This document shows, in pieces, positions 1 to 64,000 of a stretch of DNA of 64,000 nt (positions are counted from its first letter, which is position 1; every line of letters starts with the position of its first letter). Location of the stretch: positions 1,022,599 through 1,086,598 of the forward strand of contig NW_006921544.1 in NCBI RefSeq assembly GCF_000340215.1, in the 5' to 3' direction. The DNA comes from Pseudocercospora fijiensis CIRAD86 (lineage: Eukaryota > Ascomycota > Dothideomycetes > Mycosphaerellales > Mycosphaerellaceae). The translations under genes were made by a program, and so were the position numbers. The notes below the pieces were generated by a model, which worked only from the letters and a program-made list of their open reading frames with translations, had not been told where the DNA came from and did no database searches.

Positions 1-1230
1 AAGTATTTGTAATAAATTAATAAAAATACTAAGACGACTTCTACGTATTATACTTAATATAATAGGCCTAGAACTACGACTTAGAAGTAGTATACTAGTA
101 GTAATAAGGGTTATAAGTGACCTACTACTATATAGGGTAGCTAAGCGTAACGCTCGGGCTGCTAAGCGTTATACTTGCCTAGAAGTATTTTTAATAAATT
201 AATAAAAATACTAGGACGACTTCTACGTATTATACTCGATATATTAGGCCTAGAACTACGACCTAGAAGTAGTATACTAGTAGTAATAAGGGTTATAAGG
301 GTCCTACTACTATATAGGGCTGTAAAGCGTTATACTTGCCTAGAAGTATTTTTAATAAATTAACAAAAATACTAGGACGCTTTCTACGTATTATACTCGA
401 TATATTAGGCCTATAACTACGACTTAGAAGTAATATACTAGTATCGATAAGGTTTATAAGTGTCCTACTACTATATAGGGCTGTAAAGCGTTTTACTTAC
501 CTAGAAGTAGTTTTAATAAATTAACAAAAATACTTGAAAGCTTTCTACGTATTATACTCGATATATTAGGCCTAGAACTACGACCTAGAAGTAGTATAAT
601 AGTAGTAGTAAGGGTTATAAGGGCCCTACTACTATATAGGGTAGCTAAGCGTTACACTCGGGCTACTAAGCGTTATACTTGCCTAGAAGTATTTTTAATA
701 ATTAATAAAAATACTAGGACACTTTCTACGTTTTATAGTCGATATATTAGGCCTAGAACTACGACTTAGAAGTATTATACTAGTGGTGATAAGGAGTGGA
801 AGTGTCCTACTAATTTCTAGGGCTACTAAGCGTAACACTCGAGCTGCTAAGTGTTACACTTACGTAGGAGTATTATTAATAAATTAACCAAAATACTAGG
901 ACGGCTTCTACGGATTGTACTAGATATATTAGGCCTCTAGTTGCAGAATACACGTATTATACCAGTAGTAATAAGGGTTATAAGTGTCCTACTACTATAT
1001 AGGGTTGCTAAGCGTTATACTTGCCTATAAGTATTTTTAATAAATTCATAAAAATACTAGGACGACTTCTACGTATTATACTCGATATATTAAGCCTAGA
1101 ACTTCGACTTTGAAGTAGTATACTAGTAGTAATAAGGGTTATAAGTACCCGACTACTATATAGGGCTACTAAGCGTTATAATTTCCTAGTAGCTTTTCTA
1201 GTAAATAAATAAAAATACTAGGACGACTTC
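1..1230. repeat. Satellite array, 161-bp unit with a 182-bp variant
   Basis: About seven head-to-tail units are visible. The landmark CCTAGAAG or its variant recurs near 178, 339, 500, 682, 863, 1024 and 1184, giving spacings of 161, 161, 182, 181, 161 and 160. The longer units carry about 21 extra bases that duplicate the GCTAAGCGTTA motif at the unit end. Each unit contains an AT-rich inverted repeat and a TAGGCCTA core. The array begins mid-unit at base 1, so it continues to the left of the window, and it decays after about 1230. The differences between units are mostly RIP-like C/T and G/A changes. No gene is supported inside it. Confidence 0.9.
184..212. repeat. Hairpin within each satellite unit
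   Basis: AGTATTTTTA at 184-193 and TAAAAATACT at 203-212 form a perfect 10-bp inverted repeat around a 9-base AT loop. The same structure recurs, slightly altered, in the other satellite units (near 345, 506, 687, 869 and 1030). Its role is unknown. Confidence 0.75.
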
Positions 1231-2762
1231 TACGTAAAGGTATAGTTATATAGAAATTCTATAGAATATAGAATAATACTTACTCCTAAGACCTAAGTAC
1301 TATAATCTATACGTAGTAAAGTTAAACATTTTTAACCTTGTATTACTAATTGTTAGTATACTAGGAATAGCAAAAAGATCTAGTAGGGATTATAGTATAG
1401 CAATATAGGATTACTAGAATAAACTAGGATATATAGTAAATTATTTATAGATCTTTATCTAGAAAAGTATTCTAGTAGAACTAAGTAATATAAAAGCGGT
1501 AGTAGCGTAGCATTTGCTTAGTATCTATAAGGCTTAGACTTTGCTCGTACTCCTCTAAATACGTACTACTCGCTAGAAACAATATAGTACTAGAAACGGT
1601 TTAGTATATCTTTAAGATATTTCGTATTATAAGTATGATTTGTATTAGTTATCTAATATAGCAACCTAGTAGATTTAGGAAATATCTAGAGTAAGAGTTT
1701 ATATATTAATAAAAAATAGGGTACTAAATAGCTTAGAGCTATATAGAAGATACTACAAGTATAGTAGGATACTAGGGTTGAAATCTAACTTAGATTGTAG
1801 TATAGAAAACTAATCTTTATTTTACTTTTCTTCTATTTAGATTTATTAATATATTAATAACAAGGACTAGCTTATATATAGGAATAAGATTAATCCTAAG
1901 CGATAGAAAGTATTATTAAGCAAAAGTATAACTAATATATATTTTCAATACTAGCTTAGATAAAGATAGACTTCCTCGGTAAGATAAGGTATTTATATAG
2001 AAATAGGACATTATATACTACGTTTATATCTAGGCTTATATCTTTCTTTTTAATCCTTATTAATCTAAACTAACCTAAAAGGTTTTAAGCTAAAGAAGTA
2101 TTAGGATATACTCTCGAAGAGAGCCTACTAAGCCTAAGAAAGAATAGATAAAAGAAGATCTTTAGAATAGCTAGCTAAGCTTATCTTTTTAAAGAAAAAA
2201 AACTTACGCTTAGTATATAGACTAAGTTATAGATAGGTTCTATTTCCCCTCTAGTTTTGTTATATAATAGGTATTCGGATGTATTGTTTAGCTTATAGAT
2301 TATATATCCTTAGGGGTATATATTTCCTTATATTATTGCTACTTAGGTATAAGGGTTTAATTGCTAGGTCTATACTAATTTTAACAAAAAAACAAAATAA
2401 ATTTAGTGTAATATTAATATACTATAAAAATTATTAGATAGCCTAAGTAGGGTTTTGTATATAACACTTAGGGTAACTCTTTAGGAAAAGAGGATATATT
2501 AAGAAGGCAAATTAGCTTAGAAGTTCCTTAGGGAGGCTATTCTTTGTCTATATTATATATTCTTTAGAAGTAATATAATATATTTAAATAAATAATTACT
2601 AGGAGATAACTTCTTAATAGCTAGACTATTATTAGTTTATTTTATATTCTACTAGTAGTATTTTAGATCTATAGAATTTTATTAAATAAGGTATATCTAG
2701 AAGATTTCTTTAATATAGATACCGTAAAACTCCCGGTTAATAGCTTGCCTAGTACGTATACT
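1231..2762. other. Degraded AT-rich sequence, no gene recognised
   Basis: This stretch is TA-rich and full of stops in all frames. I can identify no protein family, RNA gene or repeat structure in it. It lies between the satellite array and the first assembly gap and is probably a RIP-mutated transposon remnant, but that is inference. Confidence 0.5.
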
Positions 2763-2928
2763 NNNNNNNNNNNNNNNNNNNNNNNNNNNNNNNNNNNNNN
2801 NNNNNNNNNNNNNNNNNNNNNNNNNNNNNNNNNNNNNNNNNNNNNNNNNNNNNNNNNNNNNNNNNNNNNNNNNNNNNNNNNNNNNNNNNNNNNNNNNNNN
2901 NNNNNNNNNNNNNNNNNNNNNNNNNNNN
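2763..2928. other. Assembly gap (166 N)
   Basis: A run of 166 N. Reading frames across it are artefacts of the unknown bases. Confidence 0.99.
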
Positions 2929-4096
2929 AGGATTAGAATACCGTAGCTAGTACACAAGTTCTAAACGACCTATCTAGCCCTAGTACTAGGCCGAAAAAGG
3001 ACTCTTATAGAAAATTAAACTAATATTTAGCTACAAGGTAGATATTCCTCTCTCTTTAAAACAAGCCTTATTAAAGGAGAATTATTCTACTAAATATATC
3101 TATAGCCTAAGGTTTAATAAGTAGAAAGATTATAAAGTTATATAGCTTATAATACTTTAGGACTGTTTTTTTAAGATTTAATAGAGTTAGGGTATAAAGG
3201 ATAAGAACTATTTATTTAATTAGTATATTCTTATCGCTTTAGTGATTTTTAAAATAACACAATAAATAGAGTCTGTAGTAAAGGTTTAGTTAGATTTCAA
3301 CTATAGCTATAGGATCTAACTAGGGTTTTGCTAAGTAGTAGTATAATATAGTAGTATTATTACTTACTATATTAAGGTTCCTTCTTTTATTCTTACTTTG
3401 TTATATACCTAGCTTAGGGTATATACTCTTTATACTCATTAATATAGATATAGACTTATTTTAGAAACTTCTATATAGTATATACTATAGAGCTAATAAT
3501 AATAGAATGTTTCTACTTAGGATAGATAGATAATTTAACGATATCGTTTAGGATAAGCCTAAGATATATCTAGAGCCTATATTATCTATAACCTAATCTG
3601 TAATATTATAGCTTTTATTAGTATATAAACCGTTACACTAGTAGCTACTATAATAAGTAAACTAGATAACGAGGTATGTATTTTTATACGATTGTCGTAT
3701 CGTCGTAATCTCGTTAAAAGCGCTTAGGATATATCTCGTAACTTCCGTAGACTTTAAATAGTAGCTTAGGGTAGTAGAATAATAAAGAAGGGGCCTATAG
3801 TTCTAACGGCGTAAATAATAGAATCTTAAGCAATCGACTAGTCTTAGTACTCTTAGCTAAAACTACCGCCTAGCTACTCGCAATTGCTAGATACGTAGTA
3901 GGAGATACTCGACGAGATACCTAATCTAGCGCTAGCGCTAGTTAAGGTCGAGGCTAAAAGCAACTAGCGCTTAATAATACTAAGACGTAATATCTAACAA
4001 ACGCTACTATTAATAGCGTTAGGAATTATAGTAAGAGAGCGGATTCTAGGTTTAAGGGCCTAGCTATTATAGTACTAATAGTAGTTACCCTTATTA
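2929..4096. other. Degraded sequence between gap and LINE A
   Basis: From about 3660 the composition changes to a mix with many CG dinucleotides, unlike the AT-rich sequence before it, which hints at a boundary between two degraded elements. No domain could be recognised on either strand. The segment ends at the 18-bp target duplication of LINE copy A. Confidence 0.45.
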
Positions 4097-4114
4097 CTAT
4101 ATAGATATAGTAGA
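4097..4114. repeat. Target-site duplication of LINE A, 5' side
   Basis: CTATATAGATATAGTAGA, identical over 18 bp to 9052-9069. Confidence 0.85.
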
Positions 4115-4199
4115 TAGAGGCAGCAATTTTGTAGTAGAAGAGACTATTATAGATGCTAAGAGTTGTTACTATATAATTACCGCCTAAAAGATAGTAGCG

Positions 4200-5483
4200 A
4201 ACAATTAGAGACGAAGGGAAGATAGTTAAGAAGGAAGGGAGGACGAATAGAAAGCACTATATACTAGGGCAGAGGAGGTACTAAAGGTAGAAGATAGAAG
4301 AACCCCTAAGAGGGTATATAGGATAATGATTTCAGAACTCCTTAGAGGACTAAAAGCAATCTACAACTAGGCAAGCTACGTAATTACAAAGGTAGCTAAT
4401 ACAGTCGTAGCAAAGATTACGAAGAAACAATAGGAGATAAGCCTAAACTACCGTACCTAGGTAGTAGTAGCTAGTTAGGAGGCGCTAAAACCCCCGAGGA
4501 TAGTAGTTCGAGTCTACATTACGGACCTATAGGAGCAAAAGGAAATCTAAGGACTTATAGGGAAAGAGATTATAGAAAGAATTGCAGTTAAAGAGGTAAT
4601 TAGGGCTAAGAACGAAGGTAAAGGGGTAATCAAGCTATTTATAGTACAAGAGCAAGACAAAAAGAAGCTAGAAACATAAAAAGAATAGACAACTAAGATA
4701 GGGAAAACAGTAAAGGTCTCCTAATAGCAATTTATAATTATAGCCTATAGTATAATAAGAAGCTTTAAGGAAGAATAGGATATTAAGAGCCTATAGAGAC
4801 AAAACTAAGCTATATACCTAGGCCTAAAGATTACAAAAGTAGCATAGATTAAAAGGAAAATCGAAGAGACTAAGAAGCAGTCTTCCCTAATTATCTAGGT
4901 AGGGAGTATAGAGTAGGCTAATATAGTACTAGACTAGGGGTTGTTCTAGGACTTTAAAAGATTAGAAACAGAGATATATAGAAGCAACTATAGGATAATA
5001 CAGTGCTTCAAATGTTAACACTATAGACACTTAGTAGCTAAATATATAAAGACAACTAACACCTACTCCTATTATATAAGGGAGTACTAGGTTAAAGAAT
5101 ACAAAGCATATAAGGGAGAAGCAAGATATATATACTACACTAAAAGATACCCCTCTTAGGCGAAGGAATGCCTAGTAAGAATATAGGCAGCTAGGAAAGC
5201 GAAGGAAGCTAGAATCAATATACTAAAAAGATACACAACAAGCTAGGGTAGCTAGGTATAAAAGCAACCTAGCTAAGTGCTATAAAAGAGGTCTAGGCAA
5301 GATAATAGGTTTACATTTAGGGCCTTACTAGTATAAGAGAGTTACTAGCAACTAGGGAGACTAAGATACCTTAACATTATAGGAAAGGAAGCAGAGTAGA
5401 CAAAGCTTAGTCAAATGTTAGTTTAAAGTAAGGGAAGACTAAAGGAAAACTTATAGGGAAATGATATAGATAAAACCTAATAA
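4200..5483 (+). pseudogene. LINE A ORF1, zinc-knuckle nucleic-acid-binding protein
   Basis: One frame (codons starting at multiples of 3) stays readable, with stops only where RIP would make them from Gln or Trp codons. The C-terminal part holds a CCHC knuckle at 5004-5045 (C-x2-C-x4-H-x4-C, last Cys mutated to Tyr), then a second one with Cys-to-Tyr changes, then a third degenerate Cys/His cluster. The Tad1-family ORF1 protein coats the LINE RNA. The start is uncertain. An ATG at 4326 is kept here and in copy C but is ATA in B and D, and the frame is readable further upstream. The end is a stop that overlaps the ORF2 start; TAATAA at 5478-5483 is best read as a RIP-mutated ATGA overlap. Confidence 0.8.
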
Positions 5484-8400
5484 ACATTGCAACATTACTA
5501 AATATTATATAGTACAATGTTAATAAGAGTAAAGACAAGGTATAGAGGAGCTTCCTTTAAGCACTAAACCTAAAAGAATATTATATTATTGCAATCTAAG
5601 AGCCCTAGCTCAACCTATATATAAAGAGACTAGCAATAGTTAAAGACCTAAGATACTACCTAATTATCTACAACTAGGGAGCCCTAAGGATATACATCTA
5701 TATTAGTAAGGAGATAGATACAGAAACCTAGCAGGCTATACTATAGGAGGATAGGGACCTAATATTAGTTCAAGTAGAGACATCCTAAGGTACACTCTAA
5801 GTCTACTATATATACAACCTACTACTAGACTTAAGAAGCAGTACCTAACTGAAAACCTTAGAAAGACTACCTAGAGTTATCTAGGGGAATACCTACTAAA
5901 TCCTACTTAGGGATTTCAACCTCTACTACCCCCTCTAGGGCTTAGACTTTACCCTAGCTTACTACTTCCTAGTAGGAAGACTAATTGATATATTAGAGAG
6001 GGAAGGAATAGAAATTGTTACCCTAAAGGGACTAATTACTTAGGAGGCAAGAGGAAGCAGTAGCATACTAGACCTATACTTTGTATTATATTAGATTAGG
6101 AACAGGATTATAAGATATAGGGTCAACTAGGAACTAGAAGAATTATTAGACTACTTCCCGGTACAGATTAAGCTAAATGTCTAAGCCAATTAGGAAAGGG
6201 AACTAGAGGAGAAGCTTAACTAGAAAGGTGCCTAATAAGGCAGGATTAGGGAGGAACTAGAAAGGGACCTAAAACTAGAGGAACTCTTAATAAAGTACCT
6301 ACTAAGGCTAGAGGACATTAATAAAGCAGTAGAAGAACTAATAGGAATCCTAAAACAGGTAGCTAGAAAGCATACCCTAGCAAAGAATTATTTACTATAC
6401 TAGTAACTATACTAGACTAGTAAGTATATAAGGAAGGTTAAAGTAGTAAGGAAGGCTAGGAGACAGTAGATACAAACCTATACCTAGGAAGTATAGGACA
6501 ACTATAATAAAGCCTGCTAGGAAAAGAAGATCTAGATTAAGAAAGATAAGATACAAGAATAGAGATCTATAATAGGAATAATTACAAAGAAACTAGAGGA
6601 GATATAGAGGATAGCTAAATAGGTAAGGAGACCTAAATAGGACAAGGATATACTACTACAATTCCCGGACATTATAGACTAATAAGGACAAATACAGACT
6701 ACAATAGAAGGGAAAGTAAGAGCCCTAGGCTACTACTTCTTCTATAGAGAAGTACAAGCAGACCTATTAGATATAAAGGAGAAAGAACAAGAGACTCTAC
6801 TACTAGGTATACTAAGAGATACCTAGGTTAAACCCGAAACTATTGAAAGGATCCTAAAGAAAATTCTAGGCAATAAGGCACTAGGAGAAGACAAGATCTA
6901 TAATAAACTCCTAAAAGTATATAGGAAGGGGCTAGCCCTAGTACTAGCTAATATCTTTTCACAAAGCCTAGTACTAGGACACTACCTAAGACTATTTAGG
7001 AAGTCCCTAATAGTAGTGCTAAGGAAGCCCTAGAAGGAAGACTATATATAGCTTAAGGCCTATAGACTAATAGCCCTACTTAACACAATAGGCAAGGTGC
7101 TAGAAAAAATTGTCGCTAAAAGGCTAATAACCTTTACCGAGGAAAGGAATATCCTTCCTAAAGGCTAGATAGGAGGAAGAAAGAAGAGGTCAATACTAAT
7201 AGCTATAGAACTAATTACAGAACAGATCAAGCATATCTAGTACTATAGTTAAAACTAGGTAGCAACCCTCCTCTCCCTTAATATCTTAGGAGCCTTTAAT
7301 AATATCTCCTATAAAAGGCTCCTATATATACTTAAATAGAAAGCTATACTAAACTAGATAGTCTAATTTATCTAGTCCTTCCTATAGGAAAGATTAATAT
7401 AGCTTATTCTAGGCAAATTCAAATTAGACCTAATACTAACTAAAAAGGGAATTCCCTAAGGATTAATACTCTCCCTAATCCTCTTCCTTATCTTTATAGT
7501 AGACCTACTCCTACTCCTAGAATCAAAAAATATATTAGCATTAGGGTTTGTAGATAATACAAACATCCTAGCCTAGTCTAAGATAATAGAAACCAACTGT
7601 AAGATCCTAGAAGAGAAGCACTAAGAGTATAAAAAGTAGGCAAGGAGGTATAGAGCAAAATTCGCCCTAGAAAAGTACTAGCTTATCTACTTTAGTAAGG
7701 CTAAATCAACCTATAATATAAAGCAATTAATCACTATCTAAGGCTTTAAAACACAACTATTAGCAGAGCTTAGGGTACTAGGGATCTAGCTAGATCTAAA
7801 ACTAAATTAGGGACTATAAGTAAAGAAGGCAAAGCAGAGGGTAGATACTAATATACAATCTATTAATAGGCTTATAGCCTCTATATAGGGGGCTACATTC
7901 GAGAAAGCTAAAGTTATATATAAAGCAATTGTTAAGCTAGTAATGCTATATAGAGTATAGATATAGATAGCCTAGGAGAAAACACTAAAGAGGATTAAGC
8001 AACTAGTTAGCAGGTCCTAAACCTAAAGCCTAAAGAAAATCCTAGGAGTATATAAAACTATACTAACAAGGGTAGTAGAAATGGAATTAGGGATCCTACT
8101 AGTTAAACAATACTTTAAGGGACTAAGATACTAATATATAGTAAAGACAATAGAATACCTAGCCTAATAGACTATTCAAAAGGCACTAGACAAGATAAAA
8201 GCCTAATATATTAGGACTAGGAGGCGAGATAGACTATAAATAACTCCCTAGAAAGTCAAAGACCTAGAGTAATATAGAGTCTTAATAAGAGAAATGCTAG
8301 AGAAAGAGCTTTAGGGACTAAATATAAGGCTAAAGGAAGATAAGCTAAAGGGAGAGAAACAAAGCCTAGTAGAATCAATTGCTAGATACCTATAGAAGTA

Positions 8401-8938
8401 GGAATAGAACAAAATACAAGTTAGACTAGGAACCCTAAAGGCACTAATTAAATTTGGTCAATACAACTACTAGCTCTATAAGGACCTAAACAGGGCCGAG
8501 GCAAGCCTAGCTATCTAAATTAGATCTAAATATATTAGACTTAGATCTTACCTATTTAGAAGAAACGTCCTAGGAATTGAAAGCAGAGCTTACTAATATA
8601 GCTACCAATCTTAGAACCCTAAGTATATACTGCTAGTCTGCCCTTAATAGTTAGAAGGTAGAAGTAATTAGAGACTAAAAGCAATAGAAAGGGAATACGA
8701 CAAGCTAATCTAGAGTAAAGAAGACCTAAAGAGGATAGTAAAGTAGATTATTAAACAGGGATTTGTATAACAATTCGTACTAGCAAGGGAAACTAAGGAG
8801 TAGATAAGAAGGAGGGAAGAAGAGGGGGAAAGAAGGGCAGGGTAGTAGGCAAGGTAGTTAGAGGGTAACAACTATAATACTAGTATACCCTAGAGGAAGG
8901 AAAATAGGGAAACGAGGAAGATCAACACTTATAAATAG
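5480..8938 (+). pseudogene. LINE A ORF2, endonuclease / reverse transcriptase
   Basis: A single frame of 3459 bp (1152 codons plus stop) runs from a mutated start (ATA at 5480, presumably once ATG) to TAG at 8936-8938. The TAG is also present in the unmutated copy E, so it is the true stop. The N-terminal part resembles an apurinic-type endonuclease, which nicks target DNA. The middle is reverse transcriptase, with the F-x-D-D box at 7547-7558 now reading FVDN because GATGAY became GATAAT. The remainder is a long C-terminal region with basic and acidic stretches. Stops are frequent but no frameshift is seen. The enzyme cannot be active: Trp codons are stops and the second catalytic Asp is Asn. 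Confidence 0.88.
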
Positions 8939-9007
8939 GACAGGAGGGAGGTTTTTACTAACCAAGTTGGTTTCCTACCTAAAACAATATATAGAAACAG
9001 ACCTACA

Positions 9008-9024
9008 TAGGCCGAAAGGCACTA
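9008..9024 (+). other. LINE A 3' UTR hairpin with GAAA loop
   Basis: TAGGCC-GAAA-GGC-A-CTA folds as a 6-bp stem with one bulged A and a GNRA-type tetraloop, 28 bases before the end of the element. It is conserved in all five copies. It is a candidate signal by which the reverse transcriptase recognises its own RNA (inference). Confidence 0.7.
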
Positions 9025-9051
9025 CAACAGGCAAATGAAATATCTATCTAT

Positions 9052-9069
9052 CTATATAGATATAGTAGA
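9052..9069. repeat. Target-site duplication of LINE A, 3' side
   Basis: CTATATAGATATAGTAGA, an 18-bp perfect match to 4097-4114. It directly follows the (TATC)n tail. Confidence 0.85.
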
Positions 9070-12000
9070 AGGCTTATTATTTAGGATTCTAGAGAGTAAG
9101 GTAGAAATACTATAGCTAAAGGGCAATATCTAAGCTTAAAAGTAGGTAACCTATAATACTAATATAGAGGCAAACGGCGTTAAGTTAAGGTATAAACCTA
9201 GATATAGTAGACTATCGATAATTTTGTATCTATAGTAAATTATATAGCGGAGATTAGAGCTATACTTATACCGCTAGGACGAGCGTTATACCGGCTAGCT
9301 TTCTTAGCGGATTTCGCCGCTAGATACGACGAGCTTAAGGACCTAGCTTTAAGGCAAAAGCGTAGGTTATATTATAAGATAATAACGACTAACGATAGTA
9401 ATATAGTTAATATCATTCTCGGCGTACGTTTTAACGCATAGTAGGCTATATCTATAGCGTTAGTAGACGAGTATTTAGAGGTATTTAAATTACTATTCTA
9501 AGCTCGTAAACTAAAGTATTAGATTTGTTAGCTATTCTTAAATACAACTTTTTTTAGAATATCTTTAGATCTGTATCCCTAGTACGGTTTTAGTAGTACC
9601 TAAGGTTCTAATATAAAAGAATATTTCTTAGCTATAAGTTGTATTAAAAAAGTTTTCTAATTATAGTAGGAAGTCTAGTACGATACTATAGAAATAAAAT
9701 TCTATATAAAATAGCTACAATCTAATAATAACTAAGACCCTTAATATTTCTAGTAAATAAAGAAGCGACGCCTATCTATAACCTTTCTAGCTAAAACAAT
9801 ATTATCTTATTTTCTTAATCTTATAGGTATTATTAGTATACTCGCTATATTTCGAGTATAGTAGTATCTCTTAGCCTATCTATTAGTCCTTTAATACTAT
9901 TATCTTCTTTTATAGCCGCGGCGGTATTATCGAATAGCCTATAGCTAGCCGTATTAGCCTCTAATTTAAATATATCTACCGCCTTCGCTTAGGTTTCTTA
10001 AAGGATATTATAGAGGGTAGTAGTAAAGTATTCTATATATATATTTAAGCACGAATGCTATATTACGGCGTACTCTAGAAAATACGGAAACGTCGCTTTA
10101 CTATACTAAAGGTCCGCTCGATAACGCTACGAAAGGAACTAAAGCGAAGGTTAAATAATTAGTTATAGTCCGCCTAACGATAGCTAGGTACTAGAGAGCG
10201 AAGACTACGCGTTATACCTGCTCGAATAGCCTAATATCGCTTATAGTAGCGGCTTCCCTTACTACGCTTAGCTCCTATTCTAGCGTCTACTATATAGGGG
10301 GATTACTCTCTATATATAGTCTCTCGAAGCTCGGTCCCTAAGGCACTAATCCTCGCTTTCTAGGGCCTAAAGACGAGCCGGGCAAAAGGAACAGCTATAT
10401 AGCTATATAGCCCTCCTATACGACTATATACTAACTATACCCTATATATATATATAAAAAACGGGAGGTCCTAGGCTAGGTATTTGTTAAAGACAGCCTA
10501 CATTTTGTATCCGAAAATTCTATCGCTATAATATCGTATTATAGACTATTTAGCGGCGACTCTTCTACTTTAAGGACTTCTAATATATCGACGAATTACG
10601 GCGTATTTTCTAAGCTATTCGTCTAGGCTCTATTAGATATATAATAGGGATATTATTTATCTTAAGAGTAGTCTTAAGGTCCTTTTATATACTTATATAT
10701 ATAAAATGTGCTATGTTATTATATTATTAATTAAAATCGTATTAAAATATAGCGTTAACCCGACGCTTTTACCTAGGTTGTCGTTAGGCGCTCTACTAGA
10801 GCCTTAGCTTCGCTAACCTAAGGTATCTAGCCGAGCGCCTAAGTAGAGGTAGGGGGATTAGTTAAGTAGCATATAGTAGTAATATAATATAGCGACGAGT
10901 TCTAGCTTTTCCCTAGTTAGACTTCGATCTATAAGGTACTATAGATCCGCGCGGGGGCTTAGGGCGTACGGCCTATACCCCTTAGTATTACTATAGTAAC
11001 GATACGTACCTTAATCTTATTTTTCCCCTTAACGCGACCCTATACTTAGAGCGCGTATATAGTTTCCTACTTATTTTAAATAATAACTATCCCCTATTAA
11101 TACGATAGGATATACGCGAATATACCTTATAGCCGGCGATATTACTATTAACCGTCGCCTATAATAGAAATAGAGGAGGGCTTAAATATCCCTACTATAC
11201 CTCTAAAGGCCTAACTCTCCGGTAATAAGCTAGTATAGGAGAACGACCCTAATATAAGCCCTCTTATACTACTAGGTCGGCTACTATATAGACTAACCGA
11301 TCTATAGCTAGAAGCCGTTATTTAGGAGCTTATATATCGTTATAGTAGAGGCGAGAGTTCCGCCGCTATACTCGAGTAGCTCTTAAAAGTTCTAGGTAAG
11401 AATCCTACTAGTATATCTAACTATATTACTACGTTCGAGTAATATAATAAAGCGCTAGTCTTACCTCGTAAAGTATTATATTCGGTAGCTAATCTATTAT
11501 AGCTAGCGGCGATACTACGAAGGCAAAGACAACTAGTACTATAGCTTTACCGTATACGTCTAGCGATAATAAGGCTTCGTCTCGTACTAACGGTAGTCCG
11601 GCTAGCCTCTAGCTAATATACCCTATAGCCCTACGCTATATATATAGCTCCTACCCGTATCGGATTAAGCCTACGGCTCCTATTACTATCCTATTAGATA
11701 GTAAGGACGACGACCGGCGCTTTTCCTATACTATAGACGAGTCTAATTCTAAGACTAAGTCTACTAACTTAAAGGGCGAGAAGAAGCCTAGTATAGACGA
11801 ATAGCTAAGTATAGAGAAGCGTAAGGGAGGTACTTAGGATAACGAAGCTACGGTACTATCTAGAAGTAAAGCTATAGTTATCGAGAAGCGCGAAGTAGCT
11901 TCTTATATATCTAGGAGCGAGTCGGAGCCTTCTAGCTCTATATCCTCTAGCTTAGAGGAGGCGTCCGAGTCCGACTTAGGATTATCTAGCTAGTCCGACT

Positions 12001-12760
12001 CGTCCGACGCTAACTCTAAGAAGCGTCGATCCTTTTATAAAAAGAGAGATCGTACTAAGTTTAGTAAGTATAGTAAGAATAAGCGTAGCTCTAAGGGATA
12101 TCGCGACGCTCCTTACTAATTATCGAAGTTAAAGTACTACTCTAGTAAGAAGAGCCGCCGCTTTTATAGCTTAAGCTACGGCTCGGAAAAGAAGAAGGCG
12201 TCTTTAAAGCGTAAGCGTAGTCTAGAATCTAAAGAGGACGAGGAGGAGTTTGTCTCTAAATAGGAGTCCTATAAGAAGTATAAGAAGAAATATAGCGATA
12301 GCTGCTAATATACTCGTCGTAGTCGCTACGCTACGTCTTCTAAGGATAGTAACTAATTATAGGTAGGAGAAGGGATATATATATCCTAGGGCCTACTAGG
12401 TTATCGACGATATAGTCTTATCGTTAACTATATATATTAGCTATATATAGTATAGAAGAGGTCGGTTATAGTAGTCTAGGGCTATTATATAGCTTAATTA
12501 GAGTTACCTAATCGGTGCTTTAAGAGCTACTTAACTACGATTAAAATAATATATAACTCGGGTTATATTTATTCTCCTTATCTTAATATAGGTATCTTCC
12601 TACCCTATAGCTACCCGTTATAGGCGTATCTACGATAATTATTACGAATAGACGTAATTACTACTAGCTATAGTCTACGATACGACCTATAGGAAATATA
12701 CCTAAGGGCTACTATTCCGCGGTAAGCGGTACCCTAGATATTCTAGTATATACTTACTCT
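9070..12760. other. Unrecognised RIP-mutated block
   Basis: Rich in TA and CG, with almost no CA or TG. Short stretches look like former coding sequence on the plus strand, for example around 9270-9480 and 11180-11530, where the only stops in a frame are RIP-type. I cannot assign a family. At its right end it runs into a direct repeat. It may be the body of one or more dead transposons. Confidence 0.45.
11740..12360 (+). pseudogene. Remnant of a Ser/Lys/Arg-rich protein
   Basis: One plus-strand frame is unusually open. It encodes first a Ser/Glu/Asp-rich stretch (about 11880-12020) and then long runs of Lys, Arg, Ser and Tyr (about 12020-12350), with a few RIP-type stops. Such charged low-complexity tails occur in nucleic-acid-binding proteins and in some retroelement gag proteins, but I recognise no domain. 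The start is not determinable. Composition is the only evidence. Confidence 0.45.
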
Positions 12761-13140
12761 TATTCTAGCTATATCTATATACTTAATTTCCGTAGGATCG
12801 TTCTAGCGAAATACGAGAAGTCCCGTAAACCCCTATCGGGTCGTACCGTTAACTGTAGCAATTATATAGGAAATAAAAAGTGCTCTAATTTTAGCGGAGA
12901 TATATCGTATATATAACTTATAGTAATATCGACCGAGTATTATATCTCTAGTTAATAGAGATATAGGAGTTACTTAAATTATCCCGCGTATATATCGCGC
13001 CCTTAGCGGATAGCGCGATATAGATATTATTAGACGGCCGTTACGTATAGCAAATAAGCTAGTAGAACCGTCGAGAAATTTTAGTTAGTATCTATAGAGG
13101 ACCTATACGAGCTCGGATATTAGTAAACAAACAAATAAAT
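12761..13140. repeat. Direct repeat, left copy (possible LTR or element end)
   Basis: Matches 15756-16037 continued at 25858-25946 once the LINE insertion is removed. The closest block includes AATAAAAAGTGCTCTAATTT and the bases after it. Both copies end in (ACAA)n-like runs, in which CA is oddly preserved. The two copies start about 3.0 kb apart. They could be LTRs of a ~3.4-kb element or the ends of two tandem elements. Confidence 0.65.
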
Positions 13141-15449
13141 AAAAGTTAGGTTCTACTCTACTAGCTAGTAGCGGAGCTTATCGGTATATTCTTAGTCCTA
13201 ATACGCACTTCGTACTATATAGTTTGTACGACGAGCTTAAACTCTTAGCCTTTCGTCCTCTAACTAGATACCTACCCTAGGCTACTACTACTAAGATACG
13301 TAATTCCGACTAGACTTATACTAGCGCCGATAGTAGGCGGTATTCTACTAAGAGACGCTCTATTATACTAGTAAGCGACTACGCTCTACCCGCTTATACG
13401 ATATAGATAACTAGAACAATATCTCGCGGTACAAATAGAGAGTAAAAGTTAAAAGGAGAGCTAGTACGCCTTATACTACGACTTACGTCGGATTCGGTAT
13501 ATTATAGATACCTAGAGCCACCTAATAGGTTAGATAACTAGGCTTATAGGTCTTCTTTCTACTCGAGGAATAGACAAAGCTTTAATAAGCTCGTTATTAG
13601 TCTAAAGGTATAGATATTATTACTCCTTAGGAGGCGCTAGCCGTATTTACCGATAAGCAATTCTATAAACTATAGGGGAGTTATATCCGTATACCTACTA
13701 CTACGCTAGAGAAAGATACTACGACGATAGACGTAGCTTAATTAGTAGCCTTACTATAGGGTAGCATTTCTCTAAGGACTATACTAGAGAAAGATACTAT
13801 ACTAATAGAGGTATCTATATCCGGATCGTTACTATAGCGTAACCCTACTATAGGTAGTATACCTAGCCTAACTCTGCCTAATTAACGCTAATATAGCGAT
13901 TATAAAAGCCCTTACGGCTCGAACTCCGATTACGAGCTATAAATTACGCCCTAGAGATCGCCTAGCGGTAATAGCGATAATAGCGATTCCGACTTAATAG
14001 TACTAAGTATTCGGCCTAACGACCGTAGCCCTAGTAAGGCTAAGCGTACGCCTAGCGCTCTTAACCCTACGCTATTAAAGAGGCGGCCTAAGGTAGGATA
14101 TATACGTACCTCGGTATAAATAATAATCTACGCTAACGTAATAAGTAGGTAAAGGCGCGCTAACCTTCGTATAAGCCGCCGGGCGGTAGTAAGCTACTAT
14201 TTATTAACGTTAGCGTGTAGAGTAGTAAGCGACAAATTATAGAAAAGCCTTTTATAGAGAGCGCTCTTTTAGCTATCTATAACTATCTACTATAATATAT
14301 AAGTACGAAGCGAATAGAGTAGATACCCTAGTAATAGAGTAAGATTAAAGGCCTCGTTACGGGTTTCTTCGAAGTTAAGACCTATATAATACTCGGGGAG
14401 TAGATTAAGTAGTAGAACGAGTTGTTAGTCGTATAGTAATATAGCAACCGGGCGTATTTAGACTATAACTAGGAATCTCCGCCGGCGTCTATTATCTTAA
14501 CTATATCCGGATTAGTAAAATTATTTACCGATTACTACGGTACCTAGTCTTAGTCGACCCTCGAGATATATATATATACTATTACGTCTTCTACGGCGTT
14601 TTACGAGGGTTTTACGGCCCTAGAGTAGTAGATCGAAGGTAGCGATACTTATAAACTCTAGATTATAGCGCAAGTTAACCCTATAAAGTATAGTATATCC
14701 GATCTAATTATAACCCTTACGTAGAGGAAGTTCGTTAAATAAGCGATATACCGACTTACTACGAATAGAACTTAAAATAAGAGAGACGATTAATTAGAGC
14801 TAGTAACACTTATTAATAATACTATTATATCGGGTTGTTTCTTCTATTAGTTTAAGAAAGCCGGTCTTCTAGGGCTCTATAGCCTATTCGGAGCTTTTAA
14901 CTAGAGACATTAGTAAGTTAAGATAAGAAATAGGGGCCCTATAAATTATATACTAACTTAATATATAGTCCTAACTAGATTAGCGCCGAAGTAGTCTACT
15001 TAATATTAAAGGTTCTCGCTACGGCGGGACCGCTCGTATTAGACTTAGATAAGTAGCTAAAAGAGTCTATAGTCGATCTAGTACTCGACTATCGTCTAAT
15101 TAGGCCGATAACTATCGAGTACCTAAATAAGGACGCTAGTAGCAAAGGTATATTAATTTACGAGTTATACCTACTAGTTAACGCGCCTAGATCGCTCTTA
15201 GTAGCTCTATTTACGGACGAGAATTCCGAGATTACGATATTCGATACTATAGGTACCGCTAAGGTAGATAAACTCGTCGCTCGCTATACCTAGAACGTAG
15301 GTAAGGGTATCTATAATAACGAGTATAGCGACGGAGACGAATTAGTTAGCGACGAGGACGATATCGACGCTAAGGACCTCGACGATAGCGAATTAGTCGG
15401 CGGCGTAGAGAATATCGAAGTTAAGGATCTCGACGAGCTACTATACTAA
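13141..15449 (+). pseudogene. Unrecognised dead gene between the direct repeats, acidic C-terminus
   Basis: The sequence between the direct repeats reads as former plus-strand coding sequence with RIP-type stops. The last 80 or so codons are open in one frame, rich in Asp, Glu and Val, and end in TAA at 15447-15449. The segment near 14340-14760 is open in a different frame and rich in Trp-derived stops, so a frameshift, an intron or two separate frames must intervene. No family is recognised. Its position between direct repeats suggests it belongs to the same mobile element, but no polymerase or integrase motif could be found. Confidence 0.4.
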
Positions 15450-15755
15450 TCGTAATATATAGGGATTATACCTAGGGCTTAGCTATAATTAGGGTTATCG
15501 GCTCTAGATATCGTAAATAAAGATCTAACGCTTTCTTATAGAGATACTATTATACCTAATCCCTACTTCTTTCGTATCTAGTAGTCTACTAAGATACCGT
15601 AGGGTTTACTAATATAGGTATATTAACCGCTATCTACGCTACGGCTCCTAATTAATATACCTATAGGCTATAATAGTACGGCGAGTATACTATACGTAGT
15701 ATAGTCTCTACCTACTCCTAAATCTTAATAAAGACCCGTATTGTCTTACCGTTAC

Positions 15756-16037
15756 TATTCTAGCCGTATCTATATACTTAATTTCTATAGAACCGCCCTA
15801 GCGAAAGGTAGGAAGTCCCGTAGACCCCTATCGGATCGTACCGTTAACCGTACTAATTGTATAGGAAATAAAAAGTGCTCTAATTTTAGCGGAGATATAT
15901 CGTATATGTAATTCGTAGTAATATAGACCGAGGACTATATCTCTAATTAATAGAGATATAGGGGTTGCTATAGTTATATTACGTAGATATACCGCCCTAG
16001 TAGTATAGGGATAATATTAGATAGCCGTAATATATAG
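15756..16037. repeat. Direct repeat, right copy, first part
   Basis: Homologous to 12761 onward and interrupted at 16037 by LINE copy C. The rest of this repeat continues at 25858-25946. Confidence 0.65.
16022..16037. repeat. Target-site duplication of LINE C, left
   Basis: TAGCCGTAATATATAG, identical over 16 bp to 25842-25857. It sits inside the right-hand direct repeat. Confidence 0.85.
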
Positions 16038-16068
16038 ATAGATAGATAGATATTTTATTTGCCTGTTA

Positions 16069-16085
16069 TAGTGCCTTTCGGCCTA
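16069..16085 (-). other. LINE C 3' UTR hairpin with GAAA loop
   Basis: The complement of TAGGCC-GAAA-GGC-A-CTA, the same stem with a bulged A as in the other copies, close to the (GATA)n end. Confidence 0.7.
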
Positions 16086-17126
16086 TGTAGGTCCGTTTCT
16101 ATGTATTGTTTTAGGTAGGAAACTAACTTAGTTAGTAAAAACCTCCCTCCTATCCTATTTATAAGTGTTAATCTTCCTCGTTTCCCTGTTTTCCTTCCTC
16201 TAGGGTATACTAGTGTTATAGTTGTTACCCTCTAACTACCTTACCTGCTACCTTACCCTTCTTTCCCCCTCTTCTTCCCTCCTTCTTATCTACTCCTTAG
16301 TTTCCTTTGCTAGTACGAATTGTTATATAAATCCCTATTTAATAATCTACTTTACTATCCTCTTTAGGTCTTCTTTACTCTAGATTAGCTTATCGTATTC
16401 CCTTTCTATTGCTTTTAGTCTCTAATTACTTCTACCTTCTAACTATTAAGGGTAGACTAGCAGTATATACTTAGGGTTCTAAGACTAGTAGCTATATTAG
16501 TAAGCTCTACTTTCAATTCCTAGGACGTTTCTTCTAAACAGGTAAGATCTAAGTCTAATATATTTAGATCTAATTTAGATAGCTAGGCTTGCCTCGGCCT
16601 TATTTAGGTCCTTATAGAGCTAGTAGTTGTGTTAACTAAATTTAATTAGTGCCTTTAGGGTTCCTAGTCTAACTTGTGTTTTGTTCTATTCCTACTCCTA
16701 TAGGTATCTAGCAATTGATTCTACTAGGCTTTATTTCTCTCCCTTTAGCTTGTCTTCCTTCGGCCTTATATTTAGTCCCTAAAGCTCTTTCTCTAGCATT
16801 TCTCTTATTAAGACTCTATATTGCTCTAGGTCTTTAACTTTCTAGGGAGTTATTTGTAGTCTGTCTCGCCTCCTAGTCCTAATATATTAGGCTTTTATCT
16901 TATCTAGTGCCTTTTAAATAGTCTATTAGGCTAGGTATTCTATTGTCTTTACTACATATTAGTGTCTTAGTCCCTTGAAGTATTGTTTGACTAGTAGGAT
17001 CCCTAATTCCATTTCTACTACCCTTGTTAGTATAGTTTTATATACTCCTAGGATTTTCTTTAGGCTTTAGGTTTAGGACCTACTAACTAGTTACTTAATC
17101 CTCTTTAGTGTTTTCTCCTAGGCTGT

Positions 17127-17142
17127 CTATATCTATGCTCTA
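17127..17142. repeat. Target-site duplication of LINE B, left
   Basis: CTATATCTATGCTCTA. The right copy at 22018-22033 differs by one RIP-type G/A change. Copy D carries the same stretch uninterrupted near 43865, which shows the empty site. Confidence 0.85.
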
Positions 17143-17287
17143 ATCGGAAAAAATAGCAACGAACAATCAGAAACGAAGGGAAGACAGTTAAGAAGGAAGG
17201 GAGGACGAATAGAAAGTACTATATACTAGGGCAGAGGAGGTACTAAAGGCGGAAGATAGAAGAACCCCTAAGAGGGCATATAGGATA

Positions 17288-18445
17288 ATAATCTTAGAAC
17301 TCCTTAGAGGACTAAAAGCAATCTATAACTAGGCAAGCTACGTAATTATAAAGGTAGCTAATACAGTCGCAGTAAAGATTACGAAGAAACAATAGGAAAC
17401 AAGCCTAAACTACCGCACCTAGGTAGTAGTAGCTAGTTAGAAGGCGCTAAAACCCCCGAGGATAGTAGTTAGAGTCTATATTACGGACCTATAAGAGCAA
17501 AAGGAAATCTAAGGACTTATAGGGAAAGAGATTATAGAAAGAATTATAGTTAAAGAGGTAATTAGGGCTAGGAACGAAGGAAAAGGGGTAATTAAGCTAT
17601 TTATAGTACAAGAGTAGGACAAAAAGAAGCTAGAAATATAAAAAGAATAGACAACTAAGATAGGGAAAACAGTAAAGGTCTCCTAATAGCAATTTATAAT
17701 TATAGCCTATAGTATAATAAGAAGCTTTAAGGAAGAATAGGATATTAGGAGCCTATAGAGACAAAACTAAGCTATATGCCTAGGCCTAAAGATTATAAAA
17801 GTAGTATAGATTAAAAGGAAAATCGAAGTGACTAAGAAGCAGTCTTCCCTAATTATCTAGGTAGGGAGTATAGAGCAAGCTAATATAGTACTAGACTAGG
17901 GGTTGTTCTAGGACTATAAGAGATTAGAAACAGAGATATATAGAAGCAACTATAGGATAATACAGTACTTTAAATGTTAACACTATAGACACTTAGCAGC
18001 TAAGTGTATAAAGACAACTAATACCTGCTCCTATTATATAGGGGATTACTAGGTTAAAGAATGCAAGGTATATAAGGGAGAAGCAAGATATATATACTAT
18101 ACTAAAAGACACCCCTCTTAGGCGAAGGAATGCCTAGTAAGAATATAGGCAGCGAGGAAGGCAAAGGAAGCTAGAATTAATATACTAAAAAGATATATAA
18201 TAAGCTAGGGTAGCTAGGTATAGAAGCAACCTAGCTAAGTGCTACAAAAGAGGTCTAGACAAGATAATAGGTTTATATTTAGGGCCTTACTAGTATAAGA
18301 GAATCACTAGCAACTAGGGAGACTAAGATACCTTAACATTATAGGAAAGGAAGTAGGGCAGATAAAGCTTAGTTAAATGTTAGTCTAAAGTAAGGGAAGA
18401 CTAAAGGAAAACTTATAGGGAAATAATATAGACGAAACCTAATAA
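17288..18445 (+). pseudogene. LINE B ORF1, zinc-knuckle protein
   Basis: Colinear with copy A ORF1. The ATG kept in A is ATA here. The CCHC knuckle begins at 17966 with its first Cys changed to Tyr, whereas the second knuckle keeps one Cys that A has lost. The stop overlaps the mutated ORF2 start. The true start may lie upstream of 17288, because the frame stays readable back to about 17165. Confidence 0.75.
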
Positions 18446-21400
18446 ACATTATAATATTACTAAACATTATATAGTATAATGTTAATAAGAGCAAAGATAA
18501 GGTATAAAGGAGCTTCCTTTAAGTACTAAACCTAAAAGAACATTACATTATTGCAATCTAAGAGCCCTAGCTCAACCTATATATAAAGAGACTAGCAACA
18601 GTTAAAGACCTAAGATACTACCTAATTATCTATAACTAAGGAGCCCTAAGGACATATATCTATATTAGTAAGGAGATAGATATAGAAACCTAGCAGGCTA
18701 TACTATAGGAGGATAGGGACCTAATATTAGTTTAAGTAGAGACATCCTAAGATACACTCTAAGTCTACTATATATACAACCTACTACTAGACTTAAGAAG
18801 CAGTACCTAACTAAAAACCCTAGAAAGACTACCTAGAGTTATTTAGGGGAATACCTACTAAATCCTACTTAGGGATTTTAACCTCTACTACCCCCTCTAG
18901 GGCTTAGACTTTACCCTAGCTTACTACTTCCTAGTAGGAAGACTGATTAATATATTAGAGAGGGAAGAAATAGAAATTGTTACCCTAAAGGGACTAATTA
19001 CTTAGGAGGCAAGAGGAAGCAGTAGTATACTAGACCTATACTTTGTATTATATTAGATTAGGAATAGGATTACAAGATATAGGATTAACTAGGAACTAGA
19101 AGAATTATTAGACTACTTCCCGGTACAGATTGAACTAAATGTCTAAGCCAATTAGGAAAGGGAACTAGAGGAGAAGCTTAACTAGAAGGGTACCTAATAG
19201 GGTAGGATTAGGGAGGAACTAGAAAGGGACCTAAAACTAGAGGAACTCTTAATAAAGTACCTACTAAGGCTAGAGGATATTAACAAAGTAGTAGAAGAAC
19301 TAATAGGAATCCTAAAATAGGTAGCTAGAAAGCATACCCTAGTAAAGAAACATTCACTATACTAGCAACTATACTAGACTAGTAAATATATAAGGAAGGT
19401 TAAAGTAGTAAGGAAGGCTAGGAGGTAGTAGATACAAACCTATATCTAGGAAGTATAGGACAACTATAACAAAGCCTACTAGGAAAAGAAGATCTAGATT
19501 AAGAAAGACAAGATATAAGAATAGAGATCTATAATAGGAATAATTATAAAGAAACTAGAAGAGATATAGAGGATAGCTAAATAGGCAAGGAGACCTAAAT
19601 AGGATAAGGACATACTACTACAATTCCCGGACATTATAGACTAATAAGGACAAATATAGACTATAATAGAAGGGAAAGTAAGAGCCCTAGGCTAACACGT
19701 CTTCTATAGAAAAGTATAAGCAGACCTATTAGATATAAGGGAGATAGAACAAGAGACTCTACTACTAGGTATACTAAGAGATACCTAGGTTAAACCCGAA
19801 ACTATTGAAAAGATCCTAAAGAAAATTCTAGGTAATAAGGCACTAGGAGAAGACAAGATCTATAACAAACTTCTAAAAGTATATAGGAAGGGGCTAGCCC
19901 TAGCACTAGCTAATATCTTTTTATAAAGCCTAGTACTAGGATACTACCTAAGACTATTTAGGAAGTCCCTAATAGTAGTACTAAGGAAGCCCTAGAAGGA
20001 AGACTATATACAGCTTAAGGCCTATAGACTAATAGCCCTACTTAATATAATAGGTAAGGTACTAGAAAAAATTGTCGCTAAAAGGCTAATAACCTTTACC
20101 GAGGAAAGGAATATCCTTCTTAAAGGCTAGATAGGAGGAAGAAAGAAAAGGTTAATACTAATAGCTATAGAACTAATTATAGAACAGATTAAGTATATCT
20201 AGCACTATAGTTAAAACTAGGTAGCAACCCTCCTCTCCCTTAATATCTTAGGAGCCTTTAATAATATCTCCTATAAAAGGCTCCTATATATACTTAAATA
20301 GAAAGCTATACTAAACTAGATAGTCTAATTTATCTAGTCCTTCCTATAGGAAAGATTAACACAGCTTATTTTAGGCAAATTCAAATTAGACCTAATACTA
20401 ACTAAAAAGGGAATCCCTTAAGGATTAATACTCTCCCTAATCCTCTTCCTTATCTTTATAGTAGACCTACTCCTACTCCTAGAATCAAAAAACATATTAG
20501 CATTAGAGTTTATAGATAATACGAACATCCTAGCCTAGTCTAAGACAATAGAAACTAACTATAAGATCCTAGAAGAGAAGTACTAGGAGTATAAAAAATA
20601 GGTAAGGAGGTATAGAGCAAAATTCGCCCTAGAAAAGTACTAGCTTATCTACTTTAGCAAGGCTAAATCAACCTATAATATAAAGCAATCAATTACTATC
20701 TAAGGCTTTAAAACCCAACTATTAGCAGAGCTTAGGGTACTAGGGATCTAGCTAGATCTAAAACTGAATTAAGGACTATAAGTAAAGAAGGCAAAGCAGA
20801 GGGTAGATGCTAATATACAATCCATTAATAGGCTTATAGCCTCTATATAGGGGGCTATATTCGAGAAAGCCAAAGTTATATATAAAGCAATTGTCAAACT
20901 AGCAATGCTATATAGAGTATAGATATAGACAGCCTAAGAGAAAACACTAAAGAGGATTGAACAACTAGTTAGTAGGTCCTAAACCTAAAGCCTAAAGAAA
21001 ATCCTAGGAGTATACAAAACTATACTAATAAGGGTAGTAGAAATGGAATTAGGGATCCTACTAGTCAAACAATACTTTAAGGGACTAAGACACTAATATA
21101 TAGCAAAGACAATAGAATACCTAGCCTAACAGACTATCTAAAAGGCACTAGACAAGATAAAAGCCTAGTATATTAGGACTAGGAGGCGAGACAGACTACA
21201 AATAACTCCCTAGAAAGTTAAAGACCTAGAGTAATATAGAGTCTTAATAAGAGAAATACTAGAGAAAGAGCTTTAGGGACTAAATATAAGGCTAAAGGAA
21301 GACAAACTAAAGGGAGAGAAACAAAGCCTAGCAGAATCAATTACTAGATACCTATAGGAGTAGGAATAAAATAAAACATAAGTTAGACTAGGAACCCTAA

Positions 21401-21900
21401 AGGCACTAATCAAATTTAGTCAACACAACTACTAGCTCTATAAGGACCTAAATAGGGCCGAGGCAAGCCTAGCTATCTAAATCAGATCTAAACATATTAG
21501 ATTCAGATCTTACCTATTTAGAAGAAACGTCCTAGGAATTAAAAGCAGGGCTTGCTAATATAGCTACTAATCTTAGAACCCTAAGTATATGCTGCTAGTC
21601 TACCCTTAATAGTTAGAAGGCAGAAGTAATTAGAGACTAAAAGCAATAGAAAGGGAATACGACAAGCTAATCTAGAGTAAAGAAGATCTAAAGAGGATAG
21701 TAAAGTGGATTATTAAACAGGGATTTATATAACAATTCGTACTAGTAAGGGAAACTAAGGAGTAGATAAGAAGGAGGGAAGAAGAGGGGGAAAGAAGGGT
21801 AGGGCAGTAGGCAAGGTAGTTAGAGGGTAACAACTATAATACTAGTATACCTTAGAGGAAGGAGAATAAGGAAACAAGGAAGATCAACACTTATAAATAG
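18442..21900 (+). pseudogene. LINE B ORF2, endonuclease / reverse transcriptase
   Basis: 3459 bp, from a mutated start (ATA at 18442) to the conserved TAG at 21898-21900. The endonuclease-like N-terminus, reverse transcriptase and C-terminal extension are as in copy A. The catalytic box at 20509-20520 reads FIDN. It has many stops at former Trp and Gln codons and no frameshift relative to A. It is inactive. Confidence 0.88.
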
Positions 21901-21969
21901 GATAGGAGGGAGGTTTTTACTAACTAAGTTAGTTTCCTACCTAAAACAATATATAGAAACAGACCTATA

Positions 21970-21986
21970 TAGGCCGAAAGGTACTA
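21970..21986 (+). other. LINE B 3' UTR hairpin with GAAA loop
   Basis: Same structure as in A. One C has become T (GGT for GGC), turning a G-C pair into G-T and so keeping the stem. Confidence 0.65.
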
Positions 21987-22017
21987 CAATAGGCGAATGA
22001 AATATCTATCTATCTAT

Positions 22018-22033
22018 CTATATCTATACTCTA
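22018..22033. repeat. Target-site duplication of LINE B, right
   Basis: CTATATCTATACTCTA, following the (TATC)n tail. It matches 17127-17142 with one change. Confidence 0.85.
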
Positions 22034-24500
22034 TATAGCATTGCTAGCTTAACAATTGCTTTATATATAACTTTAGCTTTCTCGAATATAGCCCCCTATA
22101 TAGAGGCTATAAGCCTATTAATGGATTGTATATTAGTATCTGCCCTCTACTTTACCTTCTTTACTTATAGTCCCTAATTCAGTTTTGGATCTAGCTAGAT
22201 CCCTAGTACCCTAAGCTCTACTAATAGTTAGGTTTCAAAGCCTTAGATAGTAATTAATTGCTTTATATTATAGGTTGATTTAGCCTTACTAAAGTAGATA
22301 AGCTAGTACTTTTCTAGGGCGAATTTTGCTCTATACCTCCTTACCTATTTTTTATACTCTTAATACTTCTCTTCTAGGATCTTATAGTTAGTTTCTATTG
22401 TCTTAGACTAGGCTAGGATGTTTGTATTATCTACAAACCCTAATACTAATGTGTTTTTTAATTCTAGAAGTAGGAGTAGGTCTACTATAAAGATAAGGAA
22501 GAGGATTAGGGAGAGTATTAATCCTTAGGGGATTCCCTTTTTAGTTAGTATTAGGTCTAATTTGAATTTGCCTAGAATAAGCTATATTGATCTTTCCTAT
22601 AGGAAGGACTAGATAAATTAGACTATCTAGTTTGGTATAGCTTTCTATTTAAGTATATATAGGAGCCTTTTATAGGAGATATTGTTAAAGGCTCTTAAGA
22701 TATTAAGGGAGAGGAGGGTTACTACCTAGTTTTAACTATAGTGCTAGATATGCTTAATCTGTTCTATAATTAGTTCTATAGCTGTTAGTATTAACCTCTT
22801 CTTTCTTCCTCCTATCTAGCCTTTAGGAAGGATGTTCCTTTCCTCGGTAAAGGTTATTAGCCTTTTAGCGATAATTTTTTCTAGTACCTTACCTATTATA
22901 TTAAGTAGGGCTATTAGTCTATAGGCCTTAAGCTGTATATAGTCTTCCTTCTAGGGCTTCCTTAGCACTACTATTAGGGACTTTCTAAATAGTCTTAGGT
23001 AGTGTCCTAGTACTAGGCTTTATAAAAAGATATTAGCTAGTACTAGGGCTAGCCCCTTCCTATATGCTTTTAGGAGTTTATTATAGATCTTGTCTTCTCC
23101 TAGTGCCTTATTGCCTAGAATTTTCTTTAGGATCCTTTTAATAGTTTCGGGTTTGACCTAGGTATCTCTTAATATGCCTAGTAGTAGAGTCTCTTATTCG
23201 TTCTCCTTTATATCTAATAGGTCTACTTATACTTCTCTATAGAACAAGTAGTAGCCTAGGGCTCTTGCTTTCCCTTCTATTATAGTCTATATTTGTCCTT
23301 ATTAGTCTATAATATCCGGGAATTATAGTAGTATATCCTTGTCCTATTTAGGTCTCCTTACCTATTTAGCTATCCTCTATATCTCCTCTAGTTTCTTTAT
23401 AATTATTCCTATTATAGATCTCTATTCTTATATCTTATCTTTCTTGATCTAGATCTTCTTTTCCTAGTAGGCTTTATTATAGTTGTCCTATACTTCCTAG
23501 GTATAGGTTTATATCTACTGTCTCCTAGCCTTCCTTACTACTTTAACCTTCCTTATATACTTACTAGTCTAGTATAGTTGCTAGTATAGTAAATGTTTCT
23601 TTGCTAGGGTATACTTTCTAGCTACCTATTTTAGGATTCCTATTAGTTCTTCTACTGCCTTATTAATGTCCTCTAGCCTTAGTAGGTACTTTGTTAAGAG
23701 TTCCTCTAGTTTTAGGTCCCTTTCTAGTTCCTCCCTAATCCTGCCCTATTAGGTACCTTTCTAGTTAAGCTTCTCCTCTAGTTCCCTTTCCTAATTAGCT
23801 TAGATATTTAGCTTAATCTATACCGGGAAGTAGTCTAATAATTCTTCTAGTTCCTAGTTAACCCTATATCTTATAATCCTGTTCCTAATCTAATATAATA
23901 CAAAGTATAGGTCTAGTATGCTACTGCTTCCTCTTGCCTCCTAAGTAATTAGTCCCTTTAGGGTAACAATTTCTATTCCTTCCCTCTCTAGTATATTAAT
24001 TAGTCTTCCTACTAGGAAGTAGTAAGCTAGGGTAAAGTCTAAGCCCTAGAGGGGGTAGTAGAGGTTGAAATCCCTAAGTAGGATTTAGTAGGTGTTCCCC
24101 TAGATAACTCTAGGTAGTCTTTCTAGGGTTTTTAGTTAGGTACTGCTTCTTAAGTCTAGTAGTAGGTTGTATATATAGTAGACTTAGAGTATACCTTAGG
24201 ATGTCTCTACTTAAACTAATGTTAGGTCCCTATCCTCCTATAGTATAGCCTACTAGGTTTCTGTATCTATCTCCTTACTAATATAGATATATATCCTTAG
24301 GGCTCCCTAGTTATAGATAATTAGGTAGTATCTTAGGTCTTTAACTATTGCTAGTCTCTTTATATATAGGTTAAGCTAGGGCTCTTAGATTGTAATAATA
24401 TAATGTTCTTTTAGATTTAGTACTTAAAGGAAGCTCCTCTATACCTTGTCTTTGCTCTTGTTGATATTGTACTATATAATATTTAGTAATATTGCAATAT

Positions 24501-25658
24501 TTATTAGGTTTTATCTATATCATTTCCCTATAAGTTTTCCTTTAGTCTTCCCTTACTTTAGACTAACATTTAACTAAGCTTTGTCTGCCCTGCTTCCTTT
24601 CCTATAATGTTAAGGTATCTTAGTCTCCCTAGTTGCTAGTGACTCTCTTATGCTAGTAAGGCCCTAAATGTAAACCTATTATCTTGCCTAGACCTCTTTT
24701 ATAGCACTTAGCTAGGTTGCTTCTATATCTAGCTACCCTAGCTTATTATATATCTTTTTAGTATATTGATTCTAGCTTCCTTCGCTTTCCTAGCTACCTA
24801 TATTCTTACTAGGCATTCCTTCGCCTAGGAGGGGTGTCTTTTAGTATAGTATATATATCTTACTTCTCCCTTATATACTTTATATTCTTTGACCTAGTGC
24901 TCCCCTACGCAATAGGAGTAGGTATTAGTTGTCTTTATATATTTAGCTGCTAAGTGTCTATAGTGTTAACATTTGAAGCACTGTATTATCCTATAGTTGC
25001 TTCTATATATCTCTGTTTCCAATCTTTTAAAGTCCTAGAATAACCCCTAGTCTAGTACTATATTAGCCTACTCTACACTCCCTACCTAGATAATTAGGGA
25101 AGACTGCTTCTTAGTCTCTTCGATTTTCCTTTTAATCTATACTACTTTTGTAATCTTTAGGCCTAGGTATATAGCTTAGTTTTGTCTCTATAGGCTCTTA
25201 ATATCCTATTCTTCCTTAAAGCTTCTTATTATACTATAGGCTATAATTATAAATTGCTATTAGGAGACCTTTGCTGTTTTCCCTATCTTAGTTGTCTATT
25301 CTTTTTGTGTTTCTAGCTTCTTTTTGTCTTGCTCTTATACTATAAATAGCTTAATTACCCCTTTACCTTCGTTCCTAGCCCTAATTACCTCTTTAACTAT
25401 AATTCTTTCTATAATCTCTTTCCCTATAAGTCCTTAGATTTCCTTTTGCTCCTATAGATCCGTAATATAGACTCGAACTACTGTCCTCGGGGGTTTTAGC
25501 GCCTCCTAACTAGCTACTGCTGCCTAAGTGCGGTAGTTTAGGCTTATCTCCTATTGTTTCTTCGTAATCTTTACTACGACTGTATCTGCTACCTTTGTGA
25601 TTACGTAGCTTGCCTAGTTGTAGATTGCTTTCAGTCCTCTAAGGAGTTCTAAAATCAT
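24501..25658 (-). pseudogene. LINE C ORF1, zinc-knuckle protein
   Basis: Colinear with ORF1 of copy A. The ATG (complement of 25656-25658) is preserved, as in A. The knuckle region lies near 24930-24980, and its first knuckle keeps Cys codons. The stop overlaps the ORF2 start. The frame stays readable upstream of the ATG, so the real start may be earlier. Confidence 0.75.
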
Positions 25659-25841
25659 TATCCTATATACTCTCTTAGGGGTTCTTCTATCTTCTGCCTT
25701 TAGTACCTCCTCTGCCCTAGTATATAGTGCTTTCTATTCGTCCTCCCTTCCTTCTTAACTGTCTTCCCTTCGTCTCTAATTGTTCGCTACTATCGTTCCG
25801 TAGACTTAATTAATTAGTATATAACTAGGCTCGAGTAAAGC

Positions 25842-25857
25842 TAGCCGTAATATATAG
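25842..25857. repeat. Target-site duplication of LINE C, right
   Basis: TAGCCGTAATATATAG, identical to 16022-16037. Confidence 0.85.
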
Positions 25858-25946
25858 CGATTAAACTAGTAGAGCCGTCGACAAATCTAGCTTAGCTTCC
25901 CTAGCGTTCCTATATAAGCTCTAAGGTTTACAAACAAACAAACAAT
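25858..25946. repeat. Direct repeat, right copy, second part
   Basis: Continues the repeat interrupted at 16037. It ends in (ACAA)n like the left copy near 13140. Confidence 0.6.
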
Positions 25947-26851
25947 AGTCCGAATTTGTAGCCGAGGAATGTTGAAAACACGCCCTTACGGGTTTTAGAA
26001 GGTACGTATATCTTCCTTCCCTCCTATACTACTATATATACCTACGACCTCTAATTTAGCTTTCTCCTCGAGCGTACGAAGATAGCTCCGTTTTACGGAT
26101 AATTACAACAAAGCTAGTTCGAAATCTAGTTCCGCTACCTCTAGAACTAGTAATTCTAAGATCGAAGCTAAATAACTATATAATCGCCTATACCTTTCCT
26201 ATATAGTTATTAACTCCGATCCTTAGCGTACTTAATATTAGGTCGAGATAACCCCTAGTAAAAAGCATCCTCTATACGTAATAATATCTACTAGTAACAA
26301 CTATAGTCCCGTAATATATAAACGCCTAGACCTAAAGGCTACTACTTTATATTCTAGGTATATACTACGGAAGAAATAGAAGTATAGTATAGTCGGTATA
26401 AGACCTTATCCTATGCCTACGCCTACTAATTAAAAGCGCGCGATCGATACTCTAAAACACACTTTATTATATCGCGATCTTATAGTACGGAATGATATAT
26501 ATAATATAGTACGCCCTATTACGACTATAGAAGACTATATAAATACCGCTATTTACTATATTAAGAAACGTCGAGACTAAAGACGTACAATCTATAAGCT
26601 TATATCCTTTCGTATATAGCCGGATATTCTATTCCTATACGATAAGAAACAATTACGTTAATAGTTAGACGAAGAGTTTAAGCTTATCTACGCCGTATCT
26701 CGACTCTATCGGATAGTATAGCGCTACTATAACCTTAATTAGCCTAACGATTAAACCGCCTACTTTCTATCTAAGATTAGGTATATAATTAATAAAATAC
26801 TCGACCGACTCGGTAAATTAGATAGTACTATTAGTATCTATCTCCCGAAGA
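25947..26851 (+). pseudogene. Unrecognised dead coding sequence, left of gap 2
   Basis: Plus-strand frames are readable over hundreds of bases with RIP-type stops. The last part (about 26630-26851) runs open into the assembly gap and is rich in Leu, Arg, Tyr and Ile. No family is recognised. It probably continues past the gap into 27130 onward, but frame continuity cannot be checked. Confidence 0.4.
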
Positions 26852-27056
26852 NNNNNNNNNNNNNNNNNNNNNNNNNNNNNNNNNNNNNNNNNNNNNNNNN
26901 NNNNNNNNNNNNNNNNNNNNNNNNNNNNNNNNNNNNNNNNNNNNNNNNNNNNNNNNNNNNNNNNNNNNNNNNNNNNNNNNNNNNNNNNNNNNNNNNNNNN
27001 NNNNNNNNNNNNNNNNNNNNNNNNNNNNNNNNNNNNNNNNNNNNNNNNNNNNNNNN
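26852..27056. other. Assembly gap (205 N)
   Basis: A run of 205 N. Frames called across it are artefacts. Confidence 0.99.
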
Positions 27057-27125
27057 GCGAAAAAGGTGGGGGACGACGGAGGGCAGCACACACCCTAGGC
27101 CCCACTTGAACTCACGGCGACTCGA
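27057..27125. other. Short GC-rich island without RIP signature
   Basis: About 70 bases beside the gap are rich in G and C and contain several CA and TG dinucleotides (for example GGGCAGCACACACC), unlike everything around them. The RIP-type composition returns at once after about 27125. It could be a misplaced contig end, a gap-filling error, or the edge of an unmutated insertion lost in the gap. Confidence 0.55.
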
Positions 27126-30100
27126 CGGTAGTCTAGGTTATAACGACGAAGGATATAACCTTACTAGATTATATTAACTCGATAGGTTATAGCACTCTTA
27201 TTATTAGCGTCGAAGGAGAAAAGAACTAGCTAGTACCGCGTAGTAAAAATGCCCTTATTTAGTAGAGTTTTATAGAATAAGGCTCCCGAGGGTTACGATA
27301 TACGTATAGTAGGGTATATATACCTATATAACCTAGAAGTCTAATATACGTATTATAGACTAGTAATATTAGTAGGCAACTAACGCTAATATATATTATA
27401 ATAGCATTTAGGCGCCTAGAACGGTATATATAGTCGATACGACCTAAGACTCTCTAATCTACGGATATTACTTTCTTATAGCGGCTTACCTATACCGTAT
27501 ATAGGATATTCTCCTATATATTTAGCGCAATCCGTATTTATATAATAAAAGACTATATACTAACGACTAGTAACGACTAACAATCGCTATTAAGATACTA
27601 GAAGATTGTTACCTCTTTAATAGCTTAAAACGACATCTAAACCTTATATCGTTACTACCGTACCTTTATACGCGTAGTATAATTGCGGCGGAATAGCCTC
27701 GTAACGATAGGAAACTTAAAATAGGAATACGGGCGTAATACTATAAAGGCCTCCTCGCCTAGAAAAAGGGTATATCCGAAACAATTTAGCGCTTCTAAGA
27801 GTAATACTCGATCCTACCGACCCCTTATACTTATACTAACCGAGTCTAGTTATCTTAGTAACGAGGTAGAGTTTATCCTAGAAGGATAGCCTAATTTTGA
27901 TATTAAGGATTAGGAAGAGGACCTAGTAAGGGATATAATCTAAAGCATAGACGAAATAGTATTTCTAATATAAGTAACTCGGTAGGTTCTTTATACTAGT
28001 AGGCAGTTCTTAGAGGGCTTAGCGTAGGTACTAAGAAATACCTATATAATTAATACTACTAGTACTAGATATATCCTACTTAACTCCTCCGGTCGTAGCT
28101 TACTTACGCCTATTATCGGTCCGGTAAGTACTATCCGATCGTAATTACGCCTAGTACGATTAACCTAGGTAGTAGTAAGTAGATATATTAATATCGGCCC
28201 GCGATACGGTAGCTAATTAATATACCTATCTATACGCTAGACTACCTACGATATAATAATATACGCCCGTCGAGGTAAGATCTCGATAAGCTCTACGATT
28301 CCGATATCCGAAGGACTATATAAACTATATTAGTCGTCGACGATAGAGCTATCGGGCGTATTAGTCGCTAACTAAAGTATAGACTCTACCTCGACTAATA
28401 ACCGGCTTTATTAGTAGACGAAGCCTAGCGAGCGTAAGTATCCTCCTTACTTATAAGCTCCTATCTATCGGTAGTTCGATTAGGTATAGTATACCTTACG
28501 TAAAGTACAAGTCCGAAAACTTACTAGCGCGTAGAGACGCTTAGGCCTATCCCGGTTCCTTCTTTCCTATTTCTGTAAAAGATTCGGGTTACCCTATAGT
28601 TAAAACATTTACGTATTTAGTAAACTCTATCGTCGACGTATTTCTAAGAACTATCTATACCCTTTACCTTATTTGTCCTTTAGCGCGCCTACTACGCTAT
28701 CTACTACTATAGATACCTACCCTCTAGAAGATTATATCGGCCTATATTATACGCCTCTAAGTAAAGAATCCGTCGATCCTACGATACTATAAGTCGTCGT
28801 AGACTACGATATAGGTAAGTAGTTCGACTCTATACTACTATGCCTTCTATTCCCTAATTACGAGATTCCCGAAGACGATATTACTTTTACGATTGCCTGC
28901 GTTGCCTTTACTATATAGAGGTTGAATTACTACGTATAAAAAATTAGACGAGTACTAAGGTAGAGATAATAAGCGGAGCGCCTACTACTAATATAAGATC
29001 CTCTTATCTATATACTATTTACCTACTAACGTATACTATCCGATCGTTAGTAGTCTTTCGTACCGGTACTAGATACGCCCTATAGGGACGTAGTAGACTT
29101 TATTTATAGTATAGAATCGTTTAGGGAAGACGCTACCTTAAGTATAGCCGAAAAAGCTACTACTCTCGAAGAGGATACTAGTAGCATTACCGATAAGAGC
29201 TGTAATTATATCGACTACGGCCGAAGCTAGGATAACCTTAGTATAGATAAGGATATATCTTAGTATCTAGATAAGAGTATAGCGTAAGATACAGACGAGA
29301 CGCTAGATAAGGATATAGATAATAGTATAGCGTAAGGAGTAAATAAGACTCTAGATAAGGACGTAATTAAGGATATAGATAATATTATAGCGTAAGGAGT
29401 AGACGAGACTCTAGCTAAGAACGTAAATAAGGATATAAATAATATCGTAGCGTAAGGAGTAGATTAGACTCTAGGTAAGAACGTAAGAGAGGATGCTAAT
29501 TACGACGCAGATAAGAATATAGACGAGGACGTAGATTAAGAGGCAGATTTAGAGGGAGATTAGGCTATAGCCGAGAATATAGGTAATAATAATACTAGCG
29601 GAGATAGAGAGCCCGTAGATACTAGCGAAAATTATAATACCGCTAGAGCTAATAACGGAGACGATACTAATACTAGTTTTATCTAAGTTACTCGATAGAA
29701 CTTATTATAAAATAGCAATCCTACTATACCCGACGCTACTATATCTAAGCCTAACGATACTATCGTCGTATTTTATAGTAAAAATTACAATAGCCGACTA
29801 TCCGATAGCGCTATAAACAGTTAGGGTAAGGAGCCCTATAAGGCGAAGTAAAAGCTAAAGTAAAAGCTAAAGTAAAAAGCGAAGTAAAAAGCGAAGCTAA
29901 CCTTAAAGGCTTAACCTCTTCTACCCTCTAAAGATACTATAGTCTATTCAGAGGGGCTATCTATAGAACTTATCTCTATCCTCCTAGGCGATAAGAACTA
30001 GCTTACTCGATAGACGAGTATACTTAACCGATATACGGCTTCGAGTAGTAGTATAAAGGAGATTATAGGCGACGATACTCTTCCTACCGAGAAAGGTATA

Positions 30101-31880
30101 TAAGGTCGATTCTTAGCCTCTAAATAGATCCTTACTATATAGGAGAGAAGTAAATATACTAATCCGTATACTACCTCCTAGAAGCGAGAGCTTATCGATA
30201 CTAGAAGTCCCGCCCTATTACGTTAGGAATTGCAAGTTAGGAAGACTCGGAACTATTCTAGTAGTTATTATATACTAGAATAGCTTTTTCCTAAGCTATA
30301 AAATTAGATAGAATTTTATTAGACTAGGTTACTTAATAAGGCAGGTATCGGATAGCTATTTAATATTATTAAATCCCTTCGACGGCGAAGTATAGCGATA
30401 TCTCTATCTAAGCGAGAGGCGCTCGCGCTACTATAAGGGTAGTAGAACTAGGACGCTACCCTTACCCGAGCTACTTAGACGTTATAGCGAGCTATAGAGA
30501 AGACGTCGGAAGTCTCGCTAGTCTACTACGAACGTCTAGAGAGCCTAGTCGAGTTCTTAGAGTTATATAAAATACTAATAGAACAACTCGAGAACAGTAA
30601 CGACTAGCTATAGTATTCGTTAGCGGCGGACTTACTTAAGAACGCTAGTAGTAGAGCGAATACTAACCTAGGTAGACGTAGACGCGGGAAGTTAAGTTAA
30701 CTATAGGACTAGTTTGTTTCTAAATGCCTTAATCCTAGCTCTAGTAGTAAAATGCCGGAGGAATTATTACTTCTAGCTACCCGGAGTATACTATAATACA
30801 ACCGTCGGCTCGCGAATTATCTCGCTATTCTAGTAACAAACGTTTACCCCTTTATAATCTCCTTACTTCCGGTTAACTATATAAAATAGTAAGACCCTAC
30901 TACTCCTTAGATACTTCTACGCTAACCCTCGTTAAAGTATTAAGAAATACTATCTTAAAGCTACGAAGTTTATTGCTAACGTATTATATACTAACAGTAA
31001 CGTTCTAGCTCTTTATAAGCTCGTACGGTATTATATCGAATAGATTAGAAACCTAGTTTCTTCCGCTAAGGCTATAGTTAATAGTATAACTTACGACTAT
31101 ATCCGATAAGCGTACCCTATAGTTTAATTAGCGCGGACCCTATTATAGAAGCCCGACGGCGCGGTCCTTAGCGACTAACCTAGTATTACTAGCGAGGAGC
31201 TCGATACTAGAAAATTACTTAGTAACGACGTTACTCGAGAGGGGTATAACTCCGATAATAAGATAGTCGATATCGGTAGTCTATTAATACCGGCTATTCC
31301 GTAAAGCGATACGCCTTTATTATAACCTAGTAGCCCTATTAGCGATAGTAAGCCTCTATTAACTAGGAATCTACTTACTACCGTTACTAGCGGCGACTTA
31401 GTAATTAACGATAGTATTCGACCCTCTATTTAAACTACCGCCGATAGAACTAAAAAGCTTAATTAAGCCGCTAGGTTTATAGCGTATAATAGAGGATTAT
31501 AGGAAGTAATACTTACTACTCTATATAGTAGAAGGAGCGATTCGATACTCGCGATATCTACTACGCGCTCTTAAAGTTAAATAGAGAGAGATCGGGCTTC
31601 TACTCTCCTATTATAGGAAGAGTTTAACTAAAATCCTCCTAGACGAGTATCGCTACGTAAGAACTCGAAGCGTACCGCCGCTAGTTAGGACGAGTTTATA
31701 GAGGAAGTACGACCTAGGAAGAGGATATAGAGGGCTTCTACTACGTAATAAAAGGGAAGTAATAATACTTAGGCGAGGAAACCGAGAAAGAAAAGCAATT
31801 CTATTATAGCCGGAGTTAAGACGCCTAAGTTAAGATAAAGAAAGAGTAGTCGCTAACGCTCTAATATTGTCTCTATAAAG
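27126..31880 (+). pseudogene. Large unrecognised dead gene(s) with low-complexity segments
   Basis: Long plus-strand stretches are readable apart from RIP-type stops. Features in order: an acidic, Asn/Asp-rich tandem repeat (29220-29480), a Lys-rich run (about 29840-29900), a segment with coiled-coil-like Glu/Leu spacing (about 30400-30620), and a basic Lys/Arg-rich tail (about 31620-31870). I recognise no catalytic domain. It may be one very large protein or several, and it is followed closely by the RecQ unit on the same strand. It could be the upstream part of the same large element as the RecQ gene. That is speculation. Confidence 0.4.
29290..29480 (+). repeat. 60-bp coding tandem repeat (20 residues)
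   Basis: Units starting CTAGATAAGGA or CTAGCTAAGAA recur at about 29302, 29350, 29410 and 29470. The full period is 60 bp and the first unit is 12 bp shorter. In frame, each gives an Asp/Asn/Ile-rich segment followed by IA-stop-GVDETL. The stop is a TAA that most simply derives from CAA (Gln). The period is a multiple of three, so the array was once translated. Confidence 0.75.
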
Positions 31881-32650
31881 TAAGGACGACGATATAGCCT
31901 ATACCTTTACTACTTTTATATCTCTTTAGAATTAATATATCCGTTTCCTTAATTTACTAGGGTATAGTAGTAGCTATACTTGCATTAATCGTCTATTAAA
32001 GTAGTAGCGCCTAGGCGATACGCTAGAATGCTTTAATCTATCTAGTAGCCTATAATAATCTTTCTAAGTCGAGCGTAGTATTTCCGGCTTAGTCCGATAG
32101 GCTACTAATAGTAGTCTTTTCTTATATAGCTCGATTAGACGCTCTATACGTTATAACTACGCTCCGCTAATATTTAGGTTCCTAGCACTTATAATGTTTA
32201 TTGTTTGCCGTTCGCTACGTCTATTTTCCTATCTTTCTTATCTTTTACGTTCGTTCCTAGTTCTCGCTCGCCGGTACCTACTACTTAGCTATTAGTTACG
32301 CCGTTATATAAGCTAGTATATATAAATCCTATACCTAATCTTTCTCCCTTCTATTACTCTTCGACCGGAGCCTAGTTTATCGTATCTATATTGCCCGATA
32401 TTACTATAGACGTATTTGCCGCCTACTAGTCCTTATCTACCGCCTAATATATTATACCTATATCGCCTAATATTACTCTAGACGTAGGGCTTTCTACGTA
32501 TTCGCTAGAGCTATACTCGATATATATAACTTAATACGATAATCTCTATCCTAATATTATCGAGAACTCGTTAGGGCCGTTAGGGTCGCGTAGTTATAGC
32601 GCTATTAAGCCGGAGTATTACGTAGATATATTTAGCTAGGACGGCCCTAG
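31881..32650 (+). other. Sequence upstream of the RecQ unit, possibly its N-terminal coding part
   Basis: From about 32300 the frame used just inside the RecQ unit stays readable leftward across the 32651 boundary, with RIP-type stops only. This suggests the gene once began upstream of the duplicated segment. The stretch 31900-32250 shows no recognisable feature. Confidence 0.35.
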
Positions 32651-34769
32651 CTAGATCCTAGAGCTAAACATTCTAGTATTATAATATTCGAGTATATAGC
32701 GTAGGCGCGGCTATACGTCCTCTAAATACTAAATAGGGATATTAGAACATTTATACTAAAACGGCTGCTTTCTATTAGTAAACCTCGCCTACGGCCGTAG
32801 AATTCGCCTATAGCCGTTTCTTCTCGTTACCCCTAAGAGTCGGTTATATGCCTACGTATTGTTTATATACGACTCCCTTTACGTCGCTTCTACGTAAAGT
32901 TTAGACAATCTACCTTCGCGTCCTAAGTCTCGCTAATCTATCCTAGCGTAAATATAGCTACTAGATAATCTACTCTCTTTATTAGTAGCTTATTACTTTA
33001 TACTATTACCTTACTATTATAGCAGATTACTAGCCCCTTTATTATATATAAGTATAGGTTTCTTCTTTATAAGTATAACGCGCGTCTAATAGAGATGTCT
33101 CGACCCGACTTAATCTTATTACCTTTACGTAGTATAAAGATTTCCTCGTAGTATAGAAACTAATCGACGAGAACGTAATAGCTTTTAAAATCCTACGTAG
33201 ACCTAACGAACCTAGAACTACGAGGGTAGATATACTTAGGCGTATATTCGAATAGATCGGTAATTCTATCGAGAGTAACTCGGTTAGGGCGACTATACTC
33301 TAGCGGTACGCTCTATAGTACAAGCTCTAAGAGACTAGTACTAATCCTTTACTCTATATATCCTAAGCCTTCGTTCGAAGCCTCGACTAGTACGGCCTAA
33401 TCTATTACGCCGTCGTCCTCGGAATATCTATAGACGCCTCCCGCCGAGTAAGTAACTATATTATCGAAGCCGCCTAGGGCGAAGATTAGTTTACTTAAGC
33501 CTCGGAGCTTATCCGGCTTCCGTTTAGCGCTCTACTTTTAGTACCTAAACGTATTCTCGCCGATATTATAGCTACTACTCGGATTAGACTTAGTCTCGAA
33601 GAAGCCTATCGCTTCTAGATATAAGGTAAACGGAAGAGGCTCGCGGAAGCCTAGAATAGTCGCGTTAATAATAGGAAGAGCGCTGTTTATAATTTTATTA
33701 CCGGTAGTAATATTACTACTATAAGAGACGCTTATAAACCGAAACCTAGTAAGGAACGTACGATATAGGCCTACCTACCTAACATTCCTAAAGACTATAT
33801 CGTTCTCTAAGGCTTTAAGATAGGGCGCAATTTACTAGCGCCGAAAAAACACCTACTACGCGCGTTATATAAAAAACGTCTAAGGAAACCTAGGGTTAAA
33901 GCGGATAGTAATATACTAGTACTAGATTTATAGCTAGAAGACGATAGCGTAGAACCCGATCTACCGGCATTAGACGACGAAGGAGGGAAAGGTACCTAGA
34001 ACAATCCTCTTAACGTAGATAGAGATTCGGCTCCTAATTTTCTTAATATATACGATAGATTAGAGCTCCGTTTATAATATCGCCGGCTTAGCCGTAGAGA
34101 AGGGATAGAAGCCTACTATACCTACTACCGTAAATAGTAGATAGACTTTACCTATACTCTACTACTAAATATTAGAGAGCGTCTCGCTACGTTAGGCCGG
34201 CTACTATATATATAAACTTTAATTATTCCGTTCCTACTACGTACCGTCCCTATACCTAATATATATAAATACTAACTATTTTGCTATATAGCGAAAGATT
34301 AACCCGTTTTCTAGCTAGCAAAGTAGTCTATATCTTATACCTTTTACTTAATCTTACGACCGCCTTACTTAGAAGCCCGTAATATATACGTATATAGCTC
34401 CTAAATATCCCGAGGCCGATTAGCTTATAGCTCTATACTATCTATACTAACCGCCTACCCGAATTTCTAACTAGTTTATACCTACGCTATACTAAGTTAT
34501 ATTCTACGCGACCTTCGCCTTCTTATCTTCCTATATACTATTTATAGTAGATACGGCCTCTATAGAGATACTATTAAGGTTTAGGTTAGACAATCCGCGC
34601 CTTAACTACTTCGGTCTATAAAGGAGGCGATAGATATACGTCCGTTAACGCGCTCTTACGATTAATATATTATTACGATCGAGATTATTAGGATTATAAG
34701 AACTACTCCTAATACCTAGGAACCTATATACTAGAAAGACACCGTTTCGAGGATTACTTCTATTATCTT

Positions 34770-34870
34770 CCTTAATATCGTATTATTAAGTACGTAACTT
34801 GCCGATACGCTATATCCTCTTACTATATTTATACTTATCTTAGCCGCTAATACCGATATACTATTTCTAA
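34770..34870 (+). other. Zinc-binding-like Cys/His cluster of the RecQ protein
   Basis: In the frame of the helicase core this reads Leu-Pro-stop-Tyr-Arg, then Tyr-Val-Thr-Cys-Arg-Tyr-Ala and a Tyr/His-rich stretch ending Leu-Ser-Arg. Copy 2 at about 58690-58790 has Tyr for this Cys but keeps Ala-Val-Pro-Pro. The pattern resembles the Cys-x2-Cys and His pairs in the N-terminal domain of fungal RecQ-like proteins. Several ligands are lost to Tyr by G-to-A or C-to-T change. Confidence 0.5.
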
Positions 34871-37800
34871 TACTATCTATCGCCTTCTTATCGAAGAATT
34901 CGAGTCGCTCCCCGATATTGCTATAGTACCCGACTAGGTAATTTAGTCCTAGCTAACCGACGATTAAGCCTCGGAGTTCCCGCTCTACTTCGATTGTTTC
35001 TAATATACTACTATCGACGAATAGGGCGAACAATATATAACTATCTTTTATAAGTATACCTCGATATAAGAGTATTATAAAACGCGATATAAGTAGACTA
35101 ATACCTAGACCTAGGGCAGTAGTAGAAAAGCCCGCCTATAAGAGATACCTAATTACCTATAAGAGAGCAATATCTATATATAGTAATTCTTCTACCCTAA
35201 AGCTAGGTACGAAACCGGATAGAATCGCGTATTCTAAGTCTATCGTCGCGCTCGTATAGTACCTATTTACTCCTTATCGTATAATAACTAGTTTGCGTCT
35301 ATTTTAATTAAAGCCTAGGCCGATATTTAAAAGAAACTAGACGAGGATCGAAATGTCGTTTACGATAGCTTAGCCTACGTATCTACCCTCCCCTCCTAGA
35401 TTTAGTAACTCTTTATCGACTTTTACGTCGTCTTACTCTATAAAGACGAAATATAGGCCGCTATCCGCCTCTCTAAAGAAAATAATAAGCCTTATACTAT
35501 AGAAGTTATCGCTATCGCTCGCCGAGCGTTCTCTTATATAATAAGGTATTATAGCGAAAGTAGCCCCTATTTTAACCTTACTAATTCCCGTAAGTAAGCC
35601 TTCGCTAACTTTTATAATATAATATAGAAGTCCGACTATTATAAATATTTTCGCTTTCGGCGCTATAAGACCCGCTTAAGCGAACTTAAATACGCCGACG
35701 CTATACTATATACGCTAGTATATTTTATTCGTTATATCTCCCTTAAAGTTCTATTTTTCTCTTCTATAATATCGCCTACCGATAAAATTAACGATAACGT
35801 CGACGGCGAAGTCGCTAGTTAAGTAAGCGATAAAGTCGACGAAAAAGTCGACTATAGCTCTATCTAAGTAATACCGACCGACGAATAGCGCAAACTCTAA
35901 AATAAACTAAGCGACCGCGTCCGAAGCGGTATTACCGAGATAGAAGAACTAGAACTATATCCTCTTATTTTATAGTTATTACTCTCCCTATTCTAGTATC
36001 TAATTAGTAGTCGTCGGTTCTACTCTCTACTTCTTAGCTACCTCGCCCTTTATATAGTATAACTATATTCGGGCGTATAGTAGGAGCTAAACGACTTTAA
36101 TTACTATCTCTCTACTATTATTTAGATAAAGCAACTCCTCGTATTTAACTACTCCCGGCGTTATAACTAGGGCTTCGACCGCGATAACGAAGTTTTAGAG
36201 GCTATTTAGTACGAGATAGAGTTACTCTTTATACGAGAGACCGCTATCTAAGAAATTTTCTACTAGCGTAGTGCCCTCTTTACCTTTACTAGCAACTATA
36301 TATCGACTAATTAGGCTATCTAGGCCGCCGATAGTAAATCCGTTTAATTTAGAGACGTTGTACTACGAGTTATAAACCTAACTACCTTACTCGAGTATTA
36401 CTATTAATAAGCGTATAAGATCCTACGGCGCGACCTCCTTTTCGGACTCCTATATAACTCTATTCCCCTTACCGACCTTTATAACTGCCCTAAAGAAACT
36501 ACTATCTACTTTAGCTTTCTCTAAGATAAGCGTAATACTACTATCGTTAACCTAGCTCGGACGTTCGTTATTAACGCTATCGCTAGCAATCTAGCTCTAT
36601 TGTATTTATACTTAGAGGCTAGTTTAGATATACTCTGCCTTAGCTTAGTAGTCGGCGTATATAAGTATTACGTCTAAGAGTTCCCTTAGCTACTTAGCGT
36701 CCTTATATTTATTAGTAGTAGTTAGCCCGCCTGCGAACCTAAATTCTTCTCGGCGATATAGCGTAATACTTAGTCGGTCCGCTCTATTACTATCCGAGAT
36801 AGGTACGTTATAATTTACCTAACCTATACTAAGCTCCGCTAGAAGCTAAATAATAAATAAAACGTCCGCTTCCTATTTAAGCTCGGCTACCTACTTGTCG
36901 ATTACCTTATATATATTTAACTATTTCGCGAGCTCTACTAGTATTAATCTAACCCTAGGTAGGTACTTAGTCCTTTTCTCTAGTCTAAGAATAACCTCGT
37001 CTAGTCGGATAATACTATAATCCGATATCTTCGTCGATAGACTATAGCCGCTAGCCTACCTGCCTTTAGTATTAGCGAGTAGTATTACTTCTCCGTTACT
37101 ATCGTTAAGAAATTCTTTAGTAAGTTCGTAGGCTTCGATTAATTAGATATAGACGACAAAGACGACGAGGTCGACGATATAGAGATAGCTATAGCTAGGT
37201 AGCGTAACTATAGTCTCTATACTACTAAGATTTTATATACTAACGCTAATCTATTCGCCGCGTCGTCTAACTTATAAGATAGCTTAACTTAAGGCAGGTA
37301 CCGCGCGTCTTGTATCTAGTCGAACTTCCTTTAGCTTCCTACTACTATTACTCGCTACTAGGGGACCTAGCCGTCGCTAGGTAGCTCTATTAGCAACCTC
37401 TTAGTACTCGAGAATAGTAGTCTCGCCCTCGTCTTTACTCTCGATAAAGCCCTATAGTACGCGCGCGAAATTATATAAAACCCGTAGCTATAGTAGAAGA
37501 GCAAGAGTTAAGCGACCGCTATATAATAGATACTCTCCCTCGAGGCCTAACTACTTATCGTCCTCGGTACTAGCGCCGGTAAGAGTCTCCTCTTTATAGT
37601 TCCTTACTATATAAAAGGTACGCGGACTACTATACTTATCCTTCCTCTAGTTGCTCTACGAGTTAATATACTCGCCCGACTTAAAGCCGCTAAAGTGTCC
37701 TACGTAGTATAGTAACTAAGAATAGAGCGCCTCGCTTCCCTTATCCTAGTTAGCGCTAAGGCCGCCTACTCTATCTAATTTATTATATATATACGGCGTC

Positions 37801-38652
37801 TCGGCGTCTAGAACTAGCTCGATCGTATCTTCGTTAATAAGTACTATTTAACTATAACTGCGTTACCGTACCGCTCTATCTTTCGCTAATTTAGCTATCT
37901 TAGGTCGATTAGTACCTAGATCGTCTACCTAACCGCTACTCTACCTCTATCGATAGAACCTAAATTCCTATAGCGTAACGTTATCGCCTAGCCTATAATA
38001 GTACGGCGGAGTACTAATCGCGCTAATATTATATATCGTATTTCCTTATACTAGTAGGTATAGTTACTACTTATAGCTATACGACTTATTAGAAAGCAAC
38101 CTAGGGCGAGTATATTCGTACCTAGCGATCGCGTCCTAGTATTCGTATATAGTCTCGACTACGCCGAGTAGCTAGCGAGAGAAATTAATTGCCTATACTT
38201 TACCGCCGCTAGTAGAACTACTAGCGAGAAAGAATAGCTACTCGACGCCTAGCTTAATAGTACTAATAATCTATTTCTCGTCGCTACTCCTACGCTTAAC
38301 GAAGGATTCGACGTACTATATATCTAGGTTATTATCTACGTCGGCCTCCTACCCTTACTAATATTATTCGTATAATAGTCTAGTCGCGCTAGGCGAGATA
38401 GAAAGCTAGTACTATCTTACCTCCTACTACTAACCGAACTAACTATACTAGTAACGGTTAACTAGAGTAAGCTTAGCTTCGATTAATACCCTTACGTAGA
38501 TAACGTTAGTTATATATAGTAGCGCGAGAGGCAAGCTATATAGCAATATACTCGCGTAGGTAAATATTTACGTCTAATTATATCTAATTACCTCGATAGT
38601 CCCTAATTCTACCTAACGTATATATCTAACCTAGACGATAGTAACGAGCTCT

Positions 38653-38657
38653 ACTAA
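38653..38657. repeat. Target-site duplication of the Gypsy element, left
   Basis: ACTAA, repeated at 50642-50646. RecQ copy 2 has a single ACTAA at the matching point (near 62563), the empty site. Confidence 0.88.
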
Positions 38658-38853
38658 TATAAGAAGGGTATATTAGTAGGTAGATCGGGTAGTAGTAGGT
38701 ACGAGTAGTATTCGATAAGGAGCTAGGAGGAGAGGGAGGAAGGCAGGCAAGTTAGCCTATTACTAAGCGCTAAGCCCTACCTAAGGCACTAAGACCCTAG
38801 CTTTACTTAGCCTAGTTATATACTAATTACGTATAGCCTCTTTAGCCCTAATA
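38658..38853 (-). repeat. Gypsy 3' LTR (196 bp)
   Basis: Begins TATAAGAAGGG and ends CCCTAATA on the plus strand. It matches 50446-50641 with only a few C/T and G/A differences. The ends fit TG...CA after RIP. Confidence 0.9.
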
Positions 38854-38868
38854 TACGCTTCCCTTCTA
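38854..38868 (-). other. Polypurine tract of the Gypsy element
   Basis: On the sense strand the bases just inside the 3' LTR read AGAAGGGAAGCGTA, a purine run in the place where plus-strand DNA synthesis is primed. Confidence 0.6.
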
Positions 38869-40080
38869 AAGGCCGCGCCCTCGTAGCCTATCTATATTCC
38901 TATCTAATCTCTATTGCCGCTAACTTAGCAGGTCTAATAAGCTGTTTAGCCCGTACTAAATTAAACACTTAACTACCTAATTATATAACCCTATTAAACC
39001 TCACTTTTAATACAATATCTAACTCTAACTACGCTATCCTTATATATAATAAAGTAAAGGGATATAAAGCTATAAGAATTAAGGGCTATCGACTAATTAC
39101 AATATAGGCGCGTCTTCCCTACTATAATAGGTAGACGTATAAGGTATTATAGCCCTGCCTCCGCTCTAAGTAATGTCGTTCCGAGTTCTTTGCGTCTACT
39201 CTAAAAGACCTAGAAATGTCCGCTTCCGAGGGTTTGTCCGTTCCGAGGGTTGCTCTTATTATTACGAGGGCTATTATTTACTATCGTAGTTTTACTAGCC
39301 CTAATTAGTTAGGTTTAGTAGCCTTTAAGTATTAACTAATTATATCTTTTTAAAAAACTTAGTTCTTCTAGTTTCTATAGGTAAAGGCTATTATAAGTAT
39401 AGTAGTAGAGGTTCGCCTCGCTTAAAGGATTAGATAGATCGAGGAGTAACCTATTATCCGCAAGATCGACCCCGGCTAGCTTAGCTCTATAGTTTTTGCC
39501 CTTAGTTAGTCTATTAGTCGCTTAATCTTTTAGGCGGCTTAAAGTTTTAATTAAAGTTTTGATTAAAGGTGCCTTAGGCTCGTAGTATAGGTAAGGTTGT
39601 ATCCGTAGGCGTAGTAATAATAGTAAGTAATATTAACAATAGCGGCGCTAGTCGTCTTAGCGCTAACTTTACCTTGCTTTCGATTTCCTTCTTCGACTAA
39701 TAATACACTCTATAATACCGTTACTAATATAGCTACGCCGGCCGCCGGCGTACTACTAGCTCGTAGCGCAATACTATTACCTTTATTACTGTTATTCGTA
39801 CGCGCGCGTATATCGCCCTTATCGAACGCTTAGGTCTCGAGGCCTCGATAGAATAAAGAATAAGAGAGGGACCTATAGGGCGTATTAGTAAAGAGGTAGA
39901 GTCCTCGGAAGAGTAGTCGATTAGTTAACAGTTATAGTGCGCTCGTTAGCACTCGTTACGCGTTCGTTATCGTAGTATAGTCTTATTGTCCTTTGCCGAC
40001 AATTGCTTGCCTCTAATTAGTTAGCTTAATAGTACCCCGGGGGTAGTATTATTCCTAGGCGACATTATAGGCCCTTAGCC
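38869..40080 (-). other. Gypsy 3' non-coding region
   Basis: No open frame or domain is seen between the chromodomain and the polypurine tract. It contains a short tandem duplication at 39217-39252 (TCCGAGGGTT twice) and another at about 39545-39580 (TTAAAGTTTT-type). It is long for a Gypsy 3' UTR and may hold a further degraded insertion. Confidence 0.5.
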
Positions 40081-40109
40081 TTCTTCTTGTTCTTTATACT
40101 AGTCTAATA

Positions 40110-40265
40110 CTTATCTAACAACTCGGTTATGTCCTCGAAGGAACCTTTAGCTTCCTATAAGTCCTATTCTAGCGAATAGCCTTGCTATCTTAATAGGTAC
40201 TCCTTTTTACCTTTCCTAGTCCGGTGCTATAGGATACGTTCTATAGACTATAGCTCTTTACTATC
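40110..40265 (-). other. Chromodomain at the end of Gypsy integrase
   Basis: On the sense strand the frame gives ILADSKEL, then a stretch RTRKGKKEYLLR followed by stop (TAG for TGG, Trp), QGY, and later EDITELLDKY. The aromatic and Glu-Tyr-Leu spacing is that of chromodomains of chromoviruses, which direct integration to histone-marked chromatin. Confidence 0.75.
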
Positions 40266-42763
40266 TGCTAGTATGTCTTCGTATTTAGTAGGGGCTTCAT
40301 CCCCTTCGCGTAGGTAATACGGCTTAAGGAGGGATATATAGAAGGTATTATAGATAGTATAATAAGGGGGAAGCTACAACTAATAGGCTTATATGCCCTT
40401 AGCCTCTCGGATACGGAATAGACTAATATATCTTAGTGCGAGCTTAGGCCTTGTTTTCCTATTAGGCGATAGGTATTTGCGGATACGGAGGTTCTTTATA
40501 CTAAGTATAACTATATCGCCTTACGTAAAGGTTATCGGTATATAACGCTTATCGTAGTAGGTCTTTTAGTACTCTTAAGCCTTTGTTAGCTTCTTAGCTA
40601 TCTTAGTATAGATTTCTCGTATTTTCTAGACACGCTCTATTACTACTAGTGTTTCTAGTACTTAACGCGCTTCCCTTTCCTTACGCTCGGCCTCGAGCGG
40701 TAGGGGGTCTTATAGTATAGCAGCGTTCTAGCCTATTATAGCTATATAGGGTAAGATCTTAGTTAATGAATGTACACTATTGTTGTATACGAATTCTATA
40801 GGCTATAGGAGGTTAACCTAATCCTCGGGGTTCTTATTAATATAGCTGCGTAGGTACTACTATAGGGTAGTATTCTGCCTCTCTGTTTAACCGTTAGTCT
40901 ATAGATAGAAGGCTATTAATAGCCGATGCTTTAGTCTTAGCTATAAGTAAATCTCGCTCTAATAGTAAGATATTAGTATCGATCTACGATTAGACACTAT
41001 CCCTTTAGGGGTTCCCTAATAGGTATAGAAGATGTTAGTCTATAGCGCTTCTGCTATATTAATAGTAGTCTAATCTTTCCGCGCCGGGATATATCGAGCG
41101 CCTTTAGTAAATCGATCTACTACAATAAGGATAGCATTATATACATCCTTGCTACCCCTACGCTTAGTAGGAGGAAGGCCTATAATAAAGTCTATTATTA
41201 GCTTAGCAAATAGCTTCTTTAGAACCGGGAGCGAAGACAACTCGCCGAACGGTAAGTACTTCGGTACTTTAACTCGCTAGTATACTATATAGGTCTGTAT
41301 ATACTCCTTTATATACCGCTTACTATTTAGCTAGTAGTATATACGCGATAGTAGCTCGTGCGACCTCTCTATACTATAGTAACTAGCGAGCTTACTATTA
41401 TAGTGCCTCTTTAAAAGCTCTTATCTAATCGATTGTTTAGCGGGGATATAGTATCTGCCCTTAAACTTTAAGTAACCCTTATCGTCGATCGACTAATTAC
41501 TCTTACTAGATCGAGTCGTTCGCCTACTTATAAGCCTATTAATACGGTTAATAGCAAAGGCGTCCCTCCGCTAAGCCCGTAATAGCTTATCTATAAACGA
41601 TTAACTATCCCTATTTGCAAGGTTATTTAATAGCACCCTCGCTATTAAACGAGGTACGTATTATATATATCTAATAGTACTAGTAGCCGGAACTACTATA
41701 ACCTCTTCTATAGTGCTGTCGCTATAGATAGCAATATCTTTAATCGAGTTATTATAGCTCGAGCGATCTACGTCCTTTCTAACGCATACTAGAAGAACGA
41801 CAACTCCGCTATAGTATTTGTTGCCGCCGCGGGGTCCGGAAGTCCGCTTATCCTACGCTTACTTATTAATAATACGGGCTATAGCAATCTTATACTACAG
41901 GGTTAGAAACAATAAATTGATATACTAAGTCTCGCTATCGTAGTTAGGTCGCCTCTATAGGCTATTAGTAGGGTTGCTTACGCCTAGCTAATATAATATA
42001 TTAAAATCGAACCTAGCGAGGTAGACGGCCTATCTAGCCTATCGACCTATAACCCTAGTAACCTTCGTAATTCTACGGAGGTTGTTATAGTCCGTATAGA
42101 CCTAAATTGTATACTAAGCACTATCGAGATAGTAGCGCTAATACTTAAAGGCTTCTACGATTACTAAGAGCTCTTGTTCGTAGGTCTCGTAGCGACGCTT
42201 AGTATCGATTATCTTCCTTAAGAAGAAGGCAATTAGGTGCTAGTAATAGTTATTATCTAATTGTTATAATATAATAGCCGATATAGCGAACTGTAAAGCG
42301 TTAGTCTCAATTCGGATCTGCTTGCTTAGTACGAAATAGTATAATAAGGGGACTTCAGTAAATCGCTTCTTTAGACCGTTAAAAGCGGCTTGTGTTTTGT
42401 TAGTCTACCTAAACTCTCTAGAAGGGTTTCCCTTAGTTTTAGTAAGCTTAGTTAGGGGCATTACATGCCGTAAATAGCCCTTAATAAACCGACGGTAGAA
42501 GTTAGCAAAACCTAGGAATAATTAAAGCTCCTTAATACTAGTAGGCGTTAGCTACTTAGTAATAGTCTTAATCCGATTAGGATTAGCCTTAACACCCTCG
42601 GTTAATACGAGGAAGCCGAGGAATAACACCTCTTTAGTAGCAAAGGTGCATTTAGAAGGTTTGTAATATAGACTATATATTCTTAGGCGATCGAGTACCT
42701 TACGGACTATAGCCTAGTACTCCGTAATATTAGGCGATTATATATAAACTAGGATGTTATCTA

Positions 42764-42778
42764 GGTAAACTATATAGA
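42764..42778. repeat. Target-site duplication of LINE D, left
   Basis: GGTAAACTATATAGA, matching 47656-47670 (GGTAAACTGTATAGA) with one RIP-type change. In the Gypsy element it lies next to the codons for the RT catalytic box. Confidence 0.88.
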
Positions 42779-42804
42779 TAGATAGATATTTCATTTGCCT
42801 GTTG

Positions 42805-42821
42805 TAGTGCCTTTCGGCCTA
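42805..42821 (-). other. LINE D 3' UTR hairpin with GAAA loop
   Basis: Complement of TAGGCC-GAAA-GGC-A-CTA, unmutated. Confidence 0.7.
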
Positions 42822-42890
42822 TGTAGGTCTGTTTCTATATATTGTTTTAGGTAGGAAACCAACTTAGTTAGTAAAAACCTCCCTCCTGTC

Positions 42891-45800
42891 CTATTTATAA
42901 GTGTTGATCTTCCTCGTTTCCTTATTTTCCTTCCTCTAGGGTATACTAGTGTTATAGTTGTTACCCTCTGACTACCTTGCCTACTACCCTACCCTTCTTT
43001 CCCCCTCTTCTTCCCTCCTTCTTATCTACTCCTTAGTTTCCCTTACTAGTGCGAATTGTTATACAAATCCCTATTTAATAATCTACTTTACTATCCTCTT
43101 TAGGTCTTCTTTGCTCTGGATTAGCTTGTCGTATTCCCTTTCTATTGCTTTTAGTCTCTAATTACTTCTGCCTTCTAACTATTAAGGGTAGACTAGCAGT
43201 ATATGCTTAGGGTTCTAAGATTAGTAGCCGTATTAGCAAGCCCTACTTTTAATTCCTAGGACGTTTCTTCTAAATAGGTAAGATCTGAATCTAATATGTT
43301 TAGATCTGATTTAGATAGCTAGGCTTGCCTCGGCCCTGTTTAGGTCCTTATAGAGCTAGTAGTTGTATTGACTAAATTTGATTAGTGCCTTTAGGGTTCC
43401 TAGTCTAACTTGTGTTTTGTTCTATTCCTACTCCTATAGGTATCTAGCTATTGATTCTATTAGGCTTTGTTTCTCTCTCTTTAGTTTGTCTTCCTTTAGC
43501 CTTGTATTTAGTCCCTAAAGCTCTTTCTCTAGCATTTCTCTTATTAAGACTCTATAGTGCTCTAGGTCTTTAACTTTCTAGGGAGTTATTTGTAGTCTGT
43601 CTCGCCTCCTAGTCCTAATGCACTAGGCTTTTATCTTGTCTAGTGCCTTTTAGATAGTCTGTTAGGCTAGGTATTCTATTATCTTTGCTATATATTAGTG
43701 TCTTAGTCCCTTAAAGTATTGTTTAACTAGTGGGATCCCTAATTCCATTTCCACTACCTTTATAGGTATAGTTTTGTATACTCCTAGGATTTTCTTTAGG
43801 CCTTAGGTTTAGGACCTGCTAACTAGTTGCTCGATCCTCTTTAGTGTTTTCTCCTAGGCTGTCTATATCTGTACTCTATATAGTATTGCTAGCTTGATAA
43901 TTGCTTTATATATAACTTTGGCTTTCTCGAATATAGCCCCCTATATAGAGGCTATAAGCCTATTAATAGATTGTATATTAGTATCTGCCCTCTGCTTTGC
44001 CTTCTTTACTTGTAGTCCCTAATTTAGTTTTAGGTCTAGCTAGATCCCTAGTACCCTAAGCTCTGCTAATAGTTAGGTTTCAAAGCCTTAGATAGTGATT
44101 GATTGCTTTATATTATAGGTTGATTTAGCCTTACTAAAGTAGATGAGCTAGTATTTTTCTAGGGCGAATTTTGCTCTATATCTCTTTACCTATTTTTTAT
44201 ACTCCTAGTGCTTCTCTTCTAGGATCTTGCAGTTGGTTTCTATTGTCTTAGACTAGGCTAGGATGTTTGTGTTATCTATAAACCCTAATGCTAATATATT
44301 TCTTAATTCTAGGAGTAGGAGTAGGTCTACTATAAAGATAAGGAAGAGGATTAGGGAGAGTATTAATCCTTAGGGGATTCCCTTTTTAGTTAGCATTAGG
44401 TCTAATTTGAATTTGCCTAGAATAAGCTATATTAACCTTTCCTATAGGAAGGACTAGATAAATTGGACTATCTAGTTTAGTATAGCCTTCTATTTAAGTA
44501 TATATAGGAGCCTTTTATAGGAGACATTATTAAAGGCTTCTAAGATATTAAGGGAGAGGAGGGTTGCTACCTAGTTTTAACTATAGTGCTAGATATACTT
44601 AATCTGTTCTGTAATTAGTTCTATAGCTATTAGTATTAACCTCTTCTTTCTTCCTCCTATCTAGCCTTTAGGAAGGATGTTCCTTTCCTTAGTAAAGGTT
44701 GTTAGCCTTTTAGCGATAATTTTTTCTAGCACCTTGCCTATTATATTAAGTAGGGCTATTAGTCTGTAGGCCTTAAGCTGCGTATAGTCTTCCTTCTAGG
44801 GCTTCCTTAGCACTACTATTAGGGACTTCCTAAATAGTCTTAGGTAGTGTCTTAGTGCTAGGCTTTGTAAAAAGATATTAGCTAGTACTAGGGCTAGCCC
44901 CTTCCTATATGCTTTTAGAAGTTTGTTATAGATCTTGTCTTCTCCTAGTGCCTTATTGCCTAGAATTTTCTTTAGGATCCTTTTAATAGTTTCGGGTTTA
45001 ACCTAGGTATCTCTTAGTATACCTAGTAGTAGAGTCTCTTGTTCTTTCTCCTTTATGTCTAATAGGTCTACTTGTACTTTTCTATAGAAGAAGTATTGGC
45101 CTAGGGCTCTTGCTTTCCCTTCTATTATAGTCTGTATTTGTCCTTGTTAGTCTATAATATCCGGGAATTATAGTAGTATGTCTTTGTCCTATTTAGGTCT
45201 CCTTGCCTATTTAGCTATCCTCTATATCTCCTCTAGTTTCTTTGTAATTATTCCTATTATAGATCTCTATTCTTATATCTTGTCCTTCTTAATCTAGATC
45301 TTCTTTTCCTAGTAGGCTTTATTATAGTTGTCCTATGCTTCCTAGGTATAGGTTTGTGTCTACTATCTCCTAGCCTTCCTTGCTACTTTAACCTTCCTTA
45401 TATACTTACTAGTCTAGTATAGTTGCTAGTATAGTAAATGTTTCTTTGCTAGGGTATGCTTTCTAGCTACCTATTTTAGGATTCCTATTAGTTCTTCTAC
45501 TGCCTTGTTAATGTCCTCTAGCCTTAGGAGGTGCTTTATTAAGAGTTCCTCTAGTTTTAGGTCCCTTTCTAGTTCCTCCCTAATCCTATCCTATTAGGCA
45601 TCTTTCTAGTTAAGCTTCTCCTCTAGTTCCCTTTCCTAATTGGCTTAGACATTTAGCTTAATCTATACCGGGAAGTGGTCTAATAATTCTTCTAGCTCCT
45701 AGTTAACCCTATATCTTATAATCCTGTTCCTAATCTAATATAATACAAAGTATAGGTCTAGTATACTACTGCTTCCTCTTGCCTCCTAAGTAATTAGTCC

Positions 45801-46349
45801 CTTTAGGGTAATAATTTCTATTCCTTCCCTCTCTAATATATCAATTAGTCTTCCTACTAGGAAGTAGTAAGCTAGGGTAAAGTCTGAGCCCTAGAGGGGG
45901 TAGTAGAGGTTGAAATCCCTAAGTAGGATTTAGTAGGTGTTCCCCTAGATAACTCTAGGTAGTCTTTCTAGGGTTTTCAGTTAGGTACTACTTCTTAAGT
46001 CTAGTAGTAGGTTGTATATATAGTAGACTTAGAGTGTACCTTAGGATGTCTCTACTTAAACTAATATTAGGTCCCTATCCTCCTATAGTATAGCCTACTA
46101 GGTTTCTGTATCTATCTCCTTACTAATATAGATGTATGTCCTTAGGGCTCCCTAGTTGTAGATAATTAGGTAGTATCTTAGGTCTTTAACTGTTGCTAGT
46201 CTCTTTGTATATAGGTTGAGCTAGGGCTCTTAGATTGCAATAATGTAATGTTCTTTTAGGTTTAGTACTTAAAGGAAGCTCCTCTATACCTTATCTTTGC
46301 TCTTATTAATATTGTACTGTATAATGTTTAGTAATATTGCAATGTTTAT
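42891..46349 (-). pseudogene. LINE D ORF2, endonuclease / reverse transcriptase
   Basis: 3459 bp, from a mutated start (complement of TAT at 46347-46349) to the conserved TAG (complement of 42891-42893). The RT box near 44275 reads FIDN, as in copy B. There are many stops at former Trp and Gln codons but no frameshift. The domain layout is as in copy A. Confidence 0.88.
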
Positions 46350-47503
46350 TAGGTTTTATCTATATTATTTCCCTATAAGTTTTCCTTTAGTCTTCCCTTA
46401 CTTTAGACTAACATTTGACTAAGCTTTGTCTGCCCTGCTTCCTTTCCTACAATGTTAAGGTATCTTAGTCTCCCTAGTTGCTAGTAACTCTCTTGTGCTA
46501 GTAAGGCCCTAAATGTGAACCTATTATCTTATCTAGACCTCTTTTATAGCACTTAGCTAGGTTGCTTCTGCACCTAGCTACCCTAGCTTATTATATATCT
46601 TTTTAGTATATTGATTCTAGCTTCCTTTGCCTTCCTAGCTGCCTATATTCTTACTAGGCATTCCTTCGCCTAAGAGGGGTGTCTTTTAGTATAGTATATA
46701 TATCTTGCCTCTCCCTTGTATGCTTTGTATTCTTTAACCTAGTAATCCCCTATATAATAGGAGTAGGTGTTAGTTGTCTTTATGCACTTAGCTACTAAGT
46801 GTCTATAGTATTAACATTTAAAGCACTACATTATCCTATAGTTGCTTCTGTGTATCTCTGTTTCTAATCTTTTAAAGTCTTAGAACAACCCCTAGTCTAG
46901 TACTATATTAGCTTGCTCTGTACTCCCTACCTAGATAATTAGGGAAGACTGCTTCTTAGTCTCTTCAATTTTCCTTTTAATCTATGCTACTTTTGTAATC
47001 TTTAGGCCTAGGTATATAGCTTAGTTTTGTCTCTATAGGCTCTTAATATCCTGTTCTTCCTTAAAGCTTCTTATTATACTATAGGCTATAATTATGAATT
47101 GCTATTAGGAGACCTTTGCTGTTTTCCCTATCTTAGTTATCTATTCTTTTTATGTTTCTAGCTTCTTTTTATCCTGCTCTTGTGCTATAAATAGCTTAAT
47201 TACCCCTTTACCTTCGTTCCTAGCCCTAATTACTTCTTTAACTGTAATTCTTTCTACAATCTCTTTCCCTATAAGTCCTTAGATTTCCTTTTGCTCCTAT
47301 AGGTCCGTAATATAGACTCTAACTACTATCCTCGGGGGTTTTAGCGCCTCCTAACTAGCTACTACTACCTAGGTGCGGTAGTTTAGGCTTGTCTCCTATT
47401 GTTTCTTCGTAATCTTTACTGCGACTATATTAGCTACCTTTGTAATTACGTAGCTTACCTAGCTGTAGATTGCTTTCAGTCCTCTAAGGAGTTCTAAGAT
47501 TAT
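46346..47503 (-). pseudogene. LINE D ORF1, zinc-knuckle protein
   Basis: Colinear with copy A ORF1. The ATG kept in A and C is ATA here (complement of 47501-47503). The zinc-knuckle region lies around 46780-46830 and has Cys-to-Tyr changes. The stop overlaps the ORF2 start. Confidence 0.75.
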
Positions 47504-47655
47504 TATCCTATATGCCCTCTTAGGGGTTCTTCTATCTTCCGCCTTTAGTACCTCCTCTGCCCTAGTATATAGTGCTTTCTATTCGTCCTCCCTTCCTTCT
47601 TAACTGTCCTCCCTTCGTCTCTAATTGTTCGCTGCTATTTTTATTCTTCCGCTAG

Positions 47656-47670
47656 GGTAAACTGTATAGA
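47656..47670. repeat. Target-site duplication of LINE D, right
   Basis: GGTAAACTGTATAGA. The gypsy pol frame resumes here. Confidence 0.88.
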
Positions 47671-47794
47671 GGTAGTCTAGTAGGCCTAATAGGGCCCGAT
47701 TAGTATAGGACTAGAATATAGTAGGGGTATTAGCTAGCCTAAATAGTATAACTAAGTACTCGAAATAGCTATAGCGAGTGTAGAAGGCTGTTTT

Positions 47795-48169
47795 CTATTC
47801 GTCGCCCTTACGAATGCAGATACGATAGTACGCATCCTTAATGTCTAGTATAGTATAGAAGTAGGCCCTAGAAAGGCGATCGAGGGTCTTATTAATAAGC
47901 GGAAGTAGACAGCGGTCTTTAATAGTAACAGTATTGAGTCTACGGTAATTAACGCACAACCGTAGGCTACTATCCTTCTTTAGAACAAACAGGATTAGTG
48001 TACTAGTAGGGCTGTTACTATACCGAATACGGCTATTAGCTAGGTTTTCCTCTAGGTACTTACGCAATATAGCAAGCTCTCGCTTACTAAGGTTGTAGAG
48101 GGGGCTAAAAGGAACCTCTTTGCCCTCTATAATGTTAATCTTATAGTCCGTCTCTTTAAATATAGGCAA
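47795..48169 (-). CDS. Open 124-codon stretch of Gypsy reverse transcriptase
   Basis: An uninterrupted part of the pol frame covering the start of the RT palm: the segment LCVNYRRLNTVTIKD and the first catalytic Asp in LDIKDAYYR. It has no independent function. It is listed because it is the longest clean coding stretch in the window and shows that RIP here is lighter than in the surrounding RecQ unit. It is not an independent gene. Confidence 0.85.
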   Translation of the reverse strand: MPIFKETDYKINIIEGKEVPFSPLYNLSKRELAILRKYLEENLANSRIRYSNSPTSTLILFVLKKDSSLRLCVNYRRLNTVTIKDRCLLPLINKTLDRLSRAYFYTILDIKDAYYRICIRKGDE

Positions 48170-48899
48170 TGTCGATACTAAGTAGTATTTGAATATATTA
48201 ATATAGGTTTCTCGAATAGGTACTAGTATACGAGAGAGCTAATTAGGGTCTATGCTATTAGGGGGTATAGGTTTATCGTTATCTCTACTAAGAAGATTAG
48301 CTATCGGATTAGCTAAGGCAGGTATTAGGTTGCTAATAAACAGGACCCTAATATCGTTAGGACACTCGCTAATATCGATGTATTTAATGTCCTCTCTCTT
48401 AGCGATTCTAAATCGCTATTGTTAACTGCCTAAGTCTATAACTATAGTATAGTATTTAAGAATAGGGTTGCTAATAACAATGTCCGATAGGAGGCTATCT
48501 ATGTCTACTACGTAGGTAGTAAAGTCTAGTAAGCGTTTATTACCGAGGTCGTCTTTTAGAACTATAGGAACATAGTAGGCTCTATAGGTTAAGTGCCGAG
48601 CGTTATTAAACTAAGTAAGGGTTAGCAGGTTAGTCCTAGGCAGTTGTCGAAGGTCTAATTGCTTAGCTAGGCGATAGCTAATAAGGGTACTAACTAAATT
48701 TCCTAGATCTAGTATAACCTTAGTTTAATAGTTAGTGCCCTTCGTGTCCTATATAAGGTAGGAGCGTATTATAGCTAGCACAATGTCGATAGTCTTACGC
48801 CGTACAAGGCTAACAGTTAGTACGGCGCTTATTCTTTTTTCGAAGGTTAGCCTATAGGGGTAGCACTAGCGGCTAAAAGGTGTTTCTTATACTTAGCGG

Positions 48900-50260
48900 A
48901 GGCACGGTTAATCCGGGCCTAATCCCTAGGTTTGTCGCATTAGCCTAGGAGATAGCTAGTACTATTACAGTTAAAGCACTTTAATCCGGTTAGTAGGTTA
49001 CCGTAGCTATTATTGCTGTTATTAGCCGAGCGGTCAGCATTATAGGGATACGAGCCCCTTCTATAGCCCCTATCGCGGCCTCCTCTATATAGCCGCCGGC
49101 TACGGCCTCTTCTACGGTCGTTGTTACTGTTATTATTAGTATTATTGTCCTAGTAGGAACCTTAGTTTCCTCCGCGGCTACTACGATTGCCGCGGTCAGT
49201 ACTAGCTAGCCGGATCCTTAATTCTAGTCGTTATTAAAGCTAGATAGCTCGTTTAGCTATTTCTACTTCGACTATAAATTAAATATATATTAGATTAGTC
49301 TGTTCGAATACACGACGGCGGTCTAATTTAAGGACTAATTCCTATTGTAATCTAGGACGTATTTCGGAAATCTAGATAGAGTCGGTCTTAGCTAGCAAAT
49401 CGTCCTCGAGGGTCTTTAAATAGGCCTCGAATAAGCGAGCCGATTGATTAGTCTTTTGTTTAGCTCGGAGGTATTAGTCCTAAGCGTATTATTGTCTTAG
49501 TATAGGGTTTCTAAGGGTGTCTAATATAATGGTTTTGTAGGTCTGCTACTAGATAGCGGTCTAATTATCGAGGGAGTTAAAATAGTTATCCTAGGTACGT
49601 TTTAGGTCGCTATTTATATACTATATAGCGTAGACAACTAGTAAATAGTCGTCTAGAAGAGCCCTTAGTACGTTTCGCTAGTTAAGCTTACAGTTACGAA
49701 TATAGTCGTTATACTGCTTTCGACTAGAGCTATTAAATATAGTATAGTCCTTAAGCTTAGTATCCCTCTTTTGTATAGAAGGTCCTACTACTAGTTCTAG
49801 TCTAGTAGTAGTTGTTAGGGCTTCCTATAGGCGGCGAATCTCGAGGAGATTATCCTTTAGCTATTGTTCTTAACGTAGGGCAGTAAGCCTATTTTAAGTA
49901 GCTTCTTAAAGTCTCCCTACTAGTTAGGGGCTAAAGGCTAGCTAGCTATATCGTCGATTGACAATGTTATTAAGAATGTTATTAATAGGCAATTCTAGAT
50001 TATTACCTAGAATTACAGGTTCTTCTTTAGTAGACTTAGTAGTAGGCTCTTCGGTAGGAGGCACTTTAGTAGGTGCTTTAGTAGGCACTTTAGGCACTAT
50101 GCTACTAGCGTTGTTATTGCTAGCGCTGCTAGCGGTAGTACGGTTATTGTTTCGTAACGAGCTAGCTATTATAGTAAGGGGTAGCACTAATAATGTATTA
50201 TTAGCCCCTAAGATACGGATGTAGCGGAATTAGTAGATATCGGTCTAGTATACTTAACTT
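48900..50260 (-). pseudogene. Gypsy gag with CCHC zinc knuckle
   Basis: The N-terminal part is Pro/Thr/Lys-rich (about 50187 to 49942, open for 81 codons). The middle is the capsid-like region with several stops. The C-terminal part is Arg/Gly-rich (about 49200-49030), followed by a zinc knuckle at 48937-48978 reading C-x2-C-x4-Y-x4-C, where His has become Tyr. Gag packages the element's RNA in a virus-like particle. No ATG is evident at the N-terminus. The frame continues upstream of 50187 to a TAA near 50235. Confidence 0.8.
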
Positions 50261-50433
50261 AGTATAATAGGCCGTAAAGAAGGCCTTACTTAATAATTAG
50301 TACGGTTGTTCTTAGTAGAATAGTACGAGTAGGTCCTATTCTTCGGGCGTAATATAGTTAAATCGATAGTTTTCGTAGCTATACCGCTAAAAGCTTAAAA
50401 CAAGGACTATCTAGCTGCTGCCCTTAAAGGGTA

Positions 50434-50445
50434 GATCGAATACTA
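50434..50445 (-). other. Candidate primer-binding site of the Gypsy element
   Basis: Directly inside the 5' LTR the sense strand reads TAGTATTCGATC. TAG could be TGG after RIP, as expected opposite a tRNA CCA end. The matching tRNA is not identified. Confidence 0.4.
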
Positions 50446-50641
50446 TATAAGAAGGGTATATTAGTAGGTAGATCGGGTAGTAGTAGGTACGAGTAGTATT
50501 CGATAAGGAGCTAGGAGGAGAGGGAGGAAGGTAGGCAAGTTAGCCTATTACTAAGCGCTAAGCCCTACCTAAGGCACTAAGACCCTAGCTTTACTTAGCC
50601 TAGTTACATGCCAATTACGTATAGCCTCTTTAGCCCTAATA
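50446..50641 (-). repeat. Gypsy 5' LTR (196 bp)
   Basis: The same length and ends as 38658-38853, with a few transitions between them (for example GGTAGG for GGCAGG). It is followed by ACTAA, the target duplication. Confidence 0.9.
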
Positions 50642-50646
50642 ACTAA
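50642..50646. repeat. Target-site duplication of the Gypsy element, right
   Basis: ACTAA, matching 38653-38657. Confidence 0.88.
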
Positions 50647-51300
50647 CGACATATATACCGACTAGTACCGGCTCTAACCTAGCCTAAAACGCCGTAGGCT
50701 TAGGCGCTCTATCGGCAGACCGCCTATTTCTAGCGTATCTAGTAAAACGAAGCTAGTAGTATAATATAGTTCGACCGTAACCTCGCCGTTATCTAATAAC
50801 TATATACTATCTACTGCTTCGTTAATCCCCGCCTCCCTATTTACTAATTCTCTTAATACCTACGCGCTAACTTCGTAGTTACAAAGAAGAGGCAAGCGCT
50901 CTAGGCTAAGCCGATTAAGAGATACTATACCTACTTCTACTACTATTTCCCTTTTACTATATACTAGGAATATAGCAACTAAATATAGAGTTATTAATAG
51001 CTAGACGTTATATAGCTAGTCGCTATCGGCGTGTTCTAGTCGCTATAGATAGGTCCTACTTAGATCTAGGATAAATTCTAGTACTAATTTAAAACGCTAG
51101 AGGAATACCTTAGGTAGATAACTTAGAGTACTATATAGGATAGAGAAAAGGCTATCTAAGGTGTTCGTCTCTACGCTATCGCTATTAAGCACGTTCTAGC
51201 TAGGAACGTTAAACTAGATCTAGGACCCGCTAATAACTATATAGAGTAGGAATTCTAGACGCTAACTATTTCGCTAGCTAGAAAAAAAACAATAATATAC

Positions 51301-54300
51301 TAGTCGTACTATTTACTTTTCCGTCTAGCTAAATAGTCGGTACGTAGCTATATTATCGCTATATTAACTCGGTAGTTAGGCGGGAGTTATAGTCTCTAAT
51401 CTACTAACGATATTATTATACTAGTATCCTTATTAAATTAATAACGCTATAGCGTCGCTACGCTCGTACGCTATAGTATAAGATATCTACCGACGTTAGA
51501 AGTAGAGTATATAACTAAATAGTTATAGCTAGCATTTACCTATATTAGTAGACCGTTTAAGTTAAATACGGATAGAGCGTAGTTAGTCGAGATCTAAAAT
51601 ATAAACTATCTATATACCGAACTACTATTACTCGATATATTCTACTCTCTCTATTCTTATACTAACTGCCTCCTTGTCGCCTTTCGCCTACGTCGTATCT
51701 TAACCTACTAATAATAATATACTAATAGTATTATCGCCTTTTATCGGAGTATTTCTACTTATAGACTTATTATCTCTACTACTATCTCTACGATCTGTTC
51801 CTCTAGTATCTCTATACTTAGCTACTCTTTATTTATTATTCGCCCTTATACTACCTAGCTGGCCGATAAATCTTCCTCTACGCTCCTTCTTCTACTTACC
51901 CCCTATTCGTCGTAGCCTTCGCCTAGTCTGCCTATTCCTCCCCTATTAACCTCTATTATACCCTTACTTAATCTACCTATTACTCTCTCGTTAACTTCTA
52001 TTATACCCTTACCTACTATTATATTACTACCTACTAGTATACTATCTACCTAATCGCTAGGCCTATTAACCCGCGCCTACGTCGCTAACTTATCTAGTCG
52101 CTATTCTCCTATTTCTATCCTATAATAGTATATTTCCTATATAAATAAAAACGCTATATATTCTACGTAATATAACTATTTCTCCTCTACTAAGAAGCTC
52201 GCCTAGTTATACTATAGAAGTAGTAGCGGTCGCTCGTATAACTATCGTCGTATTAATATTCTATTATAATACTCGGCTATATTACCGGTCGCTAGCGCCG
52301 GCTTAGTATAACTCGCTAATATTTAGTAGTCGGCTATCTTAGTAGTTTTACTCGTATCTACGCGACGGCTAGCTATAGAGAGAAGTTTCGGAATAGCGAT
52401 ATACTTAAGTAGTTTAGTAGACGAAATCGGATAAAGGTAGGATATAGACAACCTCTAGAACCGACGTCCTCTTATATCTTTCCTCGCTATATATATTAGA
52501 CTACCTACCGTATCGCTACTTTGTCTATTATTATAGCCGATCCTACCTTACGTCCTCCTAGAACTATACGTAAACTCGATTAAATTTTACCGTACCGCTC
52601 GTACCTACGCGTCTACCTCTGCTTATTATATACTATTTCTTTTATAATATACTACTCGCCTACGTACTCTCTCTAGTATAATCGAATAGTGCGGTTATAC
52701 TATACTATATTTCGATCTAGGCGTCGTATTTGAAATCCGCGTATATAAGTTAGGTTTAATTTAATCTCTCCTCGTATATCGTCGTATATTATCTATTATA
52801 ATCTCTTATATTCCCTCTAGCCCCTACTATTACTTAGGGGTCGAGCGCTAATACTATAGCTCTCTCGCCTCGTATTTATACGTACTATCGATAGTAGCTA
52901 ATAAAGTGCTACTTACCCGGGTTATGTCTTACTACCGGTATCTGCTTTATACCTATTATCCTAGCGAGTACGCTAATACCCCGACCGATCGACGTACTAG
53001 CTTAGTTTCTATACTATCGCACTAACTATAGGCCTCCTCTAGTAGTTAGGTTAGATCTCGCTAGTAGAGGATATACTCGGTTAAGTCGGATTATACCCTA
53101 TATAACTTAAAGTAGGTATACTTACTAGACAATCTACCGGTTTTTCCCTATTTCGCGATACTTGTATTAAAATACTAGAACCTATTAGTAAAGGAGTCGG
53201 CTAGATCGAGTATTATTAGATATAAGCTATTTATAGAGATCTTATACGTTAACCTACTTATATATATAGTATAGTCGATACTGCGCCGTAGTACCGCTAA
53301 ATATCGCTAGCTACGTATAGGAGGTAATACCGGAATTTCTATATCTAGTACTTCTATCGTACGAGACTCTAGCGTTATATAACCTAGGGCTAATCTACTA
53401 AACGACGATTAGATACTAACCGGTTTACTAGGCGGCAAACTATATTATCTATATTACTTTTGCTAGCTAGTAAAATAGTTAGCACTCTCGTATTATAATT
53501 GCAGTTATAGTAGATACGTCTACTAGCTATAGGTCGTAGTATAGTAACGCTACTAAGGCTCGAAACCTAATTGCGCTATCTATTCCTAGATATAGCTCGA
53601 CTATTATACCTCGCCGACTAGATTTTATCGTATATCGTCTATTAGGACGTCCGGTATACTATCTATACCGTTATCGTAGCCTTAGCTATCTTAGTCTAGT
53701 ATATTCTTGCTTACTTAGTAGTCTACTATAATCTAATCCGGCTATTATCGAGGTAATCCGACCTATTCTTACGTTATAATACTAACGGACTCGTATACGG
53801 ACTTATTAGGCTATATACTAGTTTATATATAGTTATTATATATATAATTAAATACTACGATTAACTCGGTTAGTACTCGGTTCTTAAAACTATTAACTCG
53901 TAATATCGTAGAATAGATAGTAGTTAGTTCGTCTACTCGGGATATACGTCCGAAATTATAGTATATTTTCGAACGACTATAATTCTCGAAAATTGATTTC
54001 TCCCCCGATCGATTAGATAATAACGCCCTAATCTAACTATATCTTTTATTATTTATCTATCCGAATATAAACCTACTATAACCGAGACAGTCCGAGTAAA
54101 TTAGTAACCTTAACGCCGCTAAGATTTACCCTAATCGTTACTAACCCTTAGGTCTAGCTTACTTATATATTACTCTCCGTATACTAATAGCGTTTTCTAA
54201 GGTAGGTTTTATAGATTACCTCCTTCTACTACCGTATATTATATAGTAAATTATTAATAGTATAATACTAACTGTTTTGCCGCCTAGTAAACTACTAGGC

Positions 54301-54855
54301 TATTGTCTATTTTCCTAGCCGGTAAAACGGTTAGTACTCTTATATAGTCGCATTTATTATACTATAGTTTAACGGGTTAGGGAAATACGAGGCGGTCTAT
54401 ATTACTTAACTACTATATCTACTTAGAGTATAGTAGTATATATATATCGAATATATTACGTATAATATACTTAGTATAGGCTTATATATACTCGAGCCTA
54501 TCGATATATTATAGTTGCCGCGCCTAGAATAGATCTATCGTCTCTAATATTTCCGAGATACTACCCCGCGTAGCCTCGAGCTATATAGCTACTCCGATAT
54601 ATATACTGTCTCGTACTCTCTAGTCTTCCTTTTATACTATACTTACTATTCGATTAGCGTTAGATATCCCGTCTAATAATAAAGGTATATACTCGTCGCG
54701 AATATAGTCGATTAAATCTTTATCCCTAAACTTAAGTTCTAGGACCTCCTTTACTTCCCCTAATATTTTATCGAGGTTAGCTATACTTTATACGTCTAGT
54801 AGCTTATAGTATACCGCCTCTAGAACCGGAATTACCTTAACGGTAAGATCTACTA
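51301..54855. other. Downstream part of RecQ unit copy 1, no gene recognised
   Basis: RIP-mutated. The part to 52081 is shared with copy 2 and the rest is seen only once in the window. Plus-strand frames remain partly readable, so the RecQ protein or a second gene may extend here, but I recognise no motif. It contains an inverted repeat at 53423-53439 / 54275-54292. Confidence 0.4.
53423..54292. repeat. Inverted repeat pair flanking 0.83 kb
   Basis: GTTTACTAGGCGGCAAA at 53423-53439 is the complement of 54275-54292 except for one extra base. A short direct similarity (GTAAAAYAGTTAG...ACTCT) lies just inside the left arm (about 53470-53495) and just outside the right arm (about 54325-54345). 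It could be ends of a small degraded DNA transposon, but no duplication of target bases is seen. Confidence 0.35.
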
Positions 54856-54870
54856 AATCCTATTATATAG
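54856..54870. repeat. Target-site duplication of LINE E, left
   Basis: AATCCTATTATATAG, identical to 55008-55022. Confidence 0.85.
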
Positions 54871-55007
54871 ATAGATAGATAGATATTTCATTTGCCTGTT
54901 GTAGTGCCTTTCGGCCTATGCAGGTCTGTTTCTATGTATTGTTTTAGGTAGGAAACCAACTTAGTTGGTAAAAACCTCCCTCCTGTCCTATTTACAAGCG
55001 TTGATCT
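54871..55007 (-). mobile_element. Tad1-like LINE, copy E, 5'-truncated stub (137 bp), barely mutated
   Basis: Only the last ORF2 codons, stop, 3' UTR and (GATA)n tail are present, between 15-bp duplications: a typical 5'-truncated LINE insertion. Unlike the long copies it keeps many CA and TG dinucleotides. It therefore serves as an in-window reference for the unmutated 3' end and shows that the TAG ending ORF2 is original. Confidence 0.92.
54902..54918 (-). other. LINE E 3' UTR hairpin with GAAA loop
   Basis: The complement of TAGGCC-GAAA-GGC-A-CTA in the unmutated copy, so the hairpin is ancestral and not a product of RIP. Confidence 0.75.
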
Positions 55008-55022
55008 AATCCTATTATATAG
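55008..55022. repeat. Target-site duplication of LINE E, right
   Basis: AATCCTATTATATAG, identical to 54856-54870. Confidence 0.85.
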
Positions 55023-56570
55023 CTAGCCCTACTACTCGGCGTAGTAATCGGATGCTATTTACTATTAATAAGTAGTCTAGGTACTATTTCGCCTAGTATA
55101 GGATCGCGTCGGGAAAGTACTCCTACTATACGCTTTTAATTAATGTTATCGTCGTTATATAGAGTATTAATAGCGGATTGTCTAGATACGTATCTAATAG
55201 TATTAACTTTATATATTACGCGGCTAGATAATACCTATTTACGGTCGGGTAGTATATTCGTATTACCGCTATTATAACCGCTATCCTATTAATAATAAAG
55301 CCTACTAGATATATACGGTACCTACTACTATCCGGTTTTATAAATATATTATCTACGATTAACGTCCTATCGCTCTTAGTATATAGCTCTAAAAGCTTAG
55401 GATAGGCGACGACTAGGTACTTAAACCTATCCTTTACCGTATCCGGCTATATATAAAAGCCCGCGTATCTTAGTATATTTAGTTCTATACCTACGGTCGA
55501 ATAGTCCGGCCGTTTGATTTTCTTTATCTCTAGTAGCTACGAGATATCTTCGATAACCTTATCCGCTTATTTTTTATTTAACCTCGCGTACTAATATACT
55601 AACCTAGCTACTGCTTTATATACTTCTATCGAACGACCCTAGGTATATATTATTATAAACTATATCCTAATTCGCTAGTACGCCTTCCGCGTACTATACT
55701 ACTCTAGGTCTACTCGGTCGCTCTCGCCGTAGTTATAATACGTATTAGATTAGTCTATTATCTACTTGCCTATAATCTATTTATATCTCCCCTCGGCCCC
55801 TATTATCTCTATAATCCCTCGCTATAGATACGTATCTTCTCTATCTCTACTATCGCTATACTAGTACGTTATACGTGTTTATTAACCTAATATATTAATA
55901 TCGCATTTGCTTTTTATAATACTAAATCCCCTCCGCTTCGCCTATTTATATATAAACTATTTAGCCGCCTAGAATAACGGGAATTAATACCCGTAGATCC
56001 GATCTAGTAGCCTATATACCTCTATTAGACGCTCGTATCGCGCCCTAGTATTATCTATCCTACTATCCTTACCGCGAACTCGTACTAGAGCGCTAGGCAA
56101 TCTTATAATTATTAGATATCGCTAGATAGCGGCGCTCCTCTCGCGATATATCTCCCCTAATAACTTCTCTCGCCCTCTTACGCCTCCGTCTAAGCGCTAA
56201 CGATCCTATTCGCGAATAGCGTATTCGATATCGAGTAGCGTAAAGTAGTCGTCGGTTATACTCTATAATAGGAACTACGATAGACTTATTGTCGCTTCTA
56301 GCGTAACTACCCGATTGTCGTATATAACTACTATACGGTATAGACAATCTATACTACTATATCTAATACTTACTCGGCTAAGGGGAAACTCTATTCTCTC
56401 CTATAAACGGATTCGGCCTCGCTATTAAACTTAAAGACTAGTTATATCCCCTTCCCCTTCTATAGTACGTAACTTATATCGTATCTATATATCTACGCTA
56501 CTATCTGCCCTAATAGATATATCCTTACCTAAACTACCTATTATAGGAGATTACTATATCCTAGATCCTA
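55023..56570. other. End of RecQ unit copy 1, no gene recognised
   Basis: RIP-mutated sequence that continues 54855 once LINE E is removed. An 84-codon minus-strand frame (56093-56347) is Arg-rich with no domain and is probably chance. The sequence stops being unique at 56571, where copy 2 starts. Confidence 0.4.
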
Positions 56571-59500
56571 GAGCTAAACATTCTAGTATTATAATGTTCG
56601 AGTATATAGCGTAGGCGCGGCCGTACGTCCTCTAAATACTAAATAGGGACATTAGAATGTTTGTACTAAAACGTTTGCTTTCTATTAGTAGACCTCGCCT
56701 ACGGCCGTAGAATTCGCCTATAGCTGTTTCTTCTCGTTGCCCCTAAGAGTCGGTTATATACCTATATATTGTTTATATACGACTCCCTTTACGTCGCTTC
56801 TACGCAAAGTTTAGACAATCTACCTTCGCGTCCTAAGTCTTACTAATCTATCCTAGCGTAAACATAGCTACTAGACAATCTACTCTTTTTATTAGTAGCT
56901 TGTTACTTTATACTATTACCTTACTATTATAGCAGATTACTAGCCCCTTTATTATATATAAGTATAGGTTTCTTCTTTATAAGTATAACGCGCGTCTAAT
57001 AGAGATATCTCGACCTAACTTAATCTTATTACTTCTACGTAGTATAAAGATTTCCTCGTAGTATAGAAACTAACCGACGAGAACGCAATAGCTCTTAAAA
57101 TCCTACGTAGACCTAACGAACCTAGAACTACGAAGGCAGATATACTTAGGCGTATATTCGAATAGATCGGTAATCCTATCGAGAGTAACTCGGTTAGGGC
57201 GACTATACTCTAGCGGTACGCTCTATAGTACAAGCTCTAAGAGACTAGTACTAATCCTTTACTCTATATATCCTAAGCCTTCGTTCGAAGCCTCGACTAG
57301 TATAGCCTAATCTATTGCGCCGTCGTTCTCGGAATATCTATAGACGCCTCCCGCCGAGTAAGTAACTATATTATCGAAGCCGCCTAGGGCGAAGATTAGT
57401 TTACTTAAGCCTCGGAGCTTGTCCGGCTTCCGTTTAGCGCTCTACTTTTAATACCTAAACGTATTCTCGCCGATATTGTAGCTACTACTCGGATTAGACT
57501 TAGTCTCGAAGAAGCCTATTACTTCTAGATATAAGGCAAACGGAAGAGGCTCGCGGAAGCCTAGAATAGTCGCGTTAATAAAAGGAAGAGCACTCTTTAC
57601 AATTTTATTACTAGTAGTAACATTACCGCTATAAGAGACGCTTACAAACCGAAACCTAGTAAGGAACGTACGATATAGGCCTATCTACCTAACATTCCTA
57701 AAGACTATATCGTTCTCTAAGGCTTTAAGATAGGGCGCAATTTACTAGTACCGAAAAAACACCTATTACGCGCGTTACGTAAAAAACGTCTAAAGAAACC
57801 TAGGGCTAAAGCGGGTAGTAATATACTAGTACTAGATTTATAGATAGAAGACGATAGCGTAGAACCTAATCTGCCGGTATTAGACGACGAAGGAGGGAAA
57901 GGTACCTAGGACAATCCTCTTAACGTAGATAGAGATTCGGCTCCTAATTTTCTTAATATATACGATAGATTAGAGCTCCGTTTACAATGTCGCCGGCTTA
58001 GCCGTAGAGAAGGGATAGAAGCCTACTATACCTACTGCCGCAAATAGTAGATAGACTTTACCTATACTCTACTACCGAATATTAGAGAGCGTCTCGCTAT
58101 ATTAGGCCGGCTACCGTATATATAAAATTTAATTATTCCGTCCCTACTACGTACCGTCCCTATACCTAATATATATAAATACTAACTATTTTGCTATATA
58201 GCGAAAGATTAACCCGTTTTCTAGCTAGTAAAGTTGTCTATATCTTATACCTTTTACTTAATCTTACGACCGCCTTACTTAGAAGCCTGTAATATATACG
58301 TATATAGCTCCCTAATATCCCGAGGCCGATTAGCTCGTAGCTATATACTATCTATACTAACCGCCTGCCCGGATTTCTAACTAGTTTATACCTACGCTAT
58401 ACTAAGTTATATTCTACGCGACCTTCGCCTTATTATCTTCCTATATACTATTTATAGTAGATACGGCCTTTATAGAGATACTATTAAGGTTTAGGTTAGA
58501 CAATCCGCGCCTTAACTACTTCGGTCTATAAAGGAGGCGATAGATATACGTCCGTTAACGCGCTCTTACGATTAATATATTATTACGATCGAGATTATTA
58601 GGGTTATAAGAACTACTTCTAATACCTAGGAACCTATATACCGGAAAGATACCGTTTCGAGGATTACTTCTATTATCTTCCTTAATATCGTATTATTAAG
58701 TACGTAACTTACTAATATGCCGTACCCCCTTACTATTTTTATACTTACCTTAGCCGCTAATACCGATATACTATTCCTAATACTATCCGTCGCCTTCTTA
58801 TCGAAGAATTTAAGTCGCTCCCTAATATTACTATAATATCTAACTAGGTAATTTAGCTCTAGCTAACCGACGATTAAGCCCCGGAGTTCCCGCTCTACTT
58901 CGATTGTTTTTAATATACTACTGTCGACGAATAGGGCGAATAATATATAGCTATTTTTTATAAGCGTATCTCGATATAAGAGTATTATAAAACGCGATAT
59001 AAGTAGACTAATACCTAGACTCGAGGCGGTAGTAGAAAAGCCCGCCTATAAGAGATATCTAATTGCCTATAAGAGAGTAATATCTACGTATAGCAATTCT
59101 TCTACCCTAAAGCTAGGTACGAACTTAGATAGAATCGCGTATTCTAGGTCTATCGTCGCGCTCGTATAGTGCCTATTCCCTCCTTATCGTATAACGACTA
59201 ATTTGCGTCTACCCTAATTAAAGCCTAGGCTAATATTTAGGAGAAACTAGATAAGGATCGAAATATTATTTATAATAGCTTAGCCTACGTATCTGCCCTC
59301 CCCCCCTAGATTTAGTAACTCTTTATCGACCTTTACGTTGTTTTACTCTATAAAAACGAAATATAGGCCGCTATTTGCCTTCCTAAAGAAGATAATAAGC
59401 CCTATACTATAGAAGTTATTGCTATCGCTCGCCGAGCGTTCTCTTATACGATAAGGTATTATAGCGAAAGTAGCCCCTATTTTAACCTTACTAATTCCTA

Positions 59501-62500
59501 TAAGTAAGCCCTTACTAACTTTTATAATATAATATAGAAGTCTAACTATTATAAATATTTTCGCTTTCGGCGCTATAAGACCCGCTCGAGCGAACTTAAA
59601 TACGCCGACGCTATACTATATATACTAGTATATTTTATTCGTTATATCTCCTTTAAAGTTCTATTTTTCCCTTCTAAATATCGCCTATCGATAAAATTAA
59701 CGACGACGTCGACGGCGAAGTCGCTAGTTAAGTAAGCGATAAAGTCGACGAAAAAGTCGACTATAGCCCTATCTAAGTAACGCCGACCGACGAATAGCGC
59801 GAACTCTAGAATAAACTTAGCGACTGCGTCCGAAGTAGTATTATCGAGATAGAAGAACTAGAATTATATCCTCTTATTTCCTAGTTATTACTCTCCCTAT
59901 TCTAGTACCTAATTAGTAGTCGTTAGTTCTACTCTTCGCTCTTTAGCTACCTTACCCTTTATACGATATAACCGTATTCGGGCGTATAGCGGGAGCCGAA
60001 CGACTTTAATTACTATCTCTCCGCTATTGTTTAGATAAAGCAACTTCTTATATTTAACTCCTCCTAGCGTTATAACTAGGGCTTCGACTACGACGACGAA
60101 GTTTTAGAGGCTATTTAGTACGAGATAGAGTTACTCTTTACGTAAGAGACCGCTATCCGAGAAATTGTCCGCTAGCGTAGTGCCCTCTTTGCCTTTACTA
60201 GTAACTATATATCGACTAATTAGGCTGTCTAGGCCGCCGACGGTAAATCCGTTTAATTTAGGGATATCGTACTACGAGTTATAGACCTAACTATCCTACT
60301 CGAGTATTGCTATCGATAGGCGTATAAGATCCTACGGCGCGACCTCCTTTTCGGACTCCCGTATAACTCTATTCCCCTTACCGACCTTTATAACTGCCTT
60401 AAAGAAACTACCGTCTACTTTAGCTTTCTCTAAGATAAGCGTAATACTACTATCGTTAACCTAGCTCGGACGTTCGTTATTAACGCTATCGCTAGTAATC
60501 CGGCTCTATTATATTTATACTTAGAGGCTAGTTTAGATATACTCTACCTTAGCTCGGTAGTCGGCGCGTATAAGTATTACGTCTAAGAGTTCCTTTAGCT
60601 ACTTAGCGTCCTTATATTTATTAGTAGTAGTTAGCCTACCTACGAACCCGAATTCTTCTCGGCGATATAGTATAATACTTAGTCGGTCCGCTCTATTACT
60701 ATCCGAGATAGGTACGTTATAATTTACCTAACCTATACTAAGCTCCGCTAGAAGCTAAATAATAAATAAAACGTCTACTTTCTATTTAAGCTCGGCCGCC
60801 TACTTGTCGATTACCTTATATATATTTAACTATTTTGCGAGCTCTACTAGTATTAATCTAACCCTAGGTAGGTACTTAGTCCTTTTCTCTAGTCTAAGGA
60901 TAACCTCGTCTAGTCGGATAATACTATAACCTAATACCTTCGTCGATAGACTATAGCCGCTAGCCTACCTACCTTCGGTATTAGCGAGTAGCGTTACTTC
61001 TCTATCGCTATCGTTAAGAAATTCTTTAGTAAGTTCGTAGGCTTCGATTAATCGGACGTAGATAATAAAGATAACGAGGTCGACGATATAGAGATAGCTA
61101 TAGCTAGGTAGCGTAACTATAGTCTCTATACTACTAATATTTTATATACTAACGCTAATCTATTTACCGCGTCGTCTAACTTATAGGATAGCTTAATTTA
61201 AGGTAGGTACCGCGCGTCTCGTATCTAGTCGAACTTCCTCTAGCTTTCTACTACTATTATTCGCTACTAAGAGACCTAGCCGTCGCTAGGTAGCTCTATT
61301 AGCAACCTCTTAGCACTCGAGAATAGTAGTCTCGCCCCTGTTTTTACCCTCGATAAAGCCCTATAGTACGCGTACGAAATTATATAAAACCCGTAGCTAT
61401 AGTAGAAGAGCGAGAGTTAAGCGACCGCTATACGATAGATCCTCTTCCTCGAGGCCTAACTACTCGTCGTCCTTAGTACTAGCGCTAGGAAGAGTCTCCT
61501 CTTTATAGTTCCTTACTATATAAAAGGTATATAGACTACTATACTTATTCTTCCTCTAGTTACTCTACGAGTTAATATACTCGCCCGACTTAAAGCCGCT
61601 AAAGTATCCTATATAGTATAGTAACTAGGAATAGAGCGCCCCGCTTTCCTTATCCTAGTTAGCGCTAAGGCCGCCTACTCTACCTAATTTATTATATATA
61701 TACGGCGTCTCGGCATCTAGAACTAGCTCGATTATATCTTCGTCGACGAGTACTATTTAACCGTAACTACGTTACTATACTACTCTATCTTTCGCTAATT
61801 TAGCTATTTTAGGTCGATTAGTACCTAGGTCGTCTACCTAACTACTACTCTACTACTATCGATAGAACCTAAATTCCTATAGCGTAACGTTATCGCCTAG
61901 CCTATAATAGTATAGCGGAGTACTAATCGCGCTAATATTATATATCGTATTTCCTTATACTAGTAGGTATAGTTACTACTTATAGCTATACGACTTATTA
62001 GAAAGCAACCTAGGGCGAGTATATTTATACCTAGCGATCGCGTCCTAGTATTTGTATATAGTCTCGACTATATCGAGTAGCTAGTAAGGGAAATTAATAG
62101 CCTATACTTTACCGCTACTAGTAGAACTACTAGCGAGAAAGAATAGCTACTCGACGCCTAGCTTAATAGTACTAATAATCTATTTCTCGTCGCTACTCCT
62201 ATACTCGGCGAAGAATTCGACGTACTATATATCTAGGTTATTATCTACGTCGGCCTTCTACTCTTACTAATATTATTTATATAATAGTCTAGTCGCGCTA
62301 GGCGAGATAGAAAGCTAGTACTATCTTACCTCCTACTACTAACCGAACTAACTATACTAGTAATAGTCGACTAGAGTAAGCTTAGCTTCGATTAATACCT
62401 TTATATAAATAACGTTAGTTATATATAGTAGCGCGAGAGGCAAGCTATATAGTAATATACTCGCGTAGGTAAATGTTTGCGTCTAATTATATCTAATTAC

Positions 62501-63230
62501 CTCGATAGTCCCTAATTCTACCTAACGTATATATCTAATCTAGACGATAGTAACTAGCTCTACTAATAATATATATATCGACTAGTACTGCCTCTAACCT
62601 AGCCTAAAACGCCGTAGGCTTAGGCGATCCGTCGGTAGACCGCCTATTTCTAGCGTATCTAGTAAAACGAAGCTAGTAGTATAATATAGTTCGACCGCAA
62701 CCTCGCTATTATCTAATAACTATATACTATCTACTGCTTCGTTAATTCCCGCCTCCCTATATACTAATTCTCTTAATACCTACGCGCTAACTTCGTAGTT
62801 ACGAAGAAGAGGCAAGCACTCTAGGCTAAGCCGATCGAGAGGTACTATACCTACTTCTACTACTATTTCCCTTTTACTATATACTAGGAATATAGTAAGC
62901 AAATATAGAGTTGTTAACAGCTAGACGTTATATAGCTAGTCGCTATCGGCGTATTCTAGTCGCTATAGATAGGTCCTACTTAGATCTAGGATAAATTCTA
63001 ATACTAATTTAAAACACTAGAGGAATACCTTATATAGATAACTTAGAGTACTATATAGGATAGAGAAAAGGCTATCTAAGGTATTTGTCTCTACGCTATC
63101 GCTATCGAGTACGTTCTAGCTAGGAACGTTAAACTAGATCCGGTACCCGCTAACAACTATATAGAGTAGGAATTCTAGATACTAACTATTTCGCTAGCTA
63201 GAAAAAAAACAATAATATACCGGTCGTACT
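56571..63230 (+). pseudogene. Dead RecQ-type helicase gene, copy 2
   Basis: The same protein as copy 1 but uninterrupted. The helicase core starts with a decayed Walker A (STSARKS at 61475-61495; both key Gly are lost but Lys-Ser is kept). It has a DECH box reading DEYY at 61745-61756, where Asp and Glu survive, and the arginine-finger region SSRARRD near 62290-62312. Copy 1 shows the reverse pattern: intact Walker A, lost Asp/Glu. The readable frame continues past the point where copy 1 carries the Gypsy element, to at least 63230, with stops only of RIP type, so the protein had a C-terminal extension of about 200 residues or more. The upstream N-terminus is missing because copy 2 starts at 56571 inside the frame. 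Confidence 0.72.
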
Positions 63231-64000
63231 ATTTACTTTCCGTCTAGCGAAATAGTTAGTACGTAGCTATATTATCGCTATATTAACTCGGTAGTTAGGC
63301 GGGAGTAATAGTCTCTAATCTACTAACGATATTATTATACTAGTATCCTTATCAAATTAATAACGCTATAGCGTCGCTACGCTCGTATACTATAGTATAA
63401 GATGTCTACCGACGTTAGAAGTAGAGTATATAACTAAATAGCTATAGCTAGCATTTACCTATATTAGTAGACCGCTTAAGTTAAATATAGATAGAGCGTA
63501 GTTAGTCGAGATCTAAAATATAAACTATCTATATACCGAACTACTATTACTCGATATATTCTACTCTCTCTATTCTTATACTAACTGCCTCCTTATTGCC
63601 TTTCGCCTACGTCGTATCTTAACCTACTAATAATAATATACTAATAGTATTATCGCCCTTTATCGGAGTATTTCTACCTATAGACTTATTATCTCTACTA
63701 CTATCTCTACGATCTGTTCCTCTAGTACCTTTATACTTAGCTACTTCTTATTTATTATTCGCCCTTATACTACCTAGCCGGCCGATAAATCTTCCTTTAC
63801 GCTTCTCCTCCCGCTTACTTCCTATTTATCGTAGCCTTCGCCTAGTCCGCCTATTCCTCCTTTATTAACCTCTATTATACCCTTACTTAATCTATCTATC
63901 ACTCTCTTATTAACTTCTATTATACCCTTACCTACTATTATATTACTACCTACCGGTATACTATCTACCTAATCGCTAGGCCTATTAACCCGCGCCTACG
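56571..64000 (+). repeat. RecQ unit, copy 2 (partial, runs off the window)
   Basis: Homologous to 32651-38657 joined to 50647-52081, without the Gypsy element. Length here 7430 bp against 7442 bp in copy 1, so there are very few indels. Differences are mostly transitions. It continues beyond the right edge. Confidence 0.9.

Follow-up and report, generated by a model that had tools for sequence, protein, structure and literature searches.

RIP in the repeats of Pseudocercospora fijiensis is already in print (PMC3562529, PMC4981457, PMC6710886), and orthologs of RID and DIM-2 have been reported from this species (PMC13041039). Of the RIP clusters in Neurospora, about 91.9% alter one strand only (PMC7296669), a feature that is not in itself linked to the orientation of an element. 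A strong effect of the 3' neighbour on RIP has been published as well (PMC10294615). With regard to the 5' neighbour, the accessible parts of the literature on RIP context and strand yielded no rule for CpA in ascomycetes, which is not proof that there is none. In Microbotryum, RIP reportedly favours a trinucleotide.

Here, we consider a LINE family of P. fijiensis CIRAD86 with a sense strand that is poor in TG and richer in CA, whichever way a copy faces. We regard it as an ordinary RIPped family with a strand bias that stems mainly from composition and context. That is, each copy was struck separately by ordinary RIP on both DNA strands, and the one-sided look comes mainly from the base make-up of the element. 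We assign a probability of about 0.87 to this reading.

The window, i.e., the whole stretch of 64,000 nt that was analysed, is part of contig C13 of the 73.9 Mb genome. The element under study, a non-LTR retrotransposon, measures about 4.87 kb and has two reading frames, ORF1 and ORF2; its features within the window are listed in Table 1. When stops are read through, ORF2 matches the RVT_1 profile with an E-value of 3.7e-18. A putative APE-type endonuclease upstream of the reverse transcriptase (RT) scores 17.9 bits for Exo_endo_phos_2, below the cut-off of 27.4, and homologs carry this domain. The sequence-only reading had counted four independent insertions. However, copy C and piece F belong to a single minus-strand element; copy B sits nested within it, splitting it in two, and is flanked by a target-site duplication. 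These duplications vary in length (18 bases for A, 20 with two transitions for B, 14 for C/F). For D, a 14-base flanking repeat with one difference was found by eye, as the automated scan missed the 3' flank.

Table 1. Coordinates of the LINE copies and their parts within the window.
Feature	Position	Strand	Remarks
LINE copy A, full length	4115..9051	+	alignment to 40 copies
Copy A direct repeats, 18 bases	4097-4114 and 9052-9069		right repeat overlaps CTAT-rich tail
Copy A ORF1	4185..5600	+	stops interrupt the frame; Pfam search of the frame read through its stops gave no match
Copy A ORF2	5561..8944	+	stops interrupt the frame; RVT_1 matched; RT box Asp-Asn near 7544
LINE copy B, full length	17143..22013	+	nested within C/F
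Copy B flanking repeats, 20 bases	17123-17142 and 22014-22033		two transition differences
LINE copy C, 5' part of the element split by B	22014..25797	-	
Piece F, 3' part of the same element as C	16030..17142	-	absent from the sequence-only reading
LINE copy D, full length	42770..47642	-	
Copy E, 145-bp 3' end, less mutated	54863..55007	-	

Genome-wide, 296 candidate copies were found, and the best 40 matches to copy A were scored. The 37 additional copies are those outside the window among these best 40 of 296, such that diverged or truncated copies are under-represented. The alignment has 43 rows, 40 of which are full-length and were counted (C, F and E were excluded as short), and 4869 of its 5026 columns were kept. 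Mutation was read from the polymorphism among copies and from homologous proteins. Here, the residues at conserved positions are those expected from sixteen homologous proteins, whatever the polymorphism of the LINE shows. Individual site patterns were matched at 246 to 265 places genome-wide, in about equal numbers for both orientations.

First, we compared the dinucleotide counts of the copies. Averaged over the 40 full-length copies, the sense strand holds 192 CA and 38 TG (5.1:1). The means are 189/38 for the 21 plus-strand and 196/37 for the 19 minus-strand copies, i.e., the ratio is alike in both orientations. Within the window, the plus-strand CA/TG counts are 173/37 for A, 153/30 for B, 21/116 for C, 7/36 for F and 35/211 for D. 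Thus, the depletion of TG on the sense strand, which the sequence-only reading had described, stands for either orientation, and so do its two 60-base examples (two CA and no TG at 5701-5760 in A; four TG and no CA at 45421-45480 in D).

The shared damage reported along with this pattern is partly confirmed. Asp-Asn is found in the RT box of A, B, C and D, but damage of this kind is not common to all copies, as 3 of the 39 readable full-length copies retain the second Asp. The same Trp codons were said to have become stops throughout, which is the case (TAG) at 8 of 9 checked codons in A-D. The ninth is TGG in B, TAG in A and D, and absent from C, with TAG in its continuation F. At the 3' site, E reads CTGCA, while CTACA is found in A, D and F (the continuation of C) and CTATA in B. 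Copy E is indeed less mutated, but the unmutated state ascribed to this 145-bp 3' end is not borne out.

Next, we studied which strand is mutated. Among the 40 full-length copies, 473 columns are polymorphic for CA/TA and 166 for TG/TA, with 3 CA and 0 TG columns fixed. In the same alignment, C/T and A/G contexts other than CA/TG are mostly near fixation. CA is thus lost from the sense strand too, contrary to the earlier picture in which only TG was lost there, and copies rich in CA tend to be rich in TG (r 0.47). A pattern of mutated antisense and spared sense cytosines is not what we observe: the sense CpA cytosines are not spared, and C-to-T changes at CpA occur on both strands of this repeated DNA, as is characteristic of RIP. 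The RIP index (CpA+TpG)/(ApC+GpT) of the LINE is 230/442 = 0.52 (means of 40 copies), below the cut-off of 1.03 given in PMC3562529, and TpA/ApT ranges from 1.7 to 2.0 in the window bins that hold LINE copies.

We also evaluated whether the mutated sites were acquired by descent. One option of the sequence-only reading was that a live element remobilised RIPped RNA in trans, in which case the copies would have inherited their mutated sites from a source that had already undergone RIP. Many in-frame stops are indeed common to all 40 copies. Inheritance should leave mutated sites linked. Descent as such is visible in the family, as 16 of 19 non-singleton shared transversions define nested subfamilies (e.g., copy A groups with seven others, copy D with three); the 3 misfits are all near the 3' end. 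For sites kept in 4 to 36 of the 40 copies, to which the linkage and subfamily tests were restricted, the r2 between mutated sites (site and copy means removed) reaches 0.036 at distances of up to 10 bases and lies at 0.0254 to 0.0271 for larger ones, compared to 0.0257 for shuffled data. That is, general linkage is absent despite visible subfamilies, and therefore nearly all mutations arose independently in each copy. On average, two copies differ at 188 RIP-type and 53 other sites. A weak excess of resemblance at mutated sites is observed within five subfamilies (41 pairs; mean r 0.003, permutation p 0.0002; the mean over all pairs is -0.026). In addition, six sites track a subfamily without exception; in each case, the members of that subfamily carry the unmutated state, which an ordinary substitution in their source would produce.

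The state of the source can further be assessed from conserved residues. At all 19 conserved bases in TCA, ACA or GCA context (8 antisense and 11 sense, with a single codon contributing a base to either group), some copies keep the unmutated base, and the second Asp of the RT box is kept in 42 of 262 genome-wide pattern matches. Total loss is confined to CCA, where 11 of the 16 sense bases and 6 of the 7 antisense bases at conserved residues have disappeared from every copy. An antisense CCA site is lost in 265/265 and a sense one in 246/246 genome-wide pattern matches, which could speak for an inherited lesion. A source carrying mutations at CCA alone is conceivable, but it, too, must have been hit on either strand and would depend on a helper. 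It is simpler to assume that the source was intact and that CCA, as the hottest context, became saturated on both strands. Given the lack of linkage and the surviving bases outside CCA, we consider remobilisation of a mutated source very unlikely.

Separate mutation of each copy on both strands leaves the imbalance between CA and TG to be accounted for, and we therefore compared neighbour contexts. Retention in the LINE ranks by the base preceding the C of CA on both strands. For LINE sites kept in at least 3 copies, the mean number of copies (out of 40) that keep the base is, for sense/antisense, 6.8/7.7 at CCA, 12.2/11.3 at TCA, 19.0/14.7 at ACA and 25.6/19.8 at GCA. Outside the LINE, the remaining shares within the window (e.g., CCA as part of CCA+CTA, GCA as part of GCA+GTA) are 0.2%/0.2% for CCA, 0.8%/1.2% for TCA, 5.3%/6.2% for ACA and 10.1%/9.6% for GCA on the two strands. 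The hierarchy of mutation CCA>TCA>ACA>GCA is thus about equal on both strands there. With regard to the base following CA, A is the coldest. Since the Trp codon TGG is CCA on the antisense strand, i.e., the hottest context, the same Trp codons become stops in copy after copy.

The sense strand is skewed in composition, with about 0.42 A, 0.23 T, 0.20 G and 0.15 C in a subset of copies. On this A-rich strand, the CA sites that survive in at least 3 copies are mostly ACA and GCA (48% ACA, 27% GCA, 15% TCA, 10% CCA), compared to 33% ACA, 31% GCA, 23% TCA and 14% CCA on the antisense strand. In total, 394 sense vs. 101 antisense target sites are kept in at least 3 copies (3.9-fold), while the mean retention at these sites (0.466 vs. 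0.362) adds a further 1.3-fold. Most of the asymmetry is therefore due to the number of target sites. A beta-binomial extrapolation that includes fully lost sites, usable for ACA and GCA only as the CCA and TCA fits ran to infinity, gives 221 ACA and 106 GCA sites for the sense and 38 and 31 for the antisense strand.

One may ask whether the native composition of the element suffices without any RIP. Besides the skew towards A over T, AC:GT, which are not RIP targets, deviate in the same direction (2.15; 1.61 when excluding RIP-touched neighbours). This skew is smaller than the CA:TG ratio of 5.12, which counts against our main reading. Against composition alone, TA alternates with CA or TG among the copies in almost all columns, and 94 codons of ORF2 are stops in at least 20 of the 40 copies. 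As the sole cause, composition is refuted, and we give this account next to no probability.

The strand pattern turns with the element because the number and context of targets belong to the element's own sequence. The premise of the sequence-only reading that ordinary RIP ignores element orientation was thus mistaken, while its option of a RIP context preference acting together with a biased base composition finds support; its interpretation holds in part.

Finally, we evaluated how much of the strand difference in retention remains once context is considered. When the bases at -1 and +2 are matched, the difference is 0.062 instead of 0.104 for sites kept in at least 3 copies. Across the seven thresholds applied, the deficit in antisense retention ranges from 0.041 to 0.080, with one-sided p-values between 0.001 and 0.082. 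More of the difference is left by models with six flanking bases. In such a regression, the strand effect is -0.45 (95% interval -0.68 to -0.19), compared to -0.55 raw, and a forest trained on sense sites predicts an antisense retention of 0.443 where 0.362 is observed. A regression on all sites kept in at least 1 copy was set aside; its larger strand effect of -0.73 is partly A-to-G noise, a change that AA sites show almost as often as TA sites. At conserved ACA bases, retention is 92/240 for sense and 7/80 for antisense, the latter from only 2 sites.

This residual, i.e., the lower retention of antisense cytosines even after adjacent-base matching, is what a deaminase or RIP acting on one strand would leave, be it linked to transcription or to the first strand made at insertion, with G-to-A changes on the sense strand. 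Deamination of first-strand cDNA of the APOBEC3 type would give such sense-strand G-to-A changes. Unlike what is observed here, it would spare the sense CA as well as the neighbouring non-LINE repeats, which are mutated according to the context rule. In fact, sense-strand CA is heavily mutated, the non-LINE repeats of the window obey the same rule on both strands, and the retention of CCA and TCA in the LINE is about alike between strands. One-strand action as the main cause, an option of the sequence-only reading, is thus very unlikely, while a small strand difference remains. Flank composition and strand are confounded within the element, such that wider context may explain it. A weak genuine preference, with antisense cytosines (chiefly in ACA and GCA) mutating more because transcription or the first-made strand affects RIP or its repair, is unlikely.

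For the history of the family under ordinary RIP of each copy, we propose the following. In P. fijiensis, a LINE whose sense strand is rich in A and poor in CpG gave rise to some 250 copies or more. Each of these was then struck on its own by RIP, with C-to-T changes at CpA on either strand, and few of the strong targets escaped. The strength of RIP is set steeply by the base before C (CCA > TCA > ACA > GCA) and also by the base after A. The A- and G-rich sense strand offers many CA sites in weak contexts. Its TG sites are fewer and more often placed before A or G, i.e., as TCA and CCA on the opposite strand. With weak-context CA and strong-context TG, the sense strand therefore ends up retaining some CA and few TG in either orientation. 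The data show that both strands are mutated, that the context rule holds, that copies were hit independently and that composition is skewed, whereas we infer an intact source and many rounds of RIP, with RID and DIM-2 as the probable agents. Two methyltransferase loci with PF00145, candidates for these enzymes, lie on contigs C1 and C6; a methyltransferase ORF of C1 shares 100% identity over 98% of its length with a CIRAD86 protein.

These results remove a false lead, as context-driven mutation in a skewed element can mimic strand-specific, heritable hypermutation. They also make the family useful as a record of RIP in nature, since per-site rates can be read from forty copies in which shared positions were hit almost independently. 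Given that escape from RIP varies many-fold with the base before CpA (about 0.2% for CCA and about 10% for GCA outside the LINE), RIP indices that are blind to the 5' neighbour could misjudge the intensity and strand balance in skewed elements.

Compared to known systems, the family resembles the P. fijiensis repeats described so far (PMC3562529, PMC4981457, PMC6710886) in its CA-to-TA bias, its depletion of CpA/TpG and the stops in its transposon reading frames. The 5'-neighbour context and the CA/TG imbalance of single families are left untreated in the accessible portions of these accounts. Going by class and length, it may be the non-LTR 'family 6' of P. fijiensis (PMC4981457), with which it shares, at the level of that description, its class, its length (4.9 kb on average for family 6) and a high copy number. 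In Cladosporium fulvum, 36 copies resembling family 6 have been reported (PMC4981457). With RIP in Neurospora crassa and Zymoseptoria tritici, as far as outlined in PMC7296669 and PMC10294615, it shares C-to-T changes with a strong preference for CpA. In contrast to these systems, the imbalance of the LINE follows the orientation of the element in 40 copies, for which the strand bias of a single round of RIP is by itself insufficient.

Copy B, a full-length plus-strand copy of the LINE (a RIP-mutated non-LTR retrotransposon of about 4.87 kb), lies nested within another copy of the same family. Its target site is found there as two 20-base copies which are two transitions apart, and mutation thus continued after the insertion of B.

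The genome contains two cytosine-5 DNA methylase loci (L038 and L039, on contigs C6 and C1). In the methylase ORF on C1, the two matched parts are separated by a break that may represent an intron.

With regard to base composition, the LINE is low in CpG, i.e., it holds about 30 CpG per 4.9 kb. For the RIPped repeats near it in the window (1-64000), the values are mostly about 40-70 CpG per kb. Where they could be seen, the Arg codons of the LINE at conserved positions are AGR.

We also considered the 5' end of copy A, likewise a full-length copy. The flanking repeats place its start about 70 bases upstream of the point at which the other copies begin to align, such that either the 5' end of A is longer or additional sequence is present there. 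Further repeats of the window are included in the table.

Coordinates of the features within the window
Feature	Position	Description
Nested insertion	16030-25797	C and F together form a single minus-strand element, with B inserted between them
5' end of copy A	4115-4186	
Tandem array	15-1236	families D1 and D2; diverged, unit spacing about 161 bases
Long repeat pairs	32651-63536	families D3, D5, D7, D9, D12; same orientation, at distances of about 12 kb and about 24 kb; the listed stretches are 90-98% alike
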